Below the pieces are notes generated by a model. It ran no database searches and was not told where the DNA came from. It saw only the letters and a program-made list of their open reading frames with translations. Source: Lysobacterales bacterium (GTDB taxonomy: Bacteria > Pseudomonadota > Gammaproteobacteria > Xanthomonadales > SZUA-36). From it: 60,303 bases of DNA. Both the position numbers and the translations under genes were made by a program. Below, in pieces: positions 1 through 60,303 of the stretch. The stretch covers positions 1 to 60,303 of the forward strand of contig JABAAB010000085.1 of NCBI GenBank assembly GCA_014238945.1. The letters run 5' to 3'. The number at the start of each line of letters is the position of its first letter. Positions within the stretch are counted from its first letter, which is position 1.

Positions 1-77
1 GATTCGATGTGATTGAATCGTTCAATGGCGCGGGGATGAGGTTCGAAATTTTCGGCTGTGACGGGGTTGGATGGCAT
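1..77 (-). CDS. 5' end of an unidentified SOS-box-preceded gene (partial)
   Basis: An ATG at 77-75 opens a leftward frame that runs off the window after 25 codons and begins MPSNPVTAENFEPHPR. An AAGGA ribosome-binding site lies 9 bases before the ATG. A near-consensus LexA box sits 20 bases upstream (98-117). The visible N-terminus is hydrophilic, with no signal peptide or membrane segment, so a cytoplasmic protein is likely. The product cannot be recognised from this fragment. The SOS box suggests DNA-damage induction, which is inference from the site alone. Confidence 0.6.
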   Translation of the reverse strand, partial: MPSNPVTAENFEPHPRAIERFNHIE

Positions 78-97
78 GTGATTTGTTCCTTAATATA

Positions 98-117
98 TAC
101 TGTATTAATATACAGTA
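98..117 (-). promoter_or_regulatory. LexA (SOS) box
   Basis: The sequence TACTGTATTAATATACAGTA matches the E. coli-type SOS consensus TACTGTATATATATACAGTA at 18 of 20 positions. It has the required CTG-N10-CAG arms, and the two mismatches are both in the AT spacer. It lies 20 bases upstream of the ATG at 77, where LexA binding would cover the promoter of the leftward gene. The alternating AT core also supplies possible -10 hexamers. No rightward gene starts nearby, so the leftward gene is the natural target. The 251-base stretch 118-368 beyond it is AT-rich and shows no gene. Confidence 0.75.
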
Positions 118-368
118 TATTGAAACATAAATCCATTTATTTATAACTATTACAGTATGTTATAAAATATTCTATCAACAGTTTGGAACCATTCCAGTTC
201 AAATTGAAATGCCATTATTCAGTCCATCCCAGAAATTACGGAATAGTGACCTGAATCATGACATGGCGCTATCGGCCAAGTGTGAACGTCACGTAGCAAT
301 TTATATTCTGATCCAAAATGACCCTGTCCCAGTGAATTTGTGAGGCCGTCAGATCTGGCTCTGGATAT

Positions 369-1118
369 TTATGGGTCGTTCACTCGAGTGACACGCATAC
401 GATACCCACCATCGCTGTTTGCAATCCAGAAGAAAGTGTAGTCGATGTAGGATTCCTTCAACTCTGTGACTTCACCATAAAAATATGATCCGCCCGAGTA
501 ACTGACGATTCCATTGTTGACGGTCCAGGTACCAGAATAAACATTTGGCCCTGGACCCGGTACGTTCTTGATCCATTCTCCATTAGAATTGGTGAATGCT
601 GCGCCATCCACAAGAAAGCTTGATGCATCCAGCACATCTACGGCCACGCCGACAAATGGTTGATCGCTCTCGTTGCTGACTCGTCCCGACAGAGTAAAAC
701 TGCGCTCCAGATCCACATCAAGGACATTGGCACCCACGTTAATGACCAGCACATCGCCATTCACATCCATGCCACACTCCCCGTTGTCGCATACCACACC
801 GTCGTACAGTTCATCGGCATACGCACTGGTTGTGTCTACGGCATTGAAAATGATCTTCCATTCACCAACCGGGATATCGGTGATTTCATAAAATCCTTCA
901 GAATCAGTAACAGCGATCAATCCCGGGGGGTCTTCACCTGTCACCGGGTCGATCAAATCAACAATCACCGGAAATACAGGAGTAGTACCATCGGCGGCGT
1001 CCACAACTGTGCCTGACAGGGTGCCCTGGGCCCATGTCGTGCCGGACAACAGCAGAATAATGGCGGCAAATAATGCTGGCTTTAATCCTGGGTTTCGGCA
1101 ATTTGAAATATATTTCAT
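369..1118 (-). CDS. secreted protein with carboxypeptidase-regulatory-like domains
   Basis: The 249-residue product starts with a clear signal peptide (hydrophobic core ALFAAIILLLSG, cleavage after TWAQ). Residues about 33-100 read like a carboxypeptidase regulatory-like or Cna-B beta-sandwich (GTLSGTVVDAADGTT, then GFYEITDIPVGEW). A second similar unit begins near residue 143 (FTLSGRVSNESDQPFVGVAV). Such domains are usually structural modules of exported proteins. No catalytic domain is attached, which is unusual since the fold normally decorates an enzyme or receptor. The ATG at 1118 is used; a TTG one codon earlier is possible. It faces away from the rhamnose operon and stands alone. Specific function is unknown. 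Confidence 0.65.
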   Translation of the reverse strand: MKYISNCRNPGLKPALFAAIILLLSGTTWAQGTLSGTVVDAADGTTPVFPVIVDLIDPVTGEDPPGLIAVTDSEGFYEITDIPVGEWKIIFNAVDTTSAYADELYDGVVCDNGECGMDVNGDVLVINVGANVLDVDLERSFTLSGRVSNESDQPFVGVAVDVLDASSFLVDGAAFTNSNGEWIKNVPGPGPNVYSGTWTVNNGIVSYSGGSYFYGEVTELKESYIDYTFFWIANSDGGYRMRVTRVNDP

Positions 1119-1342
1119 CAATGTACTGTTCGCTCTTCAAAAAATATCAGCCGGCCGCAGTCTCCCCTGACTGCGTTCAAACAGGCCGAATTTTGTGTGA
1201 ATTTTCCCCTTCTGTATTGCGGTTGTTATTCAAGTTATTAGTGCAATACTGATACCTTAACTGACAACTTCAATCAATTCAAAACTATTACGAAAAAGGG
1301 TCTACTGGTGATGCGGGGGCCGAGGGGAGCAGTGTTTTCCGG

Positions 1343-2248
1343 TCAGAAACGAATCTCGAAAACCCCGCCAAAAATCGGTGCGGGATCGTAACTGCTCTCG
1401 TCTATGACAACACCGGTCGCGTCTTTCAGCTTCAGTGTTCCATCCAGTTCGAGGCCGGCGAAGAGGGTCAGAAGAATGCTGGACTCCAACTTCAGTGAAC
1501 TGGTAATGACAATGGGCAGGGACTGGTCGCGGCCGACGCCGCCGGCTGCCGGGCCCTCATCGTCGAGGCGGAATTCGATGTCCTCGTAACGACCGGCGAG
1601 GCCCAGGGACCAGTCATCGTTCAGTTGGTAACTCAGGGTCAGACCGGGGCCCTGTGAGACGGCCAGTTCACGACCGGTCGACAGGTTCAGGCGCTCGGTA
1701 ATATCCCAGTCCAATGCCAGTAGCGGGAAGATTCGGGCACCGTCCTCGAGTCGTGAGAACACCCCCATACCCGGGCCGATGGTGAGGTTTTCATTCAACC
1801 GCCAGGCGGCGGCCAGATAGAGACCGTAGGTGCTGTCGTCACCGGATCCTTTCTCGCCATTGAACCGCAGCGTGGGGGTGACGAACATCATGCCGGTTGT
1901 TCCCAGTCCAAAACGTCCACTGACCGATACCCGGGCATCTTCAATCTTGTTCCAGGGATTCCCTCCGCCGAAGGCATCGAGACCGTCGAATTCGTAGCTG
2001 GATTTGCCACCCCCCACCGAGAAACCAATGGATTTACGCGGGTCCCAGCTGTAGTCCGCACCTGCGCTGATAAACCAGCGATCAACGGCAAATCCGCCAT
2101 CGGTCAGATCGGTCTCGGACTGGTGAACTCCGGCGACATCCAGCTTAAATGTCCATTGACCCTCCTGTTGATCCTGGGCGGTAGCCGGCAGGGCATAAAT
2201 TATTGACAGCAGCGCAATCGCAGCAATTCTCGTGGTCTGTTTGATCAT
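1343..2248 (-). CDS. outer-membrane beta-barrel protein
   Basis: The 301-residue product has a signal peptide (IAAIALLSIIYALPATAQD) and then alternating amphipathic strands rich in Gly, Tyr, Trp and Leu (for example LYLAAAWRLNENLTIGPGM, WSLGLAGRYEDIEFRLD). It ends in Phe (GGVFEIRF), the terminal aromatic residue used for insertion by the BAM complex. This is the pattern of a small outer-membrane barrel or transporter-like protein. Predicted strands run through the whole mature chain, with no separate periplasmic domain. The substrate cannot be told. It is transcribed divergently from the rhamnose operon. Confidence 0.65.
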   Translation of the reverse strand: MIKQTTRIAAIALLSIIYALPATAQDQQEGQWTFKLDVAGVHQSETDLTDGGFAVDRWFISAGADYSWDPRKSIGFSVGGGKSSYEFDGLDAFGGGNPWNKIEDARVSVSGRFGLGTTGMMFVTPTLRFNGEKGSGDDSTYGLYLAAAWRLNENLTIGPGMGVFSRLEDGARIFPLLALDWDITERLNLSTGRELAVSQGPGLTLSYQLNDDWSLGLAGRYEDIEFRLDDEGPAAGGVGRDQSLPIVITSSLKLESSILLTLFAGLELDGTLKLKDATGVVIDESSYDPAPIFGGVFEIRF

Positions 2249-2532
2249 GTGTAGCCCTGCATAAATATATTCCTTCCAGGATGGATGGTCACGGTGGAGT
2301 TCAGCTTATAGAAAGTCCACGCAAAAGTCAGGAATACGGCGGGCCGGACAGCAAACACGACACCAACGCATTTTTAATTGCCGTCAATAAGCACAATCTA
2401 ATGGGCGACACGATAGATATGTGTTCCGCCCCCGCAATCCCACGTGGTGATATACGACTCCTACCGCTAACCAAATTTGTCTGTAAAGAAACCGCGTAAA
2501 CGCGTATATTCAAATTTACCCGGAGGAAATCA

Positions 2533-3585
2533 ATGAAGCTGTTTATTACAGGCGGGGCCGGCTTTATCGGCTCAGCCGTCATTCGAAAAGCCGTGCTGGA
2601 ACAAGGGCATGAAGTCGTCAATATTGATTGCCTGACCTATGCCGGTAATCTCGAGTCGCTCGAGTCCGTGGAAAATAACCCGAATTACAGCTTTGCCCAG
2701 GTCGATATCTGCGACCAGGAAAGTATCGATGGACTGTTTGAGACCCATGAACCCGACGCGATCATGCACCTCGCAGCCGAGAGCCACGTCGATCGTTCAA
2801 TTGACGGTCCGGCGGAGTTTATCCAGACCAATATCATCGGTACCTACTCATTGCTGACCGCAGCCAGGTCCTATTTCACCGGTCTGAGTGGTGATAGACG
2901 CCGTCAATTCCGTTTTCATCATGTATCCACCGATGAAGTATATGGTTCGCTGGGTGATGATGGGTTTTTCATGGAAACAACCCCCTACCAACCCAATTCA
3001 CCCTATTCCGCGAGTAAGGCATCTTCGGATCACCTGGTACGTGCCTGGCACCACACTTTTGGGCTTCCGGTAGTCACCACCAATTGCTCGAACAATTATG
3101 GTCCCTACCAGTTTCCTGAAAAACTAATCCCGCTGGTCATCCTCAATGCGCTGGAGGGCAAACCCCTGCCGGTTTACGGCAAGGGTGAAAATATCCGCGA
3201 CTGGCTGTACGTGGATGACCATGCCGAAGCCTTACTGCTGTGCCTGATCAAAGGTGACATTGGTGAGACCTACAATATCGGCGGCCACAACGAGAAGACC
3301 AATCTTGAAGTCGTCCACAACATCTGTGATCTGCTGGATGAACTCAGACCCGGCGATAAACCAAGACGCGGGCTGATCGAGTTTGTCAAAGACCGGCCGG
3401 GACACGATCTGCGTTATGCGATCGATGCCTCGAAAATTCAGAATGAGCTGGACTTCAAACCAACCCAGACCTTTGAATCGGGTATGCGGGAAACCATTAA
3501 GTGGTACCTGGAACACCAACAGGGATGGTGCCGCCGGGTGCAGGACGGCAGTTACCGGCGCGAACGACTGGGACACGGAGAGTAA
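2533..3585 (+). CDS. rfbB: dTDP-glucose 4,6-dehydratase
   Basis: This enzyme catalyses the second step of dTDP-L-rhamnose synthesis, converting dTDP-glucose to dTDP-4-keto-6-deoxyglucose with bound NAD+. The 350-residue length is normal for RmlB. Residues 7-13 are the Rossmann GGAGFIG loop. [10 protein letters not shown] carries the Thr/Asp/Glu catalytic cluster, and Tyr158 and Lys162 (YSASK) form the short-chain dehydrogenase pair. Binding motifs [10 protein letters not shown] and [18 protein letters not shown] are intact. GGAGG six bases before the ATG fixes the start. It heads a four-gene operon in the order B-A-C-D, and rfbA begins one base after its stop. Confidence 0.97.
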
Positions 3586-3586
3586 C

Positions 3587-4468
3587 GTGACAAAACGCAG
3601 AGGCATCATCCTGGCAGGCGGCAGTGGCAGCCGGCTACACCCATTGACGCTGGCGGTCAGCAAACAACTGCTGCCGATCTATGACAAGCCGATGATTTAC
3701 TACCCGCTGTCCATCCTGATGCTGGCCGGAATCAGGGACATACTGATCATCAGCACACCCCATGATCTGCCAAACTTCCAGACCCTGCTGGGGGACGGAA
3801 GCCGCTGGGGACTTGATATTCAATATGCACAACAGCCCCGACCCGAAGGGCTCGCACAGGCATTCATCATCGGCGAAAATTTCATTGGAAGCGATCCTTC
3901 ATGTCTGATCCTGGGAGACAACATATTCTATGGGTCCGGTATCAGAAAATTGCTCAGATCTGCTGATGAAACCCCCGAGGGTGCGACCGTGTTTGGCTAT
4001 TATGTACGTGATCCGGAGCGTTATGGCGTGGTCAGTTTCGATGCTGATGGAAACGTGCTTGATCTGGAGGAAAAACCACAGGATCCAAAGTCCAATTATG
4101 CCGTTACCGGTCTGTACTTCTACGACAACGATGTAGTGGACATCGCCAGGAACCTGAAGCCCTCACCACGTGGCGAACTTGAAATTACCGATGTGAATAT
4201 CGAATATCATCGCAGCGGCCGGCTCAACGTCAAACTGCTGAGTAGGGGTACTGCCTGGCTGGACACCGGCACACACGAGTCACTGGTCGAGGCAACCACC
4301 TACGTTGAAGCGGTGGAAAGCAGGCAGGGACTCAAGGTCTCCTGTCCGGAAGAGATCGCCTGGTTGATGGGATATATTTCCACCGAGCAACTCGAGGCGC
4401 TGGCGGCGCCATTGCTCAAAGGCCAGTATGGCCGGTACCTGCTCGATCTGGTGCACAGGGGTCGGTGA
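3587..4468 (+). CDS. rfbA: glucose-1-phosphate thymidylyltransferase
   Basis: RmlA makes dTDP-glucose from glucose-1-phosphate and dTTP, the entry step to dTDP-rhamnose. The 293-residue product has the nucleotide-binding loop [13 protein letters not shown] near residues 9-21, [17 protein letters not shown] with the catalytic Lys, and LGDNIFYG with a metal-binding Asp. I chose the GTG at 3587, two bases after the rfbB stop, because the family motif then begins a few residues from the start. The in-frame reading further upstream lies entirely inside rfbB and is unlike the family. The C-terminal helical region with [11 protein letters not shown] is typical of RmlA. Confidence 0.96.
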
Positions 4469-4471
4469 ATC

Positions 4472-5035
4472 GTGAAAATCAGGACCACAAAACTGGAGGG
4501 CGCAATCATCATTGAACCGGCGGTTTTTGGTGATGAGCGGGGTTTCTTCCTGGAAACCTGGAACCGGGACCGGTACCAGGAGGCAGGTATCGGGCTACCT
4601 TTTGTACAGGACAATATCTCCTACTCACAAAAAGGGGTGTTGCGTGGACTGCATTTTCAATACCCCCACGCACAGGGCAAACTGGTGCAGGTGATTTCCG
4701 GTGAGGTTTTTGATATTGCCGTCGACATCCGCAGAGGCAGCCCTACATTCGGTGAATCCGTCGGGGTGATGCTCACAGGTGAACTGAAAAACCAATTCTA
4801 TGTCCCCCCGGGCTTTGCACACGGATTTTGCGTGGTGAGTGACACGGCCATGTTTGCTTATAAGTGCACGGACATGTATCACCCGGAAACCGAGCATTCG
4901 CTGGCCTGGGATGACCCGGATCTGAATATCCAGTGGCCACTGAGCCAGCCCCGGCTTTCTGACAAAGACCGTCAGGCAAGTCGGTTAAAAGACCTGGATG
5001 AGGCCGTTCTGCCCGTTTACCAGGCTTCACAATGA
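4472..5035 (+). CDS. rfbC: dTDP-4-dehydrorhamnose 3,5-epimerase
   Basis: RmlC epimerises dTDP-4-keto-6-deoxyglucose at C3 and C5. The 187-residue length fits the family. GVLRGLHFQYP contains the catalytic His (His61), FGDERGFFLETW is the N-terminal substrate loop, and NQFYVPPGFAHGF plus AYKCTDMYHPETEHSL form the cupin core. The start is a GTG three bases after the rfbA stop. The stop overlaps the rfbD start by four bases (ATGA), a sign of translational coupling within the operon. Confidence 0.95.
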   Translation: MKIRTTKLEGAIIIEPAVFGDERGFFLETWNRDRYQEAGIGLPFVQDNISYSQKGVLRGLHFQYPHAQGKLVQVISGEVFDIAVDIRRGSPTFGESVGVMLTGELKNQFYVPPGFAHGFCVVSDTAMFAYKCTDMYHPETEHSLAWDDPDLNIQWPLSQPRLSDKDRQASRLKDLDEAVLPVYQASQ

Positions 5036-5949
5036 GCAAAACGCGTGTCCTGATAACCGGGTCACCCGGACAGGTCGGATCACATCTTGTTTCCCATTTT
5101 GAAGACTCGAGCATCCTGGTGGCCGCCGTGGGTCCCGGTGAAGCGGGTGAACCACAGATCGACTTCACCGACGAACAGGCTATTCGTCAGCTGGTTCGGG
5201 ATTTCAAACCCCGGATTATCATCAATCCGGCGGCTTATACCGCGGTCGACCGGGCAGAAACCGAAACCACCCTTGCCCACCAGATAAACGCCGTGGCACC
5301 CGGGATTCTTGCCGAAGAAGCGGCCCGTCTGGACAGTCTGCTGATACATTATTCGACCGATTACGTTTTTGACGGTAGCGGGGACACGCCCTGGCGGGAA
5401 TCCGATGCCTGTGCACCCCAAAACATCTATGGACAGACCAAGTTGGACGGCGAACTGGCGGTTCAGAACAAGCACCGGAAATCATTCATCATCCGCACCA
5501 GTTGGGTGGTCAGCTCAGTAGGTCAAAACTTCATCAAGACCATGCTGCGGCTTGGGCAAGAACGCGAGGAGCTGTCCATCATAGACGACCAGAAGGGTGC
5601 GCCCGCCTGCGCCTCTGACCTGGCCCGTTTGACCGCGCACATTGTATCCCGTTGTACCGACCGGGGAGATCAGTGGACCCTTGACCAGGCAGGTGTCTAT
5701 CACCTGACCAGCCAGGGAACCACATCCTGGTACGAGATCGCCCGTTTCGTGTTTGCCACTGCAAGGGCACGGGGTATGGAACTCAAGGTAAAAAAGGTCC
5801 ATGCCATACCGACATCCCAGTACCCGACACCGGCGGTCCGGCCTCTGAACTCACGTCTGGATTGCAGCAGGTTCAGTGAAGTCTTTGACCAGGCACCCGT
5901 TGCATGGCAGGACGGTGTCAGGGACATTGTCACTGAATTGATTAACTGA
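5032..5949 (+). CDS. rfbD: dTDP-4-dehydrorhamnose reductase
   Basis: RmlD reduces dTDP-6-deoxy-L-lyxo-4-hexulose to dTDP-L-rhamnose with NAD(P)H, the last pathway step. The 305-residue product has the Rossmann loop ITGSPGQVGSHL near the N-terminus (the family often has G-x-x-GQ-x-G), INPAAYTAVDRAE, STDYVFDG and the YGQTK catalytic Tyr/Lys pair. It overlaps rfbC by four bases. It closes the operon, so the window encodes the complete route from glucose-1-phosphate to dTDP-rhamnose. The 222 bases that follow (5950-6171) contain no gene that I can see. Confidence 0.95.
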   Translation: MSKTRVLITGSPGQVGSHLVSHFEDSSILVAAVGPGEAGEPQIDFTDEQAIRQLVRDFKPRIIINPAAYTAVDRAETETTLAHQINAVAPGILAEEAARLDSLLIHYSTDYVFDGSGDTPWRESDACAPQNIYGQTKLDGELAVQNKHRKSFIIRTSWVVSSVGQNFIKTMLRLGQEREELSIIDDQKGAPACASDLARLTAHIVSRCTDRGDQWTLDQAGVYHLTSQGTTSWYEIARFVFATARARGMELKVKKVHAIPTSQYPTPAVRPLNSRLDCSRFSEVFDQAPVAWQDGVRDIVTELIN

Positions 5950-6171
5950 CCCTTGCACAACGGAAACAGCATGTTGCCACCCAGGCCAGTCATCAATGTG
6001 GGTACAGACCGAAAATGCGTGGGCAACACGGCACTGAATCAGGCAACAGTCCGGCAAATCCCGGCCTCTGGCAGCCGTGTTCAACCATTGAACAAATCAA
6101 TACAAGACGGAATCCCCTGACCTGATTATTCTGACAGATTTTCTCGACCCATTCGGCCTGATGGGCTCGTC

Positions 6172-6681
6172 TCAGCGGATTTCATCCGGTGGCTTACAAC
6201 CGGTATCATTTCCTTCGCAGGCCAGCGTGGTAAATACCTCCGACTGGATCAGCCAGCGGTCATCCACCGCACGCTGCCACTTGGCAGAATAAACACCGGA
6301 AGCATGGATGACCTCACCCTCGGCACTGAAATGGCAGTTCCAGTCGCCAAGTTCCTCTGCCAGACCCCAGGCCCCATTGATGCGGATTTCACGGGTGTCG
6401 CGCTGACACACGAAGCCCGGGTCCGTGGCAAACGTGGACGCCCACAAATCCGTCTCTCCCTCTGCACCATGCGACTGCTGGCTGCGACCGGTAATGATGT
6501 GGTATTCGGGGGCAAAGAATCGCCCGATGGCATCCAGGTCCTGTTCGCGGATGGCCTGGTTGAAGGCCTGCCGGGTGGCGCGAATATCAGCCTGGTCCCC
6601 TTTGTATTTATCGGTTGCCGCAGCAGTGGTGAAACTGCCCGGGAACAGCAGGGCAAACAAAACCACGCTGGGAATTTTCAC
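6172..6681 (-). CDS. secreted SnoaL/DUF4440-like NTF2-fold protein
   Basis: I used the GTG at 6681, preceded by AGG at close spacing, which gives 169 residues with a signal peptide (VKIPSVVLFALLFPGSFTTAAA). The mature part reads like an NTF2-like/DUF4440 fold: ATRQAFNQAIREQDLDAIGRFFAP, then YHIITGRS, and a final strand WQRAVDDRWLIQSEVF. A longer in-frame reading would overlap the upstream gene and lacks a leader. Such proteins are small cone-shaped barrels that bind ligands or act as isomerase-like enzymes; no specific activity can be assigned. It lies 22 bases behind the 363-residue secreted protein and is probably cotranscribed with it. Confidence 0.7.
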   Translation of the reverse strand: MKIPSVVLFALLFPGSFTTAAATDKYKGDQADIRATRQAFNQAIREQDLDAIGRFFAPEYHIITGRSQQSHGAEGETDLWASTFATDPGFVCQRDTREIRINGAWGLAEELGDWNCHFSAEGEVIHASGVYSAKWQRAVDDRWLIQSEVFTTLACEGNDTGCKPPDEIR

Positions 6682-6703
6682 TTTGACCTTTTGGGTTCCG
6701 TGT

Positions 6704-7795
6704 TCAATACAACATCCACACAAAGCCCCGTTCTGTATTCTCACCCAACAGGGTGATGCTGTTAAAGGTGGGGTCGTACAAGACCGATCCCGCAACCCGG
6801 CTGGATGAATCACAATCCTGGATCATCAAGTCAAAGTTGGCCTGGTTGAAGTTGTGGTCGGGCACCTCGATGGTGCCATCCAGAGTGCAATCATTCATGT
6901 TCCCGGTAATGCTGCCATCCGCTCCAATATTTGCCTCACCGATAATGACATCGGTGGTCGCGATCCCGTAAGTGCCCGACAGCATTTCGAGGCTCAGGGG
7001 ATTCTGGAAGGAAGACAAACGCGTCGCAGTCATGGACTCGGTGAAACCATCGTCCATGGTCATGAAACCATCTTCATCGTAGAATCCGCTGCCGGATACC
7101 GGTGTTGGCCCGCCACCCGACAATGAATAGGTTGACGCGGAAAATTCGAATGGGTTCATTTCCTCACCAGTGGTATTCCAGCTGCCCAGACCGACCAGGT
7201 TGAACGAGGTACCAAAACCAAAGGTCTCGGTGCCCAGCATGTAGGTCATATCCCCGTTGGCAAACAGCAATGCGGTCCCGGTAGTGACAATGACTTGACC
7301 GCTTTCCTCATCCCATACTGCACGCGAAATACTGTAGTTACCGTGTACCGGACTCTCAGTACAATTAAGCCCGTCTATTGCCACCAGCCGTGTCATCGGG
7401 ATTGAACCACTGCCAAATTGCGGATCATTGGACTGGTAGTCGAGCTGAGCTTCGGCGCAGTCCTCAAAACTGAGCGTCATCGTCCCCCAGATTTCACGGT
7501 TGACATCATTGGGATCAAACTCGCCGAACTTCATACCCGACTGAACCCAGGTGTCGCCCGTTGTCGTGTTGCCATCATTGTCGCCGACGGTGATCAGGAA
7601 GGTTGGTGTGCCATCCGGATTGTAGACGTACCAGTAAATGACGGTCCTGCCACCCGTTATTACCTCAACGGAAAGACCGTGACCGTCCTGGAACGGATTG
7701 AACCAGGAGCCGCTGAGGGATGAGTCGATATCTTTCGCCCACAGCGATTGGCTGAGCACGCAGAACAGTGCTAAAACAGCTTTGATAGTTTTCAA
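6704..7795 (-). CDS. secreted protein with GxWxNPxxDGxGL domain
   Basis: The 363-residue product has a signal peptide (IKAVLALFCVLSQSLWA). Residues about 27-145 form a domain beginning GSWFNPFQDGHGLSVEV, with TVIYWYVY, IWGTM and IPMTRL, and ending at a Cys. The same domain ends the serine hydrolase at 36585-38024, so it is an independent module. The remainder is Gly/Thr/Ser-rich beta-strand sequence with no catalytic motif that I recognise. The start is TTG, with AGGGA upstream, and no ATG lies nearby. A periplasmic or surface location is likely. Function is unknown. Confidence 0.7.
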   Translation of the reverse strand: MKTIKAVLALFCVLSQSLWAKDIDSSLSGSWFNPFQDGHGLSVEVITGGRTVIYWYVYNPDGTPTFLITVGDNDGNTTTGDTWVQSGMKFGEFDPNDVNREIWGTMTLSFEDCAEAQLDYQSNDPQFGSGSIPMTRLVAIDGLNCTESPVHGNYSISRAVWDEESGQVIVTTGTALLFANGDMTYMLGTETFGFGTSFNLVGLGSWNTTGEEMNPFEFSASTYSLSGGGPTPVSGSGFYDEDGFMTMDDGFTESMTATRLSSFQNPLSLEMLSGTYGIATTDVIIGEANIGADGSITGNMNDCTLDGTIEVPDHNFNQANFDLMIQDCDSSSRVAGSVLYDPTFNSITLLGENTERGFVWMLY

Positions 7796-7984
7796 CTATT
7801 GTCCCTTCCCTGGGTTAGTGAAGGTCTGATGCCAGTTAACATCATCTGACAACGAAAAATCAATTTAATTTGATCAGAAGCCGGTATGGTCACCACCGAC
7901 CAAACAGGCATACATGAAGCACCATCTCTGCCGCCTCTCCAGTGAGTAACAGAGCCCCCTCTAAATATCGCGGTTATCAGGCGA

Positions 7985-8284
7985 TTAATTGCCTTCGAAA
8001 CCGTCTTCGAACAGCGTGTCTTTAATCTCGGCGTTGGCCCAGAAACCACCGGCCAGGCTGAATTGACCGCCACTGGAGATTTGCGGGTTGGCATCGTGTT
8101 GACCGATGGTACCGGTCAGGGAAAAGTCGCCACCTGAGGATGTGCCGCCCCCGCTGTCTATGGTGCTCTTGGTAATTTCGAAATCCCCACCCTGTGACTG
8201 GGCAAAAGCGCCGACACAAATGACGGACCCCGCAGAAACTGCAAGGATAAGTAAGGCAGAATGAATTGCTTTTTTTATGTTCAT
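7985..8284 (-). CDS. small secreted protein, GGDFxLTGTIGQ type
   Basis: The ATG at 8284 gives a 99-residue protein with a signal peptide (ALLILAVSAGSVICVGAFAQ). A short mature part contains the repeated pattern SGGDFSLTGTIGQHDA and SGGQFSLAGGFW. This pattern is common in short secreted proteins and at the N-terminus of larger surface proteins. An upstream extension in the same frame is ignored because the leader starts at this Met. The ribosome-binding site is weak. A -24/-12-like promoter lies at 8341-8355. Function is unknown. Confidence 0.6.
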   Translation of the reverse strand: MNIKKAIHSALLILAVSAGSVICVGAFAQSQGGDFEITKSTIDSGGGTSSGGDFSLTGTIGQHDANPQISSGGQFSLAGGFWANAEIKDTLFEDGFEGN

Positions 8285-8339
8285 TGTTACACCGGAAAGG
8301 AGACAGGCCGAACCAACCATAATCCAGACTCTGGTTATT

Positions 8340-8356
8340 TGCAAAAAAACCGCCAA
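8340..8356 (-). promoter_or_regulatory. possible sigma-54 promoter (weak)
   Basis: Read leftward, TTGGCGGTTTTTTTGCA has GG-N10-GC spacing with a TTGCA -12 element. It deviates from the usual CAC in the -24 element and is helped by a run of T. It would start transcription about 45 bases before the ATG at 8284. Chance matches of this quality are expected in a window this size. Confidence 0.3.
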
Positions 8357-8429
8357 ATTCGCACTTTGTGAATTTTCCGACGACGTATGCGGTATATTAC
8401 CTGCTGCCCTGAATCGAGGAATTTTTGAC

Positions 8430-10067
8430 ATGATGAATGCCAGAACTGTCGTTTTTGTCCTGTTGACTCTGTTCACGATACCCGGGTTGTGTTCTGCTCC
8501 GGAAACGGCAACTGCGAAACAACGGCCCAATATCCTGCTGGTTGTTGCAGATGACCTTGGCTATGCGGATCTCGGTGTGCACGGCAGTGACATTGCAACA
8601 CCGAATATTGATGCCTTGGCCGCACGCGGGATACTGTTTACCCAGTTTCACACCGCAGTCATGTGTGCGCCCACACGCGCGATGCTGCTGAGCGGCAACA
8701 ACAGCCATGTGGCCGGTATGGGCAGACAGAGTGTCAGCGGTATACTCGGCGATCCGCAACCGGGCTATGAAAACCACCTGTCGGATCGCATTATCCCGTT
8801 CCCACGGCTGTTGCGTGATGCCGGCTACCACACCTATATGACGGGCAAGTGGCACCTGGGCACAGAACCGGAGCACAGTCCGCGTGCGGCAGGCTTTGAG
8901 TTCTCCTACAGCAATCTTTCAGGTGCCGGTAATCACTGGGACGCGGTCGGCTTCAAAGAAGGTGGTTCGACCTTCCGGGAAAATGGTGAAATGACCGAAT
9001 GGCCCCCGGGACGTTACACCACGGATTTTTTTACCGAACGTCTGATTGAATATATCGACACCAACCGAGACGATGGCCAGCCGTTTTTTGCCTTGGCTGC
9101 CTACACTTCCCCCCATTGGCCATTGCAGGTACCGGATGACGAATTGAATCTGTATGCCGGCAAGTACGATGCTGGCTATGACGTCCTGCGGGAGAAGAAT
9201 TTCGGAACACTCAAAGCCGCCGGGATCATTCCCCGGGACTCCAGACTGCCGCCACGAAACGATGAGATTACTCCCTGGGAACATCTTGATAAACAGCAGC
9301 AGCGTATCGAAGCCCGCAAAATGGAGCTGTACGCAGCCATGGTCAGCAACCTGGACGGACACGTGGGTCGCCTGGTGGCCTACCTGAAAAAAACCGGGCT
9401 TTATGACAATACCCTGATTGTCTTCATGTCCGATAACGGTGCGGCGGCCGAGGACTTCTATAACGACCCGAAGTGGGGCAGTTACAAGGACTACACCAAC
9501 GCACACTACAATAATGACTATGAAAACATGGGCAAACCCGATTCTTTTGTCTCCTATGCGGCACCCTGGGCAGAAGCCGGTTCCGCGCCGTTTCAGCTTT
9601 ACAAAGGCTTTACCCGCGAAGGGGGTATAACCGCGCCCATGATCATATCAGGCAAAGGTGTCGCATCTGCTGGTTTGAAGTCTTCCGCGTATCTGACCGT
9701 GATGGACCTGGCACCCTCGTTTATTGAACTGGCGGGTGCCCATTACCCGGATGATGGTTCAGTACAGCCAATGGCCGGTCAAAGCATCAATACACTGTTG
9801 GCTGGAAAATCAGCAACGGTTCACAACGAAGACTATGTAACCGTCCACTCACACGGTGGTCTTGCAATGATCCGCAAGGGTCCGTGGAAACTGTCCAATC
9901 GAGACAAACCATTCGACGAATCAAAGCTGGAATTATTCAATCTTGATAAGGACCCCTCGGAAAGTAATGACCTTGCTCAATCTCATCCGGAAAAATACCA
10001 GGAATTGCTCGATCTGTGGCGCCTGGAACGGATCAAACTGGGTATCGTATTACCACAGGATCTGTGA
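8430..10067 (+). CDS. sulfatase (arylsulfatase family, formylglycine-dependent)
   Basis: The 545-residue hydrolase should release sulfate from sulfate esters in the periplasm or outside the cell. It has a signal peptide (VVFVLLTLFTIPGLCSA). ADDLGYADLG (metal-binding Asp41/Asp42) is followed by MCAPTRAMLLSG, where Cys79 in C-x-P-x-R is the residue converted to formylglycine. GKWHLG (Lys140, His142) and FMSDNGAA complete the active site. I chose the ATG at 8430 because GAGGA lies nine bases upstream. The need for a formylglycine-generating enzyme follows from the family; no such gene is in the window. The substrate is unknown. No transporter or other sulfatase is beside it. Confidence 0.92.
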   Translation: MMNARTVVFVLLTLFTIPGLCSAPETATAKQRPNILLVVADDLGYADLGVHGSDIATPNIDALAARGILFTQFHTAVMCAPTRAMLLSGNNSHVAGMGRQSVSGILGDPQPGYENHLSDRIIPFPRLLRDAGYHTYMTGKWHLGTEPEHSPRAAGFEFSYSNLSGAGNHWDAVGFKEGGSTFRENGEMTEWPPGRYTTDFFTERLIEYIDTNRDDGQPFFALAAYTSPHWPLQVPDDELNLYAGKYDAGYDVLREKNFGTLKAAGIIPRDSRLPPRNDEITPWEHLDKQQQRIEARKMELYAAMVSNLDGHVGRLVAYLKKTGLYDNTLIVFMSDNGAAAEDFYNDPKWGSYKDYTNAHYNNDYENMGKPDSFVSYAAPWAEAGSAPFQLYKGFTREGGITAPMIISGKGVASAGLKSSAYLTVMDLAPSFIELAGAHYPDDGSVQPMAGQSINTLLAGKSATVHNEDYVTVHSHGGLAMIRKGPWKLSNRDKPFDESKLELFNLDKDPSESNDLAQSHPEKYQELLDLWRLERIKLGIVLPQDL

Positions 10068-10165
10068 CCGGTCATCATCCTGCAGACGATATTCCCTTTT
10101 GTCATTTGCGATTTTGGCGAATAGGACTAAAATAGGGTCAATAGTGCCATTGTCCGGAAGGCCTG

Positions 10166-10987
10166 ATGAGAAATATTTCACTTCTCGCTCTCGCCACCAG
10201 CCTGGTTTTGATAGTGGCCGCTTGTGGCGAAGACTCAACTCCGGTGTCTGTCGAAGATGCCAGCCCGGAGATATGTCATCTCATGTTGGGTTGGGACCCC
10301 TGGGCACCCTACCAGTACCTCACTCACGATGATCAGGTCCAGGGCCTGGATATTGATCTGGTCAGCGCAATGGCCAAGGGAGCCGGTTGCGAGATCAGTT
10401 TTGTTCAGGACAACTGGGTCAACTTGCTCAATGGTATCCGCAACGGAGACATTGATATGCTCGGTGGTGCGACCAGAACAGACTCCAGAGAGGAATTCGC
10501 ACTCTTCTCAGACAATTATCGTCATGAAACCTTTGTTTTATACGTCCGGCAGGGTGAATCCGGTCAATATGCTGATCAATCCCTCAGGGAACTGCTCAAG
10601 GGTGGTTTCCGGATTGGCATCACCCAGGATTACATCTATGGCGACCAGGTCAGTGAATTACAGGATGACGAAAAACTCAGCGCCGGTTTTGTCAGTGTGC
10701 CCATCACAGAAGTAAATTATTACAACCTGGTACAGGGAGAAATTGACGGTTTCCTTGAAGATCCGTTCGTTGCTGCCTATAACATCAAACGCAAGGGGTT
10801 GCAGGAACAGGTTGAACCACACGCGATTGAAATTCACAGTGGCGACGTTTCGATCATGTTCAGCAAAAACAGCGTCAAGACCGAGACAGTCCAGGCGTTC
10901 GATGCCACGCTGGTGTCACTTAAAAGCAATGGTGACTATCAGAAAATTCTGTCCAAATTCAGCAACTACCGACCGAAGCAATTGTAG
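10166..10987 (+). CDS. periplasmic solute-binding lipoprotein, family 3 (amino-acid type)
   Basis: The 273-residue product carries a lipoprotein leader ending LVLIVAAC (lipobox, Cys20). It then shows the family-3 binding fold: PYQYLTHDDQVQGLDIDLVSAMAKGAGCEISFV, NGIRNGDIDMLGGATRT and DSREEFALFSDNY. Such proteins bind amino acids or similar small ligands for an ABC importer, or act as sensors. No permease or ATPase of that importer is adjacent, so it may serve a distant transporter or a signalling role. GGAAGG sits at good spacing before the ATG. The last third (FLEDPFVAAYNIK) retains the hinge-return strand. Confidence 0.88.
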   Translation: MRNISLLALATSLVLIVAACGEDSTPVSVEDASPEICHLMLGWDPWAPYQYLTHDDQVQGLDIDLVSAMAKGAGCEISFVQDNWVNLLNGIRNGDIDMLGGATRTDSREEFALFSDNYRHETFVLYVRQGESGQYADQSLRELLKGGFRIGITQDYIYGDQVSELQDDEKLSAGFVSVPITEVNYYNLVQGEIDGFLEDPFVAAYNIKRKGLQEQVEPHAIEIHSGDVSIMFSKNSVKTETVQAFDATLVSLKSNGDYQKILSKFSNYRPKQL

Positions 10988-11044
10988 CGGATGTGTTAAA
11001 TTAAGTCGGTCATTTATCAAACGCATGAGGACAATCATGCCACC

Positions 11045-11856
11045 ATGGGCATCACATTTCTCGATGACGGGGCGAATGAACTGGCATCTACTGATTACAT
11101 GATACCCAGTCCGAACGGGCTGCCCAAATTCAGGAGCGCTGGAATCAGCGGTGTTATCCCAGCCAATGCCAGCGATGCCGTGCTGACCATAGGTGGTAAA
11201 GGTGTACCCTCCACTGACATGACACCGGGTGCCTACCATGACGATGTCAGCTACAGCTTCACCCGATGTGTCGCAGCTTATGCAAAGACCTCGGGCAAGA
11301 CCGCATGCACCGGTGGCAAGGTCTCCAGCGGTGGTGGCAGTGGCAATGGCCAGTTTGCCGTCATGCCGACTGCGATGAGGACAATGGCACCCAGGACACC
11401 ACCATAGTCGGTCCCGGTGGTGGGACGGTCCTGTTTGAGAATGCCGTATTCATTACTGCCAATATGGGCTTGCTCGAGGGCAGCGGAACGGGTGAACCCG
11501 AGTCCTTTCCCTATTCCGGTACGGCGGCCGCAGGCAGTTATGTCTTTTTCAACAGCAAGAAACCATCCGTTGTATCCTGGTGCATGATCACACCGGGCGA
11601 GAGCGCTTTACTGACCATCGAAGCCGGTGGCTGGTCCCTTGGCGATGGATGGAATGGCCACTGCGAACAACGACGTGGTGACATTATTGAAGGGCCATGG
11701 AACCTGCTGACCTATGCCGAGAATCCACCTGCAAACCCAGGCAAAGGCAGGGACAAAAAGCGGGGTGTTTTTCACCTGGACGACCCGCTGGATGAAGAAG
11801 AACCGATTGACTGGACACTGGTACGGGGGAGCGGCAGTACCGGCGAGTTAGAATAA
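11045..11856 (+). pseudogene. frameshifted secreted-type hypothetical gene
   Basis: Two overlapping rightward frames appear to be halves of one gene. The first (11045-11407, stop TAG) reads GITFLDDGANELASTDYMIP onwards with a natural composition until about residue 108 (GSGNGQFAV). It then degrades into Arg/Thr/Pro filler. The second frame becomes protein-like from about 11362 (DCDEDNGTQDTTIVGPGGG) and runs to 11856. A one-base change near 11355-11375 would join them. The first frame is open upstream to 11000 but has no clean start or signal peptide. HEDN at 11024-11035 and DEDN at 11371-11382 suggest a repeated unit. The family is not recognised. A sequencing error cannot be excluded. Confidence 0.5.
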
Positions 11857-11961
11857 TGCTCAGCTGCCAATGCTCCAAAGGCTGACAGGTGATTGGTCTG
11901 ACCCATGCGAGACGGGCTGTAAGGCAGCAAACACGCCCCGGAGAGACAGGCTGACGGTCCA

Positions 11962-11991
11962 CGCAAGGTGGACATTCGTGTCCACCTTGCG
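11962..11991. terminator. 13-bp perfect stem with TTCG loop
   Basis: CGCAAGGTGGACA, TTCG, TGTCCACCTTGCG form a perfect inverted repeat. It lies between the rightward frameshifted gene (stop 11856) and the leftward uup gene (stop 11996). The location between convergent units fits a bidirectional terminator. Neither side has a T-run, so termination may be weak or the hairpin may serve to stabilise mRNA 3' ends. Confidence 0.6.
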
Positions 11992-11995
11992 CCGG

Positions 11996-13897
11996 TTACG
12001 CTGTCGATTTCTCCTCAAGCTCCTCCCAGCGTGAATAAACAGTTTCCAGCTCCGCATCCAGAGCAGCAAGTTGTTGCTCGACCCGTATGGTTTCCGTTCG
12101 CTCCTGTTGATAAAAACCTTCTCCAGCGATCAGGTCGTGCAATTGTTTTTGCTGTTGCTCCAGGTTTTCAACCCTGGCTGGTAATTTTTGCAATTCCCGG
12201 CGTTCGTTGTGACCGAGCGGGTCCGTTATCCTGTAGGATTTCCTGGCAGTTTTACCCCGTGCCGTCTTACCGGTCTTTGTGGATGGTGTCATGCGCTGTC
12301 GGACCCAGTCCTCATAACCGCCTATGTACTCATTAACTTCACCATTACCTTCAAAGACTATCGTCGAGGTAACCACGTGGTCGAGGAACGCACGATCATG
12401 TGAAATCAACAGTACCGTACCAGGGTATTCGATCAGGCGTTCCTCCAGCAGGTCCAGGGTATCGGCATCGAGATCATTGGTGGGCTCATCCAGCACCAGG
12501 ACATTGGAGGGACGAGCGAACAGACGCGCCAGTAACAGACGATTGCGTTCACCTCCGGACAAGGCTGCAACGGGCTGCCGAACACGATCGGGAGCAAACA
12601 GGAAGTCACGCAGATAGGAGATTACGTGCCGGTCCTTGCCATAGATACTGACCACGTCACTGCCGTCAGCGATGTTGTCCTGCACGGTCTTGTCTTCGTC
12701 AAGTACCGCGCGATGCTGGTCGAAATAGGCAACTTCGAGCCTGGTACCGGCTTTAACTATCCCGGACTGCGGCTCAAGATCACCCAGCAACAGCCGGATC
12801 AGGGTGGTCTTTCCGGCACCATTGGGACCAATGATACCCACCTTGTCACCTCTCATGATGGTGGTTGTGAATCCCTGCAGCACGTGGTTTTCTTGCCAGG
12901 AGAAACTGATGTTATCGACTTCGAGTACTATCTTCCCGGATTTGTCGGCGGACTGTATCCGGACTTTTGCACTGCCGGAAATCTCACGTCTTTGCGCCCG
13001 ATCCCGACGCAATGCTTCAAGTGCACGTACCCGGCCCTCGTTACGGGTTCGGCGTGCCTTGATGCCCTGGCGAATCCAGACCTCCTCGGCAGCGAGCTTC
13101 TTGTCGAACAGGGCATTTTCTTTTTCTTCATCTTCCAACGCCTTTTGTTTACGTTGCAAATAGGTTGGGTAGTCGCCGGGCCAGTTGGTGAGCTTGCCAC
13201 GATCAATTTCTATAATGCGGGTGGCGAGTTTCTGCAAGAAAACACGGTCATGGCTGATGAACAGCAAGCTGCCTTTCCAGTCCAGCAGGAAAGACTCCAG
13301 CCAGATGATGGAATCAATATCCAGGTGGTTGGTCGGTTCATCCAGCAGCAGCAGATCAGGCTGGTTGACCAGCGCGCGGGCCAGCAGTACACGGCGTTTC
13401 AGACCACCGGACAATGCAGGAAATTCGGTGTCACCATCCAGATGCAAGCGGGTAATGATGGATTCCAGCCGCTGCGAGATATCCCACCCGCCTTCGGCTT
13501 CGAGCTGTTGTTGACAGTCACCGAGTTGGTCGAGTAGTTTTTCATCCGGATTCTGCGCGATCTCATGCAACAGGTGGTAGTAGCGATGCAACAATTTACC
13601 GGCCTTATCCAGACCATCGGCCACCACCTCGTTGACGGTACCGGTAAGACCCGCTGGTACCTCCTGTCCAAGCTTGGTGACCCTGACGCCGGGGGAAACA
13701 GAGATGCTGCCCTCATCTGCCTGGATGTCCCCGTTGATGAGTTTTAGCAAGGTCGTCTTACCTGCGCCATTACGGCCCAGCAGGCAAACTCTCTCACCGG
13801 TGTCAATTTGCAAATTGACCCCTTCGAGCAAAAGTGGAGACCCATAACCGAGGCTAATGTTTTTGAGCGTTATCAGTGGCAATGCGTCAGCCCGCAA
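11996..13897 (-). CDS. uup: ABC-F ATPase Uup
   Basis: The 633-residue duplicated ABC-F protein has no membrane domain. Two nucleotide-binding domains carry Walker A GRNGAGKTT and GPNGAGKTT, signature LSGGLKRR and LSGGERNR, and LLLDEPTNHLD / LVLDEPTNDLD. Between them lies the ABC-F linker (EEVWIRQGIKARRTRNEGRVRAL). The C-terminal ~90 residues form a Lys/Glu/Gln-rich coiled coil (VENLEQQQKQLHDLI) typical of Uup, which binds DNA or ribosomes. Length matches E. coli Uup (about 635). The longest start is a TTG at 13897; a second TTG five codons in (13882) aligns better with family N-termini. It is a single gene, apparently housekeeping. Confidence 0.93.
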   Translation of the reverse strand: MRADALPLITLKNISLGYGSPLLLEGVNLQIDTGERVCLLGRNGAGKTTLLKLINGDIQADEGSISVSPGVRVTKLGQEVPAGLTGTVNEVVADGLDKAGKLLHRYYHLLHEIAQNPDEKLLDQLGDCQQQLEAEGGWDISQRLESIITRLHLDGDTEFPALSGGLKRRVLLARALVNQPDLLLLDEPTNHLDIDSIIWLESFLLDWKGSLLFISHDRVFLQKLATRIIEIDRGKLTNWPGDYPTYLQRKQKALEDEEKENALFDKKLAAEEVWIRQGIKARRTRNEGRVRALEALRRDRAQRREISGSAKVRIQSADKSGKIVLEVDNISFSWQENHVLQGFTTTIMRGDKVGIIGPNGAGKTTLIRLLLGDLEPQSGIVKAGTRLEVAYFDQHRAVLDEDKTVQDNIADGSDVVSIYGKDRHVISYLRDFLFAPDRVRQPVAALSGGERNRLLLARLFARPSNVLVLDEPTNDLDADTLDLLEERLIEYPGTVLLISHDRAFLDHVVTSTIVFEGNGEVNEYIGGYEDWVRQRMTPSTKTGKTARGKTARKSYRITDPLGHNERRELQKLPARVENLEQQQKQLHDLIAGEGFYQQERTETIRVEQQLAALDAELETVYSRWEELEEKSTA

Positions 13898-13971
13898 AAA
13901 AGGAACTGATTATACTTCAGACACATTTCCTGTGGGTGGACATTGATGCCCACCACTTCAGATTCCCCCGC

Positions 13972-14027
13972 GTGACTAAAGCCGAGTGACTAAAGGCGGG
14001 TGATCAAGGGCGGGTAGTCAATGGCGG
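13972..14027. repeat. four tandem 14-bp degenerate repeats
   Basis: Units are GTGACTAAAGCCGA, GTGACTAAAGGCGG, GTGATCAAGGGCGG and GTAGTCAATGGCGG, head to tail with no spacer. They occupy the gap between uup and the stop of the permease at 14046. No coding frame or hairpin explains them. Divergence between copies suggests an old slippage array. Confidence 0.8.
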
Positions 14028-14045
14028 ACCTGGTGCCCGCCGTGC

Positions 14046-15257
14046 TCAGACAGTCCGGGTCGCCACCGCAGGTGGCACCGAGGATGCTTTCTTGGCCGGA
14101 CCAAATACGGCAACCTGCCCGACCACGCACAACGTCAACATGGCCAGTGGCACCAGGTACCAGGTGATACGTGTCAGGGCAAAGGTCTCGACCATGAGCA
14201 TGTTCAGAGCGACGGTCAATGCGGCACCAATGGAAACACCAGCCAGGCTGATGATGAAGTTCTCGGTCATGAAATAACGCGCAATGGCCACTTTGGAAGC
14301 ACCAAGGGCCCGACGGGTGCCGATTTGCCGGGTGCGACGATTGACACTGAAGCTAGCCAATCCAACGATTCCCAGTGCGGTAATCGCCACCAGAAGAACA
14401 ATGGTGAAGGTCAGCATCTTGATCATCGAAGCGTCGCCCCGGTAGCTGCGTTCACGGGTTTCATCCATGGTGCGCATCGAGCGCACAATGCGTCCCTTTT
14501 CACGTTCGGCGAGCAACTGCTCGACCTGCGGCATCAGTTCATCACGCAGTCCGGCTTCGGTGCGGATGATATAACGTGTAGAGCCAAACAGGGTATGTGT
14601 GGGTACCAGCATGACCCGTTCGACACCATTCCAGCCATTCCATGGTGCCTGCATTTGTTTGATTATTCCGGAGATGGTGATTGGTTCATCATCATTGATG
14701 TACACCGTTTTGCCCAGGGCGGAATCGGGATCGTCGGGGAACAGGGCTTCGGCCATTGCGCGGGTGATAATGGTCCGGTCCGGCCATTTGGTCTGGGTGC
14801 GCTCACGCCACTCGATCTCAGTAGCCGTGAAATTCTCACCCGACAGCAACTCGAGCCCAAAGGTATCGATACCGTGCTCATCAACGAAGTACAGGGCCAC
14901 GCCGGTGCCGTCTATTTCGGCTCCGGGTTCGGTTTGCAGGCCCATCGACCAGCCACCACCCGACATCGGTACTGAATTTGACTGTATTGCATCCACTACA
15001 CCCGGCAACGCACGTAATGCATTGAGGTCCTCTTCGACAGTTACCCGTTCATTGAAGTCTTCTGCGAATCCAATACTGGCAATATGGAAAATGTTGTGTT
15101 CATCCACACCGCTGGGACGCGCCATAACCCTGGCGCGTTCCTGCATGATGGAGATGGCATTGACCATGATGGCCATGGTCACAGCGATTTGAAGCGCGAT
15201 CAGAACAGCGCCGGTCTTGTTGCGCATCAGGGCACGCCAGATGGGTCCGATTTCCAT
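14046..15257 (-). CDS. MacB/FtsX-family ABC exporter permease (second)
   Basis: The 403-residue permease has one N-terminal membrane helix (TGAVLIALQIAVTMAIMVNAI). A large periplasmic MacB core domain follows (about residues 45-270). Three C-terminal helices carry the FtsX domain (MLTFTIVLLVAITALGIVGLA, then RRTRQIGTRRALGASK, the coupling motif that contacts the ATPase). It starts nine bases after the first permease, so the two should pair as a heterodimer. Classical MacB fuses ATPase and permease; here they are separate genes. The substrate cannot be inferred; relatives export peptides, macrolides or lipoproteins. Confidence 0.9.
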   Translation of the reverse strand: MEIGPIWRALMRNKTGAVLIALQIAVTMAIMVNAISIMQERARVMARPSGVDEHNIFHIASIGFAEDFNERVTVEEDLNALRALPGVVDAIQSNSVPMSGGGWSMGLQTEPGAEIDGTGVALYFVDEHGIDTFGLELLSGENFTATEIEWRERTQTKWPDRTIITRAMAEALFPDDPDSALGKTVYINDDEPITISGIIKQMQAPWNGWNGVERVMLVPTHTLFGSTRYIIRTEAGLRDELMPQVEQLLAEREKGRIVRSMRTMDETRERSYRGDASMIKMLTFTIVLLVAITALGIVGLASFSVNRRTRQIGTRRALGASKVAIARYFMTENFIISLAGVSIGAALTVALNMLMVETFALTRITWYLVPLAMLTLCVVGQVAVFGPAKKASSVPPAVATRTV

Positions 15258-15266
15258 AATACGTTC

Positions 15267-16580
15267 CTATTGCACTTTCAATTGGGAGGCGGGTGCGATA
15301 CTGCAGGCCCGCCAGGTAGGGTAAAGACCGGCCAACAGCGCAGATGCCACAGCCAGAGCCATCGCAGTCAATACCATGACCCAGTCCATGGAAACCATGT
15401 TTTCAACAAAGTCACCAAACAACATCTCGATACCACGCAGACCCAGCCAGGCCAGGCCGAGTCCGAAAATCCCGCCACCGAGACCGATCATGGCCGATTC
15501 GATCATATGCTGGATGAACAGACTCGAGCGCGATGCACCCAGTGCCCTGCGCAGACTGATATCACCGGACTTACCAAGGAATTTTGCCAGCAGCAAACCG
15601 ATGGTGTTGAGCAAACAGACCACCAGGAACAGTATGGACAAGCCAAGCATGACCTGGGCATCTTCTTCGACCACTTCCTGTATTTCCATCCACTCCATCA
15701 CGTCACTGAGACGGTTGTTAAGCGGCCGTGGAAACCTGCCCAGTTGCTTTTGTTGCTCCACGTAAGCATCCAGGAAGGCCATGTATTCCTGTTTTTCCTG
15801 TTCGGTCCTGAGCTCCGCCCAGAACTGTATCCAGATACATTCTGAATTCAGGAAGGCCTCGAATCCATCACCATCGCTGGGCTTCCAGCAACTGGTATTG
15901 CCGTTGCGGTCCAAGCGATATTCCACCGCCAGGTTAAACGGTATGTAAATTTCCTCGGGATCATTGAACGCACCATTGGTCACGTCGTAGAACTTGGGTA
16001 CCGCCAGGAAGTCATCGAGTACGCCCACCACCTTGAAATCCATTCCATCCATACGCACACTGCGGCCCACCGAGTTTTCACCGCCAAATACCTTTTCATT
16101 GATCTCCTTGCTCAGTACCACGACCCGGTCCATATTCTGATCGGCGGCATCATCCCAACCGCTGCCATAGAGGAATTGCAGGTCGAACATCGGGAAGAAA
16201 TCGGACCAGGTATTGCGGGCATCAACCGAAAACGGCCGTTCATCGTCACCCTCTGGTTCGAGTACCAGGCCGGAACGGTTACTGGCCACCTGGCGATAGG
16301 CTTTCCCGGCCTTCATCAACGCCATGGCATCGATATAGGTCACCTGGTCGGGTGGCTCGAACCCATCGTCACCCTGGTTGTTCGGATCCCAGCTATCCAG
16401 TTGAACGTAAAACAATTGGTCGGATTTTTGTGGGATCGGATCACTCGACATCAGGTAGTTGACCGTGATGGTGCTCATACTGGCGCCGATACCCACGGCA
16501 ATGGCAGAAATCATCAAAATACTGAGTAAAGGATTACGTCTAATACTGAGCCAACCCAATTTCAAGTAATAGGAAAACAT
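15267..16580 (-). CDS. MacB/FtsX-family ABC exporter permease (first)
   Basis: The 437-residue permease has the same layout as its neighbour. It has an N-terminal helix (LLSILMISAIAVGIGASMSTI), a long periplasmic core (DDGFEPPDQVTYIDAMALMK and on) and a C-terminal FtsX domain with the GDISLRRALGASRSSLF coupling segment and terminal helices (VMVLTAMALAVASALLAGLYP). It begins ten bases after the ATPase gene stop. GAGGG stands eight bases before the ATG. The two permeases are homologous but divergent, as expected for an old duplication that became a heterodimer. Confidence 0.9.
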   Translation of the reverse strand: MFSYYLKLGWLSIRRNPLLSILMISAIAVGIGASMSTITVNYLMSSDPIPQKSDQLFYVQLDSWDPNNQGDDGFEPPDQVTYIDAMALMKAGKAYRQVASNRSGLVLEPEGDDERPFSVDARNTWSDFFPMFDLQFLYGSGWDDAADQNMDRVVVLSKEINEKVFGGENSVGRSVRMDGMDFKVVGVLDDFLAVPKFYDVTNGAFNDPEEIYIPFNLAVEYRLDRNGNTSCWKPSDGDGFEAFLNSECIWIQFWAELRTEQEKQEYMAFLDAYVEQQKQLGRFPRPLNNRLSDVMEWMEIQEVVEEDAQVMLGLSILFLVVCLLNTIGLLLAKFLGKSGDISLRRALGASRSSLFIQHMIESAMIGLGGGIFGLGLAWLGLRGIEMLFGDFVENMVSMDWVMVLTAMALAVASALLAGLYPTWRACSIAPASQLKVQ

Positions 16581-16590
16581 ACTCCGTCCC

Positions 16591-17292
16591 TCAACCAGTG
16601 GCTACTTTTGCAAACTGTGTGTCCGTGGTGATATCGCTGACCTGCCCGTCACGGATGTGTACATTGCGGTCCGCCATTTCAGCCAGTGTCGGGTCGTGGG
16701 TCACCATGACGATGGTCGTGCCATCGCGATTGATCTCGGCGATCAGTTCCATCACGCTCATGGCCATGTGCGAATCCAGGTTTCCGGTGGGCTCATCAGC
16801 CAGCAGGAAACGGGGCTCACCTGCCAGTGCCCGGGCGATCGCCACACGTTGTTGTTGACCACCGGACAACTGGGACGGCAGATGTTTCATTCGCGATGCC
16901 AGGCCTACCGTGTCCAGCACCCGTTCAATACGGCGCTTGCGTTCTGCAGTATTAAAGCCACGATAACGTAGAGGCACATCAACGTTGTCAAAAAGGTTAA
17001 GGTCGGGAATCAGATTGAAACTCTGGAATACAAAGCCGATTTTTTCATTACGCACGGCCGAACTCTCGGCGTCTGAAAGCGAGGATACATCCCTGCCGTC
17101 AAGTTCATATCGACCACCGGTAAATTGTTCCAGCAGACCGGCTATGTTCAAGAAGGTGGTCTTGCCTGAGCCGGATGGCCCGGTGACGGAAATGAAATCA
17201 CCTTCTTCAACTTCGAGAGAAAACTCTCTGAGAGCGTGTGTCTCTACCAGATCAGTGCGGTATACCATGGAAATATTTTGCATGCTGAGCAT
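16591..17292 (-). CDS. ABC exporter ATP-binding protein (LolD/MacB type)
   Basis: The 233-residue ATPase powers the adjacent permeases. It has Walker A GPSGSGKTT, Q-loop FVFQSFNLIPDL, signature LSGGQQQRVAIARALAGEP, Walker B FLLADEPTGNLD and switch His VTHDPTLA. AGGAG lies eight bases before the ATG. Gene order adaptor-ATPase-permease-permease matches many tripartite MacAB-like exporters. An outer-membrane TolC partner is not in the window and would come from elsewhere. Confidence 0.95.
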   Translation of the reverse strand: MLSMQNISMVYRTDLVETHALREFSLEVEEGDFISVTGPSGSGKTTFLNIAGLLEQFTGGRYELDGRDVSSLSDAESSAVRNEKIGFVFQSFNLIPDLNLFDNVDVPLRYRGFNTAERKRRIERVLDTVGLASRMKHLPSQLSGGQQQRVAIARALAGEPRFLLADEPTGNLDSHMAMSVMELIAEINRDGTTIVMVTHDPTLAEMADRNVHIRDGQVSDITTDTQFAKVATG

Positions 17293-17381
17293 GTGTTTTC
17301 TCCTGCTTCTTTACTCGGAGCCGGAATCTTCCAGGCGTAATGGGAATCACTCTGTGCAACCTTGACGGTTGTACTGTTCAG

Positions 17382-18662
17382 TTAATTTGTTACCAGTACC
17401 GTATCTGCTCCACGGAACTGGTCGACACTGGATATCACCACGATATCCCCTTCATTCAGACCGTTGACAATTTCAACCGCGGCCAGACTTCGGGCACCCA
17501 CCTCGATGGATCGGCGGTGGGCGACATTGTCGTTGTCGAGCACATAGGCTATGCGGCTGCCACCACTATCAAGGAATTGACCTCGTTGGAGCGTCAGAAC
17601 ATCATCTTTTTGTTCCATCAGGATGCGGGTGGTCAGTCTCTGGCTCTGACGAAGACCGGTCGGCATCCCGCCATCAAAACGTATCCGCGTCGTGACCTGG
17701 TTCTGGATGATCTCTGGCGATACCGACACCAGCACTGCGGGGTATTTCTGGTTACCCACCAGTACTTCTGCTGGCATTCCCAATCCCAGGTCATCCGCAT
17801 AGCTTTCAGGCACCTGTGCTTCAATTTCAAAGGCCGACAGGTCGACCACAGCCATGACGATTGCATTGCGTGATACCGCTGCTTTTTGATCCACCATCAA
17901 ATTGCCGACAATACCGTTGACCGGGGACTTCATATCCAGTTCATCAACCTGGCGCAGTAAATCTGTTACCAGGAAGGATTGGCGCTCAAGTTGTAGTTCA
18001 CGGGTTTTGAGTTCAAACGCCAGGCGTTCATGGTCGAGGCTGGCATCTTCTACCGCGTGGTTGTGTGCGAGCTTTGCGGTTTCCAGGTCGTCTTTGGTTT
18101 TCTCATAGTCAATTTCTGAGATCGCCTTGATGTTGAAACCCGATTCTGCGCGCCGGCGTTCACGCTCAGCTGCCACAAGTGTCACCCGGGTCAGATCAAC
18201 ATTCTTGCTGTTGTCCAAGGCTTTCTGTTTTGATTCAATCCGTTGCCGGTCGAGTTCCACGCCGAGTTCGTCCAGCGTGGCCTGCTCCTGTTTTAACCTG
18301 TTCTGCAACTCAGGACTGTCCAGCACCGCCAGTGTCTGGCCCCGAGTCACCACGGCACCCGCGTCCACCTTCAGTGTGATGGTGCCTTGTGCCGGAGCAA
18401 AAAGTGATGGACTGATTGCCGCAACCACCCGGCCCTGGACCGAAACATCACGTACCAGGTCAGTGCGGATGACTGTGGCAAGACGCAAACGCTCCTTGGG
18501 AACGGTCACGTTCGAACCGGCCCAGCGCTGCAACGACGGCACCGCCTGCCAGGAAAGAACCAAAAGTCCGACGAAACCAGCGGCCACCAGCATACGCTGT
18601 CTGGATTTTGGTTTTGTTTCGATTGCAACATCTTGTGCGGATGTGTCTGCTATTTTCAACAT
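17382..18662 (-). CDS. HlyD/MacA-family periplasmic adaptor
   Basis: The 426-residue adaptor would link the inner-membrane exporter to an outer-membrane channel. One N-terminal membrane anchor (MLVAAGFVGLLVLSWQAV) is followed by a lipoyl-like half motif (GTITLKVDAGAVVTRGQTLAVL). A long coiled coil (about residues 105-215, Glu/Arg/Lys-rich) comes next, then the second lipoyl half (MKSPVNGIVGNLMVDQKAAV) and beta-barrel domains. I used the ATG at 18662, which has AGGG at good spacing; a TTG at 18683 is less likely. It heads the leftward export operon. Confidence 0.92.
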   Translation of the reverse strand: MLKIADTSAQDVAIETKPKSRQRMLVAAGFVGLLVLSWQAVPSLQRWAGSNVTVPKERLRLATVIRTDLVRDVSVQGRVVAAISPSLFAPAQGTITLKVDAGAVVTRGQTLAVLDSPELQNRLKQEQATLDELGVELDRQRIESKQKALDNSKNVDLTRVTLVAAERERRRAESGFNIKAISEIDYEKTKDDLETAKLAHNHAVEDASLDHERLAFELKTRELQLERQSFLVTDLLRQVDELDMKSPVNGIVGNLMVDQKAAVSRNAIVMAVVDLSAFEIEAQVPESYADDLGLGMPAEVLVGNQKYPAVLVSVSPEIIQNQVTTRIRFDGGMPTGLRQSQRLTTRILMEQKDDVLTLQRGQFLDSGGSRIAYVLDNDNVAHRRSIEVGARSLAAVEIVNGLNEGDIVVISSVDQFRGADTVLVTN

Positions 18663-19115
18663 CAATATCCCTGGTCTGTTCAACTACTGACGATATGTAT
18701 CCCCATATGGTTACGAAGAACTTAGCTGTTTGACGCAATCTGGATACAAATGGATTAATTCCCACTGAATAAAGAAGCTGACCAGAAATGCCTGGCGGGA
18801 ATACCAAGTGCAACTTTTGGATCAAATCAGTTGTTGTTCGCTGTTTGCTTGCTGCAGGATTAATGGACCGGTCAGGAACACTCACTGGGACTTCGACGAC
18901 AAGATCCGGATGATGCGTACTTTGCCTCTCACCCAATGTGCAGACAACGATGAGTTGCAGCCGAAGCATTGACTGCGGAATATCGACCGGCCTTTGCAAA
19001 CCCCAGATGCATCTGGCCTGCGGGACAACGCATTCATTGGTGCGTTAAGAGCAGTTCAGGAAATCTGGGTGCGAAGCGACTCAGCGTCAATCAAAAAAAT
19101 TGCCTGAAGAACGAA
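18663..19115. other. intergenic gap, no gene seen
   Basis: This 453-base stretch lies upstream of the exporter operon and downstream of the sigma-54 regulator gene. Frames crossing it look like shadows, with no leader, ribosome-binding site or domain. No strong -24/-12 or -35/-10 pair stood out. The exporter promoter is presumably here. Confidence 0.5.
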
Positions 19116-20513
19116 TTATTTTTCTTCCCAGGACAATCGCTTGCGGTAGATAGTCGAAGGACTGACCTCCAACAGGGCAGCCGCGCGTGGGACGTTGCCG
19201 TAATTCTGCTCAATGGCGCTTTCGATGGCTTGTTTTTCGGTCAACCACAATGGAATGATTTGCTGGGGCCCCATGACGACCTGGCTGGCTGGCTCGTCCA
19301 AATGGGGTGGATGTGCCGATATCTCATCAGTCCCGCCATTCATCAGACCCGGCAGCATTCTTGCGGTGATCATCTCGCCATCCTGCAGTACCACAATGTT
19401 CCTGATGATATTCTGCAACTGGCGGACATTCCCGGGCCAGTGGTAGCGGGAAAACAAGTCCATAGCATCTGCTGAAAAACCCGTGAAGCCCTTGCCTTCC
19501 TCCGCTGAGAAGTCTTGCAGGTACTTCTGAGCTATCAGCATTACATCATCACCACACTTACGCAGTGGGGGCAGATGGATGGGGATGACATGTAAACGGT
19601 AGTAGAGGTCCTCGCGAAAAATGCCATTCTCAACCATCTCCAGCGGATTCCGATTGGTTGCACAAACAAAACGGACATCGACCTTTTCCATCTTGTTTCC
19701 ACCCACTTTCTGGAACGTCCCGGTCTGGATGAATCGCAGTAACTTGCTCTGCATTGCCAGATCCATTTCGCCGATTTCATCAAGGAAAAGTGTCCCGCCA
19801 TGTGCCATCGTTGCCGCACCCATACGATCACCGCTGGCACCGGTAAATGCGCCTTTGACATGTCCGAATATTTCACTCTCCATCAATTCACGTGGAATTG
19901 CGGCACAGTTCAGTGCGATAAATGGCTGGTTGTGGCGGTTACCCTCGTTGTGAATGGCGTCCGCGCAAACCTCTTTTCCGGACCCGCTTTCACCGGTGAT
20001 AAACACCGAGGCACGGCTGGAAGCGGCACTTTCTATGATTCGATATATGGCCTGCATCGGAATGGCAGAGCCGATGAAACCGTGAAAACTGTCCCGTTCA
20101 AAACTGTCCTGGTATGTTTTTACCAGTGCCTTGAGGTTTTGACCATCCAATGCATTACGAACCGTTACACGTAAGCGCTCCGCTTCAAAAGGTTTTTGCA
20201 GGAAATCAAAAGCCCCCGCACGCATGGCCTCCACTGCCATATCCACCGAACCATGGGCGGTGATGACGATCACTGTCGGATCCTGAGGCAAATCTTTCAG
20301 TTGGCTCATCACCTCGAGTCCGTTGATATCCGGGAGATTCAGATCAAGCAGAATAACATCGGGGTTGTCATTGCTGATCACCTCCAAACCAGCACGGCCT
20401 TCGGTCACCGTGGTAACATCAATGGACAGGGGTTTGAGGTATTCCTGGTAGACCCTGGTCAGTGCCTCACTGTCTTCAATAAGCAGTACCTGAGGATTTT
20501 GCTGTTTATTCAT
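19116..20513 (-). CDS. LuxO/SypG-like sigma-54-dependent response regulator
   Basis: The 465-residue NtrC-family activator has three domains. The N-terminal receiver has Asp57 as phospho-acceptor (VILLDLNLP) and a Lys in DFLQKPF. The AAA+ domain has Walker A GESGSGKE and the sigma-54-contacting loop GAFTGAS. The C-terminal Fis-type helix-turn-helix ends NVPRAAALLEVSPSTIYRKR, which is close to the LuxO form. The ATG at 20513 is chosen because AAAAAGG stands nine bases upstream; the TTG at 20522 has no spacing. It follows the HPt-containing hybrid kinase by 78 bases and is probably its output. Three TTGCA-N3-TGCAA dyads near sigma-54 promoters in this window are the likely targets (inference). 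Confidence 0.93.
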   Translation of the reverse strand: MNKQQNPQVLLIEDSEALTRVYQEYLKPLSIDVTTVTEGRAGLEVISNDNPDVILLDLNLPDINGLEVMSQLKDLPQDPTVIVITAHGSVDMAVEAMRAGAFDFLQKPFEAERLRVTVRNALDGQNLKALVKTYQDSFERDSFHGFIGSAIPMQAIYRIIESAASSRASVFITGESGSGKEVCADAIHNEGNRHNQPFIALNCAAIPRELMESEIFGHVKGAFTGASGDRMGAATMAHGGTLFLDEIGEMDLAMQSKLLRFIQTGTFQKVGGNKMEKVDVRFVCATNRNPLEMVENGIFREDLYYRLHVIPIHLPPLRKCGDDVMLIAQKYLQDFSAEEGKGFTGFSADAMDLFSRYHWPGNVRQLQNIIRNIVVLQDGEMITARMLPGLMNGGTDEISAHPPHLDEPASQVVMGPQQIIPLWLTEKQAIESAIEQNYGNVPRAAALLEVSPSTIYRKRLSWEEK

Positions 20514-20591
20514 TATTGGCAACCTTTTTCATCTGATTCTGGTTTTCACATTTCGGTGGTTCTCTCTCTTCACGCTGATCCGCATGAGCTG

Positions 20592-23294
20592 TTAATACCT
20601 GCTGGAATACAATTTAATTGTTTGTTCTGCAACTTTTGCAAGGGCATTGATTGCTGCTATCGATTCTGCTATATCACCTTCGAGGCCCACCGATTCAACG
20701 ACACTTGACGCATTCTGTAAACTCAGCGCGCCAAAGGTTCCGGCAATGCTCTTGATGGCATGTGCCTCGGCCACAATCGCATCCAGATTGGCAAGTTCCC
20801 CCGCTTTCGATAATGCCACCATGTTTTCAGTGATTTCACGTTTAAAAACACCAATGATTTCCTGCACCAGTTCGGGAGCGGTCTCACGCTCCAAAGTTTT
20901 GAGCACCGCCAAATCCATCCATTGGCCATCCGCAGCGTGTTCACCCGGATCCCCGTTCAAATCAAGATCCCGCAAATCGGTTGGCTGTTCATTTGCCTGC
21001 TCAGATGCCGTTTTGGATAATGGTGTGGTGTTTACGCTGTCCGTATTCGTCCACTTCACCACGTGGGCCACTAAACTTTCGGCATTGATCGGTTTGGGCA
21101 TGAAGTCGTTCATACCAACTTCGAAACAGTTATCCATATCTTCCTGGAAGGCGTTGGCAGTCATCGCAACAATGGGTACACCAGACGATTCGCTATCCAG
21201 GTTCCGGATACGTTTGGTTGCTTCCAATCCATCCATCACCGGCATCGACAGATCCATGAACACCAAGTCGAAAACCTGTTGACTAATCACCTGGACGGCT
21301 TCTTCACCGTTGCTTGCAATTTTCACCTCACAGCCAACCTTCTTCAGCATGGCCTCGACGACCATCTGGCTGCCCTCGCTGTCCTCGACCACCAATACAC
21401 GGGCGGAAATGGGACCGTGGATTTCCTGAATCACTTCGGTTCTCTCAGGGCGGGTAGTTTCTACCAATGGTGCTGTGAACCAGAATGTGCTGCCACCGCT
21501 GGACGAAGGTCTGCAACCGATTTCACCTTCCATTAGTTCAACCAGGCTGCGTGAAATGGCGAGACCCAGGCCTGAACCACCCAGACTGCGTGTTAGAGAC
21601 GAATCCTCTTGGTAAAACTCGTCAAATATTTTCTCAGAAATTTCCGCGGAAATCCCTTTACCCGTGTCATTCACCGTAAATAAGAAATTTTGTCCGTTGG
21701 CAGGTTGCAGATTGACCGTCACGCTGCCGGACTCAGTAAATTTCAGGGCGTTACTGACCAGGTTGACCAGCACCCGGCGTAGCATGGCTTCATCCGCCTT
21801 GACCCAAATGGGCACATCGTCAGAGATCGCGGTGGAAAAATCCAGACCCGATGTATCCGCCTGTGCCCTGAACAATGCTTCCAGTTCATTAAAAAGTTCG
21901 CGCAGGCTGAAAGCACTTTCTCTCTTTTCCAAAGTTCCTGCTTCAATTTTGGAAAGATTTAGTATGCCATCGACCAGTGTAGCCAGAGCTTTACCTCCCT
22001 GGTTGGCGGTCAAGGCCAGTTTTTCCTGTTCCTCATCAAGATCGGTATCCAGCAGCAGTGAATTCAGGTTGATGATGGCGTTCAGCGGGGTCCGGATTTC
22101 ATGGCTCATATTGGCCAGGAATTGTGACTTGGCCTGATTGACTGCACGTGAACGCGCTTCCGCTTCCTTTTGATCGGTGATATCACGTATGAAACCCGTA
22201 AAAAAAGTTTTGTCACCAATGATCAAGGGTGTAATGGCCAATTCAATTGGAAATTCCTGGCCCTGTTTGTTTTGTGCTTCAATCTCAATGCGAAACCCGA
22301 GCACCGGACCTTCACCAGATTCCTGCCAGTGTTTCATACCCTTTCGGTGGGGTTCACGGTATTTCTCGGGAACGATCAATTCTGCCATTTCCTGGCCTAT
22401 TACCTCTTCAAGTGAAAACCCAAACAGGGTCTCCGCGGCCTCGTTGAAATCACAGACAACATCGTATTCGTCAATAGTAATAATGGCATCCAGCGCGGTG
22501 GACAGCATCGCGGTTTTCATTTTATCCCGCTCGGCCAGGTACGATGAATGCTGCTTATATTGCTCGGCTCTATCCTGCAATTCGCGATAGGCAACTGCCA
22601 GACTCTGCGACATATCATTGAGTGATTGACTTTCCTGTGCAAATTCATCACTGCCATGCGCCGCTATGGTCAAACCGGGCTCTTCGCTGGCAATCCTGTC
22701 CGCTGACTTTGCCAATTGATGAATCTGGCCGCTGAGCATGGTTCCAAACAGGTAGGAAATGACACCCAGCAGACCAAAAACAGGGAGTATCATACTGGTT
22801 CCCAACTGCTTCAGGTCGGCCAGGTGGTTCATGTTTCGCTTGGTGGTCAGGCCAAATTCGATTTGTCCTGCAAACCGGCCATCAACATTGATTGCACTGT
22901 GGGTAAAAAAAACACCATTTTCCAAAAAACCCGCACCGCGTTGTTCCTGAAAGGAACTGGACAGGGCAACGGAGTCACCGGTCTGAACCAGCACATCTCC
23001 CCGATCATTGCGCAACCGCACAAATACCACACCGGGGATGACCGCGACATCTCGCACAAGATGACCGATCAGATCCAGGTCACCCTCACGAAAGCCAGGT
23101 TTCAACAGGGTTTCGGTTTGTCTTGAAATCAAACTGGCCTGATCGTGCAACAGCTTGCTTTCGGACATCCGAATCCAGCCCATCCCTATATAGGCCAACG
23201 TGATTGTTAGCAAAATGCCAATCACGAAAACACCCAGTGCCGCTTTGATTCGATTTGTCATTTCAATTCCTGAATCAGGACCAGATTGTTGCAT
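20592..23294 (-). CDS. hybrid sensor histidine kinase with PAS, REC and HPt domains
   Basis: The 900-residue inner-membrane kinase has a first membrane helix at 20-40, a periplasmic sensor of about 120 residues, a second helix at 168-188 and a HAMP region to about 230. A PAS domain follows at about 262-375. HisKA carries His398 ([12 protein letters not shown]); HATPase has the N-box NLVSNALKFT, DTGKGIS and GGSGLGLAI. The receiver has Asp681, and the HPt domain has His845 (AEAHAIKSIAGTFGAL). The full His-Asp-His chain ends one step short of the adjacent regulator, so a phosphorelay to Asp57 of that protein is likely. Start ATG at 23294 with AGGAG seven bases upstream; an ATG at 23261 also has a good site. 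The N-terminal codons overlap a LuxO-type dyad. Confidence 0.95.
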   Translation of the reverse strand: MQQSGPDSGIEMTNRIKAALGVFVIGILLTITLAYIGMGWIRMSESKLLHDQASLISRQTETLLKPGFREGDLDLIGHLVRDVAVIPGVVFVRLRNDRGDVLVQTGDSVALSSSFQEQRGAGFLENGVFFTHSAINVDGRFAGQIEFGLTTKRNMNHLADLKQLGTSMILPVFGLLGVISYLFGTMLSGQIHQLAKSADRIASEEPGLTIAAHGSDEFAQESQSLNDMSQSLAVAYRELQDRAEQYKQHSSYLAERDKMKTAMLSTALDAIITIDEYDVVCDFNEAAETLFGFSLEEVIGQEMAELIVPEKYREPHRKGMKHWQESGEGPVLGFRIEIEAQNKQGQEFPIELAITPLIIGDKTFFTGFIRDITDQKEAEARSRAVNQAKSQFLANMSHEIRTPLNAIINLNSLLLDTDLDEEQEKLALTANQGGKALATLVDGILNLSKIEAGTLEKRESAFSLRELFNELEALFRAQADTSGLDFSTAISDDVPIWVKADEAMLRRVLVNLVSNALKFTESGSVTVNLQPANGQNFLFTVNDTGKGISAEISEKIFDEFYQEDSSLTRSLGGSGLGLAISRSLVELMEGEIGCRPSSSGGSTFWFTAPLVETTRPERTEVIQEIHGPISARVLVVEDSEGSQMVVEAMLKKVGCEVKIASNGEEAVQVISQQVFDLVFMDLSMPVMDGLEATKRIRNLDSESSGVPIVAMTANAFQEDMDNCFEVGMNDFMPKPINAESLVAHVVKWTNTDSVNTTPLSKTASEQANEQPTDLRDLDLNGDPGEHAADGQWMDLAVLKTLERETAPELVQEIIGVFKREITENMVALSKAGELANLDAIVAEAHAIKSIAGTFGALSLQNASSVVESVGLEGDIAESIAAINALAKVAEQTIKLYSSRY

Positions 23295-23301
23295 TTTGCA
23301 A
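23289..23301. promoter_or_regulatory. LuxO-type dyad TTGCA-TTT-TGCAA
   Basis: A perfect TTGCA-N3-TGCAA dyad overlaps the ribosome-binding region and first codons of the hybrid kinase. It lies 144 bases upstream of the rightward sigma-54 promoter at 23444. That is a normal enhancer distance for activating the phosphatase/kinase pair. It might also bear on the kinase gene itself. Confidence 0.6.
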
Positions 23302-23443
23302 CTCCTATTGCGAATAAATCTGCCCTGAATGACATGGGTATGACCAAAAGGGGATTGAAATCCTATATTGCAAATCGCCGGCAGAGGGCCGGTTTCAGAA
23401 ACGTGGCATAGCGTTGTTCAAGAAGTCTCCTTTGGACCCAAAT

Positions 23444-23460
23444 TTGGCACTACTCTTGCA
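23444..23460 (+). promoter_or_regulatory. sigma-54 promoter for the REC-PP2C/RsbW-like pair
   Basis: TTGGCACTACTCTTGCA contains the full -24 element TTGGCAC, GG-N10-GC spacing and the -12 element TTGCA. Transcription would start near 23471, about 46 bases before the ATG at 23517. Confidence 0.85.
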
Positions 23461-23516
23461 TATGTTGTTTTATTGATCCGCACACCCGGGCTGAATAACA
23501 GAGTAATTCAAACGAT

Positions 23517-24749
23517 ATGAAGATATTAATAGTAGATGATGCCCCCGATATCCTAACCTGGTTAAGTGCACTATTGGTAAAAGCCGGTTGGGAAGTTATA
23601 GAAGCTGCGGATGGCATCGGTGCCTGTGAATACCTGGAGTCCATGGACATAAGGATTGTCATTACCGACTGGATGATGCCCGGTATGGATGGTCTCAGCC
23701 TGATCGAATGGATCAGGGCGCGCAATGAACATCGCTATATCTACACCATATTGATGACTTCAAGGAATGAGCAACGCGATTGTGTACAGGGTCTATCGGT
23801 TGGCGCAGATGATTACCTGACCAAACCGGTGGCATCGACCATATTGCATGCACGATTAAGTGTCGCCCAACGTATCTTGCAGATGCAGGAAGAACTGTTG
23901 ACGCAACAATCCCGCTTGCGTGAATCACGTGACCTGGTGACACGCACCTATGCCAGGGTGCGTGAAGACATTAAAAATGCAGCAGTTGTTCAAAAATCAC
24001 GATTACCGTACAACGGCCTGGCGGCCCGCTCGATTTCCACGGCCTGGTGTTACAGGCCGGCTATGGGTGTCTCTGGTGATCACCTCGATATATTCCAGGT
24101 TGGTGATAAACGAGTGGTGTTTTTTCTGCTCGATGTTTCTGGACACGGTGTCTCGGCGGCTCTGCGATCGTCTGCAATAAGCCAGCTGCTTCGACCAATC
24201 AGCGGCATGATGGATGGCCTGACCGAACATGGGCCCGGACATGTTTTGCAGCGGTTGAACCGTCAAATATGCGATGGCAACCAGGACCTGGATTTCTTTG
24301 CAACGCTGGTCATGGGCGATCTTGATGCAGCGACTGGATTGCTCAGACTGGCGTCTGCCGGACACCCCCCACCCCTGTTGTTAAGACAGGCTTTTGGCGC
24401 CGTCGAGATCAATTTTGGCGAACTGCCATTAGGTATAGACGACTCCATTTGTTACAGTAACCAGGAGATAATGTTGCAGCCTGGAGATTCACTGGTGCTG
24501 TTCTCAGACGGCCTGCTGGATTGCGAGGACAGTGGTGGACAACGGTACGGAATGAACCAATTCAGAAACAGGCTGGAAAATCACAGGCAACGAAAGCTAC
24601 CGGGACTATTGGAAAAAATTGAAGAAGATTTTGATGACTGGCGAGCCGGAGCACCGCTTGCTGACGATCTTTCCGTGCTGTTACTAAGATTCAACCCCGA
24701 ACACTTGCATACAGAAATAAACGAAGCGAAGAAATATCATGTCGGATGA
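23517..24749 (+). CDS. response-regulator PP2C phosphatase (RsbU/SypE-like)
   Basis: The 410-residue protein joins a receiver to a SpoIIE-type PP2C serine phosphatase. The receiver (1-120) has Asp7/Asp8, acceptor Asp51 (TDWMMPGMDG), Thr81 and Lys103. A coiled linker (about 120-160) leads to the phosphatase: GVSGDHLDIFQV (186-194), DVSGHGVSAAL (206-216), ASAGHPPPLLL, LFSDGLLD and ADDLSVLLLRF, with metal-binding Asps intact. It should remove phosphate from a phosphorylated STAS protein when its receiver is switched. The most obvious substrate is the STAS protein at 27245. It overlaps the kinase-like gene by 11 bases. In SypE the kinase, receiver and phosphatase are in one chain; here they are split. 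Confidence 0.92.
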   Translation: MKILIVDDAPDILTWLSALLVKAGWEVIEAADGIGACEYLESMDIRIVITDWMMPGMDGLSLIEWIRARNEHRYIYTILMTSRNEQRDCVQGLSVGADDYLTKPVASTILHARLSVAQRILQMQEELLTQQSRLRESRDLVTRTYARVREDIKNAAVVQKSRLPYNGLAARSISTAWCYRPAMGVSGDHLDIFQVGDKRVVFFLLDVSGHGVSAALRSSAISQLLRPISGMMDGLTEHGPGHVLQRLNRQICDGNQDLDFFATLVMGDLDAATGLLRLASAGHPPPLLLRQAFGAVEINFGELPLGIDDSICYSNQEIMLQPGDSLVLFSDGLLDCEDSGGQRYGMNQFRNRLENHRQRKLPGLLEKIEEDFDDWRAGAPLADDLSVLLLRFNPEHLHTEINEAKKYHVG

Positions 24750-25158
24750 GTTGATCACCAGGCATGTCCTGAAACTTAAAAGTAATCCCTCCGAGGTGGG
24801 AATACTGTTGGACAGGATGGAAAAGACATTGAAAATGTCTGGTCTGGAGGAAATATCGGCCTTTCATTTGCAATGTGCGGTAGTCGAAGTGATGAATAAT
24901 TCCATTCAGCATGCGTATCAGAACAAACCCGACCATCCAATTGAAATATCATTCGATATTAACCCGGGTCGGGTGCGGATCGGTGTTTCAGACCGTGGCC
25001 CGGCCTTTTTTGGACCGCCCAAACAGACACCACCCTCACCGCAGGACGAGTCCGGAAGAGGTTATGAAATAATTGGCGCCTGGGTCAACAAATTGGAGTT
25101 TGAACGCAACGACGATTGGAACACCTGTTGGCTGGAGCAAACTATTCAATCACTATGA
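24739..25158 (+). CDS. RsbW-like anti-sigma/STAS serine kinase
   Basis: The 139-residue single-domain HATPase belongs to the RsbW/SpoIIAB group. N-box EVMNNSIQHAY (Asn53, Asn54), ATP-lid VSDRGPAF (Asp85) and the glycine box ESGRGYEIIGAW (105-115) are present. There is no DHp His, so it should transfer phosphate to Ser or Thr of a STAS partner rather than act as a histidine kinase. It overlaps the PP2C gene (24739-24749), so the antagonistic pair is made together. No sigma factor of the sigma-B type is in the window, so the STAS protein itself is the likely output, as with SypA. Confidence 0.9.
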   Translation: MSDELITRHVLKLKSNPSEVGILLDRMEKTLKMSGLEEISAFHLQCAVVEVMNNSIQHAYQNKPDHPIEISFDINPGRVRIGVSDRGPAFFGPPKQTPPSPQDESGRGYEIIGAWVNKLEFERNDDWNTCWLEQTIQSL

Positions 25159-25180
25159 CAGTCTGTCTTTTGCCGCAGGT

Positions 25181-27001
25181 TTATGACCCAATGCGGACCT
25201 GTTCTTCATAATGGAGGCAAGCTGCCAACTGATCTATGAACTTGGCTGGATCGATGGGTTTGGACATATAGACATCACAGCCCGCTTTCAGACACTTGTC
25301 CCTGTCATCAAGAAATGCAAAAGCGGTCATGGCAATTATCGGGGTTCTGATCCCTGCCTGGCGCAATTTGGTCACAGCAGTATAACCGTCCATTATCGGC
25401 ATCAGCATATCCATCAGTATCAAGTTGGGTAGTTGACTCTGCTTACCGAACGCCAGGATACTGTCAACCGCCTCTTTACCGTTTGCAGAGTGCCTGACTT
25501 CTGCACCCGCCTCCTCAAGCAGGTGCTGCAACAAAAGCTTGATGGCCACGCTGTCTTCAACCACGTGTACCACCACATCGTCGAGACGACGTACGGACAG
25601 TGCCCTGACCCTGGGCTTATCCCGCGTCAGATTAAAAAACTTTGGAGCCACGCAAATCGTACTGTCCAGCGGTCCACAATCAATACGCAGTGTGAACAGG
25701 CTACCTTTTCCAGGCTCTGACTGAAGTTCGATAACACCACCGAGCATCCTTGCAAAATTCTGTGAAATCGTCAGACCGAGCCCGGTACCAAAACTCTTAT
25801 GCGCCGTTTCCTTGACCTGGGTGAATGGTTCAAAAATCTGCTTTAGAGTTTCATCATGAATGCCAATGCCAGTATCTTCTACCTCAACGATGAATTCGAG
25901 TTGTCTGTTGTCGGTGTTGGCAGCACTACGCAAACGAACATCCACACCACCTTTGTCTGTAAATTTCACCGCATTGGATATCAGATTTACCATCGTCTGC
26001 CTGAGTCTCAATGAATCGGTTTCGATGATCAGAGGCATGGGTCCAATGACCTCAACATTGAAATACAGTTCTTTCGCTTCGGCTCTTGGACGCATCAGGG
26101 CACAGACATCGGTGACAAGATCATTCAACTCGCAATTGCGGATATCGGGTTTGAACTCCCCCGACTCGATCTTTGCAAGGTCCAGCAAATCATTCATCAT
26201 GCCGAGCAAATGGTCTGAGTTACGACGTACCTGTTCGGCCCATTCAAAGCGTTCTTCACTTGATTTGTCCGGGCGTGTTAACAAGTCTCCATAACCTACT
26301 ATGGCGGTCATGGGTGTGCGAATTTCATGTGACATATTGGCCAGAAAACTGCTTTTTTGACGCGAGGCGTGATCGGCCCTGATTTTGGCCTCACGCAACT
26401 CCTCTGCCTTCTTCTCAAGACTGCGCTCGGTTCTTTGCAGCTGCTGAACGGTAGACTGCAATCTCTGCATTGCCAGTGCTGTTTCGATCCTGGTCGAAGC
26501 AAGAGAGGCAATTGTCGACAACAACTGAACATGATCCTCGCTAAAAAAATCAAGCTCAGGGTGTTCCGAATCCAACACTCCTATTACCTTGCCCTGGTGA
26601 ATAATCGGCACGGCCAATTCTGATAATCGATTGGCATCATCGGTTATGTAGCGCGGGTCCAATTGAGTATTTGCAATTCGTTCAACATTACCGGTAGCGG
26701 CCACGGATCCGACAATCCCCTCACCTACAGGCACCATGATCGGCTTGAAAATATCATGTGCAATGGGGTTTTTTGGACCATGAGCGGCTTTTTGTATCAA
26801 GTTGGCGCCCGTTTCATCCAGCAGATAGATGACACAGTCCAAAAAGCCCAGCTGGGCGATAGCTGTCTTGGCGACATTCCACAAGATTTCATCCAGTGAA
26901 TTCAGATCAACCTGAGACAGAGCAAATTCATGGATCACCTCAAGATATCGCGCTTTGCGACGCAATGTATCCAGGTCAAATGTCTGTTTGGGTTTGGTCA
27001 T
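25181..27001 (-). CDS. cytosolic GAF-domain hybrid sensor kinase
   Basis: The 606-residue kinase has no membrane helices. An N-terminal GAF domain (about 20-180; VPVGEGIVGSV, LAVPIIHQGKVIGVLD) leads through a coiled coil to HisKA with His225 ([12 protein letters not shown]). HATPase follows (NLISNAVKFTD, VEDTGIGI, GTGLGLTISQN), then a C-terminal receiver with acceptor Asp in LILMDMLMP and Lys in YMSKPI. It has no HPt, so phosphate must pass to an HPt elsewhere; His845 of the 20592-23294 kinase is the nearest. It sits, oppositely oriented, between the phosphatase/kinase pair and the STAS gene. The signal is unknown. Confidence 0.93.
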   Translation of the reverse strand: MTKPKQTFDLDTLRRKARYLEVIHEFALSQVDLNSLDEILWNVAKTAIAQLGFLDCVIYLLDETGANLIQKAAHGPKNPIAHDIFKPIMVPVGEGIVGSVAATGNVERIANTQLDPRYITDDANRLSELAVPIIHQGKVIGVLDSEHPELDFFSEDHVQLLSTIASLASTRIETALAMQRLQSTVQQLQRTERSLEKKAEELREAKIRADHASRQKSSFLANMSHEIRTPMTAIVGYGDLLTRPDKSSEERFEWAEQVRRNSDHLLGMMNDLLDLAKIESGEFKPDIRNCELNDLVTDVCALMRPRAEAKELYFNVEVIGPMPLIIETDSLRLRQTMVNLISNAVKFTDKGGVDVRLRSAANTDNRQLEFIVEVEDTGIGIHDETLKQIFEPFTQVKETAHKSFGTGLGLTISQNFARMLGGVIELQSEPGKGSLFTLRIDCGPLDSTICVAPKFFNLTRDKPRVRALSVRRLDDVVVHVVEDSVAIKLLLQHLLEEAGAEVRHSANGKEAVDSILAFGKQSQLPNLILMDMLMPIMDGYTAVTKLRQAGIRTPIIAMTAFAFLDDRDKCLKAGCDVYMSKPIDPAKFIDQLAACLHYEEQVRIGS

Positions 27002-27076
27002 TAACCCAGATGCTATGAAATTGCGTCCCGACAGTCAAAGGCGTGATCAACCGAGAAGCATCTTGAACCCCTCAAA

Positions 27077-27089
27077 TTGCAATTTGCAA
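27077..27089. promoter_or_regulatory. LuxO-type dyad TTGCA-ATT-TGCAA
   Basis: This is a perfect dyad 97 bases upstream of the sigma-54 promoter of the STAS gene. A lone TTGCA half-site follows at 27105. The placement suits an enhancer for the adjacent NtrC-type regulator. It lies in the gap between the leftward GAF kinase and the rightward STAS gene. Confidence 0.65.
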
Positions 27090-27146
27090 GAGACGATTAT
27101 TGATTTGCACTAGATGGAATCTGGACAAATCGGGAGAAAATTATAT

Positions 27147-27168
27147 TTCATTGTATTTATTAACTTTT
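27147..27168. repeat. 22-bp AT-rich element, copy 1
   Basis: A 22-base sequence beginning TTCATTGTATTTA is identical to 33719-33740, and its first 13 bases recur at 33506-33518. Each copy lies close upstream of a sigma-54 promoter. This copy ends 18 bases before the -24 GG at 27187. It could be an IHF-like bending or activator site; this is not established. Confidence 0.7.
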
Positions 27169-27184
27169 TTAAAAATCTGTCTGG

Positions 27185-27201
27185 TTGGCACATAGATTGC
27201 A
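27185..27201 (+). promoter_or_regulatory. sigma-54 promoter for the STAS gene
   Basis: TTGGCACATAGATTGCA has perfect TTGGCAC and TTGCA elements at GG-N10-GC spacing. Transcription should begin near 27212, 33 bases before the ATG at 27245. A TTG at 27185 that opens a longer frame lies inside the promoter and is not a real start. Confidence 0.9.
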
Positions 27202-27244
27202 TATAAAAAGGGTGCGAACAAAATGGAATTCGGAGATATCAACC

Positions 27245-27583
27245 ATGCAACTCGAACACACGACAGACCAGAACATCGAATTCATACGCCTGCCCCGACG
27301 ATTAATGATGGCAGATGCAAAGGAGACCAAGAAGTCTCTTCACGGCTTTATTGGCAAAAAACAGCCCCTGATTGCACTGGACATGAGTTCAGTGGAATTT
27401 ATCGACTCCAGCGGTCTTGCCGTACTGGTCAATTGCCTGCAAACCAGTCGCCGAAACAGTGGCGAAATCTGTCTGTATGGCATGAGAGATACGGTTAAAG
27501 CCCTGTTTGAAATCACGCGGCTACACACCCTGTTTCCCATCGTCAATCACCGCCAGGAGGCGTTGAGGAGATTGTCATCATAA
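27245..27583 (+). CDS. STAS-domain anti-anti-sigma-like protein (SypA-like)
   Basis: The 112-residue STAS domain stands alone. The phosphorylation loop is EFIDSSGLAVLVN, with Asp54 and Ser55/Ser56; one of these serines is the family's switch residue. GGAG nine bases before the ATG at 27245 fixes the start. Its own perfect sigma-54 promoter, LuxO-type dyad and position before glycosyltransferases make it the likely output of the RsbW-like/PP2C pair. In V. fischeri unphosphorylated SypA promotes polysaccharide-dependent biofilm; the same role here is inference. Its size matches SypA-like and SpoIIAA-like proteins. Confidence 0.9.
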   Translation: MQLEHTTDQNIEFIRLPRRLMMADAKETKKSLHGFIGKKQPLIALDMSSVEFIDSSGLAVLVNCLQTSRRNSGEICLYGMRDTVKALFEITRLHTLFPIVNHRQEALRRLSS

Positions 27584-27635
27584 GCCATTGCACATCACCG
27601 GAATCTGGTGGTACTGCACGTGAATCCTGAAAGGG

Positions 27636-27652
27636 TTGGTGTTGATCTTGCA
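27636..27652 (+). promoter_or_regulatory. possible sigma-54 promoter before the first glycosyltransferase
   Basis: TTGGTGTTGATCTTGCA keeps GG-N10-GC and TTGCA but has GTGT in place of GCAC in the -24 element. It would give a leader of about 127 bases to the ATG at 27790. It has no LuxO dyad of its own; the gene may also be read through from the STAS promoter. Confidence 0.4.
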
Positions 27653-27789
27653 GTTTCCACAAGAAGTATTCCTGCTTTATCGAATACCCGATGCATACCT
27701 GCTGAGCCCATCACTTGCAGGAAAATCAATCAGGGTACCGGATACTCAAATTATCGATATCCCATGACCAATATCACGGAGAAAACATC

Positions 27790-29103
27790 ATGTCATTGAG
27801 TAACCCCTTCCCAGGCACAAACACTTTCTTCGATCGCCGCACAGTTTTGAAAGACAACTGCAAACCCCGGAAAATGCGTGTCATCCAGATCCCGAACCGT
27901 TTCGTAAAAGAACAATGGAGTGGCACGGAAACCACCATTCTCGAAACCAGTCGGGTATTGAATTCCCATGGGCACAATAGTTCAGTGTTCTCAATGAAAG
28001 CTTTGTGCGAACGGCATCAGGAACAGATTCGTGGTGTCGATATTCAACGACATGGATTCTTCCACCCTTATCCGGGCTTGTCCCTAAAAGACAGGTGCGA
28101 CATGGACAAAAAAGGCGAACGTCTGATTTCGATATCGACGCTGGCATCGCTCACAAGAGCCAAAGCTGTTGATATCCTGCATGCACATAACTGTAAAGGA
28201 CTCGGCAGTATTGTACGTAGTGTTGCGCAATTACGAGGCCTGCCTTATGTAATCAGCCTGCATGGCAGCACACTGGATGTCCCCACCGATGAGAGACAAC
28301 ATAACCCTGAACCTGTAAATGGCACATTTGAGTGTTACCGGATGATTGACTCTGTGTGGGGTGCCGAACGGGTTTTGGAGGATGCCAGCGCCATTATTTG
28401 TATCAATCAGAATGAGCAGCAGGCGGTTCAGGCACGTTACCCGCACAAACGTGTCGAATGGTTGCCTAGCGGTGTTGACACGGACAGCTTCTCCAACGGT
28501 TATGGTTACGATTTCCGTGAGAAAAATGGAATACCACATAACCGCAAGATCATCCTGAATGTGGGTAGTATTGATTCACGCAAAAACCAACTGGCATTGT
28601 TGGAGACGATGCCCGCATTGCTACGCAAGCACAACAATATACACCTGGTGTTGATCGGCCCGGTGACGGTTGAGTCCTACGGCATGGAGCTGCTTCAAAG
28701 AGTCCATGATGCTTCACTGTATGACAATGTAAGCATCATTCCGGGTCTTCCAAACGGCTGTACCGAGTTGATAAACGCCTACCAGGCTGCAGATATTTTC
28801 TGTCTGCCATCACGTCACGAAACTATTGGTATTACGGTACTCGAAGCCTGGGCCTCCGGACTGCCTGTGGTTGCTTCGAGAGTTGGCAGTATCCCTTCGT
28901 TCACGCAAAACGGTGTTGATGTGCTGCATGCTGACCCTTCAAAACCTGAAACCTTTACAGTTGCCATAGACAGGCTTCTCAGAGATAGCAACTTTGCATC
29001 CCGGCTCGCCGCCAGGGGTCGCTTCAAAGCCCGGACGGATTATGACTGGCGCCAGGTGACCAACCGGCTTGAGGATCTGTACAGTGACCTGCTGAGAACC
29101 TGA
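27790..29103 (+). CDS. GT4-family glycosyltransferase
   Basis: The 437-residue GT-B enzyme has an N-terminal acceptor half (KMRVIQIPNRFVKEQWSGTE; LHAHNCKGLGSIVRSVAQL). Its C-terminal donor half has LNVGSIDSRKNQLALLE, VLIGPV, and PSRHETIGITVLEAWASGLP with the E-x7-E signature. It transfers a sugar from a nucleotide-sugar donor at the cytoplasmic face of the inner membrane. Acceptor and sugar are unknown. I used the ATG at 27790 with GGAG eight bases upstream; an upstream TTG lacks such a site. It lies 206 bases after the STAS gene. Confidence 0.9.
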   Translation: MSLSNPFPGTNTFFDRRTVLKDNCKPRKMRVIQIPNRFVKEQWSGTETTILETSRVLNSHGHNSSVFSMKALCERHQEQIRGVDIQRHGFFHPYPGLSLKDRCDMDKKGERLISISTLASLTRAKAVDILHAHNCKGLGSIVRSVAQLRGLPYVISLHGSTLDVPTDERQHNPEPVNGTFECYRMIDSVWGAERVLEDASAIICINQNEQQAVQARYPHKRVEWLPSGVDTDSFSNGYGYDFREKNGIPHNRKIILNVGSIDSRKNQLALLETMPALLRKHNNIHLVLIGPVTVESYGMELLQRVHDASLYDNVSIIPGLPNGCTELINAYQAADIFCLPSRHETIGITVLEAWASGLPVVASRVGSIPSFTQNGVDVLHADPSKPETFTVAIDRLLRDSNFASRLAARGRFKARTDYDWRQVTNRLEDLYSDLLRT

Positions 29104-29249
29104 ATAGTGCGCAGAATTCAGCGTCATGACCGGGTACTGTTTCAGGACCATAGCGAGTCGATGAGAACCGATACTTCTACCATCTTATCGGGCCGGGGTG
29201 TTCACCAGGATTGCCTGGATCAATTCAAGCACAGGACGGATTTGCCGAA

Positions 29250-30422
29250 ATGAAAATAGGGGTATCAGCATTCGCAGGCGACTGCGGAAAATCCGAAATC
29301 ACCCAATACATGAAACAACTCTTCAAGCTTCTCCCTCTGGAGTCGTATGATGATGAATTCATATTATTTATGACCCATGCCGACCGGAAACATTTTGGCC
29401 TGGACCATCCACGTGTGACGGTTGTTGCATTTCCAGACTGGATGGGAAAATCGGTTGCCAATATCATATGGCATCTGCTGATGCTGCCGTTATTGCTGGC
29501 CGCGTACCACTGCGATTGTGTCTTTCTACCCGCAGCAAATCGGTGCCTGTCCTGGTGGTATGGCGTGCCCTCGGTGGGAACGGTCCACGATATCTCTTCC
29601 TTCCACACCAAGGGCAGGTATAACCCAATCAGGGAGTTTTACGCGTCCAGGGTTCTACCCCTGTTCATGCGACAACTGACGCAGGTGATTGCTGTCAGCC
29701 AGGCAACCCGGCGTGACCTGGAGCAAAACACCAACATTGAATCCACGCGTATTGACGTAATCTACAACGGCACCGACCTGGACCGTTTCAGGCCCAGGCA
29801 AAAATCTTTGGCGATACAGCGCGTCCGGCAGAAGCACAATATAAGAACACCATATATTCTCTACACCGCTCGTCTGGAACATCCCAGTAAAAACCACATC
29901 CGTTTGCTGCAGGCCTTCGCACAACTGAAAAACGAGCAAGATTTGCCTCACGACCTGGTGCTGGCAGGCAGCCCCTGGTATGGCTCAGATGCCATTTACG
30001 CAGCGGCAGGAGATCTCCGGATTGCCCGTTTTGTTCACTTTCCAGGATTCGTATCGCAACAGGATCTTCCCGACCTGTATGCTGCTGCGGACCTGTTTGT
30101 ATTCCCGTCACTTTTCGAGGGGTTTGGTTTACCTTTATTGGAAGCCATGGCATCAGCCACCCCGTTGTGTGCTTCAAACGTCGCCAGCATACCGGAGATT
30201 GTCCAGAACGCTGGGTTACTCTTTAATCCGCAAAGCAGCGATGATATTGCACAGTCCATCGCCCGGCTTGCCGGTGATGCTCAACTACGGGACAGGTTGG
30301 TTGATCGTGCTCTGAAACAAGCGCGTCGCTTCAGTTGGAACGACTCGGCAAGTCAGGTTTTGCAGAGCTGTCATACCGCCGCAGATGTGGATAAACACAT
30401 ACAGAGTATCGTCTCTGGCTAA
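29250..30422 (+). CDS. GT4-family glycosyltransferase
   Basis: The 390-residue GT-B transferase contains GTVHDISSFHTKGRYNP (acceptor side), AVSQATRRDLEQ, YTARLEHPSKNHIRLLQAF, FPGFVSQQDLPDLYAAADLF and PSLFEGFGLPLLEAMAS with the E-x7-E pair. This composition is close to mannosyl- or rhamnosyl-type GT4 enzymes of polysaccharide clusters. The ATG at 29250 is favoured; an AGGA is rather far away (13 bases). A TTG 39 bases upstream also has AGGA and remains possible. It follows the first GT by 146 bases with the same orientation. Confidence 0.9.
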   Translation: MKIGVSAFAGDCGKSEITQYMKQLFKLLPLESYDDEFILFMTHADRKHFGLDHPRVTVVAFPDWMGKSVANIIWHLLMLPLLLAAYHCDCVFLPAANRCLSWWYGVPSVGTVHDISSFHTKGRYNPIREFYASRVLPLFMRQLTQVIAVSQATRRDLEQNTNIESTRIDVIYNGTDLDRFRPRQKSLAIQRVRQKHNIRTPYILYTARLEHPSKNHIRLLQAFAQLKNEQDLPHDLVLAGSPWYGSDAIYAAAGDLRIARFVHFPGFVSQQDLPDLYAAADLFVFPSLFEGFGLPLLEAMASATPLCASNVASIPEIVQNAGLLFNPQSSDDIAQSIARLAGDAQLRDRLVDRALKQARRFSWNDSASQVLQSCHTAADVDKHIQSIVSG

Positions 30423-31020
30423 CAATGTAGCGAGCAGATCACGCAGTCCTGGCCAGTCTGAGTGTTTACAGCCAAATCCACCACAGATACATATCTGTTA
30501 GCCAAATTCCCGCCGGTTCAGCAACCATGAACCCATCCATTGACTCATCGGATGTCTGTTCTGTTTCAAGACCGAAACCATCAATCAACCAGGACAGCCA
30601 CAACCTTGCTCAGCAATAGATGACCAGGACCAGGACCAGGGCAATAGCGTGAAGTTACTTGTTCCCCGGTGAACAGGGTTTGGACATAACTGAAAGGATC
30701 AACAATTAACAACTTTATTTGTGGAGGTGGATTGAATTCTCTCTGCTTTGATCTGAAGTATGTTGGCCCAGATTCACCAGGTCCCAGACGTATCGTTCAG
30801 ATACACGGACAATCAAATTCAATTTGGTTCATCTTTTTACATCATCGACTGTGAGAGACCGCTGGCGGGTACGTTGCACCGGGAATTGACGCTGTGGTTT
30901 CGCGGGTAGTGCCGGCGGACACTGTTGGAAGGATGTTTCGCATCCTGGCGAGGATGCGTCCAAAGGGGTGTCTATAGCGAATTGCGCAACTGGATACTCC
31001 ATCCCTGACCGGATGGACCC
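30423..31020. other. intergenic gap between convergent units
   Basis: This 598-base stretch lies between the rightward GT and the leftward GT2-nucleotidyltransferase gene. It has a short GACCAG tandem (about 30620-30640) and a 30-codon ATG frame at about 30529 without a ribosome-binding site. I see no convincing gene, promoter or T-rich hairpin. It may be a remnant of lost sequence, or a long untranslated region. Confidence 0.5.
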
Positions 31021-33054
31021 TCAGGAATAACGCTGCCAGGTTTCCAGGTAACAATCCACCAGCTGGCGTCGATCAGAATCCGGTGATACCGCCAAAGTGA
31101 CAGCCACGTTGACTGGTGTGTGCACCGCTGAAGAATTTAATAACAGTGGCAATACAGAAATCAACCGCTCACGTGGATATCGCAATGCCCAGTGCAGGTG
31201 ACGCATCGTATGTGATGTACCGAAATCCCGAAGTGAAATGACGAAATTCCTGAACAACCGGGATGTTTCCAACTGCCCCTTGGGCAAATTGGGCGAAGCG
31301 TACTCTCTCCAGTTGCTGATGCGTTGGTCCGTCCTGCACATTTCAAGCCTTGAGAAAGCAGCCAGCCAGCAATCGGTAATCCTTCGTTGCCAGGCTGGCA
31401 AATTGACATCACCGAACCGGTCAGGGTCGGGATAAAATTTTTGCTCCACCGCCAGTCTGTAGAGCTTGATGAAGTTCGGTCCTGGTGATTGCCTGAGCCG
31501 TGTAATACGTTTTTTCTTTTCCACATAAGATGGGTGGTAGGCACCTTCCACAGCAAGATAGGCATCGCCGCAAGCGAGTACGGTCTTGAACAGATGCTTG
31601 AAGAAAGTTTCACGTTGCCGATGACTCAATTCCACATTCTCGCTCAGCATGCGCGTGTTCATCAGTAGCAGGGCACCCCTATTGTTCATCAAACGGGTGA
31701 ACTCACCCATGGGCAATTTATCAAATGGCATACCCGGCATATGCTTTAGGACTCTGTGGTCACCAGTCACTATGCGGTGCCCCCACTTCATCTCCGCGTT
31801 CATCAGTGTGAAGGGTGCGGATACAAGAGTCTCTGTGGGCATCACGGCCAGATTCACCTCTACGCCAACCCGTTCCTGGAGCTGAAGTGCCACGTGTTTG
31901 AGTTGTTGTTGCAGAACTCCTGCCCTCCTGCGGTTCATTCCCTTAACCATGACCACGTAGTCATAGTCGTTATAGGGTGAGGGCCGTCCATCCTGATAAC
32001 GGTAACCACCCTCTCCACGCCCATAACCGCCCATCAGTACCAGTGCAGCAAAGTTCTCCCGTGCGACCACGCGACGGACATGGGCACCAATAATGGCTTG
32101 GTCCCTGGCCACGCGTGTTTCAGCCTGCCGGTTGCCGTCAAAGGTAAATGATTCCTCACCCACTCTTGTGGACAAACATGAACTGGCTTCGTCTTGACGG
32201 CCTTTTCGAATCCCGCGCCAGCGGGCCCATTTCTGTACAAATCGAAGGGGAATACTGTGTAATAGCGCATCTGCAGAACACCGGTTCAAAGCCCAACGCA
32301 AGTCACGAAATATCTCCATACCGAAAGGTGTCAGGAAATTGCGTGACCAGGATGCGCTTAATTCTCCTTCAGAAAATATAAACGCATACGCTATACCCTC
32401 GCCGAAATACCGTTTATAAATCTGCTTCAGACTGTAATTATGGGAGTGAAACACAATTGCATCGGCCACATAACGAACATGGTGCCCGCCCCGACGAAGT
32501 CGATAGGACCACTCCATGTCCTGCCCATATGGTAACGCGGTTTCAAATGGAAAGTGCTTGAGCACCCGGGTACGCGCAGCCGAATTGGCCATTGAAAAAA
32601 AATGCAACCAGGAGGCAGATTCCGTTCCATCTCCAAAGGCACGTTCCTTATCTTTTACAAAAAGACTGCGGCAATCTGGCCGGGAAACCTGGCGCCCGAA
32701 TACTGCACCGACATTGGGATCCTTCAGGGGTTCGATCAAATTCTCCAGCCAGTACTCATCCGCAGGGGTGGCGTCCGGGTCCAGGAACACCAGGATTTCC
32801 GCTTTGACCTTGGCGACCACATCATTCAGTACCCTGCCTGGATTATGGCCAGCCGGATCACTATGGATGATTCGATCTGCATGATTGTATTGCTGAATGA
32901 CTTCAAGTGTACCGTCGGTGGAGCGCAAGGCGAAATTCCACAACTCAAAGTTCTGCAAGGATTGCCGGGAGAGCATCTTCAATGTGTCGCGTATGACGTC
33001 AATATCGTTATGGGAACGCATAATTACGGCTATGCCGGGGCTTGATTCAGACAT
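31021..33054 (-). CDS. GT2 glycosyltransferase fused to a nucleotidyltransferase-like domain
   Basis: In this 677-residue protein, residues 1-about 240 are a GT-A fold: IAVIMRSHNDIDVIRDTL, DXD as Asp92-x-Asp94 (LVFLDPDATP), and QDMEWSYRLRRGG (179-190) carrying the catalytic acid. Residues about 320-480 look like a MNT/kanamycin-type nucleotidyltransferase: LVLMGGYGRGEGG (339-350) and NDYDYVVMV, with Asp363-x-Asp365 as the metal pair. The last 200 residues are basic and helical. The second domain could activate or modify a substrate with a nucleotide, or be a scaffold. GGAGAG stands before the ATG. It lies 24 bases behind a small basic gene. Confidence 0.85.
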   Translation of the reverse strand: MSESSPGIAVIMRSHNDIDVIRDTLKMLSRQSLQNFELWNFALRSTDGTLEVIQQYNHADRIIHSDPAGHNPGRVLNDVVAKVKAEILVFLDPDATPADEYWLENLIEPLKDPNVGAVFGRQVSRPDCRSLFVKDKERAFGDGTESASWLHFFSMANSAARTRVLKHFPFETALPYGQDMEWSYRLRRGGHHVRYVADAIVFHSHNYSLKQIYKRYFGEGIAYAFIFSEGELSASWSRNFLTPFGMEIFRDLRWALNRCSADALLHSIPLRFVQKWARWRGIRKGRQDEASSCLSTRVGEESFTFDGNRQAETRVARDQAIIGAHVRRVVARENFAALVLMGGYGRGEGGYRYQDGRPSPYNDYDYVVMVKGMNRRRAGVLQQQLKHVALQLQERVGVEVNLAVMPTETLVSAPFTLMNAEMKWGHRIVTGDHRVLKHMPGMPFDKLPMGEFTRLMNNRGALLLMNTRMLSENVELSHRQRETFFKHLFKTVLACGDAYLAVEGAYHPSYVEKKKRITRLRQSPGPNFIKLYRLAVEQKFYPDPDRFGDVNLPAWQRRITDCWLAAFSRLEMCRTDQRISNWREYASPNLPKGQLETSRLFRNFVISLRDFGTSHTMRHLHWALRYPRERLISVLPLLLNSSAVHTPVNVAVTLAVSPDSDRRQLVDCYLETWQRYS

Positions 33055-33078
33055 AATTTTCTCTCCTGGTGTACTCGT

Positions 33079-33327
33079 TTACCTGTGTTGGTAATGCGAA
33101 GAGCCGGTTTGGACAGCAGTGTTTCGGGCGCTGTTTCTACCCCTAACAGAACGGATCAGTTGCGCTCGGTAACTTACCCGCGAATTCTTCTTTGCACCGC
33201 CATGGCTGGAACTTCGGGTTGATACGGGCAATTGATTAGTGACACCGCGACGCAGGTACAAACCCAGTCGGGTGGCCGCAGGCCTGAATATCAACTTGAT
33301 TGTCTTAATAGTGTTTTTGGGCTTCAT
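33079..33327 (-). CDS. small basic protein with strong ribosome-binding site
   Basis: ATG at 33327 is preceded by GAGGAGGAGTT, an exceptionally strong Shine-Dalgarno. It gives 82 residues rich in Arg, Lys and Ser (MKPKNTIKTIKLIFRP at the start). No membrane helix, signal peptide or known domain is visible. A leftward sigma-54 promoter is at 33459-33475, about 120 bases upstream. The next gene starts 24 bases after the stop, so it heads the GT2-nucleotidyltransferase unit. A regulatory leader peptide or nucleic-acid-binding protein is possible. Function is unknown. It could also be a non-coding leader, but the site strength argues for translation. Confidence 0.5.
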   Translation of the reverse strand: MKPKNTIKTIKLIFRPAATRLGLYLRRGVTNQLPVSTRSSSHGGAKKNSRVSYRAQLIRSVRGRNSARNTAVQTGSSHYQHR

Positions 33328-33458
33328 AACTCCTCCTCGCCAGGTCAGTTCAAAAGCCGCTGTGCTCATCAATGAATACTCCATTGATGCTACTGACCAA
33401 ATTCAGATGACTTCTCACGCTAAATCTCCTGTTAATTGAATGAATACATAAGCTTTTA

Positions 33459-33475
33459 TGCAAGATGTATGCCCG
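33459..33475 (-). promoter_or_regulatory. sigma-54 promoter, leftward, for the small basic gene and GT2 unit
   Basis: On the minus strand CGGGCATACATCTTGCA has GG-N10-GC spacing, a TTGCA -12 element and a GGGCAT variant of the -24 element. The LuxO-type dyad at 33605 lies 129 bases upstream. Confidence 0.65.
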
Positions 33476-33503
33476 AACTGGGCCCTACCCATAAAAAGGA
33501 CAT

Positions 33504-33518
33504 AATTCATTGTATTTA
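33504..33518. repeat. AT-rich element, partial copy
   Basis: Fifteen bases (AATTCATTGTATTTA) are identical to 33717-33731 and share 13 with 27147-27159. This copy lies upstream of the leftward sigma-54 promoter. With the GGTCCTGCAG repeat at 33572 and 33681, it suggests that the divergent promoter region arose by local duplication. Confidence 0.6.
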
Positions 33519-33604
33519 CTGGGTTTATTAAACTTGAAAGATGTGAGGGAGGACGCTAACGCGGGTCGAGTGGTCCTGCAGAGTGCATACGATCTTAGTG
33601 GATT

Positions 33605-33617
33605 TTGCAATCTGCAA
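33605..33617. promoter_or_regulatory. LuxO-type dyad TTGCA-ATC-TGCAA (central, divergent)
   Basis: The arms are perfect; only the spacer base C departs from W3. It lies between a leftward sigma-54 promoter (129 bases away) and a rightward one (162 bases away), so one bound activator could serve both transcripts. A weaker copy, CTGCATATTGCTT, follows at 33624-33636 with its centre 19 bases away. The gap 33328-33835 holds these regulatory sites and no gene that I can support. Confidence 0.6.
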
Positions 33618-33718
33618 AGCGGTCTGCATATTGCTTCTGAATTCAAACGAGGAGCATAACAATGGGAATGTGAAAGACCGGGTCCTGCAGTGGTCCTGGC
33701 ACTCATGGAGACTGTTAA

Positions 33719-33740
33719 TTCATTGTATTTATTAACTTTT
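33719..33740. repeat. 22-bp AT-rich element, copy 2
   Basis: Identical over 22 bases to 27147-27168. It lies 41 bases before the -24 GG at 33782. Confidence 0.7.
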
Positions 33741-33779
33741 GGTAAATCATGATCCGGAAAGCAAAAACTCAATTCCGTA

Positions 33780-33796
33780 CTGGCATTAATCTTGTA
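33780..33796 (+). promoter_or_regulatory. sigma-54-like promoter with GT in the -12 element
   Basis: CTGGCATTAATCTTGTA has TGGCA and GG-N10 spacing, but the -12 dinucleotide is GT rather than GC. Transcription would start about 29 bases before the ATG at 33836, which has TAAGGAGA upstream. The GC to GT change usually weakens such promoters. Confidence 0.5.
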
Positions 33797-33835
33797 TATC
33801 TATAGATCGTATTCATTATGTAAGGAGACCCCAGT

Positions 33836-35467
33836 ATGACACCCCTGTCCAACCAGGAAGTCATTTCAAACCAGGAGATGCCGGAAGGGCATGGATCATC
33901 CAGTTTGCACCCATCGGCCCAAACCACCGATAGCCGCGAATTTGATCCACAAGGTGTTACCGACTCTTCCCAGGTTCAAGAGAACCAGGGCCAACAGAAT
34001 TTTCACGTATTTGGAGTCCACGTCCTCAATTCAAGGACGACATCGGTACTCGATGACATAGAAAAGAACATATCCTTTGGAAAACAGGAAACAATTGGCC
34101 TTGTTGGCGCTCAACGCCTGAACAAGTGCTTTTCTGATTCAAAGTACCATCACACGCTACAACAAATGAACCGGGTCTATCCAGAAGGCATGGCTCTACG
34201 CAGCGCATCAAGAATACTTGGCTGCAAAGTACAGGACAACATCACAGGCATTGCTCTTTTCTCACAACTTTGTGAACGATTAGCCAACAGCTCTGAGGGC
34301 ATATTCCTCCTGGGTGGGGATGATGGTATCGCTCGTGCTACCGCAAAAAAAATGATGCAGCGTTATCCGGGACTGATCATTTCAGGTTGCCAACACGGCA
34401 ACTTCAAAACCAACCAAGAGGAGGCCGTCATTAACAAGATCAATACATCGGGTGCTGCCGTCCTTTTGGTCGACTTTGGTACACCCAGACAGGAAGTCTG
34501 GCTAACAGAAAATCGTGACCGCCTGCATGCCCCTGTGTTGATGTGTGTTGGTGGTCTGTTTGACGCGCACGCAGGTTCAGTGAAATGTGTACCTGCGTGG
34601 CTTGGTAAAGTCGGGCTTGAGTGGGCTCGGAGAGCCCTGCGGGCACCAGTTAGCAACTGGCTTCGCCACAGCATAGAAAACTCGCGTTTCCTTTACCGGG
34701 TATGGCGTCAAAAAAACAAGAACGGAACCATTGCGCGCCCCATGAAAATTACCCCATCCGAAGAGGCCAACATTATTGAACATTTCGGAACACTGGATCA
34801 GGCCGCACCATTGCGTCGCCGGATTACCAGGGTACGACAAGTCTATTGGCAGGGATTGCATGTCGGTGCGGCAGCGGTCAAACGGATGATGGATGTTATT
34901 GCAGCGGCCATCCTGATGATCCTGCTGGCCCCCTTGTTCCTGGTTGTCGCCGTGTTGATCCGGTCAGAGAGCCCAGGACCCACATTTTTCACCCAGATGA
35001 GGGTAGGCGAACGCGGCAGTCTGTTCAGATTGTGGAAATTCCGCTCCATGTATATGGACGCAGAAGAGCGGCGGGCAGAACTTGATGCCACCAATGAAAT
35101 GACTGGCGGTGTGACTTTCAAAATAAAGAATGACCCCCGGATTACCCGCATTGGCTATTACATTCGCAAGTTCTCAATTGACGAGCTACCCCAACTGTGG
35201 AATGTATTCACTGGTGACATGTCGCTGGTGGGTCCGAGGCCAGCTATTGAATCAGAGGTCGAACTCTACACTATCGAAGAGCGTGTTCGACTGCTTGCAA
35301 AACCCGGTCTGACCTGTATCTGGCAGGTGTCCGGCCGTTCCGAGATTCCCTTTAGCCAACAGGTTGTACTGGATGAGGATTATCTCTACCGCCAATCCCT
35401 GGCAACCGATATCAAACTTTTATTCCGAACCATCCCTGCCGTATTACGGGGAAAGGGCGCTTACTGA
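33836..35467 (+). CDS. WecG/TagA-type glycosyltransferase fused to monotopic phosphoglycosyl transferase
   Basis: In this 543-residue fusion, residues about 57-290 are a GT26 domain: FHVFGVHVLNSRTT, GIFLLGGDDGIARA, GFPKQE-like DFGTPRQEVW (213-222) and CVGGLFDAHAGSVK. Residues 349-543 are a bacterial sugar transferase: KRMMDVIAAAILMILLAPLFL re-entrant helix, LWKFRSM, catalytic Asp449-Glu450 (SIDELPQLWNV), DMSLVGPRPA and GLTCIWQVSGR. The C-terminal part puts the first sugar phosphate on undecaprenyl phosphate, and the N-terminal part would add the second sugar, so both first steps are in one chain. The first ~55 residues are polar linker. The GT26 'DG' loop reads PEGMAL, a D-to-E change that might matter for activity. 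Confidence 0.93.
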   Translation: MTPLSNQEVISNQEMPEGHGSSSLHPSAQTTDSREFDPQGVTDSSQVQENQGQQNFHVFGVHVLNSRTTSVLDDIEKNISFGKQETIGLVGAQRLNKCFSDSKYHHTLQQMNRVYPEGMALRSASRILGCKVQDNITGIALFSQLCERLANSSEGIFLLGGDDGIARATAKKMMQRYPGLIISGCQHGNFKTNQEEAVINKINTSGAAVLLVDFGTPRQEVWLTENRDRLHAPVLMCVGGLFDAHAGSVKCVPAWLGKVGLEWARRALRAPVSNWLRHSIENSRFLYRVWRQKNKNGTIARPMKITPSEEANIIEHFGTLDQAAPLRRRITRVRQVYWQGLHVGAAAVKRMMDVIAAAILMILLAPLFLVVAVLIRSESPGPTFFTQMRVGERGSLFRLWKFRSMYMDAEERRAELDATNEMTGGVTFKIKNDPRITRIGYYIRKFSIDELPQLWNVFTGDMSLVGPRPAIESEVELYTIEERVRLLAKPGLTCIWQVSGRSEIPFSQQVVLDEDYLYRQSLATDIKLLFRTIPAVLRGKGAY

Positions 35468-35481
35468 ACTGGAGAACTAAC

Positions 35482-36432
35482 ATGCGAGCCATCATCATAG
35501 CCGAACATTCAGAGTGCCAACTGTCCCCGTTGACAGCCCGCACCCCCTATCCACTGTTACCGCTGGCAGGAAAACCGATCCTGATGCATGCCCTGGAGGT
35601 GCTGCACCGCAGTTCAATCAGGGAGGTTGATGTGGTGTCCCCGGAACTACACCAGCAACTCGAAACTGAAATTGATACCGGCCCATTCATGGGCATGACA
35701 GTACGCTTTGTACACGCCATGCCGGATCTCAAAAACGCGTCACAACACAGCCTGATTGTTGGTCTGAGCGATATTGTTGATACTGACTGGAACGACATCC
35801 TCGATGATCTGGGTGATCTTGACGTACATGCATTGATACCCATAAAGATGACCATGCACGCGATTCCCGTGGCCATGCTGGTTCCGCCGCATTTTGGTCG
35901 ATCATCTTTGAATTGGACACGACCGGGACTGAAATACAGTTATGGTAACTTTGACGACAAAATATCATGCGACTGGAGTGAACTTCACCGCACCGAAGCC
36001 ATTCAACTTCCGATCAATCCCCAGTATCTGATCTCGACCGGTAATTTTGAAGATTATTACCAGGCAAATTTTGCACTTTTGAAAGGCAAGTTTAATTATA
36101 TGAAGTCTGCCGGGCGTGAGTACCTGACCGGACACCGATCTGCGCCAAAGGCGCGTGTCAACGAGCGGTCCATCCTTTCAAGACACGGATATTTCGGCTC
36201 CTATTGCCGTATCGACAAGACCGCCAGACTGTATGGCGATGTGATCATCGGCAACAGTGCCATAGTGGACAAGGGGGCGAGGGTATCTGACAGCATCATA
36301 TGCGACAACACGTACATCGGATCCAATATCGACTGCCGAAAAGCCATAGTGAACGGTAACCTGATGGTCAAGGTGGACACGGGTGTATGTATTGAAATCG
36401 ATGACCCCGTATTGTTCGGGGCAATCAATTGA
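35482..36432 (+). CDS. degenerate sugar-nucleotide pyrophosphorylase with left-handed beta-helix end
   Basis: The 316-residue protein resembles sugar-1-phosphate nucleotidyltransferases in frame (MRAIIIAE at the start, SPLTARTPYPLLPLAGKPILMHALE). The key residues are changed: the G-x-G-x-R-L loop is HSECQLSPLT with Arg replaced, and the P-K-P lysine is Tyr (TPYPL). The C-terminus has hexapeptide turns (ARLYGDVIIGNSAIVDKGARVSDS, then IICDNTYIGSNIDC) typical of a trimeric beta-helix. Loss of catalytic residues suggests a pseudoenzyme, perhaps a regulatory or oligomerising subunit. GGAG eight bases upstream supports the ATG. It lies 14 bases after the fusion transferase. Confidence 0.8.
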   Translation: MRAIIIAEHSECQLSPLTARTPYPLLPLAGKPILMHALEVLHRSSIREVDVVSPELHQQLETEIDTGPFMGMTVRFVHAMPDLKNASQHSLIVGLSDIVDTDWNDILDDLGDLDVHALIPIKMTMHAIPVAMLVPPHFGRSSLNWTRPGLKYSYGNFDDKISCDWSELHRTEAIQLPINPQYLISTGNFEDYYQANFALLKGKFNYMKSAGREYLTGHRSAPKARVNERSILSRHGYFGSYCRIDKTARLYGDVIIGNSAIVDKGARVSDSIICDNTYIGSNIDCRKAIVNGNLMVKVDTGVCIEIDDPVLFGAIN

Positions 36433-36584
36433 AAGTTGCCCATCCGGTCGTGGGTCATATTGCCAATTCATGACAAATGACATTCGCTGATTTGTATCAA
36501 ATAGGAGAGAATGCCACCCACGATTAACTACTGAACCGGCTTTCGGGCCCAGATGACAGGAACACGGGCGACACGGATGCCTTT

Positions 36585-38024
36585 ATGAGACGTATATTCA
36601 TTGCCCTGTTATTACTGATATCTGCGCAAGCTCTGTTGGCACAGGAGTTTGACGGACTGACCGAGGCCATCGCCTCGGGAGACTATGGCTCGATCAAGGG
36701 TGTGATGATCTCCCGCCACGGGGAAATTATTTACGAAAATTACTTCAGGGGCCATGGACCGGATGACCTGCATCAAATGCACTCGGTGACCAAAAGTGTT
36801 GGCTCGACACTGATTGGAATTGCCCACCGCCAGGGAAAAATCCGGCTCGACCAGCACCTGAATGAATTTTTCAGCGACTACTATCCAATCGGTGACGGAC
36901 TGTACGCGGGCAAGGAGCAGATCAGCGTTGAACACGTCCTGCAACAACGTCACGGTATCGAGTGGGATGAATGGACATTGCCGTTCACCGATCCGCAAAA
37001 CCCGGTCTACCAGGCCATCACCTCGGGCGACTGGTATCGCTACATCCTGACCCGGCCGATGGATGCCCAACCCGGTGAGAAATTTACCTACAGCACCATT
37101 GGTTCCAGCCTGATGAGCCGCATGATCCGCAAAGTGAGTGGTGAAAGCCCACGAGTCTTTGCAACCAAGCAGTTGTTCGAACCACTGGGAATAACCAATA
37201 TCCACTGGGAGCTTTTCAGTCAAGAGGGCATGGGCCAGGGCGAAACTGACTTTCCCAACCCGGACAACGATGAACCATTGGGGTTTGCTTTATGGCTCAG
37301 ACCTCAGGATATGCTGACTTATGGTGAGCTGTATCTCAATGGCGGGGTACATGAAGGTCGCCGGATCATAGACCAGTCGTGGATTGACGCCTCCTGGACC
37401 AATTTCAGCAACGAGGAAAACACACCCTTGTTTACTGAGCGTGGAGCGGATTCCGGTTATGGCTACCAATGGTGGTCGTTTACGATCATCGATGACTTGG
37501 GACGTGAGTGGCCACTGCGCTATGCTGCCGGTTGGGCCAGGCAACGCATCATCATCATCCCCTGGCTGAATATGGTCATTGTCAGTGTTGCAGATGACTA
37601 TGACTTTACCGGTCCGAGTATAGGTACACTGTTGCAAACCATCATATTGCCGGAGTTGAACCTGACCCTGGACCGTCGTTTTAACGGTGCATGGTACAAC
37701 CCGCTGACCGATGGCCAGGGTCTTACCCTTGAAGTGGTTAACAACGGACAGACCCTGATCGGATTCTGGTACACCTATACCGACGATGGCCAATTGCGCT
37801 GGTTTACAATGGATGGCCCGATCGACAAAAGCGAGGCCAATGTAACCATCATCGAAACCTCCGGTGGCTTATTTCTGCAAGACGACCCGGTGACACGTAC
37901 CGTGTGGGGCAGTGGTCACTTCACCGTGATTGACTGCAATAATGTCAGCTTCGAAATTAACTCCGAGGAAACCAACACCAGTGTGCCACTGAGCCGCCTG
38001 ACCGGAACCTGCGAGGCTCAATAA
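36585..38024 (+). CDS. serine hydrolase (class C beta-lactamase fold) with extra C-terminal domain
   Basis: The 479-residue exported hydrolase has a signal peptide (FIALLLLISAQALLAQ). The catalytic domain (about 25-360) has Ser67-x-x-Lys70 (HSVTK), a YSTIGSS second motif and GYGYQWW near the third position. Such proteins cover penicillin-binding, esterase and peptidase activities; resistance cannot be claimed. Residues about 365-479 are the FNGAWYNPLTDGQGLTLEV domain also found at 6704-7795, with TLIGFWYTYTDDG, VWGSG and a final Cys. The combination is unusual; the added module may bind substrate or a surface. It is a single gene. Confidence 0.88.
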   Translation: MRRIFIALLLLISAQALLAQEFDGLTEAIASGDYGSIKGVMISRHGEIIYENYFRGHGPDDLHQMHSVTKSVGSTLIGIAHRQGKIRLDQHLNEFFSDYYPIGDGLYAGKEQISVEHVLQQRHGIEWDEWTLPFTDPQNPVYQAITSGDWYRYILTRPMDAQPGEKFTYSTIGSSLMSRMIRKVSGESPRVFATKQLFEPLGITNIHWELFSQEGMGQGETDFPNPDNDEPLGFALWLRPQDMLTYGELYLNGGVHEGRRIIDQSWIDASWTNFSNEENTPLFTERGADSGYGYQWWSFTIIDDLGREWPLRYAAGWARQRIIIIPWLNMVIVSVADDYDFTGPSIGTLLQTIILPELNLTLDRRFNGAWYNPLTDGQGLTLEVVNNGQTLIGFWYTYTDDGQLRWFTMDGPIDKSEANVTIIETSGGLFLQDDPVTRTVWGSGHFTVIDCNNVSFEINSEETNTSVPLSRLTGTCEAQ

Positions 38025-38274
38025 GGGAATATTCTCCGAGCATGCGCCATTGAAAAACTTTGCTGAAATGATGCATGGAATTGAGGAATAAGAACCACAA
38101 CCCAGGGTACACCGTAAATAGGGTAGCCACTGGGCTATAATGAGGAGCATGGGGAACCGCAGCAACGTTTATGCAATTGATATTCCTGAGCCATCTCTCA
38201 ATGCGCCGGCTAACAGGCAAAGCAGTGCACTATCAATCGGTCGGCTGAGACCGTAACGCCGGAGTCAGGAACCA

Positions 38275-41200
38275 ATGGCATTTTATCTTCTCACCGCCTC
38301 CTTTCTGTTTCAGCTGGGTGCTGCCTGTTTCGCAGGCATGATCGCCTGGGTCACGATAAGACGTTCCTGGGTCCTCGTGGCAGTAGCTGTGCTGTTAATG
38401 TCATTACGACGTGGGCTGATCTTTTACCAGGCGATCAATGACCAAACAACCATCGATCCGGTTACTGAGTCCGTAGCGTTATTAATTTCGGTGCTGCTTT
38501 TCTCAGGCCTCCTGGCCATTTTTCTGCGCAGACGCGCCGCAATAAAACTGGCGCCAGGTCCCGCAGCAGCAAGCTCGACCATACGTCATATGACCATTCC
38601 CGGCATCACCGCGGGGATCCTGGTTGCCCTGATTGTCGCTGTAACCGCCGTAACTTTCTTCAGTTCTTACAATATAAGTCGTGATGCCTTGTCGTCAACG
38701 ATTGGTGTCCACGTTTCCAGGGACGTGATCGAGAATGAAATGCTGGCCGCCTTCCTGCCACTGGGTATCGGTCTGACCGTTGTGTTTTTGTTGCTTCTTC
38801 CCATCGCTCTGGGCGTGCTTTACCGCGCATATGGCAAGTCACATCAGGCTGTCAGGCAAAGTGAGGAACGCTATCGAGAACTTTTTAACTCCGCACCCAT
38901 TGCTTTCTTCACGGTGGACAGCAAAGGTCATATTGAGCAATGCAATCGCAACAGTTATGAAATGCTGGCATATCCTGACGGTGCATTGACCGGCAAGGCC
39001 CTGATCGAACTTTGTGCAGATGGTCCGGCTGGTAAGGAAAGGGCCAAACAGTTACTTGAAGATCTCATTTCAACTGCATCAAGCGACATTCACGAACTCC
39101 AGATGTTTAGAAAAAATGGCGAACTGCTTTGGGCTGAAATGGAAGCAACCGTGCATCGGGATGATCAGGAAAGGTTTGCAGGCGCCCGCCTGATCATGCA
39201 GGACCGCACCAGCAGCAAGCTGATTGCATTGGAATTGGAAGAATACCGCAATAAGATGGAGACACTGGTCGAAGAACGTACCCGGCAACTGGCATTGGTC
39301 CAGGAAGAAGCTGATGCTGCCAACCGTGAATTACAGACCAAGGAGAAATTGCTCAGGAATGCCGCCAGCCTGGCCAGGCTGGGACACGCGCGCTGGGATG
39401 AAGTCAATTTTCAATATATCAGTGTTTCTAAAGTATACGCGGGCATATTCGGTTATACGGCTAAGGAATTCATGAAGAAGTTTCTGACCTTGGAGCTGGA
39501 CAATGAACTCATACATCCGGAGGACCGGGAAAAAGTTAAACGGTTTTACGAAGACGCCACCTTGTCGAGAGCGGAGCTTACCTACCGGATACTGCGCCGT
39601 GATGGCGAGGTCAGATTTGTCAATGAAGTAGTCGAGGACTTCACCACCAATAACGGTGTGCTGCTCGAATCCCTTGGAACCTTGCAGGATGTCACAGGGA
39701 TCAGGCAGGCGGACCTGGCTCTTAAAGAGAGTGAAGAACGATTTAAGCAGGCTGCCCGGATTGCCAAACTGGGTCATTGGAGCTACGACGAAAAAGAAGA
39801 TAAATTCACCAACGTCTCCGAAGAATTTGCCCGCATTCACGGTTATTCGGTGGATGAGTACCTGGATCTTTTCGGAATCTTCAGCGGCGCGTTAAATTCG
39901 ATCCACGAACAGGACCGCGCCGATGTGAGGGCAGCCTACGAGCAGGAAGACGACGTTGAACTGGACTATCGAATCATCCACAAGGATGGCGGTTCCCGCT
40001 ATGTGCATGAACACTATCGGGGCGTCTATGATGAAACCGGAACCTACATCGGTAGTGAAGGAACCTTGCAGGATATTTCCGAAATCAAGGAGGCCCGGCT
40101 GGCACTAGAAGAGAGTGAATCACAGTTCCGCCAAGCGGCTGAAGTAGCACAGCTTGGGCATTGGGAGTGTGACGAAATCGAGCGCGTGTACACCATTGTT
40201 TCAAAGGAATATGCACAGATTCACGGTTATTCAATCGATGAATTTATGCAAAGGTACCAGGATATTGATGCGGGCATGGAACTGGTGCATCCCGAAGACT
40301 GGGAATTTATGCTCAAAATGTATGCAGATAAAGACGAAGGTGTACTGGATTTTCGCACCACTCATCGCGATGGTACATTCCGTTATGTACGTGAGTATTT
40401 CAAAACCGTCAGGGACAACACCGGCAAGATCATGACCACCAAGGGAACCTTGCAAGATATTACCGAAGTCAAGAAGATAGAATCCCAGCTTCGCAAAGCC
40501 AAGGAGGCCGCCGAGGAGGCCAGTCGCGCAAAAGGTGCATTCCTCGCCAATATGAGTCACGAAATCCGCACTCCCATGAATGCCATTATCGGCCTGACAC
40601 ACCTGCTTCAAAGAGCGGACCCGACACCGAAACAGGCTGAAAAACTGCGAAAAATCGACACTTCGGCAGAGCACCTTCTGGCGATCATCAACGACATCCT
40701 GGACCTGTCCAAAATCGAAGCAGGAAAGCTCATTCTTGAAGAATCGGATTTTCATTTGGATGCGATTTTCGACCACACCAAATCATTGCTTAAAGGACAG
40801 GTTGAAACCAAGGGATTGGTTATGGAAGTCGATAACAGCGAAGTGCCGCACTGGATCAAGGGTGACCAGACCCGTTTACTCCAAGCCCTGCTGAACTATG
40901 CCGGGAACGCGGTCAAGTTCACCCAGCAAGGGAAGATACTATTGAAAACCAGGCTTGTGGCTGATTATGGCGAAGAGATCCTGGTGCGGTTCGAGGTTAG
41001 GGATTCCGGCATAGGAATCGAACCTGAAAAACTGGATGGTCTGTTTGAGGCCTTTGAACAGGCGGACAACACCACCACCAGACGTCACGGTGGCTCCGGT
41101 CTCGGCCTGGCCATTACCCGTCGACTGGCCATGCTGATGGGTGGCGGGACCGGCGTGGAAAGCAAGCCCGGTGAGGGCAGTACATTCTGGTTTACAGCCC

Positions 41201-41658
41201 GTCTTGCTCGCAGCAAAGGTTTTCAGCCATCTTTGACCCCTGTAATCACTGAGGGAAGTGAGCAGGAACTTCAGTCGCGCTACTCCGGAGCACATATATT
41301 GCTGGTCGAGGACAACGCCATTAACCTGGAAGTTGCATCAGCCCTGCTGCAGCAGGTTGGGTTGTCACTGGATACAGCCGAGAATGGTGAGCAGGCTGTG
41401 GAAAAAGTTCGCAAAAACACCTATGACCTTGTCTTGATGGACATCCAGATGCCAATCATGGACGGATTGGAAGCAACTCGCCAAATACGTGAGATGAAGG
41501 CCAAGGCATGCAGCGATAAAGATCTGCCCGTCCTTGCCATGACCGCCAATGTTTTTGCCGAAGACCGCAAGGCCTGTTCAGATGCCGGTATGAATGACTT
41601 TGTGGCCAAGCCCGTGGATCCGAACAACCTGTATGCAGCACTGGTGCAATGGTTGTAG
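38275..41658 (+). CDS. large multi-PAS hybrid sensor kinase
   Basis: The 1127-residue kinase has about four hydrophobic segments in the first 190 residues ([75 protein letters not shown]). Four PAS/PAC units follow, between about residues 195 and 740; three of them read [10 protein letters not shown] or [10 protein letters not shown], suggesting duplication. HisKA has His762 ([12 protein letters not shown]), HATPase has [20 protein letters not shown] and [12 protein letters not shown], and the receiver has acceptor Asp1056 (LVLMDIQMP). There is no HPt. AGGA is five bases before the ATG. No response regulator is adjacent, so it may feed another relay. Confidence 0.93.
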
Positions 41659-41897
41659 CACCTTATGATGAGGAACTTGAATTCGGACTGCCTTCCTACG
41701 CAAAAGCAAATAGCCCATTGTGCATCGACCGAGCCATAACCGATCCCGAGGTTCAGGGAGCAATTGAGCAAGAAACTGATTGAATCCACCGGTGATGGTT
41801 GTTTCAGACTGGTAGAGAGCCAACGCGGAATGCTGAAGTATTATTGCAACACGATTGCCGGGTTCGTGGACTCCCTGGCTCAAGATGGTGACGATAA

Positions 41898-42584
41898 ATG
41901 CCCTTGAAGAAGTTACTACTCGCCGGACTGATTGCCAGCGTAATCGCCTTGTATTTCACCGGAATCGGTGATCAGTACCTCAGTATCCGCTTTTACCAGG
42001 ACCTCTACGCACAGTCACCTGCAGGTACGGTGACAGTATTTTTCATTATCTTCACGCTCGGCACAGCATTTTCACTTCCCGTCACCGGTGTCTTGTCCGT
42101 CGCCAGTGGCGTCATCTTCGGTCACATGACCGGCTTCCTGGTTGCACTGCTCTCTTCAACACTCGGTGGTACCGTGGCCATGTTCACCACCCGGTATATA
42201 TTTCAGGACCTGATCAGAAAACGATTTGCCGTACAACTCGAGGTCATCAATACGGGGGTTGAGAAAGAAGGACCTTTTTATCTGTTCGGTCTGCGGATGA
42301 TTCCGGTCATCCCGTTCTGGACACTGAACCTTTTGCTCGGAGTGACATCTATGCGGGTTTGGGTTTTCATGCTGGCCACCCTGCTGGGAATGATCCCCGT
42401 GATGCTGATTCTGACCTTTGCCGGCAGCCAGCTTGGCGATATAGAAAGCTTCAGCCTGGAAACCATATTTACCCCGAGACTGATACTGGCACTGATTTTA
42501 ATGGCCAGTTTCCCATTGCTCGCAAGGGGTATTGTGAAACTCACCAGACGATATGCGCTGGAAGACAGGGACCAGGCCCCGTAG
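41898..42584 (+). CDS. TVP38/TMEM64-type (VTT-domain) membrane protein
   Basis: The 228-residue inner-membrane protein has hydrophobic segments throughout. The VTT (DedA-related) core reads FSLPVTGVLSVASGVIFG, GFLVALLSSTLGGTVAMFTTRY and IFQDLIRKRFAVQL, with FGLRMIPVIPFWTLNLLLG. The family is thought to act in membrane lipid movement or homeostasis; a specific role cannot be given. The C-terminus is basic. It is convergent with the sugar dehydrogenase operon. Confidence 0.85.
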   Translation: MPLKKLLLAGLIASVIALYFTGIGDQYLSIRFYQDLYAQSPAGTVTVFFIIFTLGTAFSLPVTGVLSVASGVIFGHMTGFLVALLSSTLGGTVAMFTTRYIFQDLIRKRFAVQLEVINTGVEKEGPFYLFGLRMIPVIPFWTLNLLLGVTSMRVWVFMLATLLGMIPVMLILTFAGSQLGDIESFSLETIFTPRLILALILMASFPLLARGIVKLTRRYALEDRDQAP

Positions 42585-42591
42585 CCTCCCT

Positions 42592-42702
42592 TCAAAACGG
42601 ATTAGCCGGCTGACATGACGTTGGTTTCGGCCAGCCAACTCCCAAGCCAAGACCCAGGCTCAGCTGGCTGACAAATTCACGTCGGTTGAGGCGGCTGGTC
42701 AC
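42592..42702 (-). pseudogene. cut-off Tat signal peptide
   Basis: A GTG four bases after the sugar dehydrogenase stop, with GGAG six bases upstream, opens a 36-codon frame. It contains LNRREFVSQLSLGLGLGVG, a twin-arginine signal (R-R-x-F-V, hydrophobic h-region). The frame stops just after the leader, at 42592. Such a leader belongs to an exported cofactor protein. This is either the remnant of a deleted exported enzyme or a short true peptide; a remnant is more likely. Confidence 0.6.
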
Positions 42703-42705
42703 TAA

Positions 42706-43794
42706 TTACTCCGTTGGTGATACTCTCAAAATTTTGCCCTCAGGGCTATCTGTCAAAAGATAAATATAGCCATCAGGCCCACTCTTGACTTCACGAATTC
42801 GTTCACCCGGTTCAGCAAACAGGGTCTCCTGGGATTCCACATTTCCGCCATCCATCACCAGTCTGCGAACACTTTTTTCAACCAGTGCAGAGACAAACAG
42901 GTCACCGCGCCATTTTGGAAAGATGTCACCCTGGTATTCACAAAACCCAGATGGGGCTATGGACGGAACCCAGTAAACCACCGGTTGCTCCATACCTTCC
43001 GCCTCGGTATAGGGTGAAACATAGGCTCCTGAGTAATCCATTCCATAGGTGATTGCGGGCCAGCCATAGTTCTTTCCGGATGAAATCAAATTTAACTCAT
43101 CACCACCCCGTGGACCGTGTTCATGCAACCACACTGTGCCATTTGCTGAAACCAGCAGACCCTGTGGGTTGCGATGTCCATACGTCCAGATCTCAGGCAA
43201 TGCGTTTTCCCTGCCGAGGAAAGGATTATCTTCGGGAACGCTGCCATCGGTATGGATTCGGACAACCTTGCCGAAATGATTGTCCAGGGTCTGGGCCTTT
43301 TCACGGAAGTTGAATCCTTCGCCCACGGTGACCAACAAGGTATCGTCCGGCATGAACGCCATTCGTGCACCAAAGTGATTTGGGGTGTCCTTGCCGGGCG
43401 AGGCGGTAAAAATAATCTCGATATCCTGCAAACCATTGGCTACCAGTCTGGCGGAAAGCACCTTCAGGGCGTTGTCTCCCCGCGTCCCGGCTGAATACGA
43501 CAGGTAAAGACGGTGACTGGTTTCAAAATCCGGATCCAGCACAATGTCCATTAACCCACCCTGCCCGGCGACATATATTTCAGGCAGATTGGCCACCGGT
43601 TCGGGCTCTGGTTCACCATTGACAACACGTCTCAGGTTACCGGACCGCTCCGTCACCAGTAAATCACCACCGGGCAAGAATGCCATGGCCCAGGGCCAGG
43701 ACAGGCCATCCACTACGGTCTCGATCCTGTATTCTGCCGCAAACCCGGTATTGAACATTAAAAGCAGTGGCCACACCCGGGTCATGACTTTCAT
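42706..43794 (-). CDS. soluble PQQ-dependent sugar dehydrogenase
   Basis: The start at 43794 overlaps the preceding stop as ATGA, which supports translational coupling; 362 residues follow. A signal peptide (MTRVWPLLLMFNTGFAA) exports it. The beta-propeller reads GLSWPWAMAFLPGGDLLVTERSGNLR, GGLMDIVLDPDFE, NHFGARMAFMPD, TYGHRNPQGL and HEHGPRGGDELNL with GKNYGWP. These are the hallmarks of the glucose/sorbosone dehydrogenase family (soluble aldose dehydrogenase type). It oxidises a sugar with PQQ and should pass electrons to a cytochrome; the di-haem cytochrome in the same operon is a natural partner. The substrate is not known. Confidence 0.9.
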   Translation of the reverse strand: MKVMTRVWPLLLMFNTGFAAEYRIETVVDGLSWPWAMAFLPGGDLLVTERSGNLRRVVNGEPEPEPVANLPEIYVAGQGGLMDIVLDPDFETSHRLYLSYSAGTRGDNALKVLSARLVANGLQDIEIIFTASPGKDTPNHFGARMAFMPDDTLLVTVGEGFNFREKAQTLDNHFGKVVRIHTDGSVPEDNPFLGRENALPEIWTYGHRNPQGLLVSANGTVWLHEHGPRGGDELNLISSGKNYGWPAITYGMDYSGAYVSPYTEAEGMEQPVVYWVPSIAPSGFCEYQGDIFPKWRGDLFVSALVEKSVRRLVMDGGNVESQETLFAEPGERIREVKSGPDGYIYLLTDSPEGKILRVSPTE

Positions 43795-44234
43795 TCCTTG
43801 GTCCTCGTTTGAGTCAAGCGGGCAAACAGCCAGCCACCGGTCATGCCACACAAGGCAAACAGCAACATGCCGGCAGGTGTGCGTGCTGCGGCAAACAGGG
43901 TTGCCCCCATCAGGAATTTCAACAGCATCAATGCCGCGGGGGGGGAAGTGAAACCGGCTGCCAGGTACCAGTAGGTCCGTCTGCCACCCACATAACGGCT
44001 GCCCAGTGCAGCAATCACAAAGGCAATCAGGAAGGCAACGGCAATCAGTATCGTCAATGTCGGGGCAAGACCGGCAATGTCATGGAGGGTGGCAGCAAGC
44101 CGGTCAGAAACTGGAACAGCCAGGCCAAAGCCCTGTAGTTCCGAGACGATGACCTGCGTTCCAGCCACGCTGGCCAAAAGAAATGCCGTCACCACGGCAA
44201 TCAGGTAATTCAGTATCGTTTTAAGTATTTTCAT
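43791..44234 (-). CDS. small multi-pass membrane protein
   Basis: The ATG at 44234 gives 147 residues. About four membrane helices are visible (LIAVVTAFLLASVAGTQVIV; LAPTLTILIAVAFLIAFVIA; YWYLAAGFTSPPAALMLLK; GMLLFALCGMTGGWLFARL). It overlaps the YkvI-like gene by 14 bases and the sugar dehydrogenase by four. The family is not recognised. Its place in the operon suggests a membrane accessory for the sugar oxidation or transport system. Confidence 0.65.
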   Translation of the reverse strand: MKILKTILNYLIAVVTAFLLASVAGTQVIVSELQGFGLAVPVSDRLAATLHDIAGLAPTLTILIAVAFLIAFVIAALGSRYVGGRRTYWYLAAGFTSPPAALMLLKFLMGATLFAAARTPAGMLLFALCGMTGGWLFARLTQTRTKE

Positions 44235-45333
44235 TTTTTTCAGACTTGGCAATCCGGTAAAGACCAATGGTTAACAAGGGTACGACATAGACTGCAAGAA
44301 AACCCCAGGCCATGGTCCCATAGCCCTGTGCGATCAGGTTGGTGATACCCCAAATGGACAATACAGCACTGACGATGATCGCGAAAACCGCGAGCAGCGC
44401 ATGCGCGATACCACTGAGACTGTTACCCCGTTTTTCCATCAGGTATGCATCAATGCGTTCGTTGATTCCCTGTAAAAGACCGGCCCCGGTCTCGATAAAG
44501 GTCCCGAACAGCATCACGCTGTACACCACCAGTAACACGCCCATTCCCAGTTTCCCCATCATCCAGTAGACCGGTATGGCTTGTCCAAGGATATCCGGGT
44601 AGGCCGCAAAGAACGCAATCTGGAATAACAACGCCGGGACGATGGCAATGGCTGCGGCAATGACACCCGATTGCATGGCCTCCTCACGTGTTTCAAATCC
44701 TCGTGCAACGTATAACAACAGGGGCACAGCCGCCACGTTATAAGATGCATATTTCAAGCCGCTAAGCCACCACCCATCCAGCACCTGGGCCGAATGGAAC
44801 GAGGCGGCAATCAGTGGCCACTCATATGTAAACACGATAATAAAGAATGTGAAGAAAACCGCGTAGAGGAAGAATGACCAGAAAGTCAGCACCCTGGCGA
44901 TCACGTCACGCCCGTAAAATGTCAGGACACCCACCACCAGCAACATCACCAGTAAGCCGACACCATAAGGCAGACCAAAATTATCCCGCAGGATATTTCC
45001 GGCCGCCGAAGCCAGCACGGCCAGCACCAACAGGAACGAAATAATGATCAATATTTCATACAATATCCAGCCACGGCCCAGTAACTGTTTGAAAAAATTC
45101 CGATAATCGTAAACTGCAAATAAACGTGCAAATTCAAAGGTCAGCGACAGCACCAGGGCCAGTGTTACAAATGCCAGCGCCAGACCGTAAAGACCACCCA
45201 AAAAACCGTAGCTGGTGAAGTATTCAACGATTTCCCTTCCGGTACCATAGCCACCACCCACCATAACCGACTGGAATACCGCACCGGGAACAACGTAAAT
45301 TTTAAATGTACGGGAGTTCAGAAAGTCGAACAT
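44221..45333 (-). CDS. YkvI-like membrane transporter
   Basis: The 370-residue protein has about ten membrane helices and resembles the YkvI/APC-superfamily group: FQSVMVGGGYGTGREIVEYF, LLYVARGFETREEAM and the following hydrophobic repeats. The substrate is unknown. GAGGGG lies nine bases before the ATG. It begins 14 bases after the cytochrome c gene and overlaps the next gene, placing it in the leftward operon. Confidence 0.75.
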   Translation of the reverse strand: MFDFLNSRTFKIYVVPGAVFQSVMVGGGYGTGREIVEYFTSYGFLGGLYGLALAFVTLALVLSLTFEFARLFAVYDYRNFFKQLLGRGWILYEILIIISFLLVLAVLASAAGNILRDNFGLPYGVGLLVMLLVVGVLTFYGRDVIARVLTFWSFFLYAVFFTFFIIVFTYEWPLIAASFHSAQVLDGWWLSGLKYASYNVAAVPLLLYVARGFETREEAMQSGVIAAAIAIVPALLFQIAFFAAYPDILGQAIPVYWMMGKLGMGVLLVVYSVMLFGTFIETGAGLLQGINERIDAYLMEKRGNSLSGIAHALLAVFAIIVSAVLSIWGITNLIAQGYGTMAWGFLAVYVVPLLTIGLYRIAKSEKNENT

Positions 45334-45347
45334 TTTAAGTTTTCCCC

Positions 45348-46175
45348 TCAGCGTGACTGCAGGAAAAAATGCAGCGACTCAACTTCTGTTTCTGTCATCA
45401 CACTGAACCTTCTTTGCGCCACTTCGTTCATCAACCCGAGGTCACGGCCATCCAGACCTGCACCCGTCATCATCAGCTTGTTGAAGTCGTCCTTGGAATA
45501 GGCCTTGGCAATCTGCAAAGGTGGTGTAAAACCCTCGATGCCTTCATGGTCCGCACCGTGGCACTCTGCACATACATTCATGGCAAGGTACTCACCGTAC
45601 CTGAGTTGATTATCCTTGAAGCCGCTGGCCCAGGGTGTTTTCCGTGGTTTCGCCGCTTCTGGATTGAATTCGCCCGTCACCAACATAAAACGGGGAAAGA
45701 TACCGTAGCGGGAACGCCCCAGGTCCTGATCCTGTTCCGGGTACTGGTTTATAAAACTGAGGACGGCGGAAAGATCATGATCGGTCATCGTTGAAAAGTC
45801 CGCAGAGGGCATGGCTATGATACTGCTCCCATCCGGTCGCACACCCTGGCGGATGATGGCCTCGAGTTCGCTCCTGGAATACACATCCATGGCCCGGGTC
45901 AGGTTGGGTGCAATGATTTTTCCAATCGCCCAGCCTTCGAAAAAAACGGCCCCTTCCATGTCATCGCCATGGCACCCACGAAAACATCCATATAATTGGG
46001 CAAGCCGTTCACCACGGGTGATGACGTCCGGTCTTGAGGAAAGTAATACCTTGCGTGGCTCCACGCTGTAAATCTGGCCAATTATTACACCGCCCCACGC
46101 ATAAAAAATCGTGAAAAGCAGCAACACCACCGCCACCAGGCTGAGTAAACATCTGTTGATCCATTTGAGCAACAT
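45348..46175 (-). CDS. membrane-anchored di-haem cytochrome c
   Basis: 275 residues follow the ATG at 46175 (GGGGAG just upstream, at short spacing; a TTG 21 bases earlier is possible). One anchor helix (LSLVAVVLLLFTIFYAWGGV) is followed by two haem sites. The first is GCFRGCHGD, which is C-x-x-x-C-H rather than the usual C-x-x-C-H; the second is the ordinary CAECHG. Distal ligand candidates are Met residues in IAMPS and MMTG. It heads the operon with the YkvI-like transporter and sugar dehydrogenase and should take electrons from the dehydrogenase. The direction to a terminal oxidase is inference. Confidence 0.88.
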   Translation of the reverse strand: MLLKWINRCLLSLVAVVLLLFTIFYAWGGVIIGQIYSVEPRKVLLSSRPDVITRGERLAQLYGCFRGCHGDDMEGAVFFEGWAIGKIIAPNLTRAMDVYSRSELEAIIRQGVRPDGSSIIAMPSADFSTMTDHDLSAVLSFINQYPEQDQDLGRSRYGIFPRFMLVTGEFNPEAAKPRKTPWASGFKDNQLRYGEYLAMNVCAECHGADHEGIEGFTPPLQIAKAYSKDDFNKLMMTGAGLDGRDLGLMNEVAQRRFSVMTETEVESLHFFLQSR

Positions 46176-46290
46176 GAACTCCCCATGTTTATTCAAACAT
46201 CATAACAAACGGAATAACAAACGGAGCAATGATCTTAGTTCATAAGTGTGATTTTTAAGTGCATCAAGCCAATTTTCTCAGATGCGTGAA

Positions 46291-48351
46291 TCAGGCCAGT
46301 ACAGACTTATGTTGCTTGTCGGGTAACGATATCCAGCGGCCAATCTTGGTGAGCAGTGTATCCTTGATCAACGGTTTTCCGATATAGTCATTCATGCCGG
46401 CGTTTTTGCACCTGGTCCTGATGCCTTCAAAGGTATTGGCCGAAAACGCGATAATCGGTAAATTGCCTTTTCTGCCGGGCAAGGATCTGATCACGCTGGT
46501 GGTTTCAAAACCATCCATCCCTGGCATTTGCAGATCCATCAGCACCAAATCATAGTGTTTGTATCCAAATTTCTGCAGTGCTTCAAACCCGCAACTGGCA
46601 ACATCGACCTTGTATCCTGCTGTGCTTAGCATTGCATGTGCAACCAACTGGTTGGATTCACTGTCCTCGACAATCAAAACCCGGTTGCCGATTGTTGGCG
46701 GGTTTGCGGGAATCGATTGTCCCCCAGCAGTGACATGCAGTGGGTTCTCGCCGGTTGGCAGGTCAATTATGAACCAGAAGTTACTGCCAGCACCCAGCTT
46801 GCTATTAACGCCACAACGACCACCCATCACCTCGGCCAGTTTGTTACATACGGACAACCCCAGGCCCACACCAGGGTGTCGCCGGGTCAAAGAGCTGTCT
46901 ACCTGTGTGAACGCTTCAAATATTCTACTCTGGTCCGCCTGGGCTATACCGATCCCAGTATCCGTTACGCTGAAACACAGCACATGATTTCCATTGTCGA
47001 TGGCTTCGGCAGAAACCTGTATTTCAACAAATCCTCTGTCTGTGAATTTGATCGCGTTTCCGATCAGGTTGGTCAGGATCTGGCGCACCCGACTTGAGTC
47101 ACCGATGACAAAATGTGGGACTTCGGGATCAATTGCTGCCGAGATTCTCAGACCTTTTTCCTGGCCTTGGGACTGCAGCATTTCAGTACAGGTATTGACC
47201 AGTTCGACTATATTGAAATCTTCATTCTTGAGCTCTATCACTTCCGATCCAATCCTTGAGATATCCAGAATTTCCCCCAGCAAGTCAATCAGTTCATTGC
47301 CGGACTTGTCCGCAATATCTATGTAAGTTTCCTGTTGAGCATTGATTCCACCTTCACGGATCAGGCTTAATGCACCCAATATTGAGTTCATCGGAGTCCG
47401 AAGTTCATGACTCATCACGGACAGAAACTCGGATTTTACCTTGTTCGACTTCTCTGCAATTTCCTTCGCATGCACCAGTTCAGTCTTTGCTGCCTTTCGG
47501 TCCGAAATTTCCTGTTCCAGGGTTTCGGCCTTCTCAAGCAACGCCTGGGTTCTCTCAGCGACCTTTTTTTCGAGTTGCGATACCAGCAGGAAGAAATTTT
47601 CTGCCAGCCTGGAGATTTCCAATGGACCCTTCAGTGAAGGCAAGAGCCCCTTGCCGTGACTCATGACACGGTTAACTCTTTGGGTCACGACTTCCAGAGG
47701 CTTGGCAATTCTTCGAAATGACCAGTCCACAATGATCGCATTGGCAAGGAAATAAATTAACAATACCATCGCATAGGTGCCAAATGAGTTGTTTCGCCGT
47801 GCTACCAGTGCACTACTCATTTGTTCCGAATGCTTTTTGGTAGCCTCAAAAATTTGCTCGAAAAGCAACACGATCTCGGCAGAAACGGCATCAAACTGCT
47901 CAAGCAAGCCAGTACGGTCTTCATCGTGCGTAACGGTGGTAAATTCCACCTGGGCTTGAATCTGCTGCTCCAGTTTCGATAGCAATTCGATGATACGCAG
48001 ACGTCTGAATTGCCTCGCCTCGTAAGCAAACATGTTATCAAATTCCATATTTTTCAGATATTTGCGTAGTTCTCGGCTCAGGTTTATCGCTATCTGCGCG
48101 CTGTACGTTTCTCCCGCGCCTATGGACAGGTCGGCCGAGACCAGCAAGAGATCGAGTTTTCCCCCGAGGTCCTGAAGCTCTCGAAGTGTCAGTGACTGGC
48201 TGCTCACCTCGTATTGCATTCGTTCCAGCATGGTGAAGTTCCAGCTGAAAAACCCACTGATACTCAATCCGCATACCAGTGTTCCCAACAGTACAAAACT
48301 GAGATAACGTCGTATGGACTTGTTCGGTTTCAACTCTTCTTTCTTTTTCAT
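46291..48351 (-). CDS. hybrid sensor kinase with periplasmic four-helix-type sensor
   Basis: The 686-residue kinase has helix 1 at about 18-38 and helix 2 at about 190-210. Between them is a helical periplasmic domain of about 150 residues without aromatic motifs. A HAMP-like stretch and coiled coil (to about 305) lead to HisKA with His315 ([12 protein letters not shown]). HATPase ([27 protein letters not shown]) and a receiver ([18 protein letters not shown]) follow. There is no HPt or adjacent regulator. Its ATG overlaps the previous gene stop by four bases, so it is translated with the periplasmic protein upstream. Confidence 0.92.
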
Positions 48352-48968
48352 TCCCGACCCACCTGCAGACGGTCACCCCAAACATACTCGGTTACCACAA
48401 TCGTGTTTAATGCTGAACGAACCACTGTAGCGGCCAGTTTTTCGGCTTCTGGCGGAAGACCGGAAATCTGCTTGCTAAATTTTGATCCGTCTGCGTCGAG
48501 AAACTGCAGTAATCCTTCAATGCCCTTGCCACGAAGAGCTTGCTTGAATACTTCGTCCTGCAAGTTATCTTTCCAGCGACTTCGACTGCGTTGAAATCGG
48601 AAATCCCGCACGGTCAAATCCATATTGAAGGACCAGACAATCTCGTCCAGGCCCCAGTCACCCTTTTCGGAGCGTGCGTGTACCAGGCCAATGGCCTTTT
48701 CTCCTGCATACGCCACATAGAGTGTGTGCTTGCCAAACTCGTTAAAGTGCAATTGATAGGGTAATGTTTCATCCAGAACGCGACGCAGATCAGGCCCCAC
48801 GACACCCAGGTATGAGCGATAACTTGTAAATCCCGGATAGAAAGTCTGAATGGCCAGCATGGGGTCGCGAAGTGCGCAATAGGCGACGGCATGAAGCTTG
48901 AACGGTAAACCAATCAACACGGCAAGCATGCCCAGATGTATAAGATGCGAAAGTCTCTTCGAGAACAT
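48348..48968 (-). CDS. unidentified periplasmic protein upstream of a sensor kinase
   Basis: The 206-residue product has a signal peptide (LGMLAVLIGLPFKLHAVA) and GGAG eight bases before the ATG. The mature chain contains FGKHTLYVAYAGEKAIGLVHA and LDEIVWSFNMDLTVRDFRFQ, a compact alpha/beta pattern that could bind a small molecule, but no family is recognised. It is translationally coupled to the hybrid kinase. A role as a signal-binding partner of the sensor is an inference from position. Confidence 0.6.
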   Translation of the reverse strand: MFSKRLSHLIHLGMLAVLIGLPFKLHAVAYCALRDPMLAIQTFYPGFTSYRSYLGVVGPDLRRVLDETLPYQLHFNEFGKHTLYVAYAGEKAIGLVHARSEKGDWGLDEIVWSFNMDLTVRDFRFQRSRSRWKDNLQDEVFKQALRGKGIEGLLQFLDADGSKFSKQISGLPPEAEKLAATVVRSALNTIVVTEYVWGDRLQVGRE

Positions 48969-48983
48969 GGATGATCTCCTGTT

Positions 48984-50099
48984 TTATTTGCGATACCGGA
49001 GTTGCAGATCGATGATTGTCTGCTCAGTACGGGCCCCGAATACGCTCAACTCATGCTCAAGCTGAAAACTGAGGGCCCAGTGTGTGTCCGGTGTAAAACG
49101 CATACCAGCCACCGCTGACCAGGCATCCTGCCAGCCAGTTGAAAAATCCTGATTGAAAGATCGAAGTTGAAAATAGCCAACGCTGTTTGCACTGCGGGTG
49201 ACAGCATTGACCTCCGCCAAACCGTTGATTGTGTCCATGGAGTCCGTTTTACCAACCGACAATTGCCCCATAAAACCAAAGCCACCACGGTAAAATATGC
49301 CATCAAGACCCAGACGCCAACGGTTTGAGATGCTACCCACTCGGGTCAGCACATCGCCGTAAAAACCACTGACTCCGAACCCGGGTGCACCCAGGTATGA
49401 CTGGGTATCCGTTGCCTTACCAATTCTTGCCGTTATCGAATAGGGGTTGTTGCTGTCTTTGTACTTTACGCCTGACCCGCGACCCACCGTTGTTGCATAG
49501 TGGTACCCACCGATGGTTCCATTCGCCCCAACGCCCCAATCAAGTTTTAAACCCAGATCTCGCGGATTTGTCAACTGACGCAATGTCTGGTTGGTGCTGA
49601 CCGGTACTTCAAGTCCAAATGGTAATTCGGGGTGTCCCACCAGCAGGTTGAATTTCCCATCACCCCTGATTGCAAAGTTCACGAATGATGCCTTGGTCAC
49701 CAGCTGGCAGTCGTCTGGCCCATCAAAAAAGCCCGGTCGGCGTTCCAGGTTGTTGATGCACCACAGGTTGATCTGCAGATTTACCGTTGCAACATCACGG
49801 TAGCGACTTGAAAATACCCTGAATGCGTCCACACCCACAGAATTGAACTGACCGGGATTGCTGCCTGAGGTGTTGGTCAAATACTGAAGGCGGCTGCTGA
49901 AATCAATGGTCCAGCGCAGCTTGTCATCCCAGGATTGGGCCCGGGAGACGGGAGCAAATAGCAACCATGCGAGAACGGTCACAGATACACATAAAGCCTT
50001 GCAATTGACCCGGTTTTTTTTAGCCGGTTGAAGACAATTGTTGGCATTCGCAATGCCAGTGAATGCGCGTTCTGAATGTACACTATCTCTTAATTGCAC
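48984..50099 (-). CDS. outer-membrane barrel protein of the sensor operon
   Basis: The GTG start at 50099 gives 371 residues. A hydrophobic export segment (ALCVSVTVLAWLLFAPVSRAQ) starts near residue 35, so a shorter start may exist, but no other start codon is visible between. The mature part is rich in alternating strand residues (LGLDGIFYRGGFGFMGQLSV; HWALSFQLEHELSVFG), and the chain ends LQLRYRK. Such barrels may be porins or sensors. It lies 15 bases before the periplasmic gene and in the same operon. The substrate is unknown. Confidence 0.65.
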   Translation of the reverse strand: MQLRDSVHSERAFTGIANANNCLQPAKKNRVNCKALCVSVTVLAWLLFAPVSRAQSWDDKLRWTIDFSSRLQYLTNTSGSNPGQFNSVGVDAFRVFSSRYRDVATVNLQINLWCINNLERRPGFFDGPDDCQLVTKASFVNFAIRGDGKFNLLVGHPELPFGLEVPVSTNQTLRQLTNPRDLGLKLDWGVGANGTIGGYHYATTVGRGSGVKYKDSNNPYSITARIGKATDTQSYLGAPGFGVSGFYGDVLTRVGSISNRWRLGLDGIFYRGGFGFMGQLSVGKTDSMDTINGLAEVNAVTRSANSVGYFQLRSFNQDFSTGWQDAWSAVAGMRFTPDTHWALSFQLEHELSVFGARTEQTIIDLQLRYRK

Positions 50100-50376
50100 G
50101 GTGCTTGTTCTCTAGTGTGATCGCTTTTTCCTGCATCCTATTGGCCTTCTTCTCGTTTTCCATAAGGACTTTTGCCCATGGTTTCCTGGCCTTCATGGAA
50201 GTGAGTATGGGCAGCCAATCCGGGTTGTCGGGCAACCTTGCGGTATGGTCCTGGATCTGGGAGTCGTATCGCAGTGCCTGCATTGCTTGATGTGCGATGC
50301 AATATGCTTTGCGAATTGAGCAAAACTGCAGGATGAATTTGAGTTGGATGTCGATCGAGTTCAGTATGTTCACCAT
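50083..50376 (-). CDS. possible 97-residue small protein at operon head
   Basis: ATG at 50376 opens a 97-codon frame with natural composition (QAMQALRYDSQIQDHTARLP, then a Lys/Glu-rich end). It overlaps the barrel gene by 17 bases and is about 73 bases downstream of the expected start of the sigma-54 promoter at 50460. The ribosome-binding site is weak. No domain is recognised. A frame in another register also stays open here, so coding is uncertain. Confidence 0.4.
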   Translation of the reverse strand: MVNILNSIDIQLKFILQFCSIRKAYCIAHQAMQALRYDSQIQDHTARLPDNPDWLPILTSMKARKPWAKVLMENEKKANRMQEKAITLENKHRAIKR

Positions 50377-50459
50377 GACTTTTAAGCATTTCAGGGAAGT
50401 TAGTCATCTGTCGGTTCCGGTAGTTTGTAGGGTTCTGTGTGTGTTTAATGAATGTAAGA

Positions 50460-50476
50460 TGCAAACTATGTGCCAG
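50460..50476 (-). promoter_or_regulatory. sigma-54 promoter of the sensor operon
   Basis: On the minus strand CTGGCACATAGTTTGCA matches the -24/-12 consensus (TGGCAC, TTGCA, GG-N10-GC). It precedes the 97-residue frame, the barrel, the periplasmic protein and the hybrid kinase. No LuxO-type dyad is visible upstream, so a different activator may be used. Confidence 0.75.
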
Positions 50477-50598
50477 CACAATAAAATTGACGGAAACTGG
50501 GTTATTTCCAGGCATATCCGGAGTGGGATGCTGGACATCCTGTCGCTCAAAAGCGATGCTGAATACTGGATGGCAACACGAGGGGGAAGCAGCAGACA

Positions 50599-51240
50599 AT
50601 GGAGCAGGATGGTTCGGTGTCATCAGCTAACAGGGAAATTCTCATTCTGTTCGCGCACCCATCTCAGGGTCGATCGGAGGTCAATGTGCCCCTGGCGAGC
50701 GCCTCGCAGGGAATCGAGCATGTGACCATGGTCGATCTGTACCGTGAGTATCCGACCTTGCGCATCAATATCGACACGGAACAGCAGCGCCTACGGGACC
50801 ATGACGTGATCATATTCATGTTCCCGCTTTACTGGTACTCGACCCCTTCCATTTTGAAGGAATGGCGGGATCCGGTGCTTGAATACGGATTTGCCTTTGG
50901 CAAAGGGGGAACCGAACTGCATGGCAAGACATTTTTTTGCGCGATTACCGCCGGTGGGCCCCAAAAGGCCTACAGGGCCGAAGGCTACAATCACTATACG
51001 ATCTTCCAGTTGCTGCATCCGATTGAGCAGACCGCCTCACTGACCGGAATGACTTACCTGCCCCCTTTTGCGTTGTACGGATCGCGTACCGCTGTAGAGG
51101 ATAACCGGGTACAGGCACACACCAGCGCTTGGCAGCGGTTGTTGAATGCCCTGATCGAAAACAGGGTGGACACCGGCAAGGCAAAAAGTATGGACAGGCT
51201 CAACGATGATCTGAATCTCATCATCAAGGATCGGACATGA
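50599..51240 (+). CDS. Kef-type antiporter ancillary flavoprotein (KefF/KefG-like)
   Basis: The 213-residue NAD(P)H-dependent oxidoreductase has a flavodoxin-like fold: ILILFAHPSQGRSEVN, FMFPLYWYSTPSILKEWRD, GGTELHGKTFFCAITAGGP and MTYLPPFALYG. It should bind FMN and support the adjacent antiporter, as KefF/KefG do. Its stop overlaps the antiporter start as ATGA. Both are read rightward, and the start has a Gly-rich leader upstream. Which of KefF or KefG it matches better cannot be told from sequence by eye. Confidence 0.88.
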   Translation: MEQDGSVSSANREILILFAHPSQGRSEVNVPLASASQGIEHVTMVDLYREYPTLRINIDTEQQRLRDHDVIIFMFPLYWYSTPSILKEWRDPVLEYGFAFGKGGTELHGKTFFCAITAGGPQKAYRAEGYNHYTIFQLLHPIEQTASLTGMTYLPPFALYGSRTAVEDNRVQAHTSAWQRLLNALIENRVDTGKAKSMDRLNDDLNLIIKDRT

Positions 51241-53153
51241 CACCCTATTTCATTCAGGCATTCATCTATCTTTGCGCAGCCGTGATCGCCGTACCCATTG
51301 CCAAGCGTCTTGGTCTCGGTTCGGTACTTGGATACCTGATCGCCGGTGTCGTTATCGGTCCGGTCACCGGTCTGGTGGGTCAGGAAACGGTCACCATCCA
51401 ACACTTCGCCGAGTTTGGCGTGGTGATGATGTTGTTCCTGGTGGGGCTTGAACTTGAACCCAAATCCCTGTGGGCGATGCGCCATCGCCTGATCGGTCTC
51501 GGTGGGCTACAGGTGGTTCTGACCACCCTGGTCGTCATGTGCATTGGACTGCTGCTGGATCTACGCTTGAGCATTGCACTGACCATAGGCCTGGTATTTT
51601 CCCTGTCGTCGACCGCAATTGTACTGCAGACTTTTAATGAGAAAGGCCTGGCCCGGACGGAAGGCGGGAAAAACGCATTTTCCGTATTATTGTTTCAGGA
51701 CATCGCGGTGATACCCATGCTGGCACTGATCCCGTTGCTGGCCATACCCGAACTGGTCGAGCAGGCCAGACAGCTAACTGCCGTGGCTGCCGAACACCAC
51801 GAAGAGATGAGCCTGGTGGCAGATCTCCCGGCCTGGGCCCACGCCCTGGTGGTGGTCGGCGCCGTGGTATCACTGGTGGTTGGGGGTTTCTACCTCAGCC
51901 GACCGCTGTTTCGCTACGTGGCCAATTCGGGATTGCGGGAGATTTTTACCACCACCGCACTGATGCTGGTGATCGGCATCGCCGCCTTGATGAGCCTGGT
52001 GGGTCTTTCACCCGCACTCGGGACTTTCCTCGCCGGTGTGGTACTGGCCAACAGTGAATTTCGCCACGAACTAGAAGCAGATATTGAACCCTTCAAGGGT
52101 CTGCTGCTGGGTCTGTTTTTCATTACCGTCGGCGCCGGCATTGATTTCCAGGTACTGTCGGACCAAACCCTGCTGATTCTGGGTATCACAACGGGGTTGA
52201 TACTGGTCAAGGCTGGGGTGTTGCTGGTGCTGACCTTTATTTTCAGGATTAAAGGCAGTAGCCGCTGGTTGTTGACTTTGAGCCTGGCCCAGGCGGGGGA
52301 ATTTGGTTTCGTGTTGCTGGCCTATACCAGCCAGAATTTTGTCCTGCCTTTGGAAATAACCCGTTTGCTGTCACTGGTGGTGGCCCTGTCGATGTTCCTG
52401 ACACCGGGACTGTTTATCGTTTTTGAAAAGCTCATCCTGCCGCGCTTCGAAGAAACGGAGAACGAACGTGAACCGGACAAAATTGATGACCGTGGCCAGG
52501 TAATTATTGCTGGCATCGGTCGCTTCGGTCAGATCGTTAACCGTTTTCTGGTAGCAAATGGAGTCAAAACCATCGTACTGGATCACCAGGCAGGTCAGAT
52601 CGAAATGATGCGTATGATCAACATCAAGAGCTACTTTGGTGATGCAGCACGTCCGGACCTGCTGCACACGGCGGGTATTGACGATGCCAGGCTGCTGGTC
52701 GTTGCCATCGATGACAAGCTGCGTTCATTGGAATTGGTAACCCATGTAAAAAAGCACCATCCACAGGTACAGGTCCTGGCCAGGGCATACGACCGCGGTC
52801 ACAACTATGAACTGCGTGACGCCGGTGCGGATTTCATCATTTCCGAAACCTATCACTCTGCCATGGAAATGGGTCGTGAGGCGCTGGAACGTACCGGTGT
52901 ACACCCGTATCGGGTCAATCAACTCAAGTCCTCCTTCGTCGAAACGGAGTCGGACCATGCAGAGGCCATGTTTTGCTCATGGAAAACGGAGGAGGAAAGC
53001 CGGGCCTTTACCACGCACTACCGCAACATGTTCATGAAACTTGAAGAGGTATTGGCCCAAACCATGAAAGAAGACCGCAGCGACCGGCATGCAAAGTCCG
53101 AACGTGGCTGGACGCCGCCACCAAAACACTACGCTGAGGACCTCGATCCTTGA
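51237..53153 (+). CDS. Kef-type K+/H+ antiporter with TrkA-N domain
   Basis: The 638-residue CPA2 antiporter has about 12 membrane helices in the first 400 residues (VGLELEPKSLWAMRHRLIGL; GTFLAGVVLANSEFRHELE; FFITVGAGIDF). A C-terminal KTN/TrkA-N Rossmann domain follows (GQVIIAGIGRFGQIVNRFLV, VLDHQAGQIEMMR, GDAARPDLLHTAGIDDARLL). In relatives it exports K+ during electrophile stress and is gated by glutathione; the nucleotide domain is intact. The flavoprotein in the same unit supports this call. The last ~30 residues are charged. Confidence 0.92.
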   Translation: MTPYFIQAFIYLCAAVIAVPIAKRLGLGSVLGYLIAGVVIGPVTGLVGQETVTIQHFAEFGVVMMLFLVGLELEPKSLWAMRHRLIGLGGLQVVLTTLVVMCIGLLLDLRLSIALTIGLVFSLSSTAIVLQTFNEKGLARTEGGKNAFSVLLFQDIAVIPMLALIPLLAIPELVEQARQLTAVAAEHHEEMSLVADLPAWAHALVVVGAVVSLVVGGFYLSRPLFRYVANSGLREIFTTTALMLVIGIAALMSLVGLSPALGTFLAGVVLANSEFRHELEADIEPFKGLLLGLFFITVGAGIDFQVLSDQTLLILGITTGLILVKAGVLLVLTFIFRIKGSSRWLLTLSLAQAGEFGFVLLAYTSQNFVLPLEITRLLSLVVALSMFLTPGLFIVFEKLILPRFEETENEREPDKIDDRGQVIIAGIGRFGQIVNRFLVANGVKTIVLDHQAGQIEMMRMINIKSYFGDAARPDLLHTAGIDDARLLVVAIDDKLRSLELVTHVKKHHPQVQVLARAYDRGHNYELRDAGADFIISETYHSAMEMGREALERTGVHPYRVNQLKSSFVETESDHAEAMFCSWKTEEESRAFTTHYRNMFMKLEEVLAQTMKEDRSDRHAKSERGWTPPPKHYAEDLDP

Positions 53154-53168
53154 CTGTCTCCGCGCTCA

Positions 53169-54548
53169 CTAAAGTGCTTCAGCCAATACCTCTATCAGCC
53201 CGGATACCAGTTGTTCGATGGCACGTTTTCTCCCCGAACTGAATCCCAGGCGAACAACCACCAGTTGCTGAGAAGGAACAATAACTACCCGCTGACCCTG
53301 GAAACCACTCATCGAATAGGCATCCGCAGGCAATGTGGGCCAGGTCCTTTGTAACCGTTTGTCCTCGGGGTCGGCATTCAACCAGAAATGTGCACCATAG
53401 TTATTTTTCGGATTGGTGGGTGTCGGTGTTGTGCTATACGCGATCCAGTGTTCCGGCAGCAGTTGTTCACCCCGCCAGCGACCATTTTGAAGACATAACT
53501 GGCCCAGCCTGGCCCAGTCACGTGCACTGGCGTACATATAAGACGAACCGATGAAGGTGCCGTTGTAATCGGTCTCCATCCGCGCGCTGGAAATGCCCAG
53601 TGGAGAAAACAAGCGTTGTTGGACAAAATCATAGGTATCCTGCAGTCCACCACCGACCGACCTTTTGATTATTCCTGCCAGGATGTTGCTGGTTCCTGAA
53701 GAGTAGTACCAGAGACTGTCTGGTTCTTGCGCAAGTGATTTTGCTGCTGCGAACCCCCCCGCATCCGCTTCTGCTGACAACATCCGCGTGACATCGCTGT
53801 ACATGCTGTACCTTTCTTCAAATTCCAGCCCGCTGCTCATCCGCAACAAGTGGTCAATGGTGATCCCGGCCCGTTGATCTCCCGCGTGCACGCGCCATTC
53901 GGGTACAGGGGCGGGCTGATGCAGGTCCAGGGCTTCGTCAGCCACCAGCAGACCAAGCAGTAAATTGGTAACACTCTTGGTCATGGACCAGCCGATCAGC
54001 GGAGTGGCCGTGTCGATACCTGGCGCATATTGTTCGGCTACCAACTCACCCTTGTGAATGACCACCACGGCCTTGGTGTTACGTGGAAACTGTGAATCTG
54101 GCTCTGCAAACGCCTGCCCGATCACTGTCTGCAGAGACTCATTTGAGGCAACTGATGCTGAACCCTCCGGCCAGGACAGTTCAGAATCTGGTTGCAGGGG
54201 CAGAGGCGTATCAAGTCGCTCAAGTAACTGCTGCCGGCCCGCTGGCAACAACGTACAACCCGTGCCATCGGAATATATCGCGCGTCGCTCAAGCAGGCCC
54301 CACATGCTTGCATCTACCAAACGGTTGGCTTCATCGATTTCAAAACGCGTGTTCTCCAACAGCCCAGACGCCGGGGCCAGGGCCTGATCGATGACCTGTT
54401 GACCGGACAAGCCGCTGAGAAAGTGGCCCGAGCAAATATTCTTTGCGGAAAACCCGCTACCTGCGCTCACAATGGGGGCAAAATAATAACCAGCCGACAA
54501 CAACGCCATGACCATAATGACTGCAAGAGTCAGGAACAACTTTTTCAT
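53169..54548 (-). CDS. serine hydrolase (beta-lactamase-like)
   Basis: The 459-residue protein has an N-terminal hydrophobic segment (LFLTLAVIMVMALLSAGYYF) that exports or anchors it. The catalytic Ser188-x-x-Lys191 (SMTK) is followed by YSSGTSNIL (Tyr of the second motif) and SGFQGQRVVIV near the third. The class C/penicillin-binding fold cannot be refined further. The ATG is supported by AGGA seven bases before it. It is convergent with the antiporter (15 bases between stops). Confidence 0.85.
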   Translation of the reverse strand: MKKLFLTLAVIMVMALLSAGYYFAPIVSAGSGFSAKNICSGHFLSGLSGQQVIDQALAPASGLLENTRFEIDEANRLVDASMWGLLERRAIYSDGTGCTLLPAGRQQLLERLDTPLPLQPDSELSWPEGSASVASNESLQTVIGQAFAEPDSQFPRNTKAVVVIHKGELVAEQYAPGIDTATPLIGWSMTKSVTNLLLGLLVADEALDLHQPAPVPEWRVHAGDQRAGITIDHLLRMSSGLEFEERYSMYSDVTRMLSAEADAGGFAAAKSLAQEPDSLWYYSSGTSNILAGIIKRSVGGGLQDTYDFVQQRLFSPLGISSARMETDYNGTFIGSSYMYASARDWARLGQLCLQNGRWRGEQLLPEHWIAYSTTPTPTNPKNNYGAHFWLNADPEDKRLQRTWPTLPADAYSMSGFQGQRVVIVPSQQLVVVRLGFSSGRKRAIEQLVSGLIEVLAEAL

Positions 54549-54772
54549 TCAATATCCTGTTTCATCCTCTTTACGCTGCGCGATAATATGACAATAGCCC
54601 CAGATTCACCATGCAAATCAGCCAAACAACAGTGATCCGCAGGCAGAATCATCGGCAAATGCGCTGTTTGTGCGTGCCCCGGCCCAAAAAACAGACCGAG
54701 CATGACTGATGACCGTGGACTTGTCCGTTGCCGGCTCTTATCCTTGCCGACTGACTTTTGTTTTGATGGACG

Positions 54773-56890
54773 ATGAAGATGCATTCGAGAAATCTGCTTG
54801 TTACTTTGGCTGTTGCAACGGGGCTGGCAGCCTCTCACGCTCTCCACGCCGGCGATGACCCCTACTTGTGGCTGGAAGGGGTTGACGATGAGAAGGCACT
54901 GGACTGGGTGCGGGCAGAAAACGAGGCCACCGCCAATCGTCTGAAGTCCGGACCCCTGTTTGATGAGCTTTACACGCAGGCCAGGTCCGTACTCAATTCC
55001 TCCTCGCGTCTGCCACAAATCAGCCAACGGGATGACTGGCTTTACAACTTCTGGCGGGATGAGAAAAATCCCCGGGGTATTTACCGTCGCACCACACTGG
55101 AGGGCTTTGCTGTCGATGAGCCCGAGTGGGAAGTGGTCATCGATATCGATGCGCTCAGCACGGCCGAGGACAAGCAATGGGTATTCAAGGGCATGAACTG
55201 TTTGCCAAAACACCCGGAAAATTGCCTGGTACGTCTGTCACCGGGTGGTGGTGACGCGGTGGTGACCCGCGAATTTAATTCGGTGACCCGCTCATTTGTG
55301 GAGGATGGATTCTACCTGCCCCTGGCCAAGGGAGGGGCGAGTTGGATTGACGCTGATTCACTGTATGTGTCCACGGATTTTGGCGACAACAGCATGACCG
55401 ATTCCGGTTACCCGCGTGTGACCAAGCTCTGGAAACGTGGCACACCGCTGGAACAGGCCGAAACGCTGCATGAAGGTGAAAAAGAAGATGTCTCGGTGAG
55501 TGCTGCCCACCTGCGCTCCGATGGCGGTGATATTGATATGGTCTTTGTTTCCAAGACTTTCTGGACCGCGGAGCGCTACCAGTTAAAAGACGGTAAGAAA
55601 TACCCGTTGGAACTGCCAGCTTCGGCCACCATCAACGGTGTTTTCCAGGGCCGACTGATCATCTCGCTGAAAGAGGACTGGCAACGAGAGGGCAAAACCT
55701 ACCCCCAGGGTGCGGTATTGATCTCTGATGCCTCGGCTCTGCACAATGAAGGTGAAGGCTCGCTGGAAACCCTGATCGAACCAAGCGATACCGCGGTCGT
55801 GCAATCGGTGGCCACCACCGACAGCAGTATCCTGGTGACCGTTCTTGAAAACGTACGCGGCAGGATCTACCGCTATCTGCCCGGGCCTGAGGGTCAGTGG
55901 GACAGGTCCATGGTGGCCTTCCCCGACAATGGTGCTTTATCGATCATCAGCACCGATGACGAGACGGGGAATTTCTTTGCCCGGTACGAGTCATTTACCA
56001 CTCCACCCGCACTTTATTTCACTGCGTCCAGCGACTGGCAACCACAGAAAATCAAGTCCCAGTCACCAAGCTTTGATGGCAGCCGCTATAAGACCGAACA
56101 ATTCTTTGCAACCTCGGCCGACGGCACCCTGGTCCCCTATTACGTGGTGATGGCAAAAGACACCCAACTGGATGGCAACAACCCAACACATATTTTTTCC
56201 TATGGTGGTTTCCGAAACTCACTGACACCATCTTATTCCGGCTCCTATGAAAACCTCTCGGGGGCTTATGGCAAGCTGTGGCTGGACCGTGGTGGTGTGT
56301 TCGTTTCCGCCAACATCCGTGGCGGTGGCGAATTTGGGCCCCGCTGGCACCAGGCTGCGCTGAAAGCCAACCGATTCAAGGCATTTGAAGATTTCGAGGC
56401 GGTGGCAGAGGACCTGATAAAACGCCGCATCACTTCACCCGAACACCTCGGTATTGAAGGTCGTTCCAATGGCGGTTTGCTGGTCGGGGTAACCTTGACA
56501 CGACGTCCGGATTTGTACGGTGCGGTGATATGCGGGGTACCGCTGCTGGATATGCAGCGCTATCACCTGTTACTGGCTGGTGCCAGCTGGATGGCTGAAT
56601 ATGGCGACCCCGATATTGCGGAAGAATGGGAATTTATCAGCAAATACTCGCCCTACCACAACCTGGCCAAAGACGTTGATTACCCGGCAGTCTTTTTCTA
56701 CACCTCAACACGCGATGACCGGGTCCACCCGGGCCATTCGCGTAAGATGGCGGCACGAATGAAGGAACTGGGACAGGAGATCTGGTATTACGAGAACCTG
56801 GAGGGCGGTCACGGTGGCTCCAGCACCAATGACCAGTTGGCTTACCGGATCGCGCTGGCGTACACCCATCTATGGACCCAGCTGAAATAG
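54773..56890 (+). CDS. prolyl oligopeptidase-family peptidase (S9)
   Basis: The 705-residue secreted peptidase has a signal peptide (LLVTLAVATGLAASHALHA), a beta-propeller half and a C-terminal alpha/beta hydrolase. The catalytic triad is Ser565 (GRSNGGLLVG), Asp in DDRVHPGH (648-649) and His680 (EGGHGG). It opens small peptides at Pro or similar residues in the periplasm or outside. GGVFVSANIRGGGEFGP supplies the usual oxyanion loop. It is a single gene. A second in-frame ATG lies two codons after the first. Confidence 0.92.
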   Translation: MKMHSRNLLVTLAVATGLAASHALHAGDDPYLWLEGVDDEKALDWVRAENEATANRLKSGPLFDELYTQARSVLNSSSRLPQISQRDDWLYNFWRDEKNPRGIYRRTTLEGFAVDEPEWEVVIDIDALSTAEDKQWVFKGMNCLPKHPENCLVRLSPGGGDAVVTREFNSVTRSFVEDGFYLPLAKGGASWIDADSLYVSTDFGDNSMTDSGYPRVTKLWKRGTPLEQAETLHEGEKEDVSVSAAHLRSDGGDIDMVFVSKTFWTAERYQLKDGKKYPLELPASATINGVFQGRLIISLKEDWQREGKTYPQGAVLISDASALHNEGEGSLETLIEPSDTAVVQSVATTDSSILVTVLENVRGRIYRYLPGPEGQWDRSMVAFPDNGALSIISTDDETGNFFARYESFTTPPALYFTASSDWQPQKIKSQSPSFDGSRYKTEQFFATSADGTLVPYYVVMAKDTQLDGNNPTHIFSYGGFRNSLTPSYSGSYENLSGAYGKLWLDRGGVFVSANIRGGGEFGPRWHQAALKANRFKAFEDFEAVAEDLIKRRITSPEHLGIEGRSNGGLLVGVTLTRRPDLYGAVICGVPLLDMQRYHLLLAGASWMAEYGDPDIAEEWEFISKYSPYHNLAKDVDYPAVFFYTSTRDDRVHPGHSRKMAARMKELGQEIWYYENLEGGHGGSSTNDQLAYRIALAYTHLWTQLK

Positions 56891-56907
56891 ATCGTTGATT
56901 TATTGAT

Positions 56908-56931
56908 CAAACCCTGGTGACCCGGGGTTTG
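56908..56931. terminator. possible hairpin between convergent genes
   Basis: CAAACCC and GGGTTTG form a seven-base stem around a ten-base loop, and GATC flanks on both sides can extend it imperfectly. It lies between the peptidase stop (56890) and the membrane protein stop (56947). No T-run follows. Confidence 0.4.
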
Positions 56932-56946
56932 AGATCCAACCCGGCT

Positions 56947-58005
56947 TCAATTTTCACTGCCATCCGGATCAAACACGACATCTTCGGAACGATCCTCCCA
57001 TTCGCGCCGGGCCAGTTCCTGCATATCCACGGCTCCATCACCCTCGTCCACTATTTCCAGACCCAGTAATGTCTCCAGGATGTCCTCAAGTGTCAGGATA
57101 CCCTGTGGATCACCGTATTCATCCACCACCAGGGCAATGTGTGACTCAATACGGATCAACTGGTTGAAGGCACGGGCCAGCGACAGGGTTTCCGGTAAGG
57201 CCGGCATATCCCGTTGATGGTCTTTGAGCGTACTGTCCTGTTTCCCTTGTGTATGCGCCTGCAGCAGGTCACCGCGCAGCACGAAGCCATTGACCTGGTC
57301 ATGGTCCTGCCCATACACCGGGATACGGGTAAACCCGACCTGGCCGTGATCTCGTACGTACTCCCCGACCGTCATTGTTTCAGATAGTGTGAACAGGACC
57401 GTACGGGGTGTCATCGCATCCCTGGTCTGGATATTTTGCAAACGCATCAGGTTTTTAAGAATCTCCGATTCCTGTTCCGCCAGCAATCCCTCGGTTGCGC
57501 TCAACTCTGCCATGGCAGCAAATTCGCTGCGGTTGAAACCACTCAGGGTGGGCCCTTCGGTCATACCACCGGTCAGCTTTTCGGCCATCAGGACAAATGG
57601 GTACAGCAACCAGACCAGTATCTTCAGGCTGTGTCCGGTAATTGGAGCCAGTTGGCGCCAGTAATGTGCTCCCAAAGTCTTGGGGATAATTTCAGAAAAT
57701 ATTAATATCAGCAGGGTCAAAATCGCCGATGCGATGCCCAGGTACGCGCTGCCGAACACCACCGCGGCCTGCGCACCTGCCCCTGCAGCACCCACAGTGT
57801 GGGCGATGGTGTTGAGTGTAAGTATCGCGGCAAGTGGCTTGTTCACATCGGCCCTGAGTTCCCTGAGAACCGGCCCGGCCGATTTCCCGTCTTTTTCAAG
57901 TACCGCAACATACGCCGGGGTGACACTGAGTATCACGGCTTCTGCGATGGAACACAGAAATGAAAATACCAGCGCAAACAGGACAAAAGTGATTAGCAGT
58001 AACAT
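56947..58005 (-). CDS. CNNM/CorC-type membrane protein with CBS domains
   Basis: The 352-residue protein has a DUF21 membrane part (VLFALVFSFLCSIAEAVILS; LILIFSEIIPKTLGAHYW; LVWLLYPFVLMAEKLTGGM) and two CBS domains (DAMTPRTVLFTLSETMTVGEY, then LVVDEYGDPQGILTLEDILET). The usual C-terminal CorC_HlyC domain is short or missing. Members affect magnesium or cobalt balance. It is a leftward single gene. Confidence 0.88.
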   Translation of the reverse strand: MLLLITFVLFALVFSFLCSIAEAVILSVTPAYVAVLEKDGKSAGPVLRELRADVNKPLAAILTLNTIAHTVGAAGAGAQAAVVFGSAYLGIASAILTLLILIFSEIIPKTLGAHYWRQLAPITGHSLKILVWLLYPFVLMAEKLTGGMTEGPTLSGFNRSEFAAMAELSATEGLLAEQESEILKNLMRLQNIQTRDAMTPRTVLFTLSETMTVGEYVRDHGQVGFTRIPVYGQDHDQVNGFVLRGDLLQAHTQGKQDSTLKDHQRDMPALPETLSLARAFNQLIRIESHIALVVDEYGDPQGILTLEDILETLLGLEIVDEGDGAVDMQELARREWEDRSEDVVFDPDGSEN

Positions 58006-58110
58006 AAGTCAGACCGGTTTTTCATTTTGAGGACAGCCGCTTGATCATCAGCTAAAAGTTCCCGGGATTCCAGTACTCATAAATTCTGCTTTAAAACGGA
58101 GGAATTGCAA

Positions 58111-58666
58111 TTAACCACCGACGTCTTCTTCATGTGGTTGCTCCTGTGGATCGTTCAGCGTCCTGTCCCTTTGGTGTAATTCCTCCGCGCCCTGGGCAAA
58201 ATTCCCCTCCCATGTCTGCCAATAGATGATTCCAATAATTATGATTAAAATCAAAGAGATGATAATCAGGCGATATCTTTTTCTCTGTCCTTTTTACCCG
58301 CGACCCGTGGGATTGGTCAGCGCTTCCATCTAAGCTCAATGCCTGTGGTGCAACCGTGAGGCAATATCCTTGTTTGGTAACCGTTTTAATGATGTCGGAA
58401 AGACCCGATTCACGCAGTTTGTAGATCGCATTGGTCAGCGCTATTTCGCCGCTGTAGTGGTTACCATCCCAGACCTTGTCGATCAGCACCTCGCGGCTAC
58501 AGGTCTGAGGGTGCGCTTCGACCAGCGCCACCGGCACCTGCAGGGTTTTATTTTGCCGGTTGGTCTCTTTGCCATTGACCAGCAGTTGATTACGGTCAGG
58601 AAAGACGGATACCGATCCCAGTTGAAATGGCGTTTCACCCATGCCTGTTCGCACCACCTTGTACAT
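58111..58666 (-). pseudogene. CadC-like winged-helix regulator with a frameshift
   Basis: The first ~120 residues are an OmpR/CadC-type winged helix (FQLGSVSVFPDRNQLLVNGK, then VLIDKVWDGN and KTVTKQGYCL). The frame then loses its membrane helix. Skipping one base in the A5 run (TTTTT on the plus strand, 58291-58295) restores RYRLIIISLILIIIIGIIYW and a charged tail ending at 58111. That is the normal membrane segment of a CadC-like protein. The in-frame product would end at 58130 with unrelated residues. It may be a true pseudogene, a sequencing error or slippage. The ATG is at 58666. It is divergent from the S41 peptidase. Confidence 0.65.
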
Positions 58667-58715
58667 CAATCATCCATTACATCCCTATCCAGAAGTTTTT
58701 GACCAGGACCCGTTT

Positions 58716-60065
58716 ATGAACCCATTCACTTCGCATCTTAAATCATTATGTCAGCTTGTTTGCACGAGGTCTAAGTTACTCCTGCTCACTTTGTTGGTCT
58801 GCCTGCCGGGCAGCACACTGCTGGGGGCGGACCTGACCGGCGCGCCGCCAGCCTTCATTGAAGAATCATATCGTATCCTCACACTGGCAAGCGACGATGC
58901 CTATGAGCAGCAGATCGGCGCGTTTTTTGAATGTGACGGTGCCAGCACGGCCGTATCAGCATTCACGTTTATGAGAGAGACTTCCCAGGGTTTCAAACCC
59001 GGCAGGCATATACTCAGCACAAATGGAAATACAGTATTTACTGCGCAACAGGCGAATGGTCGCATGGTGACACTCGGGATTGCCTACTCCGGACCCACGT
59101 CCTGTGACATCGAAGGTATTGATATGCGTCATTGCTTCCAGCAACCGGGAACCGCAGTTGATCCGCTGATGACGACCCAACAGGTCGATGCCGTCATTGG
59201 CATGCTTCGAAACGAGATAGAACAGGGCTATATTCTGAGTGACGTCGCAACCCGGTTCGGTGATTGGCTGAATACAGTTGATACACCATCCATGCGCATC
59301 AGCCAGGTCGGGCCGGCACATTACCTGACCCGGGCTTTTCGCGACCTGTCCAGTGACCGTCATTTCCAGGTCCACGCACCCGAGATGCTCCCCTGGGCAC
59401 AGCAGCACTGGGGTGAAAACAACGGTCACGGTCCAGCGGGTACGCCTGATGCCTGTACGCCCGGATTCTCATATGAAACCACGGGGGACAATATCGGACT
59501 GATCACCATTCACGAATTCCTGTCCGGCGATTGCGTGACAGAAACACTGAAGCAAGCCATGGAGGAACTTCAGCACACCAGGGCGCTGGTTGTGGATGTG
59601 CGGCTGAGGCAGGGGGGCGACGGCCTGCTGGTCGAAGAATTTATGGACTATCTCCACGGCAAACCCACGCTGATCTCGGTCGTCGAACGCCGTATTTCAG
59701 CCAGTGAGCTCAGTACCGAGGAGCGCTGGAGTGAACCCAGGGAGCTGAGTTCGGCCTATGCTCAAAAACCGGCGTACGTCCTCACCAGCAGTGGAACATT
59801 TTCTGCGGGTGAGGCCATCGCCAATGGTCTCAGGAACCGTGCAACAACGGTTGGTGAAACCACAGCAGGCGGAGGCCACGGAACCCGGTTGGTCTTGCTG
59901 CCTGATGACTTCTCGCTGGCCTTACCCTATGTCCGGGTAGTACCTTCCAGTGCCGGTGAAGGCTGGGAGGGCAGCGGCGTGACTCCGGATGTGGCCGTAA
60001 GCGCTAACGAGGCGCTGGAGCGTGCGGTACAGCTAAATAAGCAGGATTCCACGACCAGTCCCTGA
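58716..60065 (+). CDS. S41-family peptidase
   Basis: The start at 58716 (AGGA nine bases upstream) gives 449 residues with an export segment (LLLLTLLVCLPGSTLLGA). The C-terminal half has the S41 core: IGLITIHEFLSGDC, ALVVDVRLRQGGDGLLVE, and TSSGTFSAGEAIANGL with catalytic Ser363. VGETTAGGGHGTRLVL and ALPYVRVVPS follow. The family trims C-terminal or other peptides; a PDZ domain is not obvious. The first ~230 residues are of unknown type. It is divergent from the regulator, with 49 bases between the starts. Confidence 0.85.
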   Translation: MNPFTSHLKSLCQLVCTRSKLLLLTLLVCLPGSTLLGADLTGAPPAFIEESYRILTLASDDAYEQQIGAFFECDGASTAVSAFTFMRETSQGFKPGRHILSTNGNTVFTAQQANGRMVTLGIAYSGPTSCDIEGIDMRHCFQQPGTAVDPLMTTQQVDAVIGMLRNEIEQGYILSDVATRFGDWLNTVDTPSMRISQVGPAHYLTRAFRDLSSDRHFQVHAPEMLPWAQQHWGENNGHGPAGTPDACTPGFSYETTGDNIGLITIHEFLSGDCVTETLKQAMEELQHTRALVVDVRLRQGGDGLLVEEFMDYLHGKPTLISVVERRISASELSTEERWSEPRELSSAYAQKPAYVLTSSGTFSAGEAIANGLRNRATTVGETTAGGGHGTRLVLLPDDFSLALPYVRVVPSSAGEGWEGSGVTPDVAVSANEALERAVQLNKQDSTTSP

Positions 60066-60215
60066 ATATATTGTGTGGGGGCCACAGATGGTTAATGGTT
60101 CGGAACAAGACAACTTCCGCGGTTTATATGCGTTCTTTCTGTCGTGATGGTTTAAACTCTGCGCTTCACCAACCCACGCACATGGCTGAACGCGGCAAAA
60201 CAGGGAGGAATTGTC

Positions 60216-60303
60216 TTGAGACCATTGTTTGTCCTGATCCTGTTGACGATTTCCTGCTCATTGACCGCCGGCAACGGGACCGCATCTGAACTGTTAACAG
60301 CCA
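60216..60303 (+). CDS. 5' end of an exported protein (partial)
   Basis: TTG at 60216, preceded by GGGAGG with seven bases between, opens a frame to the window end. Its start (LRPLFVLILLTISCSLTAGN) is a signal peptide. Only 29 codons are visible, and the product is unknown. The spacing and leader make the TTG start credible. The 5' region 60066-60215 contains no other supported gene. Confidence 0.55.
   Translation, partial: MRPLFVLILLTISCSLTAGNGTASELLTA

Follow-up and report, generated by a model that had tools for sequence, protein, structure and literature searches.

Does a LuxO-like activator lying among phosphorelay, partner-switch and polysaccharide genes govern these parts as one circuit, and on what does the STAS protein of that circuit act? 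The locus belongs to an uncultured gammaproteobacterium, and the window in all counts below is the full 60,303-nt stretch that was analysed. We consider it rather probable that the locus is a syp-type dual-control circuit for exopolysaccharide, with its STAS output directed at the initiating enzymes.

Gene domains were assigned by Pfam, and key residues and motifs were read in the translations or in alignments (Table 1). All the circuit parts named in the sequence-only reading are present with intact key motifs, and the domain layout also displays the split SypE, second hybrid kinase, different gene order and fused enzymes which that reading had listed. Specifically, the SypF-like hybrid kinase has H-box, REC and HPt motifs. 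The REC-PP2C phosphatase bears the receiver Asp51, GDHLD from residue 187, DVSGHG from 206 and DD at 383-384, with all PP2C metal residues in place. The kinase gene behind it, which overlaps the PP2C gene by 11 bp, encodes an E-x3-N box (N-box) and a G-box, and its product matches the RsbW structure 6m36. The STAS protein carries DSSG and very probably starts at the ATG at 27245 rather than 27185, because a perfect sigma-54 promoter occupies 27186-27201; counted from that ATG, the second Ser of the motif and presumed phospho-acceptor is residue 56. The signature residues of RsbU/V/W are all present, from the metal residues of PP2C and the N- and G-boxes of the kinase to the serine of STAS.

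Table 1. Genes and putative regulatory sites of the locus, with the basis of each assignment.
Feature	Position	Strand	Basis
LuxO/SypG-type sigma-54 activator, REC-Sigma54_activat-HTH_8 (REC-AAA+-Fis HTH)	19116-20522	-	Pfam, NCBIfam, LuxO structure match, paralogue control
Hybrid sensor kinase PAS-HisKA-HATPase-REC-Hpt, SypF-like architecture	20592-23294 (possible start 23261)	-	Pfam, motifs
Perfect LuxO-type enhancer site TTGCATTTTGCAA	23289-23301	.	Motif as in PMC10162802
Perfect sigma-54 promoter TGGCACTACTCTTGCA; PP2C ATG 57 bp further on	23445-23460	+	Site scan
REC-SpoIIE/PP2C serine phosphatase	23517-24749	+	Pfam, alignment, motifs
RsbW/SpoIIAB-like serine kinase, HATPase_c_2	24739-25158	+	Pfam, RsbW 6m36, N- and G-boxes
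Second hybrid kinase GAF-HisKA-HATPase-REC, without Hpt	25181-27001	-	Pfam
Perfect LuxO-type enhancer site TTGCAATTTGCAA	27077-27089	.	Site scan
Perfect sigma-54 promoter TGGCACATAGATTGCA; STAS ATG 44 bp further on	27186-27201	+	Site scan
STAS protein, RsbV/SypA-like (ORF open from 27185)	27245-27583	+	Pfam; NCBIfam ant_ant_sig above cut-off
GT4 glycosyltransferase, 3' of STAS	27715-29103	+	Pfam
GT4 glycosyltransferase; homologue at the G022 locus, 43% identical	29211-30422	+	Pfam, comparison
GT2 glycosyltransferase with C-terminal part without Pfam match	31021-33054	-	Pfam (GT2 only)
Enhancer site TTGCAATCTGCAA, 1 mismatch	33605-33617	.	Site scan
Weak sigma-54-like promoter TGGCATTAATCTTGTA, 2 mismatches; transferase ATG 40 bp further on	33781-33796	+	Site scan
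WecG/TagA/CpsF glycosyltransferase-phosphoglycosyl transferase (Bac_transf) fusion	33836-35467	+	Pfam
Nucleotidyltransferase-like (NTP-transferase-like) domain with hexapeptide repeats	35482-36432	+	Pfam

The activator, which contains the GAFTGA motif, scored 649 bits against the LuxO model of NCBIfam, below the equivalog cut-off of 800 bits, and 393 bits against the next model, the rival models being those of NtrC, AtoC and PEP-CTERM regulators; by these scores it is a member of the LuxO clade and not LuxO itself. LuxO was the top model for all seven activator orthologues tested and for none of three paralogues from the same genome (matches to E 1e-112), and the closest solved structure is also LuxO (5ep0, 494 bits). 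The assignment as a LuxO/SypG-like sigma-54 activator, made at first sight of the sequence, is thereby confirmed. Concerning the orthologues, those of Azospirillum and Paroceanicella have metabolic and not polysaccharide genes nearby, which argues against the idea that the family serves polysaccharide genes alone. An Aeromonas caviae record with a 59% match to the activator has no usable gene annotation and yielded no enhancer pair at the stringency applied.

Two perfect enhancer sites (TTGCAWWWTGCAA) each sit 5' of a perfect sigma-54 promoter, at 144 bp for the phosphatase-kinase operon and at 97 bp for the STAS-glycosyltransferase operon, and a weaker pair (1 + 2 mismatches) lies 5' of the initiating transferase WecG-PGT. 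TTGCAWWWTGCAA is the LuxO site, which SypG uses at qrr1 according to the available part of PMC10162802. By chance 0.12 perfect sigma-54 sites and 0.04 perfect LuxO-type enhancer sites would be expected in the window, where three and two were observed, out of 17 and three, respectively, in the whole genome. With a pair defined as two elements of at most one mismatch each at a spacing of 20-250 bp, the loci surrounding activator orthologues had pairs in 7 of 22 cases and the other loci in 0 of 14; 60 Markov-generated controls gave a mean of 0.07 loci and a maximum of 1. Such pairs precede STAS in G252, and REC, STAS-PGT and GT4 in G316 (two contigs each). Additionally, contig C50, an unlinked part of this genome, has two enhancer sites and one promoter 5' of Wza, each with a single mismatch. 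For the SypG motif TTCTCANNNTGMDW there is no enrichment: with one mismatch allowed, the window has 7 matches vs. 11 expected, and none of these lies in the promoter region of either PP2C or STAS. Against Rfam, the window and seven further stretches of the genome gave two tRNAs and no Qrr RNA.

These pairs connect the activator with the genes for phosphatase, kinase and STAS protein, so that the parts look like a single circuit, and there is strong sequence evidence for wiring of the activator to the partner-switch operons. It would be very improbable, on the same evidence, that a LuxO-type activator with its kinase merely lies beside an unrelated partner switch. Azospirillum activator orthologues without a PP2C neighbour would fit such independence, as would the PP2C-RsbW loci of G167, G235 and Pantoea, which adjoin polysaccharide genes with no activator visible; against it stand the perfect pairs directly 5' of PP2C-RsbW and of STAS, the recurrence of this layout in G252 (5' of STAS) and in G316 (5' of STAS-PGT), and the adjacency of activator and PP2C in G362. 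The shared circuit of phosphorelay and partner switch, which the sequence-only reading had proposed, is thus supported by activator class and paired sites alike.

What the partner switch acts on is a separate matter. The canonical answer would be that the RsbW-like kinase also holds an alternative sigma factor encoded elsewhere (or an anti-sigma target), which STAS frees, the polysaccharide genes being mere neighbours or part of the regulon. Matches of kinase and STAS to the RsbW, SpoIIAB and ant_ant_sig models agree with this, and the genome holds two further modules, namely a protein of 674 aa that joins PP2C to an RsbW-like domain and is encoded close to a STAS gene (C28) and a set of PP2C, RsbW-like and STAS genes (C64). 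We nevertheless regard it as unlikely, given that the sigma-54 sites already account for transcription of the locus, that relatives fuse STAS to WecG and PGT, and that no sigma-factor match was found among the 40 window ORFs scanned, in keeping with the original remark that no sigma-B-type target is visible. Alternatively, STAS might target an enzyme of c-di-GMP metabolism, or some other regulator, and control polysaccharide indirectly; this has a precedent in P. aeruginosa, where SiaC activates the cyclase SiaD (PMC8457831, from the part available). It appears quite improbable here, since the same 40 ORFs gave no GGDEF or EAL match and the STAS fusions point to the polysaccharide enzymes instead.

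These fusions support an output on polysaccharide-initiating enzymes, even though in the window itself STAS is by Pfam a separate gene, fused neither to WecG nor to PGT. On contig C50, which also encodes a flippase-like protein (Pfam), a same-strand run includes Wza and has a WecG-STAS fusion at its end. In the STAS regions of this fusion IESTAL and VDNAAL stand in place of the expected DSSG, and it may therefore not be a substrate of the window kinase. The bivalve-symbiont genome G316, which has the same circuit, encodes WecG-STAS with PP2C and RsbW genes directly 3', and separately a STAS-phosphoglycosyltransferase (STAS-PGT) fusion with an IDSSGI site; only this genome combines STAS fusions with PP2C and RsbW genes. 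WecG-STAS was found in 2 of 369 genomes of the class (STAS presence rechecked by profile at 30 places), both within the four genomes having activator and PP2C, and among 37 WecG loci scanned only G316 and G000 were STAS-positive. A STAS profile of our own, built in part from the G316 fusion that also served as positive control, detected no STAS fused to other phosphoglycosyl transferases at 22 further loci, including that of the window. STAS-WecG fusions occur in Gammaproteobacteria, Verrucomicrobia and Victivallales, and STAS-PGT in one lineage. The fold model of WecG-STAS-STAS (three sequences) was of low confidence (pLDDT 58, pTM 0.47) and too weak for domain contacts. Regulation of polysaccharide-initiating enzymes by STAS is best called plausible, and the fused relatives suggest that one arm could act directly on sugar-building enzymes.

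Concerning the other relatives, PP2C and RsbW-like genes adjoin polysaccharide genes in G167, G235 and G316, and lie near them in other orders in Pantoea and Vibrio sp. THAF190c. The last two contexts came from a plasmid collection, in which PP2C matches were at most 34.4% identical, and STAS matched 18 records, with ~27-34% identity in those where 80% or more of the query was covered. A scan of genome contigs returned 15 loci, not a census because it was limited to two peptide patterns. The hybrid kinase, activator and PP2C are consecutive in G362, where the sole Pfam-scanned neighbour is a carbohydrate phosphorylase; a profile scan found no STAS gene in the stretches of G235 and G362 examined. 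The closest relative locus, on a 10.8-kb contig of G022, has a PP2C without receiver or DxSGHG and neither a kinase nor a STAS gene, so the partner-switch arm is dispensable there. Two PP2C matches were not counted as support, one for which the ORFs read nearby were all nucleotide-sugar-type (G440, L147) and one with STAS-like and ABC-type genes nearby (G294, L148).

In the dual-control circuit that we favour, both hybrid kinases would pass phosphate to one HPt, in the SypF-like kinase, which would phosphorylate both the LuxO/SypG-type activator and REC-PP2C. In the first arm, with strong sequence evidence, the activator on TTGCAWWWTGCAA sites would transcribe PP2C-RsbW and STAS-GT4-GT4 with sigma-54, probably also WecG-PGT with the NTP-hexapeptide gene, and its targets would include the unlinked run from Wza to WecG-STAS on C50. 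In the second, modelled on architecture and on syp, the RsbW-like kinase would switch STAS off by phosphorylating Ser56, and phosphorylated REC-PP2C would switch it on by stripping the phosphate. Free STAS, judging from the gene fusions, would act on the polysaccharide-starting WecG and/or phosphoglycosyl transferase, a control exerted after transcription and not via a sigma factor. Against this circuit speak the missing DSSG in the C50 fusion, the weak WecG-PGT promoter, the unenriched SypG motif, the absence of the second arm from G022, activator orthologues beside metabolic genes, and G235 and G362, in which no STAS was seen.

HsbR-HsbA of P. aeruginosa and similar switches likewise combine a receiver-gated phosphatase, an RsbW-like kinase and a STAS output, although HsbR, unlike the window, has phosphatase and kinase in one protein. 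HsbR-HsbA regulates RpoS (PMC6482189). With the syp circuit for the biofilm polysaccharide of the squid symbiont V. fischeri (RscS/HahK - SypF - SypG and SypE - SypA), controlled both at and below transcription as the accessible part of PMC12369376 has it, the window shares a LuxO/SypG-class activator, sigma-54 promoters, a polysaccharide locus, an HPt-ending hybrid kinase, a receiver-bearing PP2C with an RsbW-like kinase and STAS Ser56, the likeness of the proteins being one of domain architecture only. SypE is one protein with RsbW, REC and PP2C parts, whereas the window has two overlapping genes; unlike syp, it also has a GAF hybrid kinase, WecG-PGT and GT2 fusions, and activator and kinase genes opposite in direction to most others. 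The enhancer sites are of LuxO type and not the SypG-specific TTCTCANNNTGMDW of syp. Export genes lie within syp, but no export, flippase or polymerase gene was found among the 40 window ORFs scanned, and Wza and the flippase-like protein are unlinked, on C50. Judged by sequence, the window is not a syp locus proper and is wired much as syp, which fits the initial view of a variant or unstudied relative. In Vibrio parahaemolyticus, scv likewise has a sigma-54 response regulator (ScvE, the SypG orthologue) over a polysaccharide locus and, in the portion of PMC8941931 at hand, lacks SypE and SypF orthologues, both gene classes being present in the window. Comparable to the STAS-enzyme fusions is Anabaena all4160, a glycosyltransferase with N-terminal STAS, for which the relevant part of PMC8256260 mentions no partner-switch kinase or phosphatase, whereas WecG-STAS of G316 has both directly 3'; the same source describes Nostoc HmpUVW, a motility/polysaccharide locus in which the target of the STAS protein HmpV is unknown.

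How SypA promotes biofilm was called unknown in passages of a 2021 review and of papers of 2015 and 2023, those of 2021 and 2023 saying the same of its target. The locus and its relatives offer a concrete, testable candidate for a SypA-type output, STAS on WecG/PGT-type enzymes, and the natural STAS fusion proteins are suited to biochemistry. That the partner switch here, and perhaps in syp, ends not in gene expression but at such enzymes, with STAS as a partner gated by phosphorylation, is a tentative reading with somewhat less than an even chance; if true, V. fischeri SypA would act on a Syp transferase. The data indicate that the syp logic, in which one phosphorelay serves two arms, one at transcription and one after it, extends beyond the vibrios, with LuxO-type enhancer sites conserved.

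Finally, the enzymes of the locus have their own peculiarities. The C-terminal part of the GT2 fusion has a motif that we take to be nucleotidyltransferase-like. In alignments, the nucleotidyltransferase-like domain of the NTP-hexapeptide protein lacks the GxGTRL signature, and its relatives in G235 and G252 have a C-terminal Bac_transf-like part. The WecG-Bac_transf fusion has relatives of the same domain order in G381 and G275 (Pfam) and G269 (BLAST).

The draft genome, of which the window forms contig C20, comprises 4.85 Mb in 126 contigs (98% complete). Every component that the sequence-only reading had listed for the locus was recovered with Pfam (see table), and the motifs inspected in its regulatory proteins were all found. 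ATG 27245 is the expected start of the STAS gene: it follows a GGAG box and lies 44 bp past a sigma-54 promoter, and it would make residue 56 the acceptor serine.

Features of the window, with place in the locus, coordinates, strand and basis
Feature	Place	Coordinates	Strand	Basis
LuxO/SypG-type activator	1		-	Pfam
Hybrid kinase with HPt	2		-	Pfam
REC-PP2C	3		+	Pfam
RsbW-like kinase (11 bp overlap with REC-PP2C gene)	4		+	Pfam
GAF hybrid kinase	5		-	Pfam
STAS	6		+	Pfam
Two GT4 (after STAS)	7-8		+	Pfam
GT2 fusion	9	31021-33054	-	Pfam
WecG-PGT fusion	10	33836-35467	+	Pfam
NTP-hexapeptide protein	11	35482-36432	+	Pfam
Nucleotide-sugar genes (GDP_Man_Dehyd/epimerase, NTP transferase, RmlD)		2533-5949	+	Pfam
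Third perfect sigma-54 promoter		50460-50475	-	
Hybrid kinase downstream of it		46291-48351		
Protein downstream of it		48348-48968		no Pfam match
Protein downstream of it		48984-50099		no Pfam match

The long C-terminal part of the GT2 protein had no Pfam match and carries GGYGRGEG...NDYDYV, which we take to be a nucleotidyltransferase-like motif. The NTP-hexapeptide protein combines an NTP-transferase-like domain with hexapeptide repeats and lacks the GxGTRL signature; since its relatives in two other genomes (G235 and G252) have a Bac_transf-like part fused to them, a non-catalytic role alongside the initiating transferase is possible. The nucleotide-sugar genes possibly supply dTDP-rhamnose.

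The description of the activator as LuxO/SypG-like was borne out, with 649 bits for the LuxO model vs 393 for NtrC. By sequence, its nearest solved structure is LuxO 5ep0 (494 bits; best non-LuxO chain 330), and seven orthologues from other genomes score alike with the LuxO model (572-680 bits). The three paralogues in the same genome match NtrC, AtoC or a PEP-CTERM regulator, with no match to the LuxO model at a cut-off of E 1e-112. All eight LuxO scores fall below the equivalog cut-off of 800, and therefore the window activator, judged by profile scores, is a member of the LuxO clade and not LuxO itself. Clear orthologues occur in 2 of 38 other family genomes (63% identity and 664 bits, 50% and 444 bits; best remaining match 331 bits), and at E 1e-115 the activator has matches in 16 of 369 class genomes, its own included.

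Perfect sigma-54 promoters number three in the window vs 0.12 expected (genome-wide 17, vs 6 for a reversed control pattern), and two of them precede the PP2C-RsbW and STAS genes. The third has no enhancer site. According to PMC10162802, TTGCAWWWTGCAA is the LuxO enhancer site, and mutation of such a site at V. fischeri qrr1 affects the action of LuxO and SypG. Perfect copies occur twice in the window vs 0.04 expected, 144 and 97 bp upstream of the PP2C-RsbW and STAS promoters, respectively, out of only three genome-wide; the chance of such concentration under random placement is ~0.001 for the promoters and ~0.0005 for the enhancers. A further, weaker pair (1 and 2 mismatches) precedes the WecG-PGT gene. 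The motif TTCTCANNNTGMDW, given for SypG at syp itself, is unenriched in the window (7 sites with one mismatch vs 11 expected), and therefore the DNA specificity seems closer to LuxO than to the syp promoters.

With at most one mismatch per element and the stretches of contig C50 left out, enhancer-promoter pairs were detected near activator orthologues at 7 of 22 loci, window included (mean of 60 Markov-generated controls, 0.07), and at none of 14 loci that had no activator nearby. In G252 the pair lies upstream of STAS, the promoter ending 81 bp from its ATG, and in G316, a gammaproteobacterial symbiont of Taylorina sp. (a bivalve), upstream of REC, STAS-PGT and GT4 genes. Two other contigs of the window's own genome, C50 and C37, likely hold further targets of the circuit, as judged from such sites. 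On C50, a one-mismatch promoter with two one-mismatch enhancer sites, at distances of 65 and 107 bp, stands 44 bp upstream of a gene for a Wza-type protein with SLBB repeats. Next on that strand come genes for a weakly Wzz-like protein (E 0.007) and then for a WecG-STAS fusion; a divergent run, preceded by a perfect sigma-54 site, encodes GT4, GT2, unknown, flippase-like and sulfotransferase-like proteins. On C37, one pair precedes a DUF4842/GEVED protein gene; another, whose promoter has two mismatches, precedes the gene of a hybrid kinase that carries MASE2 and HPt. Among the other one-mismatch enhancer sites inspected, those in four stretches (C52, C22, C13, C112) and on C25 lacked such a pair.

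Full-length relatives of REC-PP2C (33-36% identity, E < 1e-60) occur in five other genomes of 369 (G252, G167, G362, G235, G316), and polysaccharide genes surround all but that of G362. Their neighbours are a ManC-type protein, an epimerase and a hexapeptide-Bac_transf protein (G252); RsbW-like, STAS, Wza and weakly Wzz-like proteins (G167); two GT2s, a Bac_transf-WecG fusion, an NTP-hexapeptide-Bac_transf protein and an RsbW-like kinase (G235); and WecG-STAS and RsbW-like proteins (G316). The stretches fetched from G235 and G362 showed no STAS gene. In Pantoea and one Vibrio record, PP2C, STAS and RsbW-like genes adjoin a cellulose-synthase-like or GT2 gene and DUF3131 genes.

The G316 fusion joins WecG to two STAS regions, the second with the acceptor site LDSTGL, and PP2C and RsbW-like genes lie directly downstream; the STAS-PGT protein of that genome bears an N-terminal STAS with IDSSGI, on a contig also encoding the activator and a hybrid kinase. 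WecG-STAS was seen in the window's genome only among 39 family genomes and, among 369 class genomes, in this one and G316 only, the STAS profile having been run on 30 fetched places among the listed matches. Both belong to the four genomes with activator and PP2C (E < 1e-60), for which the chance is ~9e-5 in a small sample where the genome of interest is one of the two cases. The fusion also occurs in one Verrucomicrobia and one Victivallales MAG, the latter locus having homologues of one window GT4 (39%) and the window GT2 domain (36%). Near the Verrucomicrobia fusion, a gene joining a receiver to a Ser/Thr protein kinase (L233, 2646-3917) was observed, and STAS may be served there by another type of kinase.

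At the level of sequence, the parts, motifs, activator class, enhancer-promoter layout and fusions are established, and the locus would work like syp. It is not a syp member, however, as SypE is single there and split here, and it also falls outside syp with respect to the export genes and the SypG motif. On the template of the V. fischeri papers, phosphate would pass from HPt to the activator and REC-PP2C, and the RsbW-like kinase and REC-PP2C phosphatase would both act on STAS Ser56. STAS, going by the fusions, would act on polysaccharide-initiating enzymes. In V. fischeri, SypE is reported to work below syp transcription, via SypA (PMC12369376), and SypA to be active when unphosphorylated, its target being described as unknown (PMC8256260, PMC10120452). 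That STAS is a phosphorylation-gated partner of such enzymes, here and perhaps in syp, is a tentative reading which we consider slightly less probable than its contrary. Against the mechanism stand the C50 fusion, which lacks canonical serines, the occurrence of fusions together with kinase and phosphatase genes in one genome only (G316) and an uninformative fold model of WecG-STAS. A STAS-glycosyltransferase protein, all4160, was noted earlier (PMC8256260), and in the literature accessible to us no report was found tying partner switching to a glycosyltransferase.

The nearest relative locus, in G022 of the same family, still has the activator and the hybrid kinase, with a single GT4 homologue; its PP2C lacks the receiver and the DxSGHG motif, and no RsbW-like kinase or STAS gene was seen on its 10.8-kb contig. 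The window's genome carries additional partner-switch modules on C28 (a 674-aa PP2C-RsbW protein with a nearby STAS gene) and C64 (consecutive PP2C, RsbW-like and STAS genes). Finally, a putative heme-NO-binding-like gene, called by sequence reading and BLAST between the two loci, lies near a LuxO-type activator and polysaccharide genes in G025 (C99, L051) and G269 (C57, L195), recalling V. fischeri HnoX-HahK.
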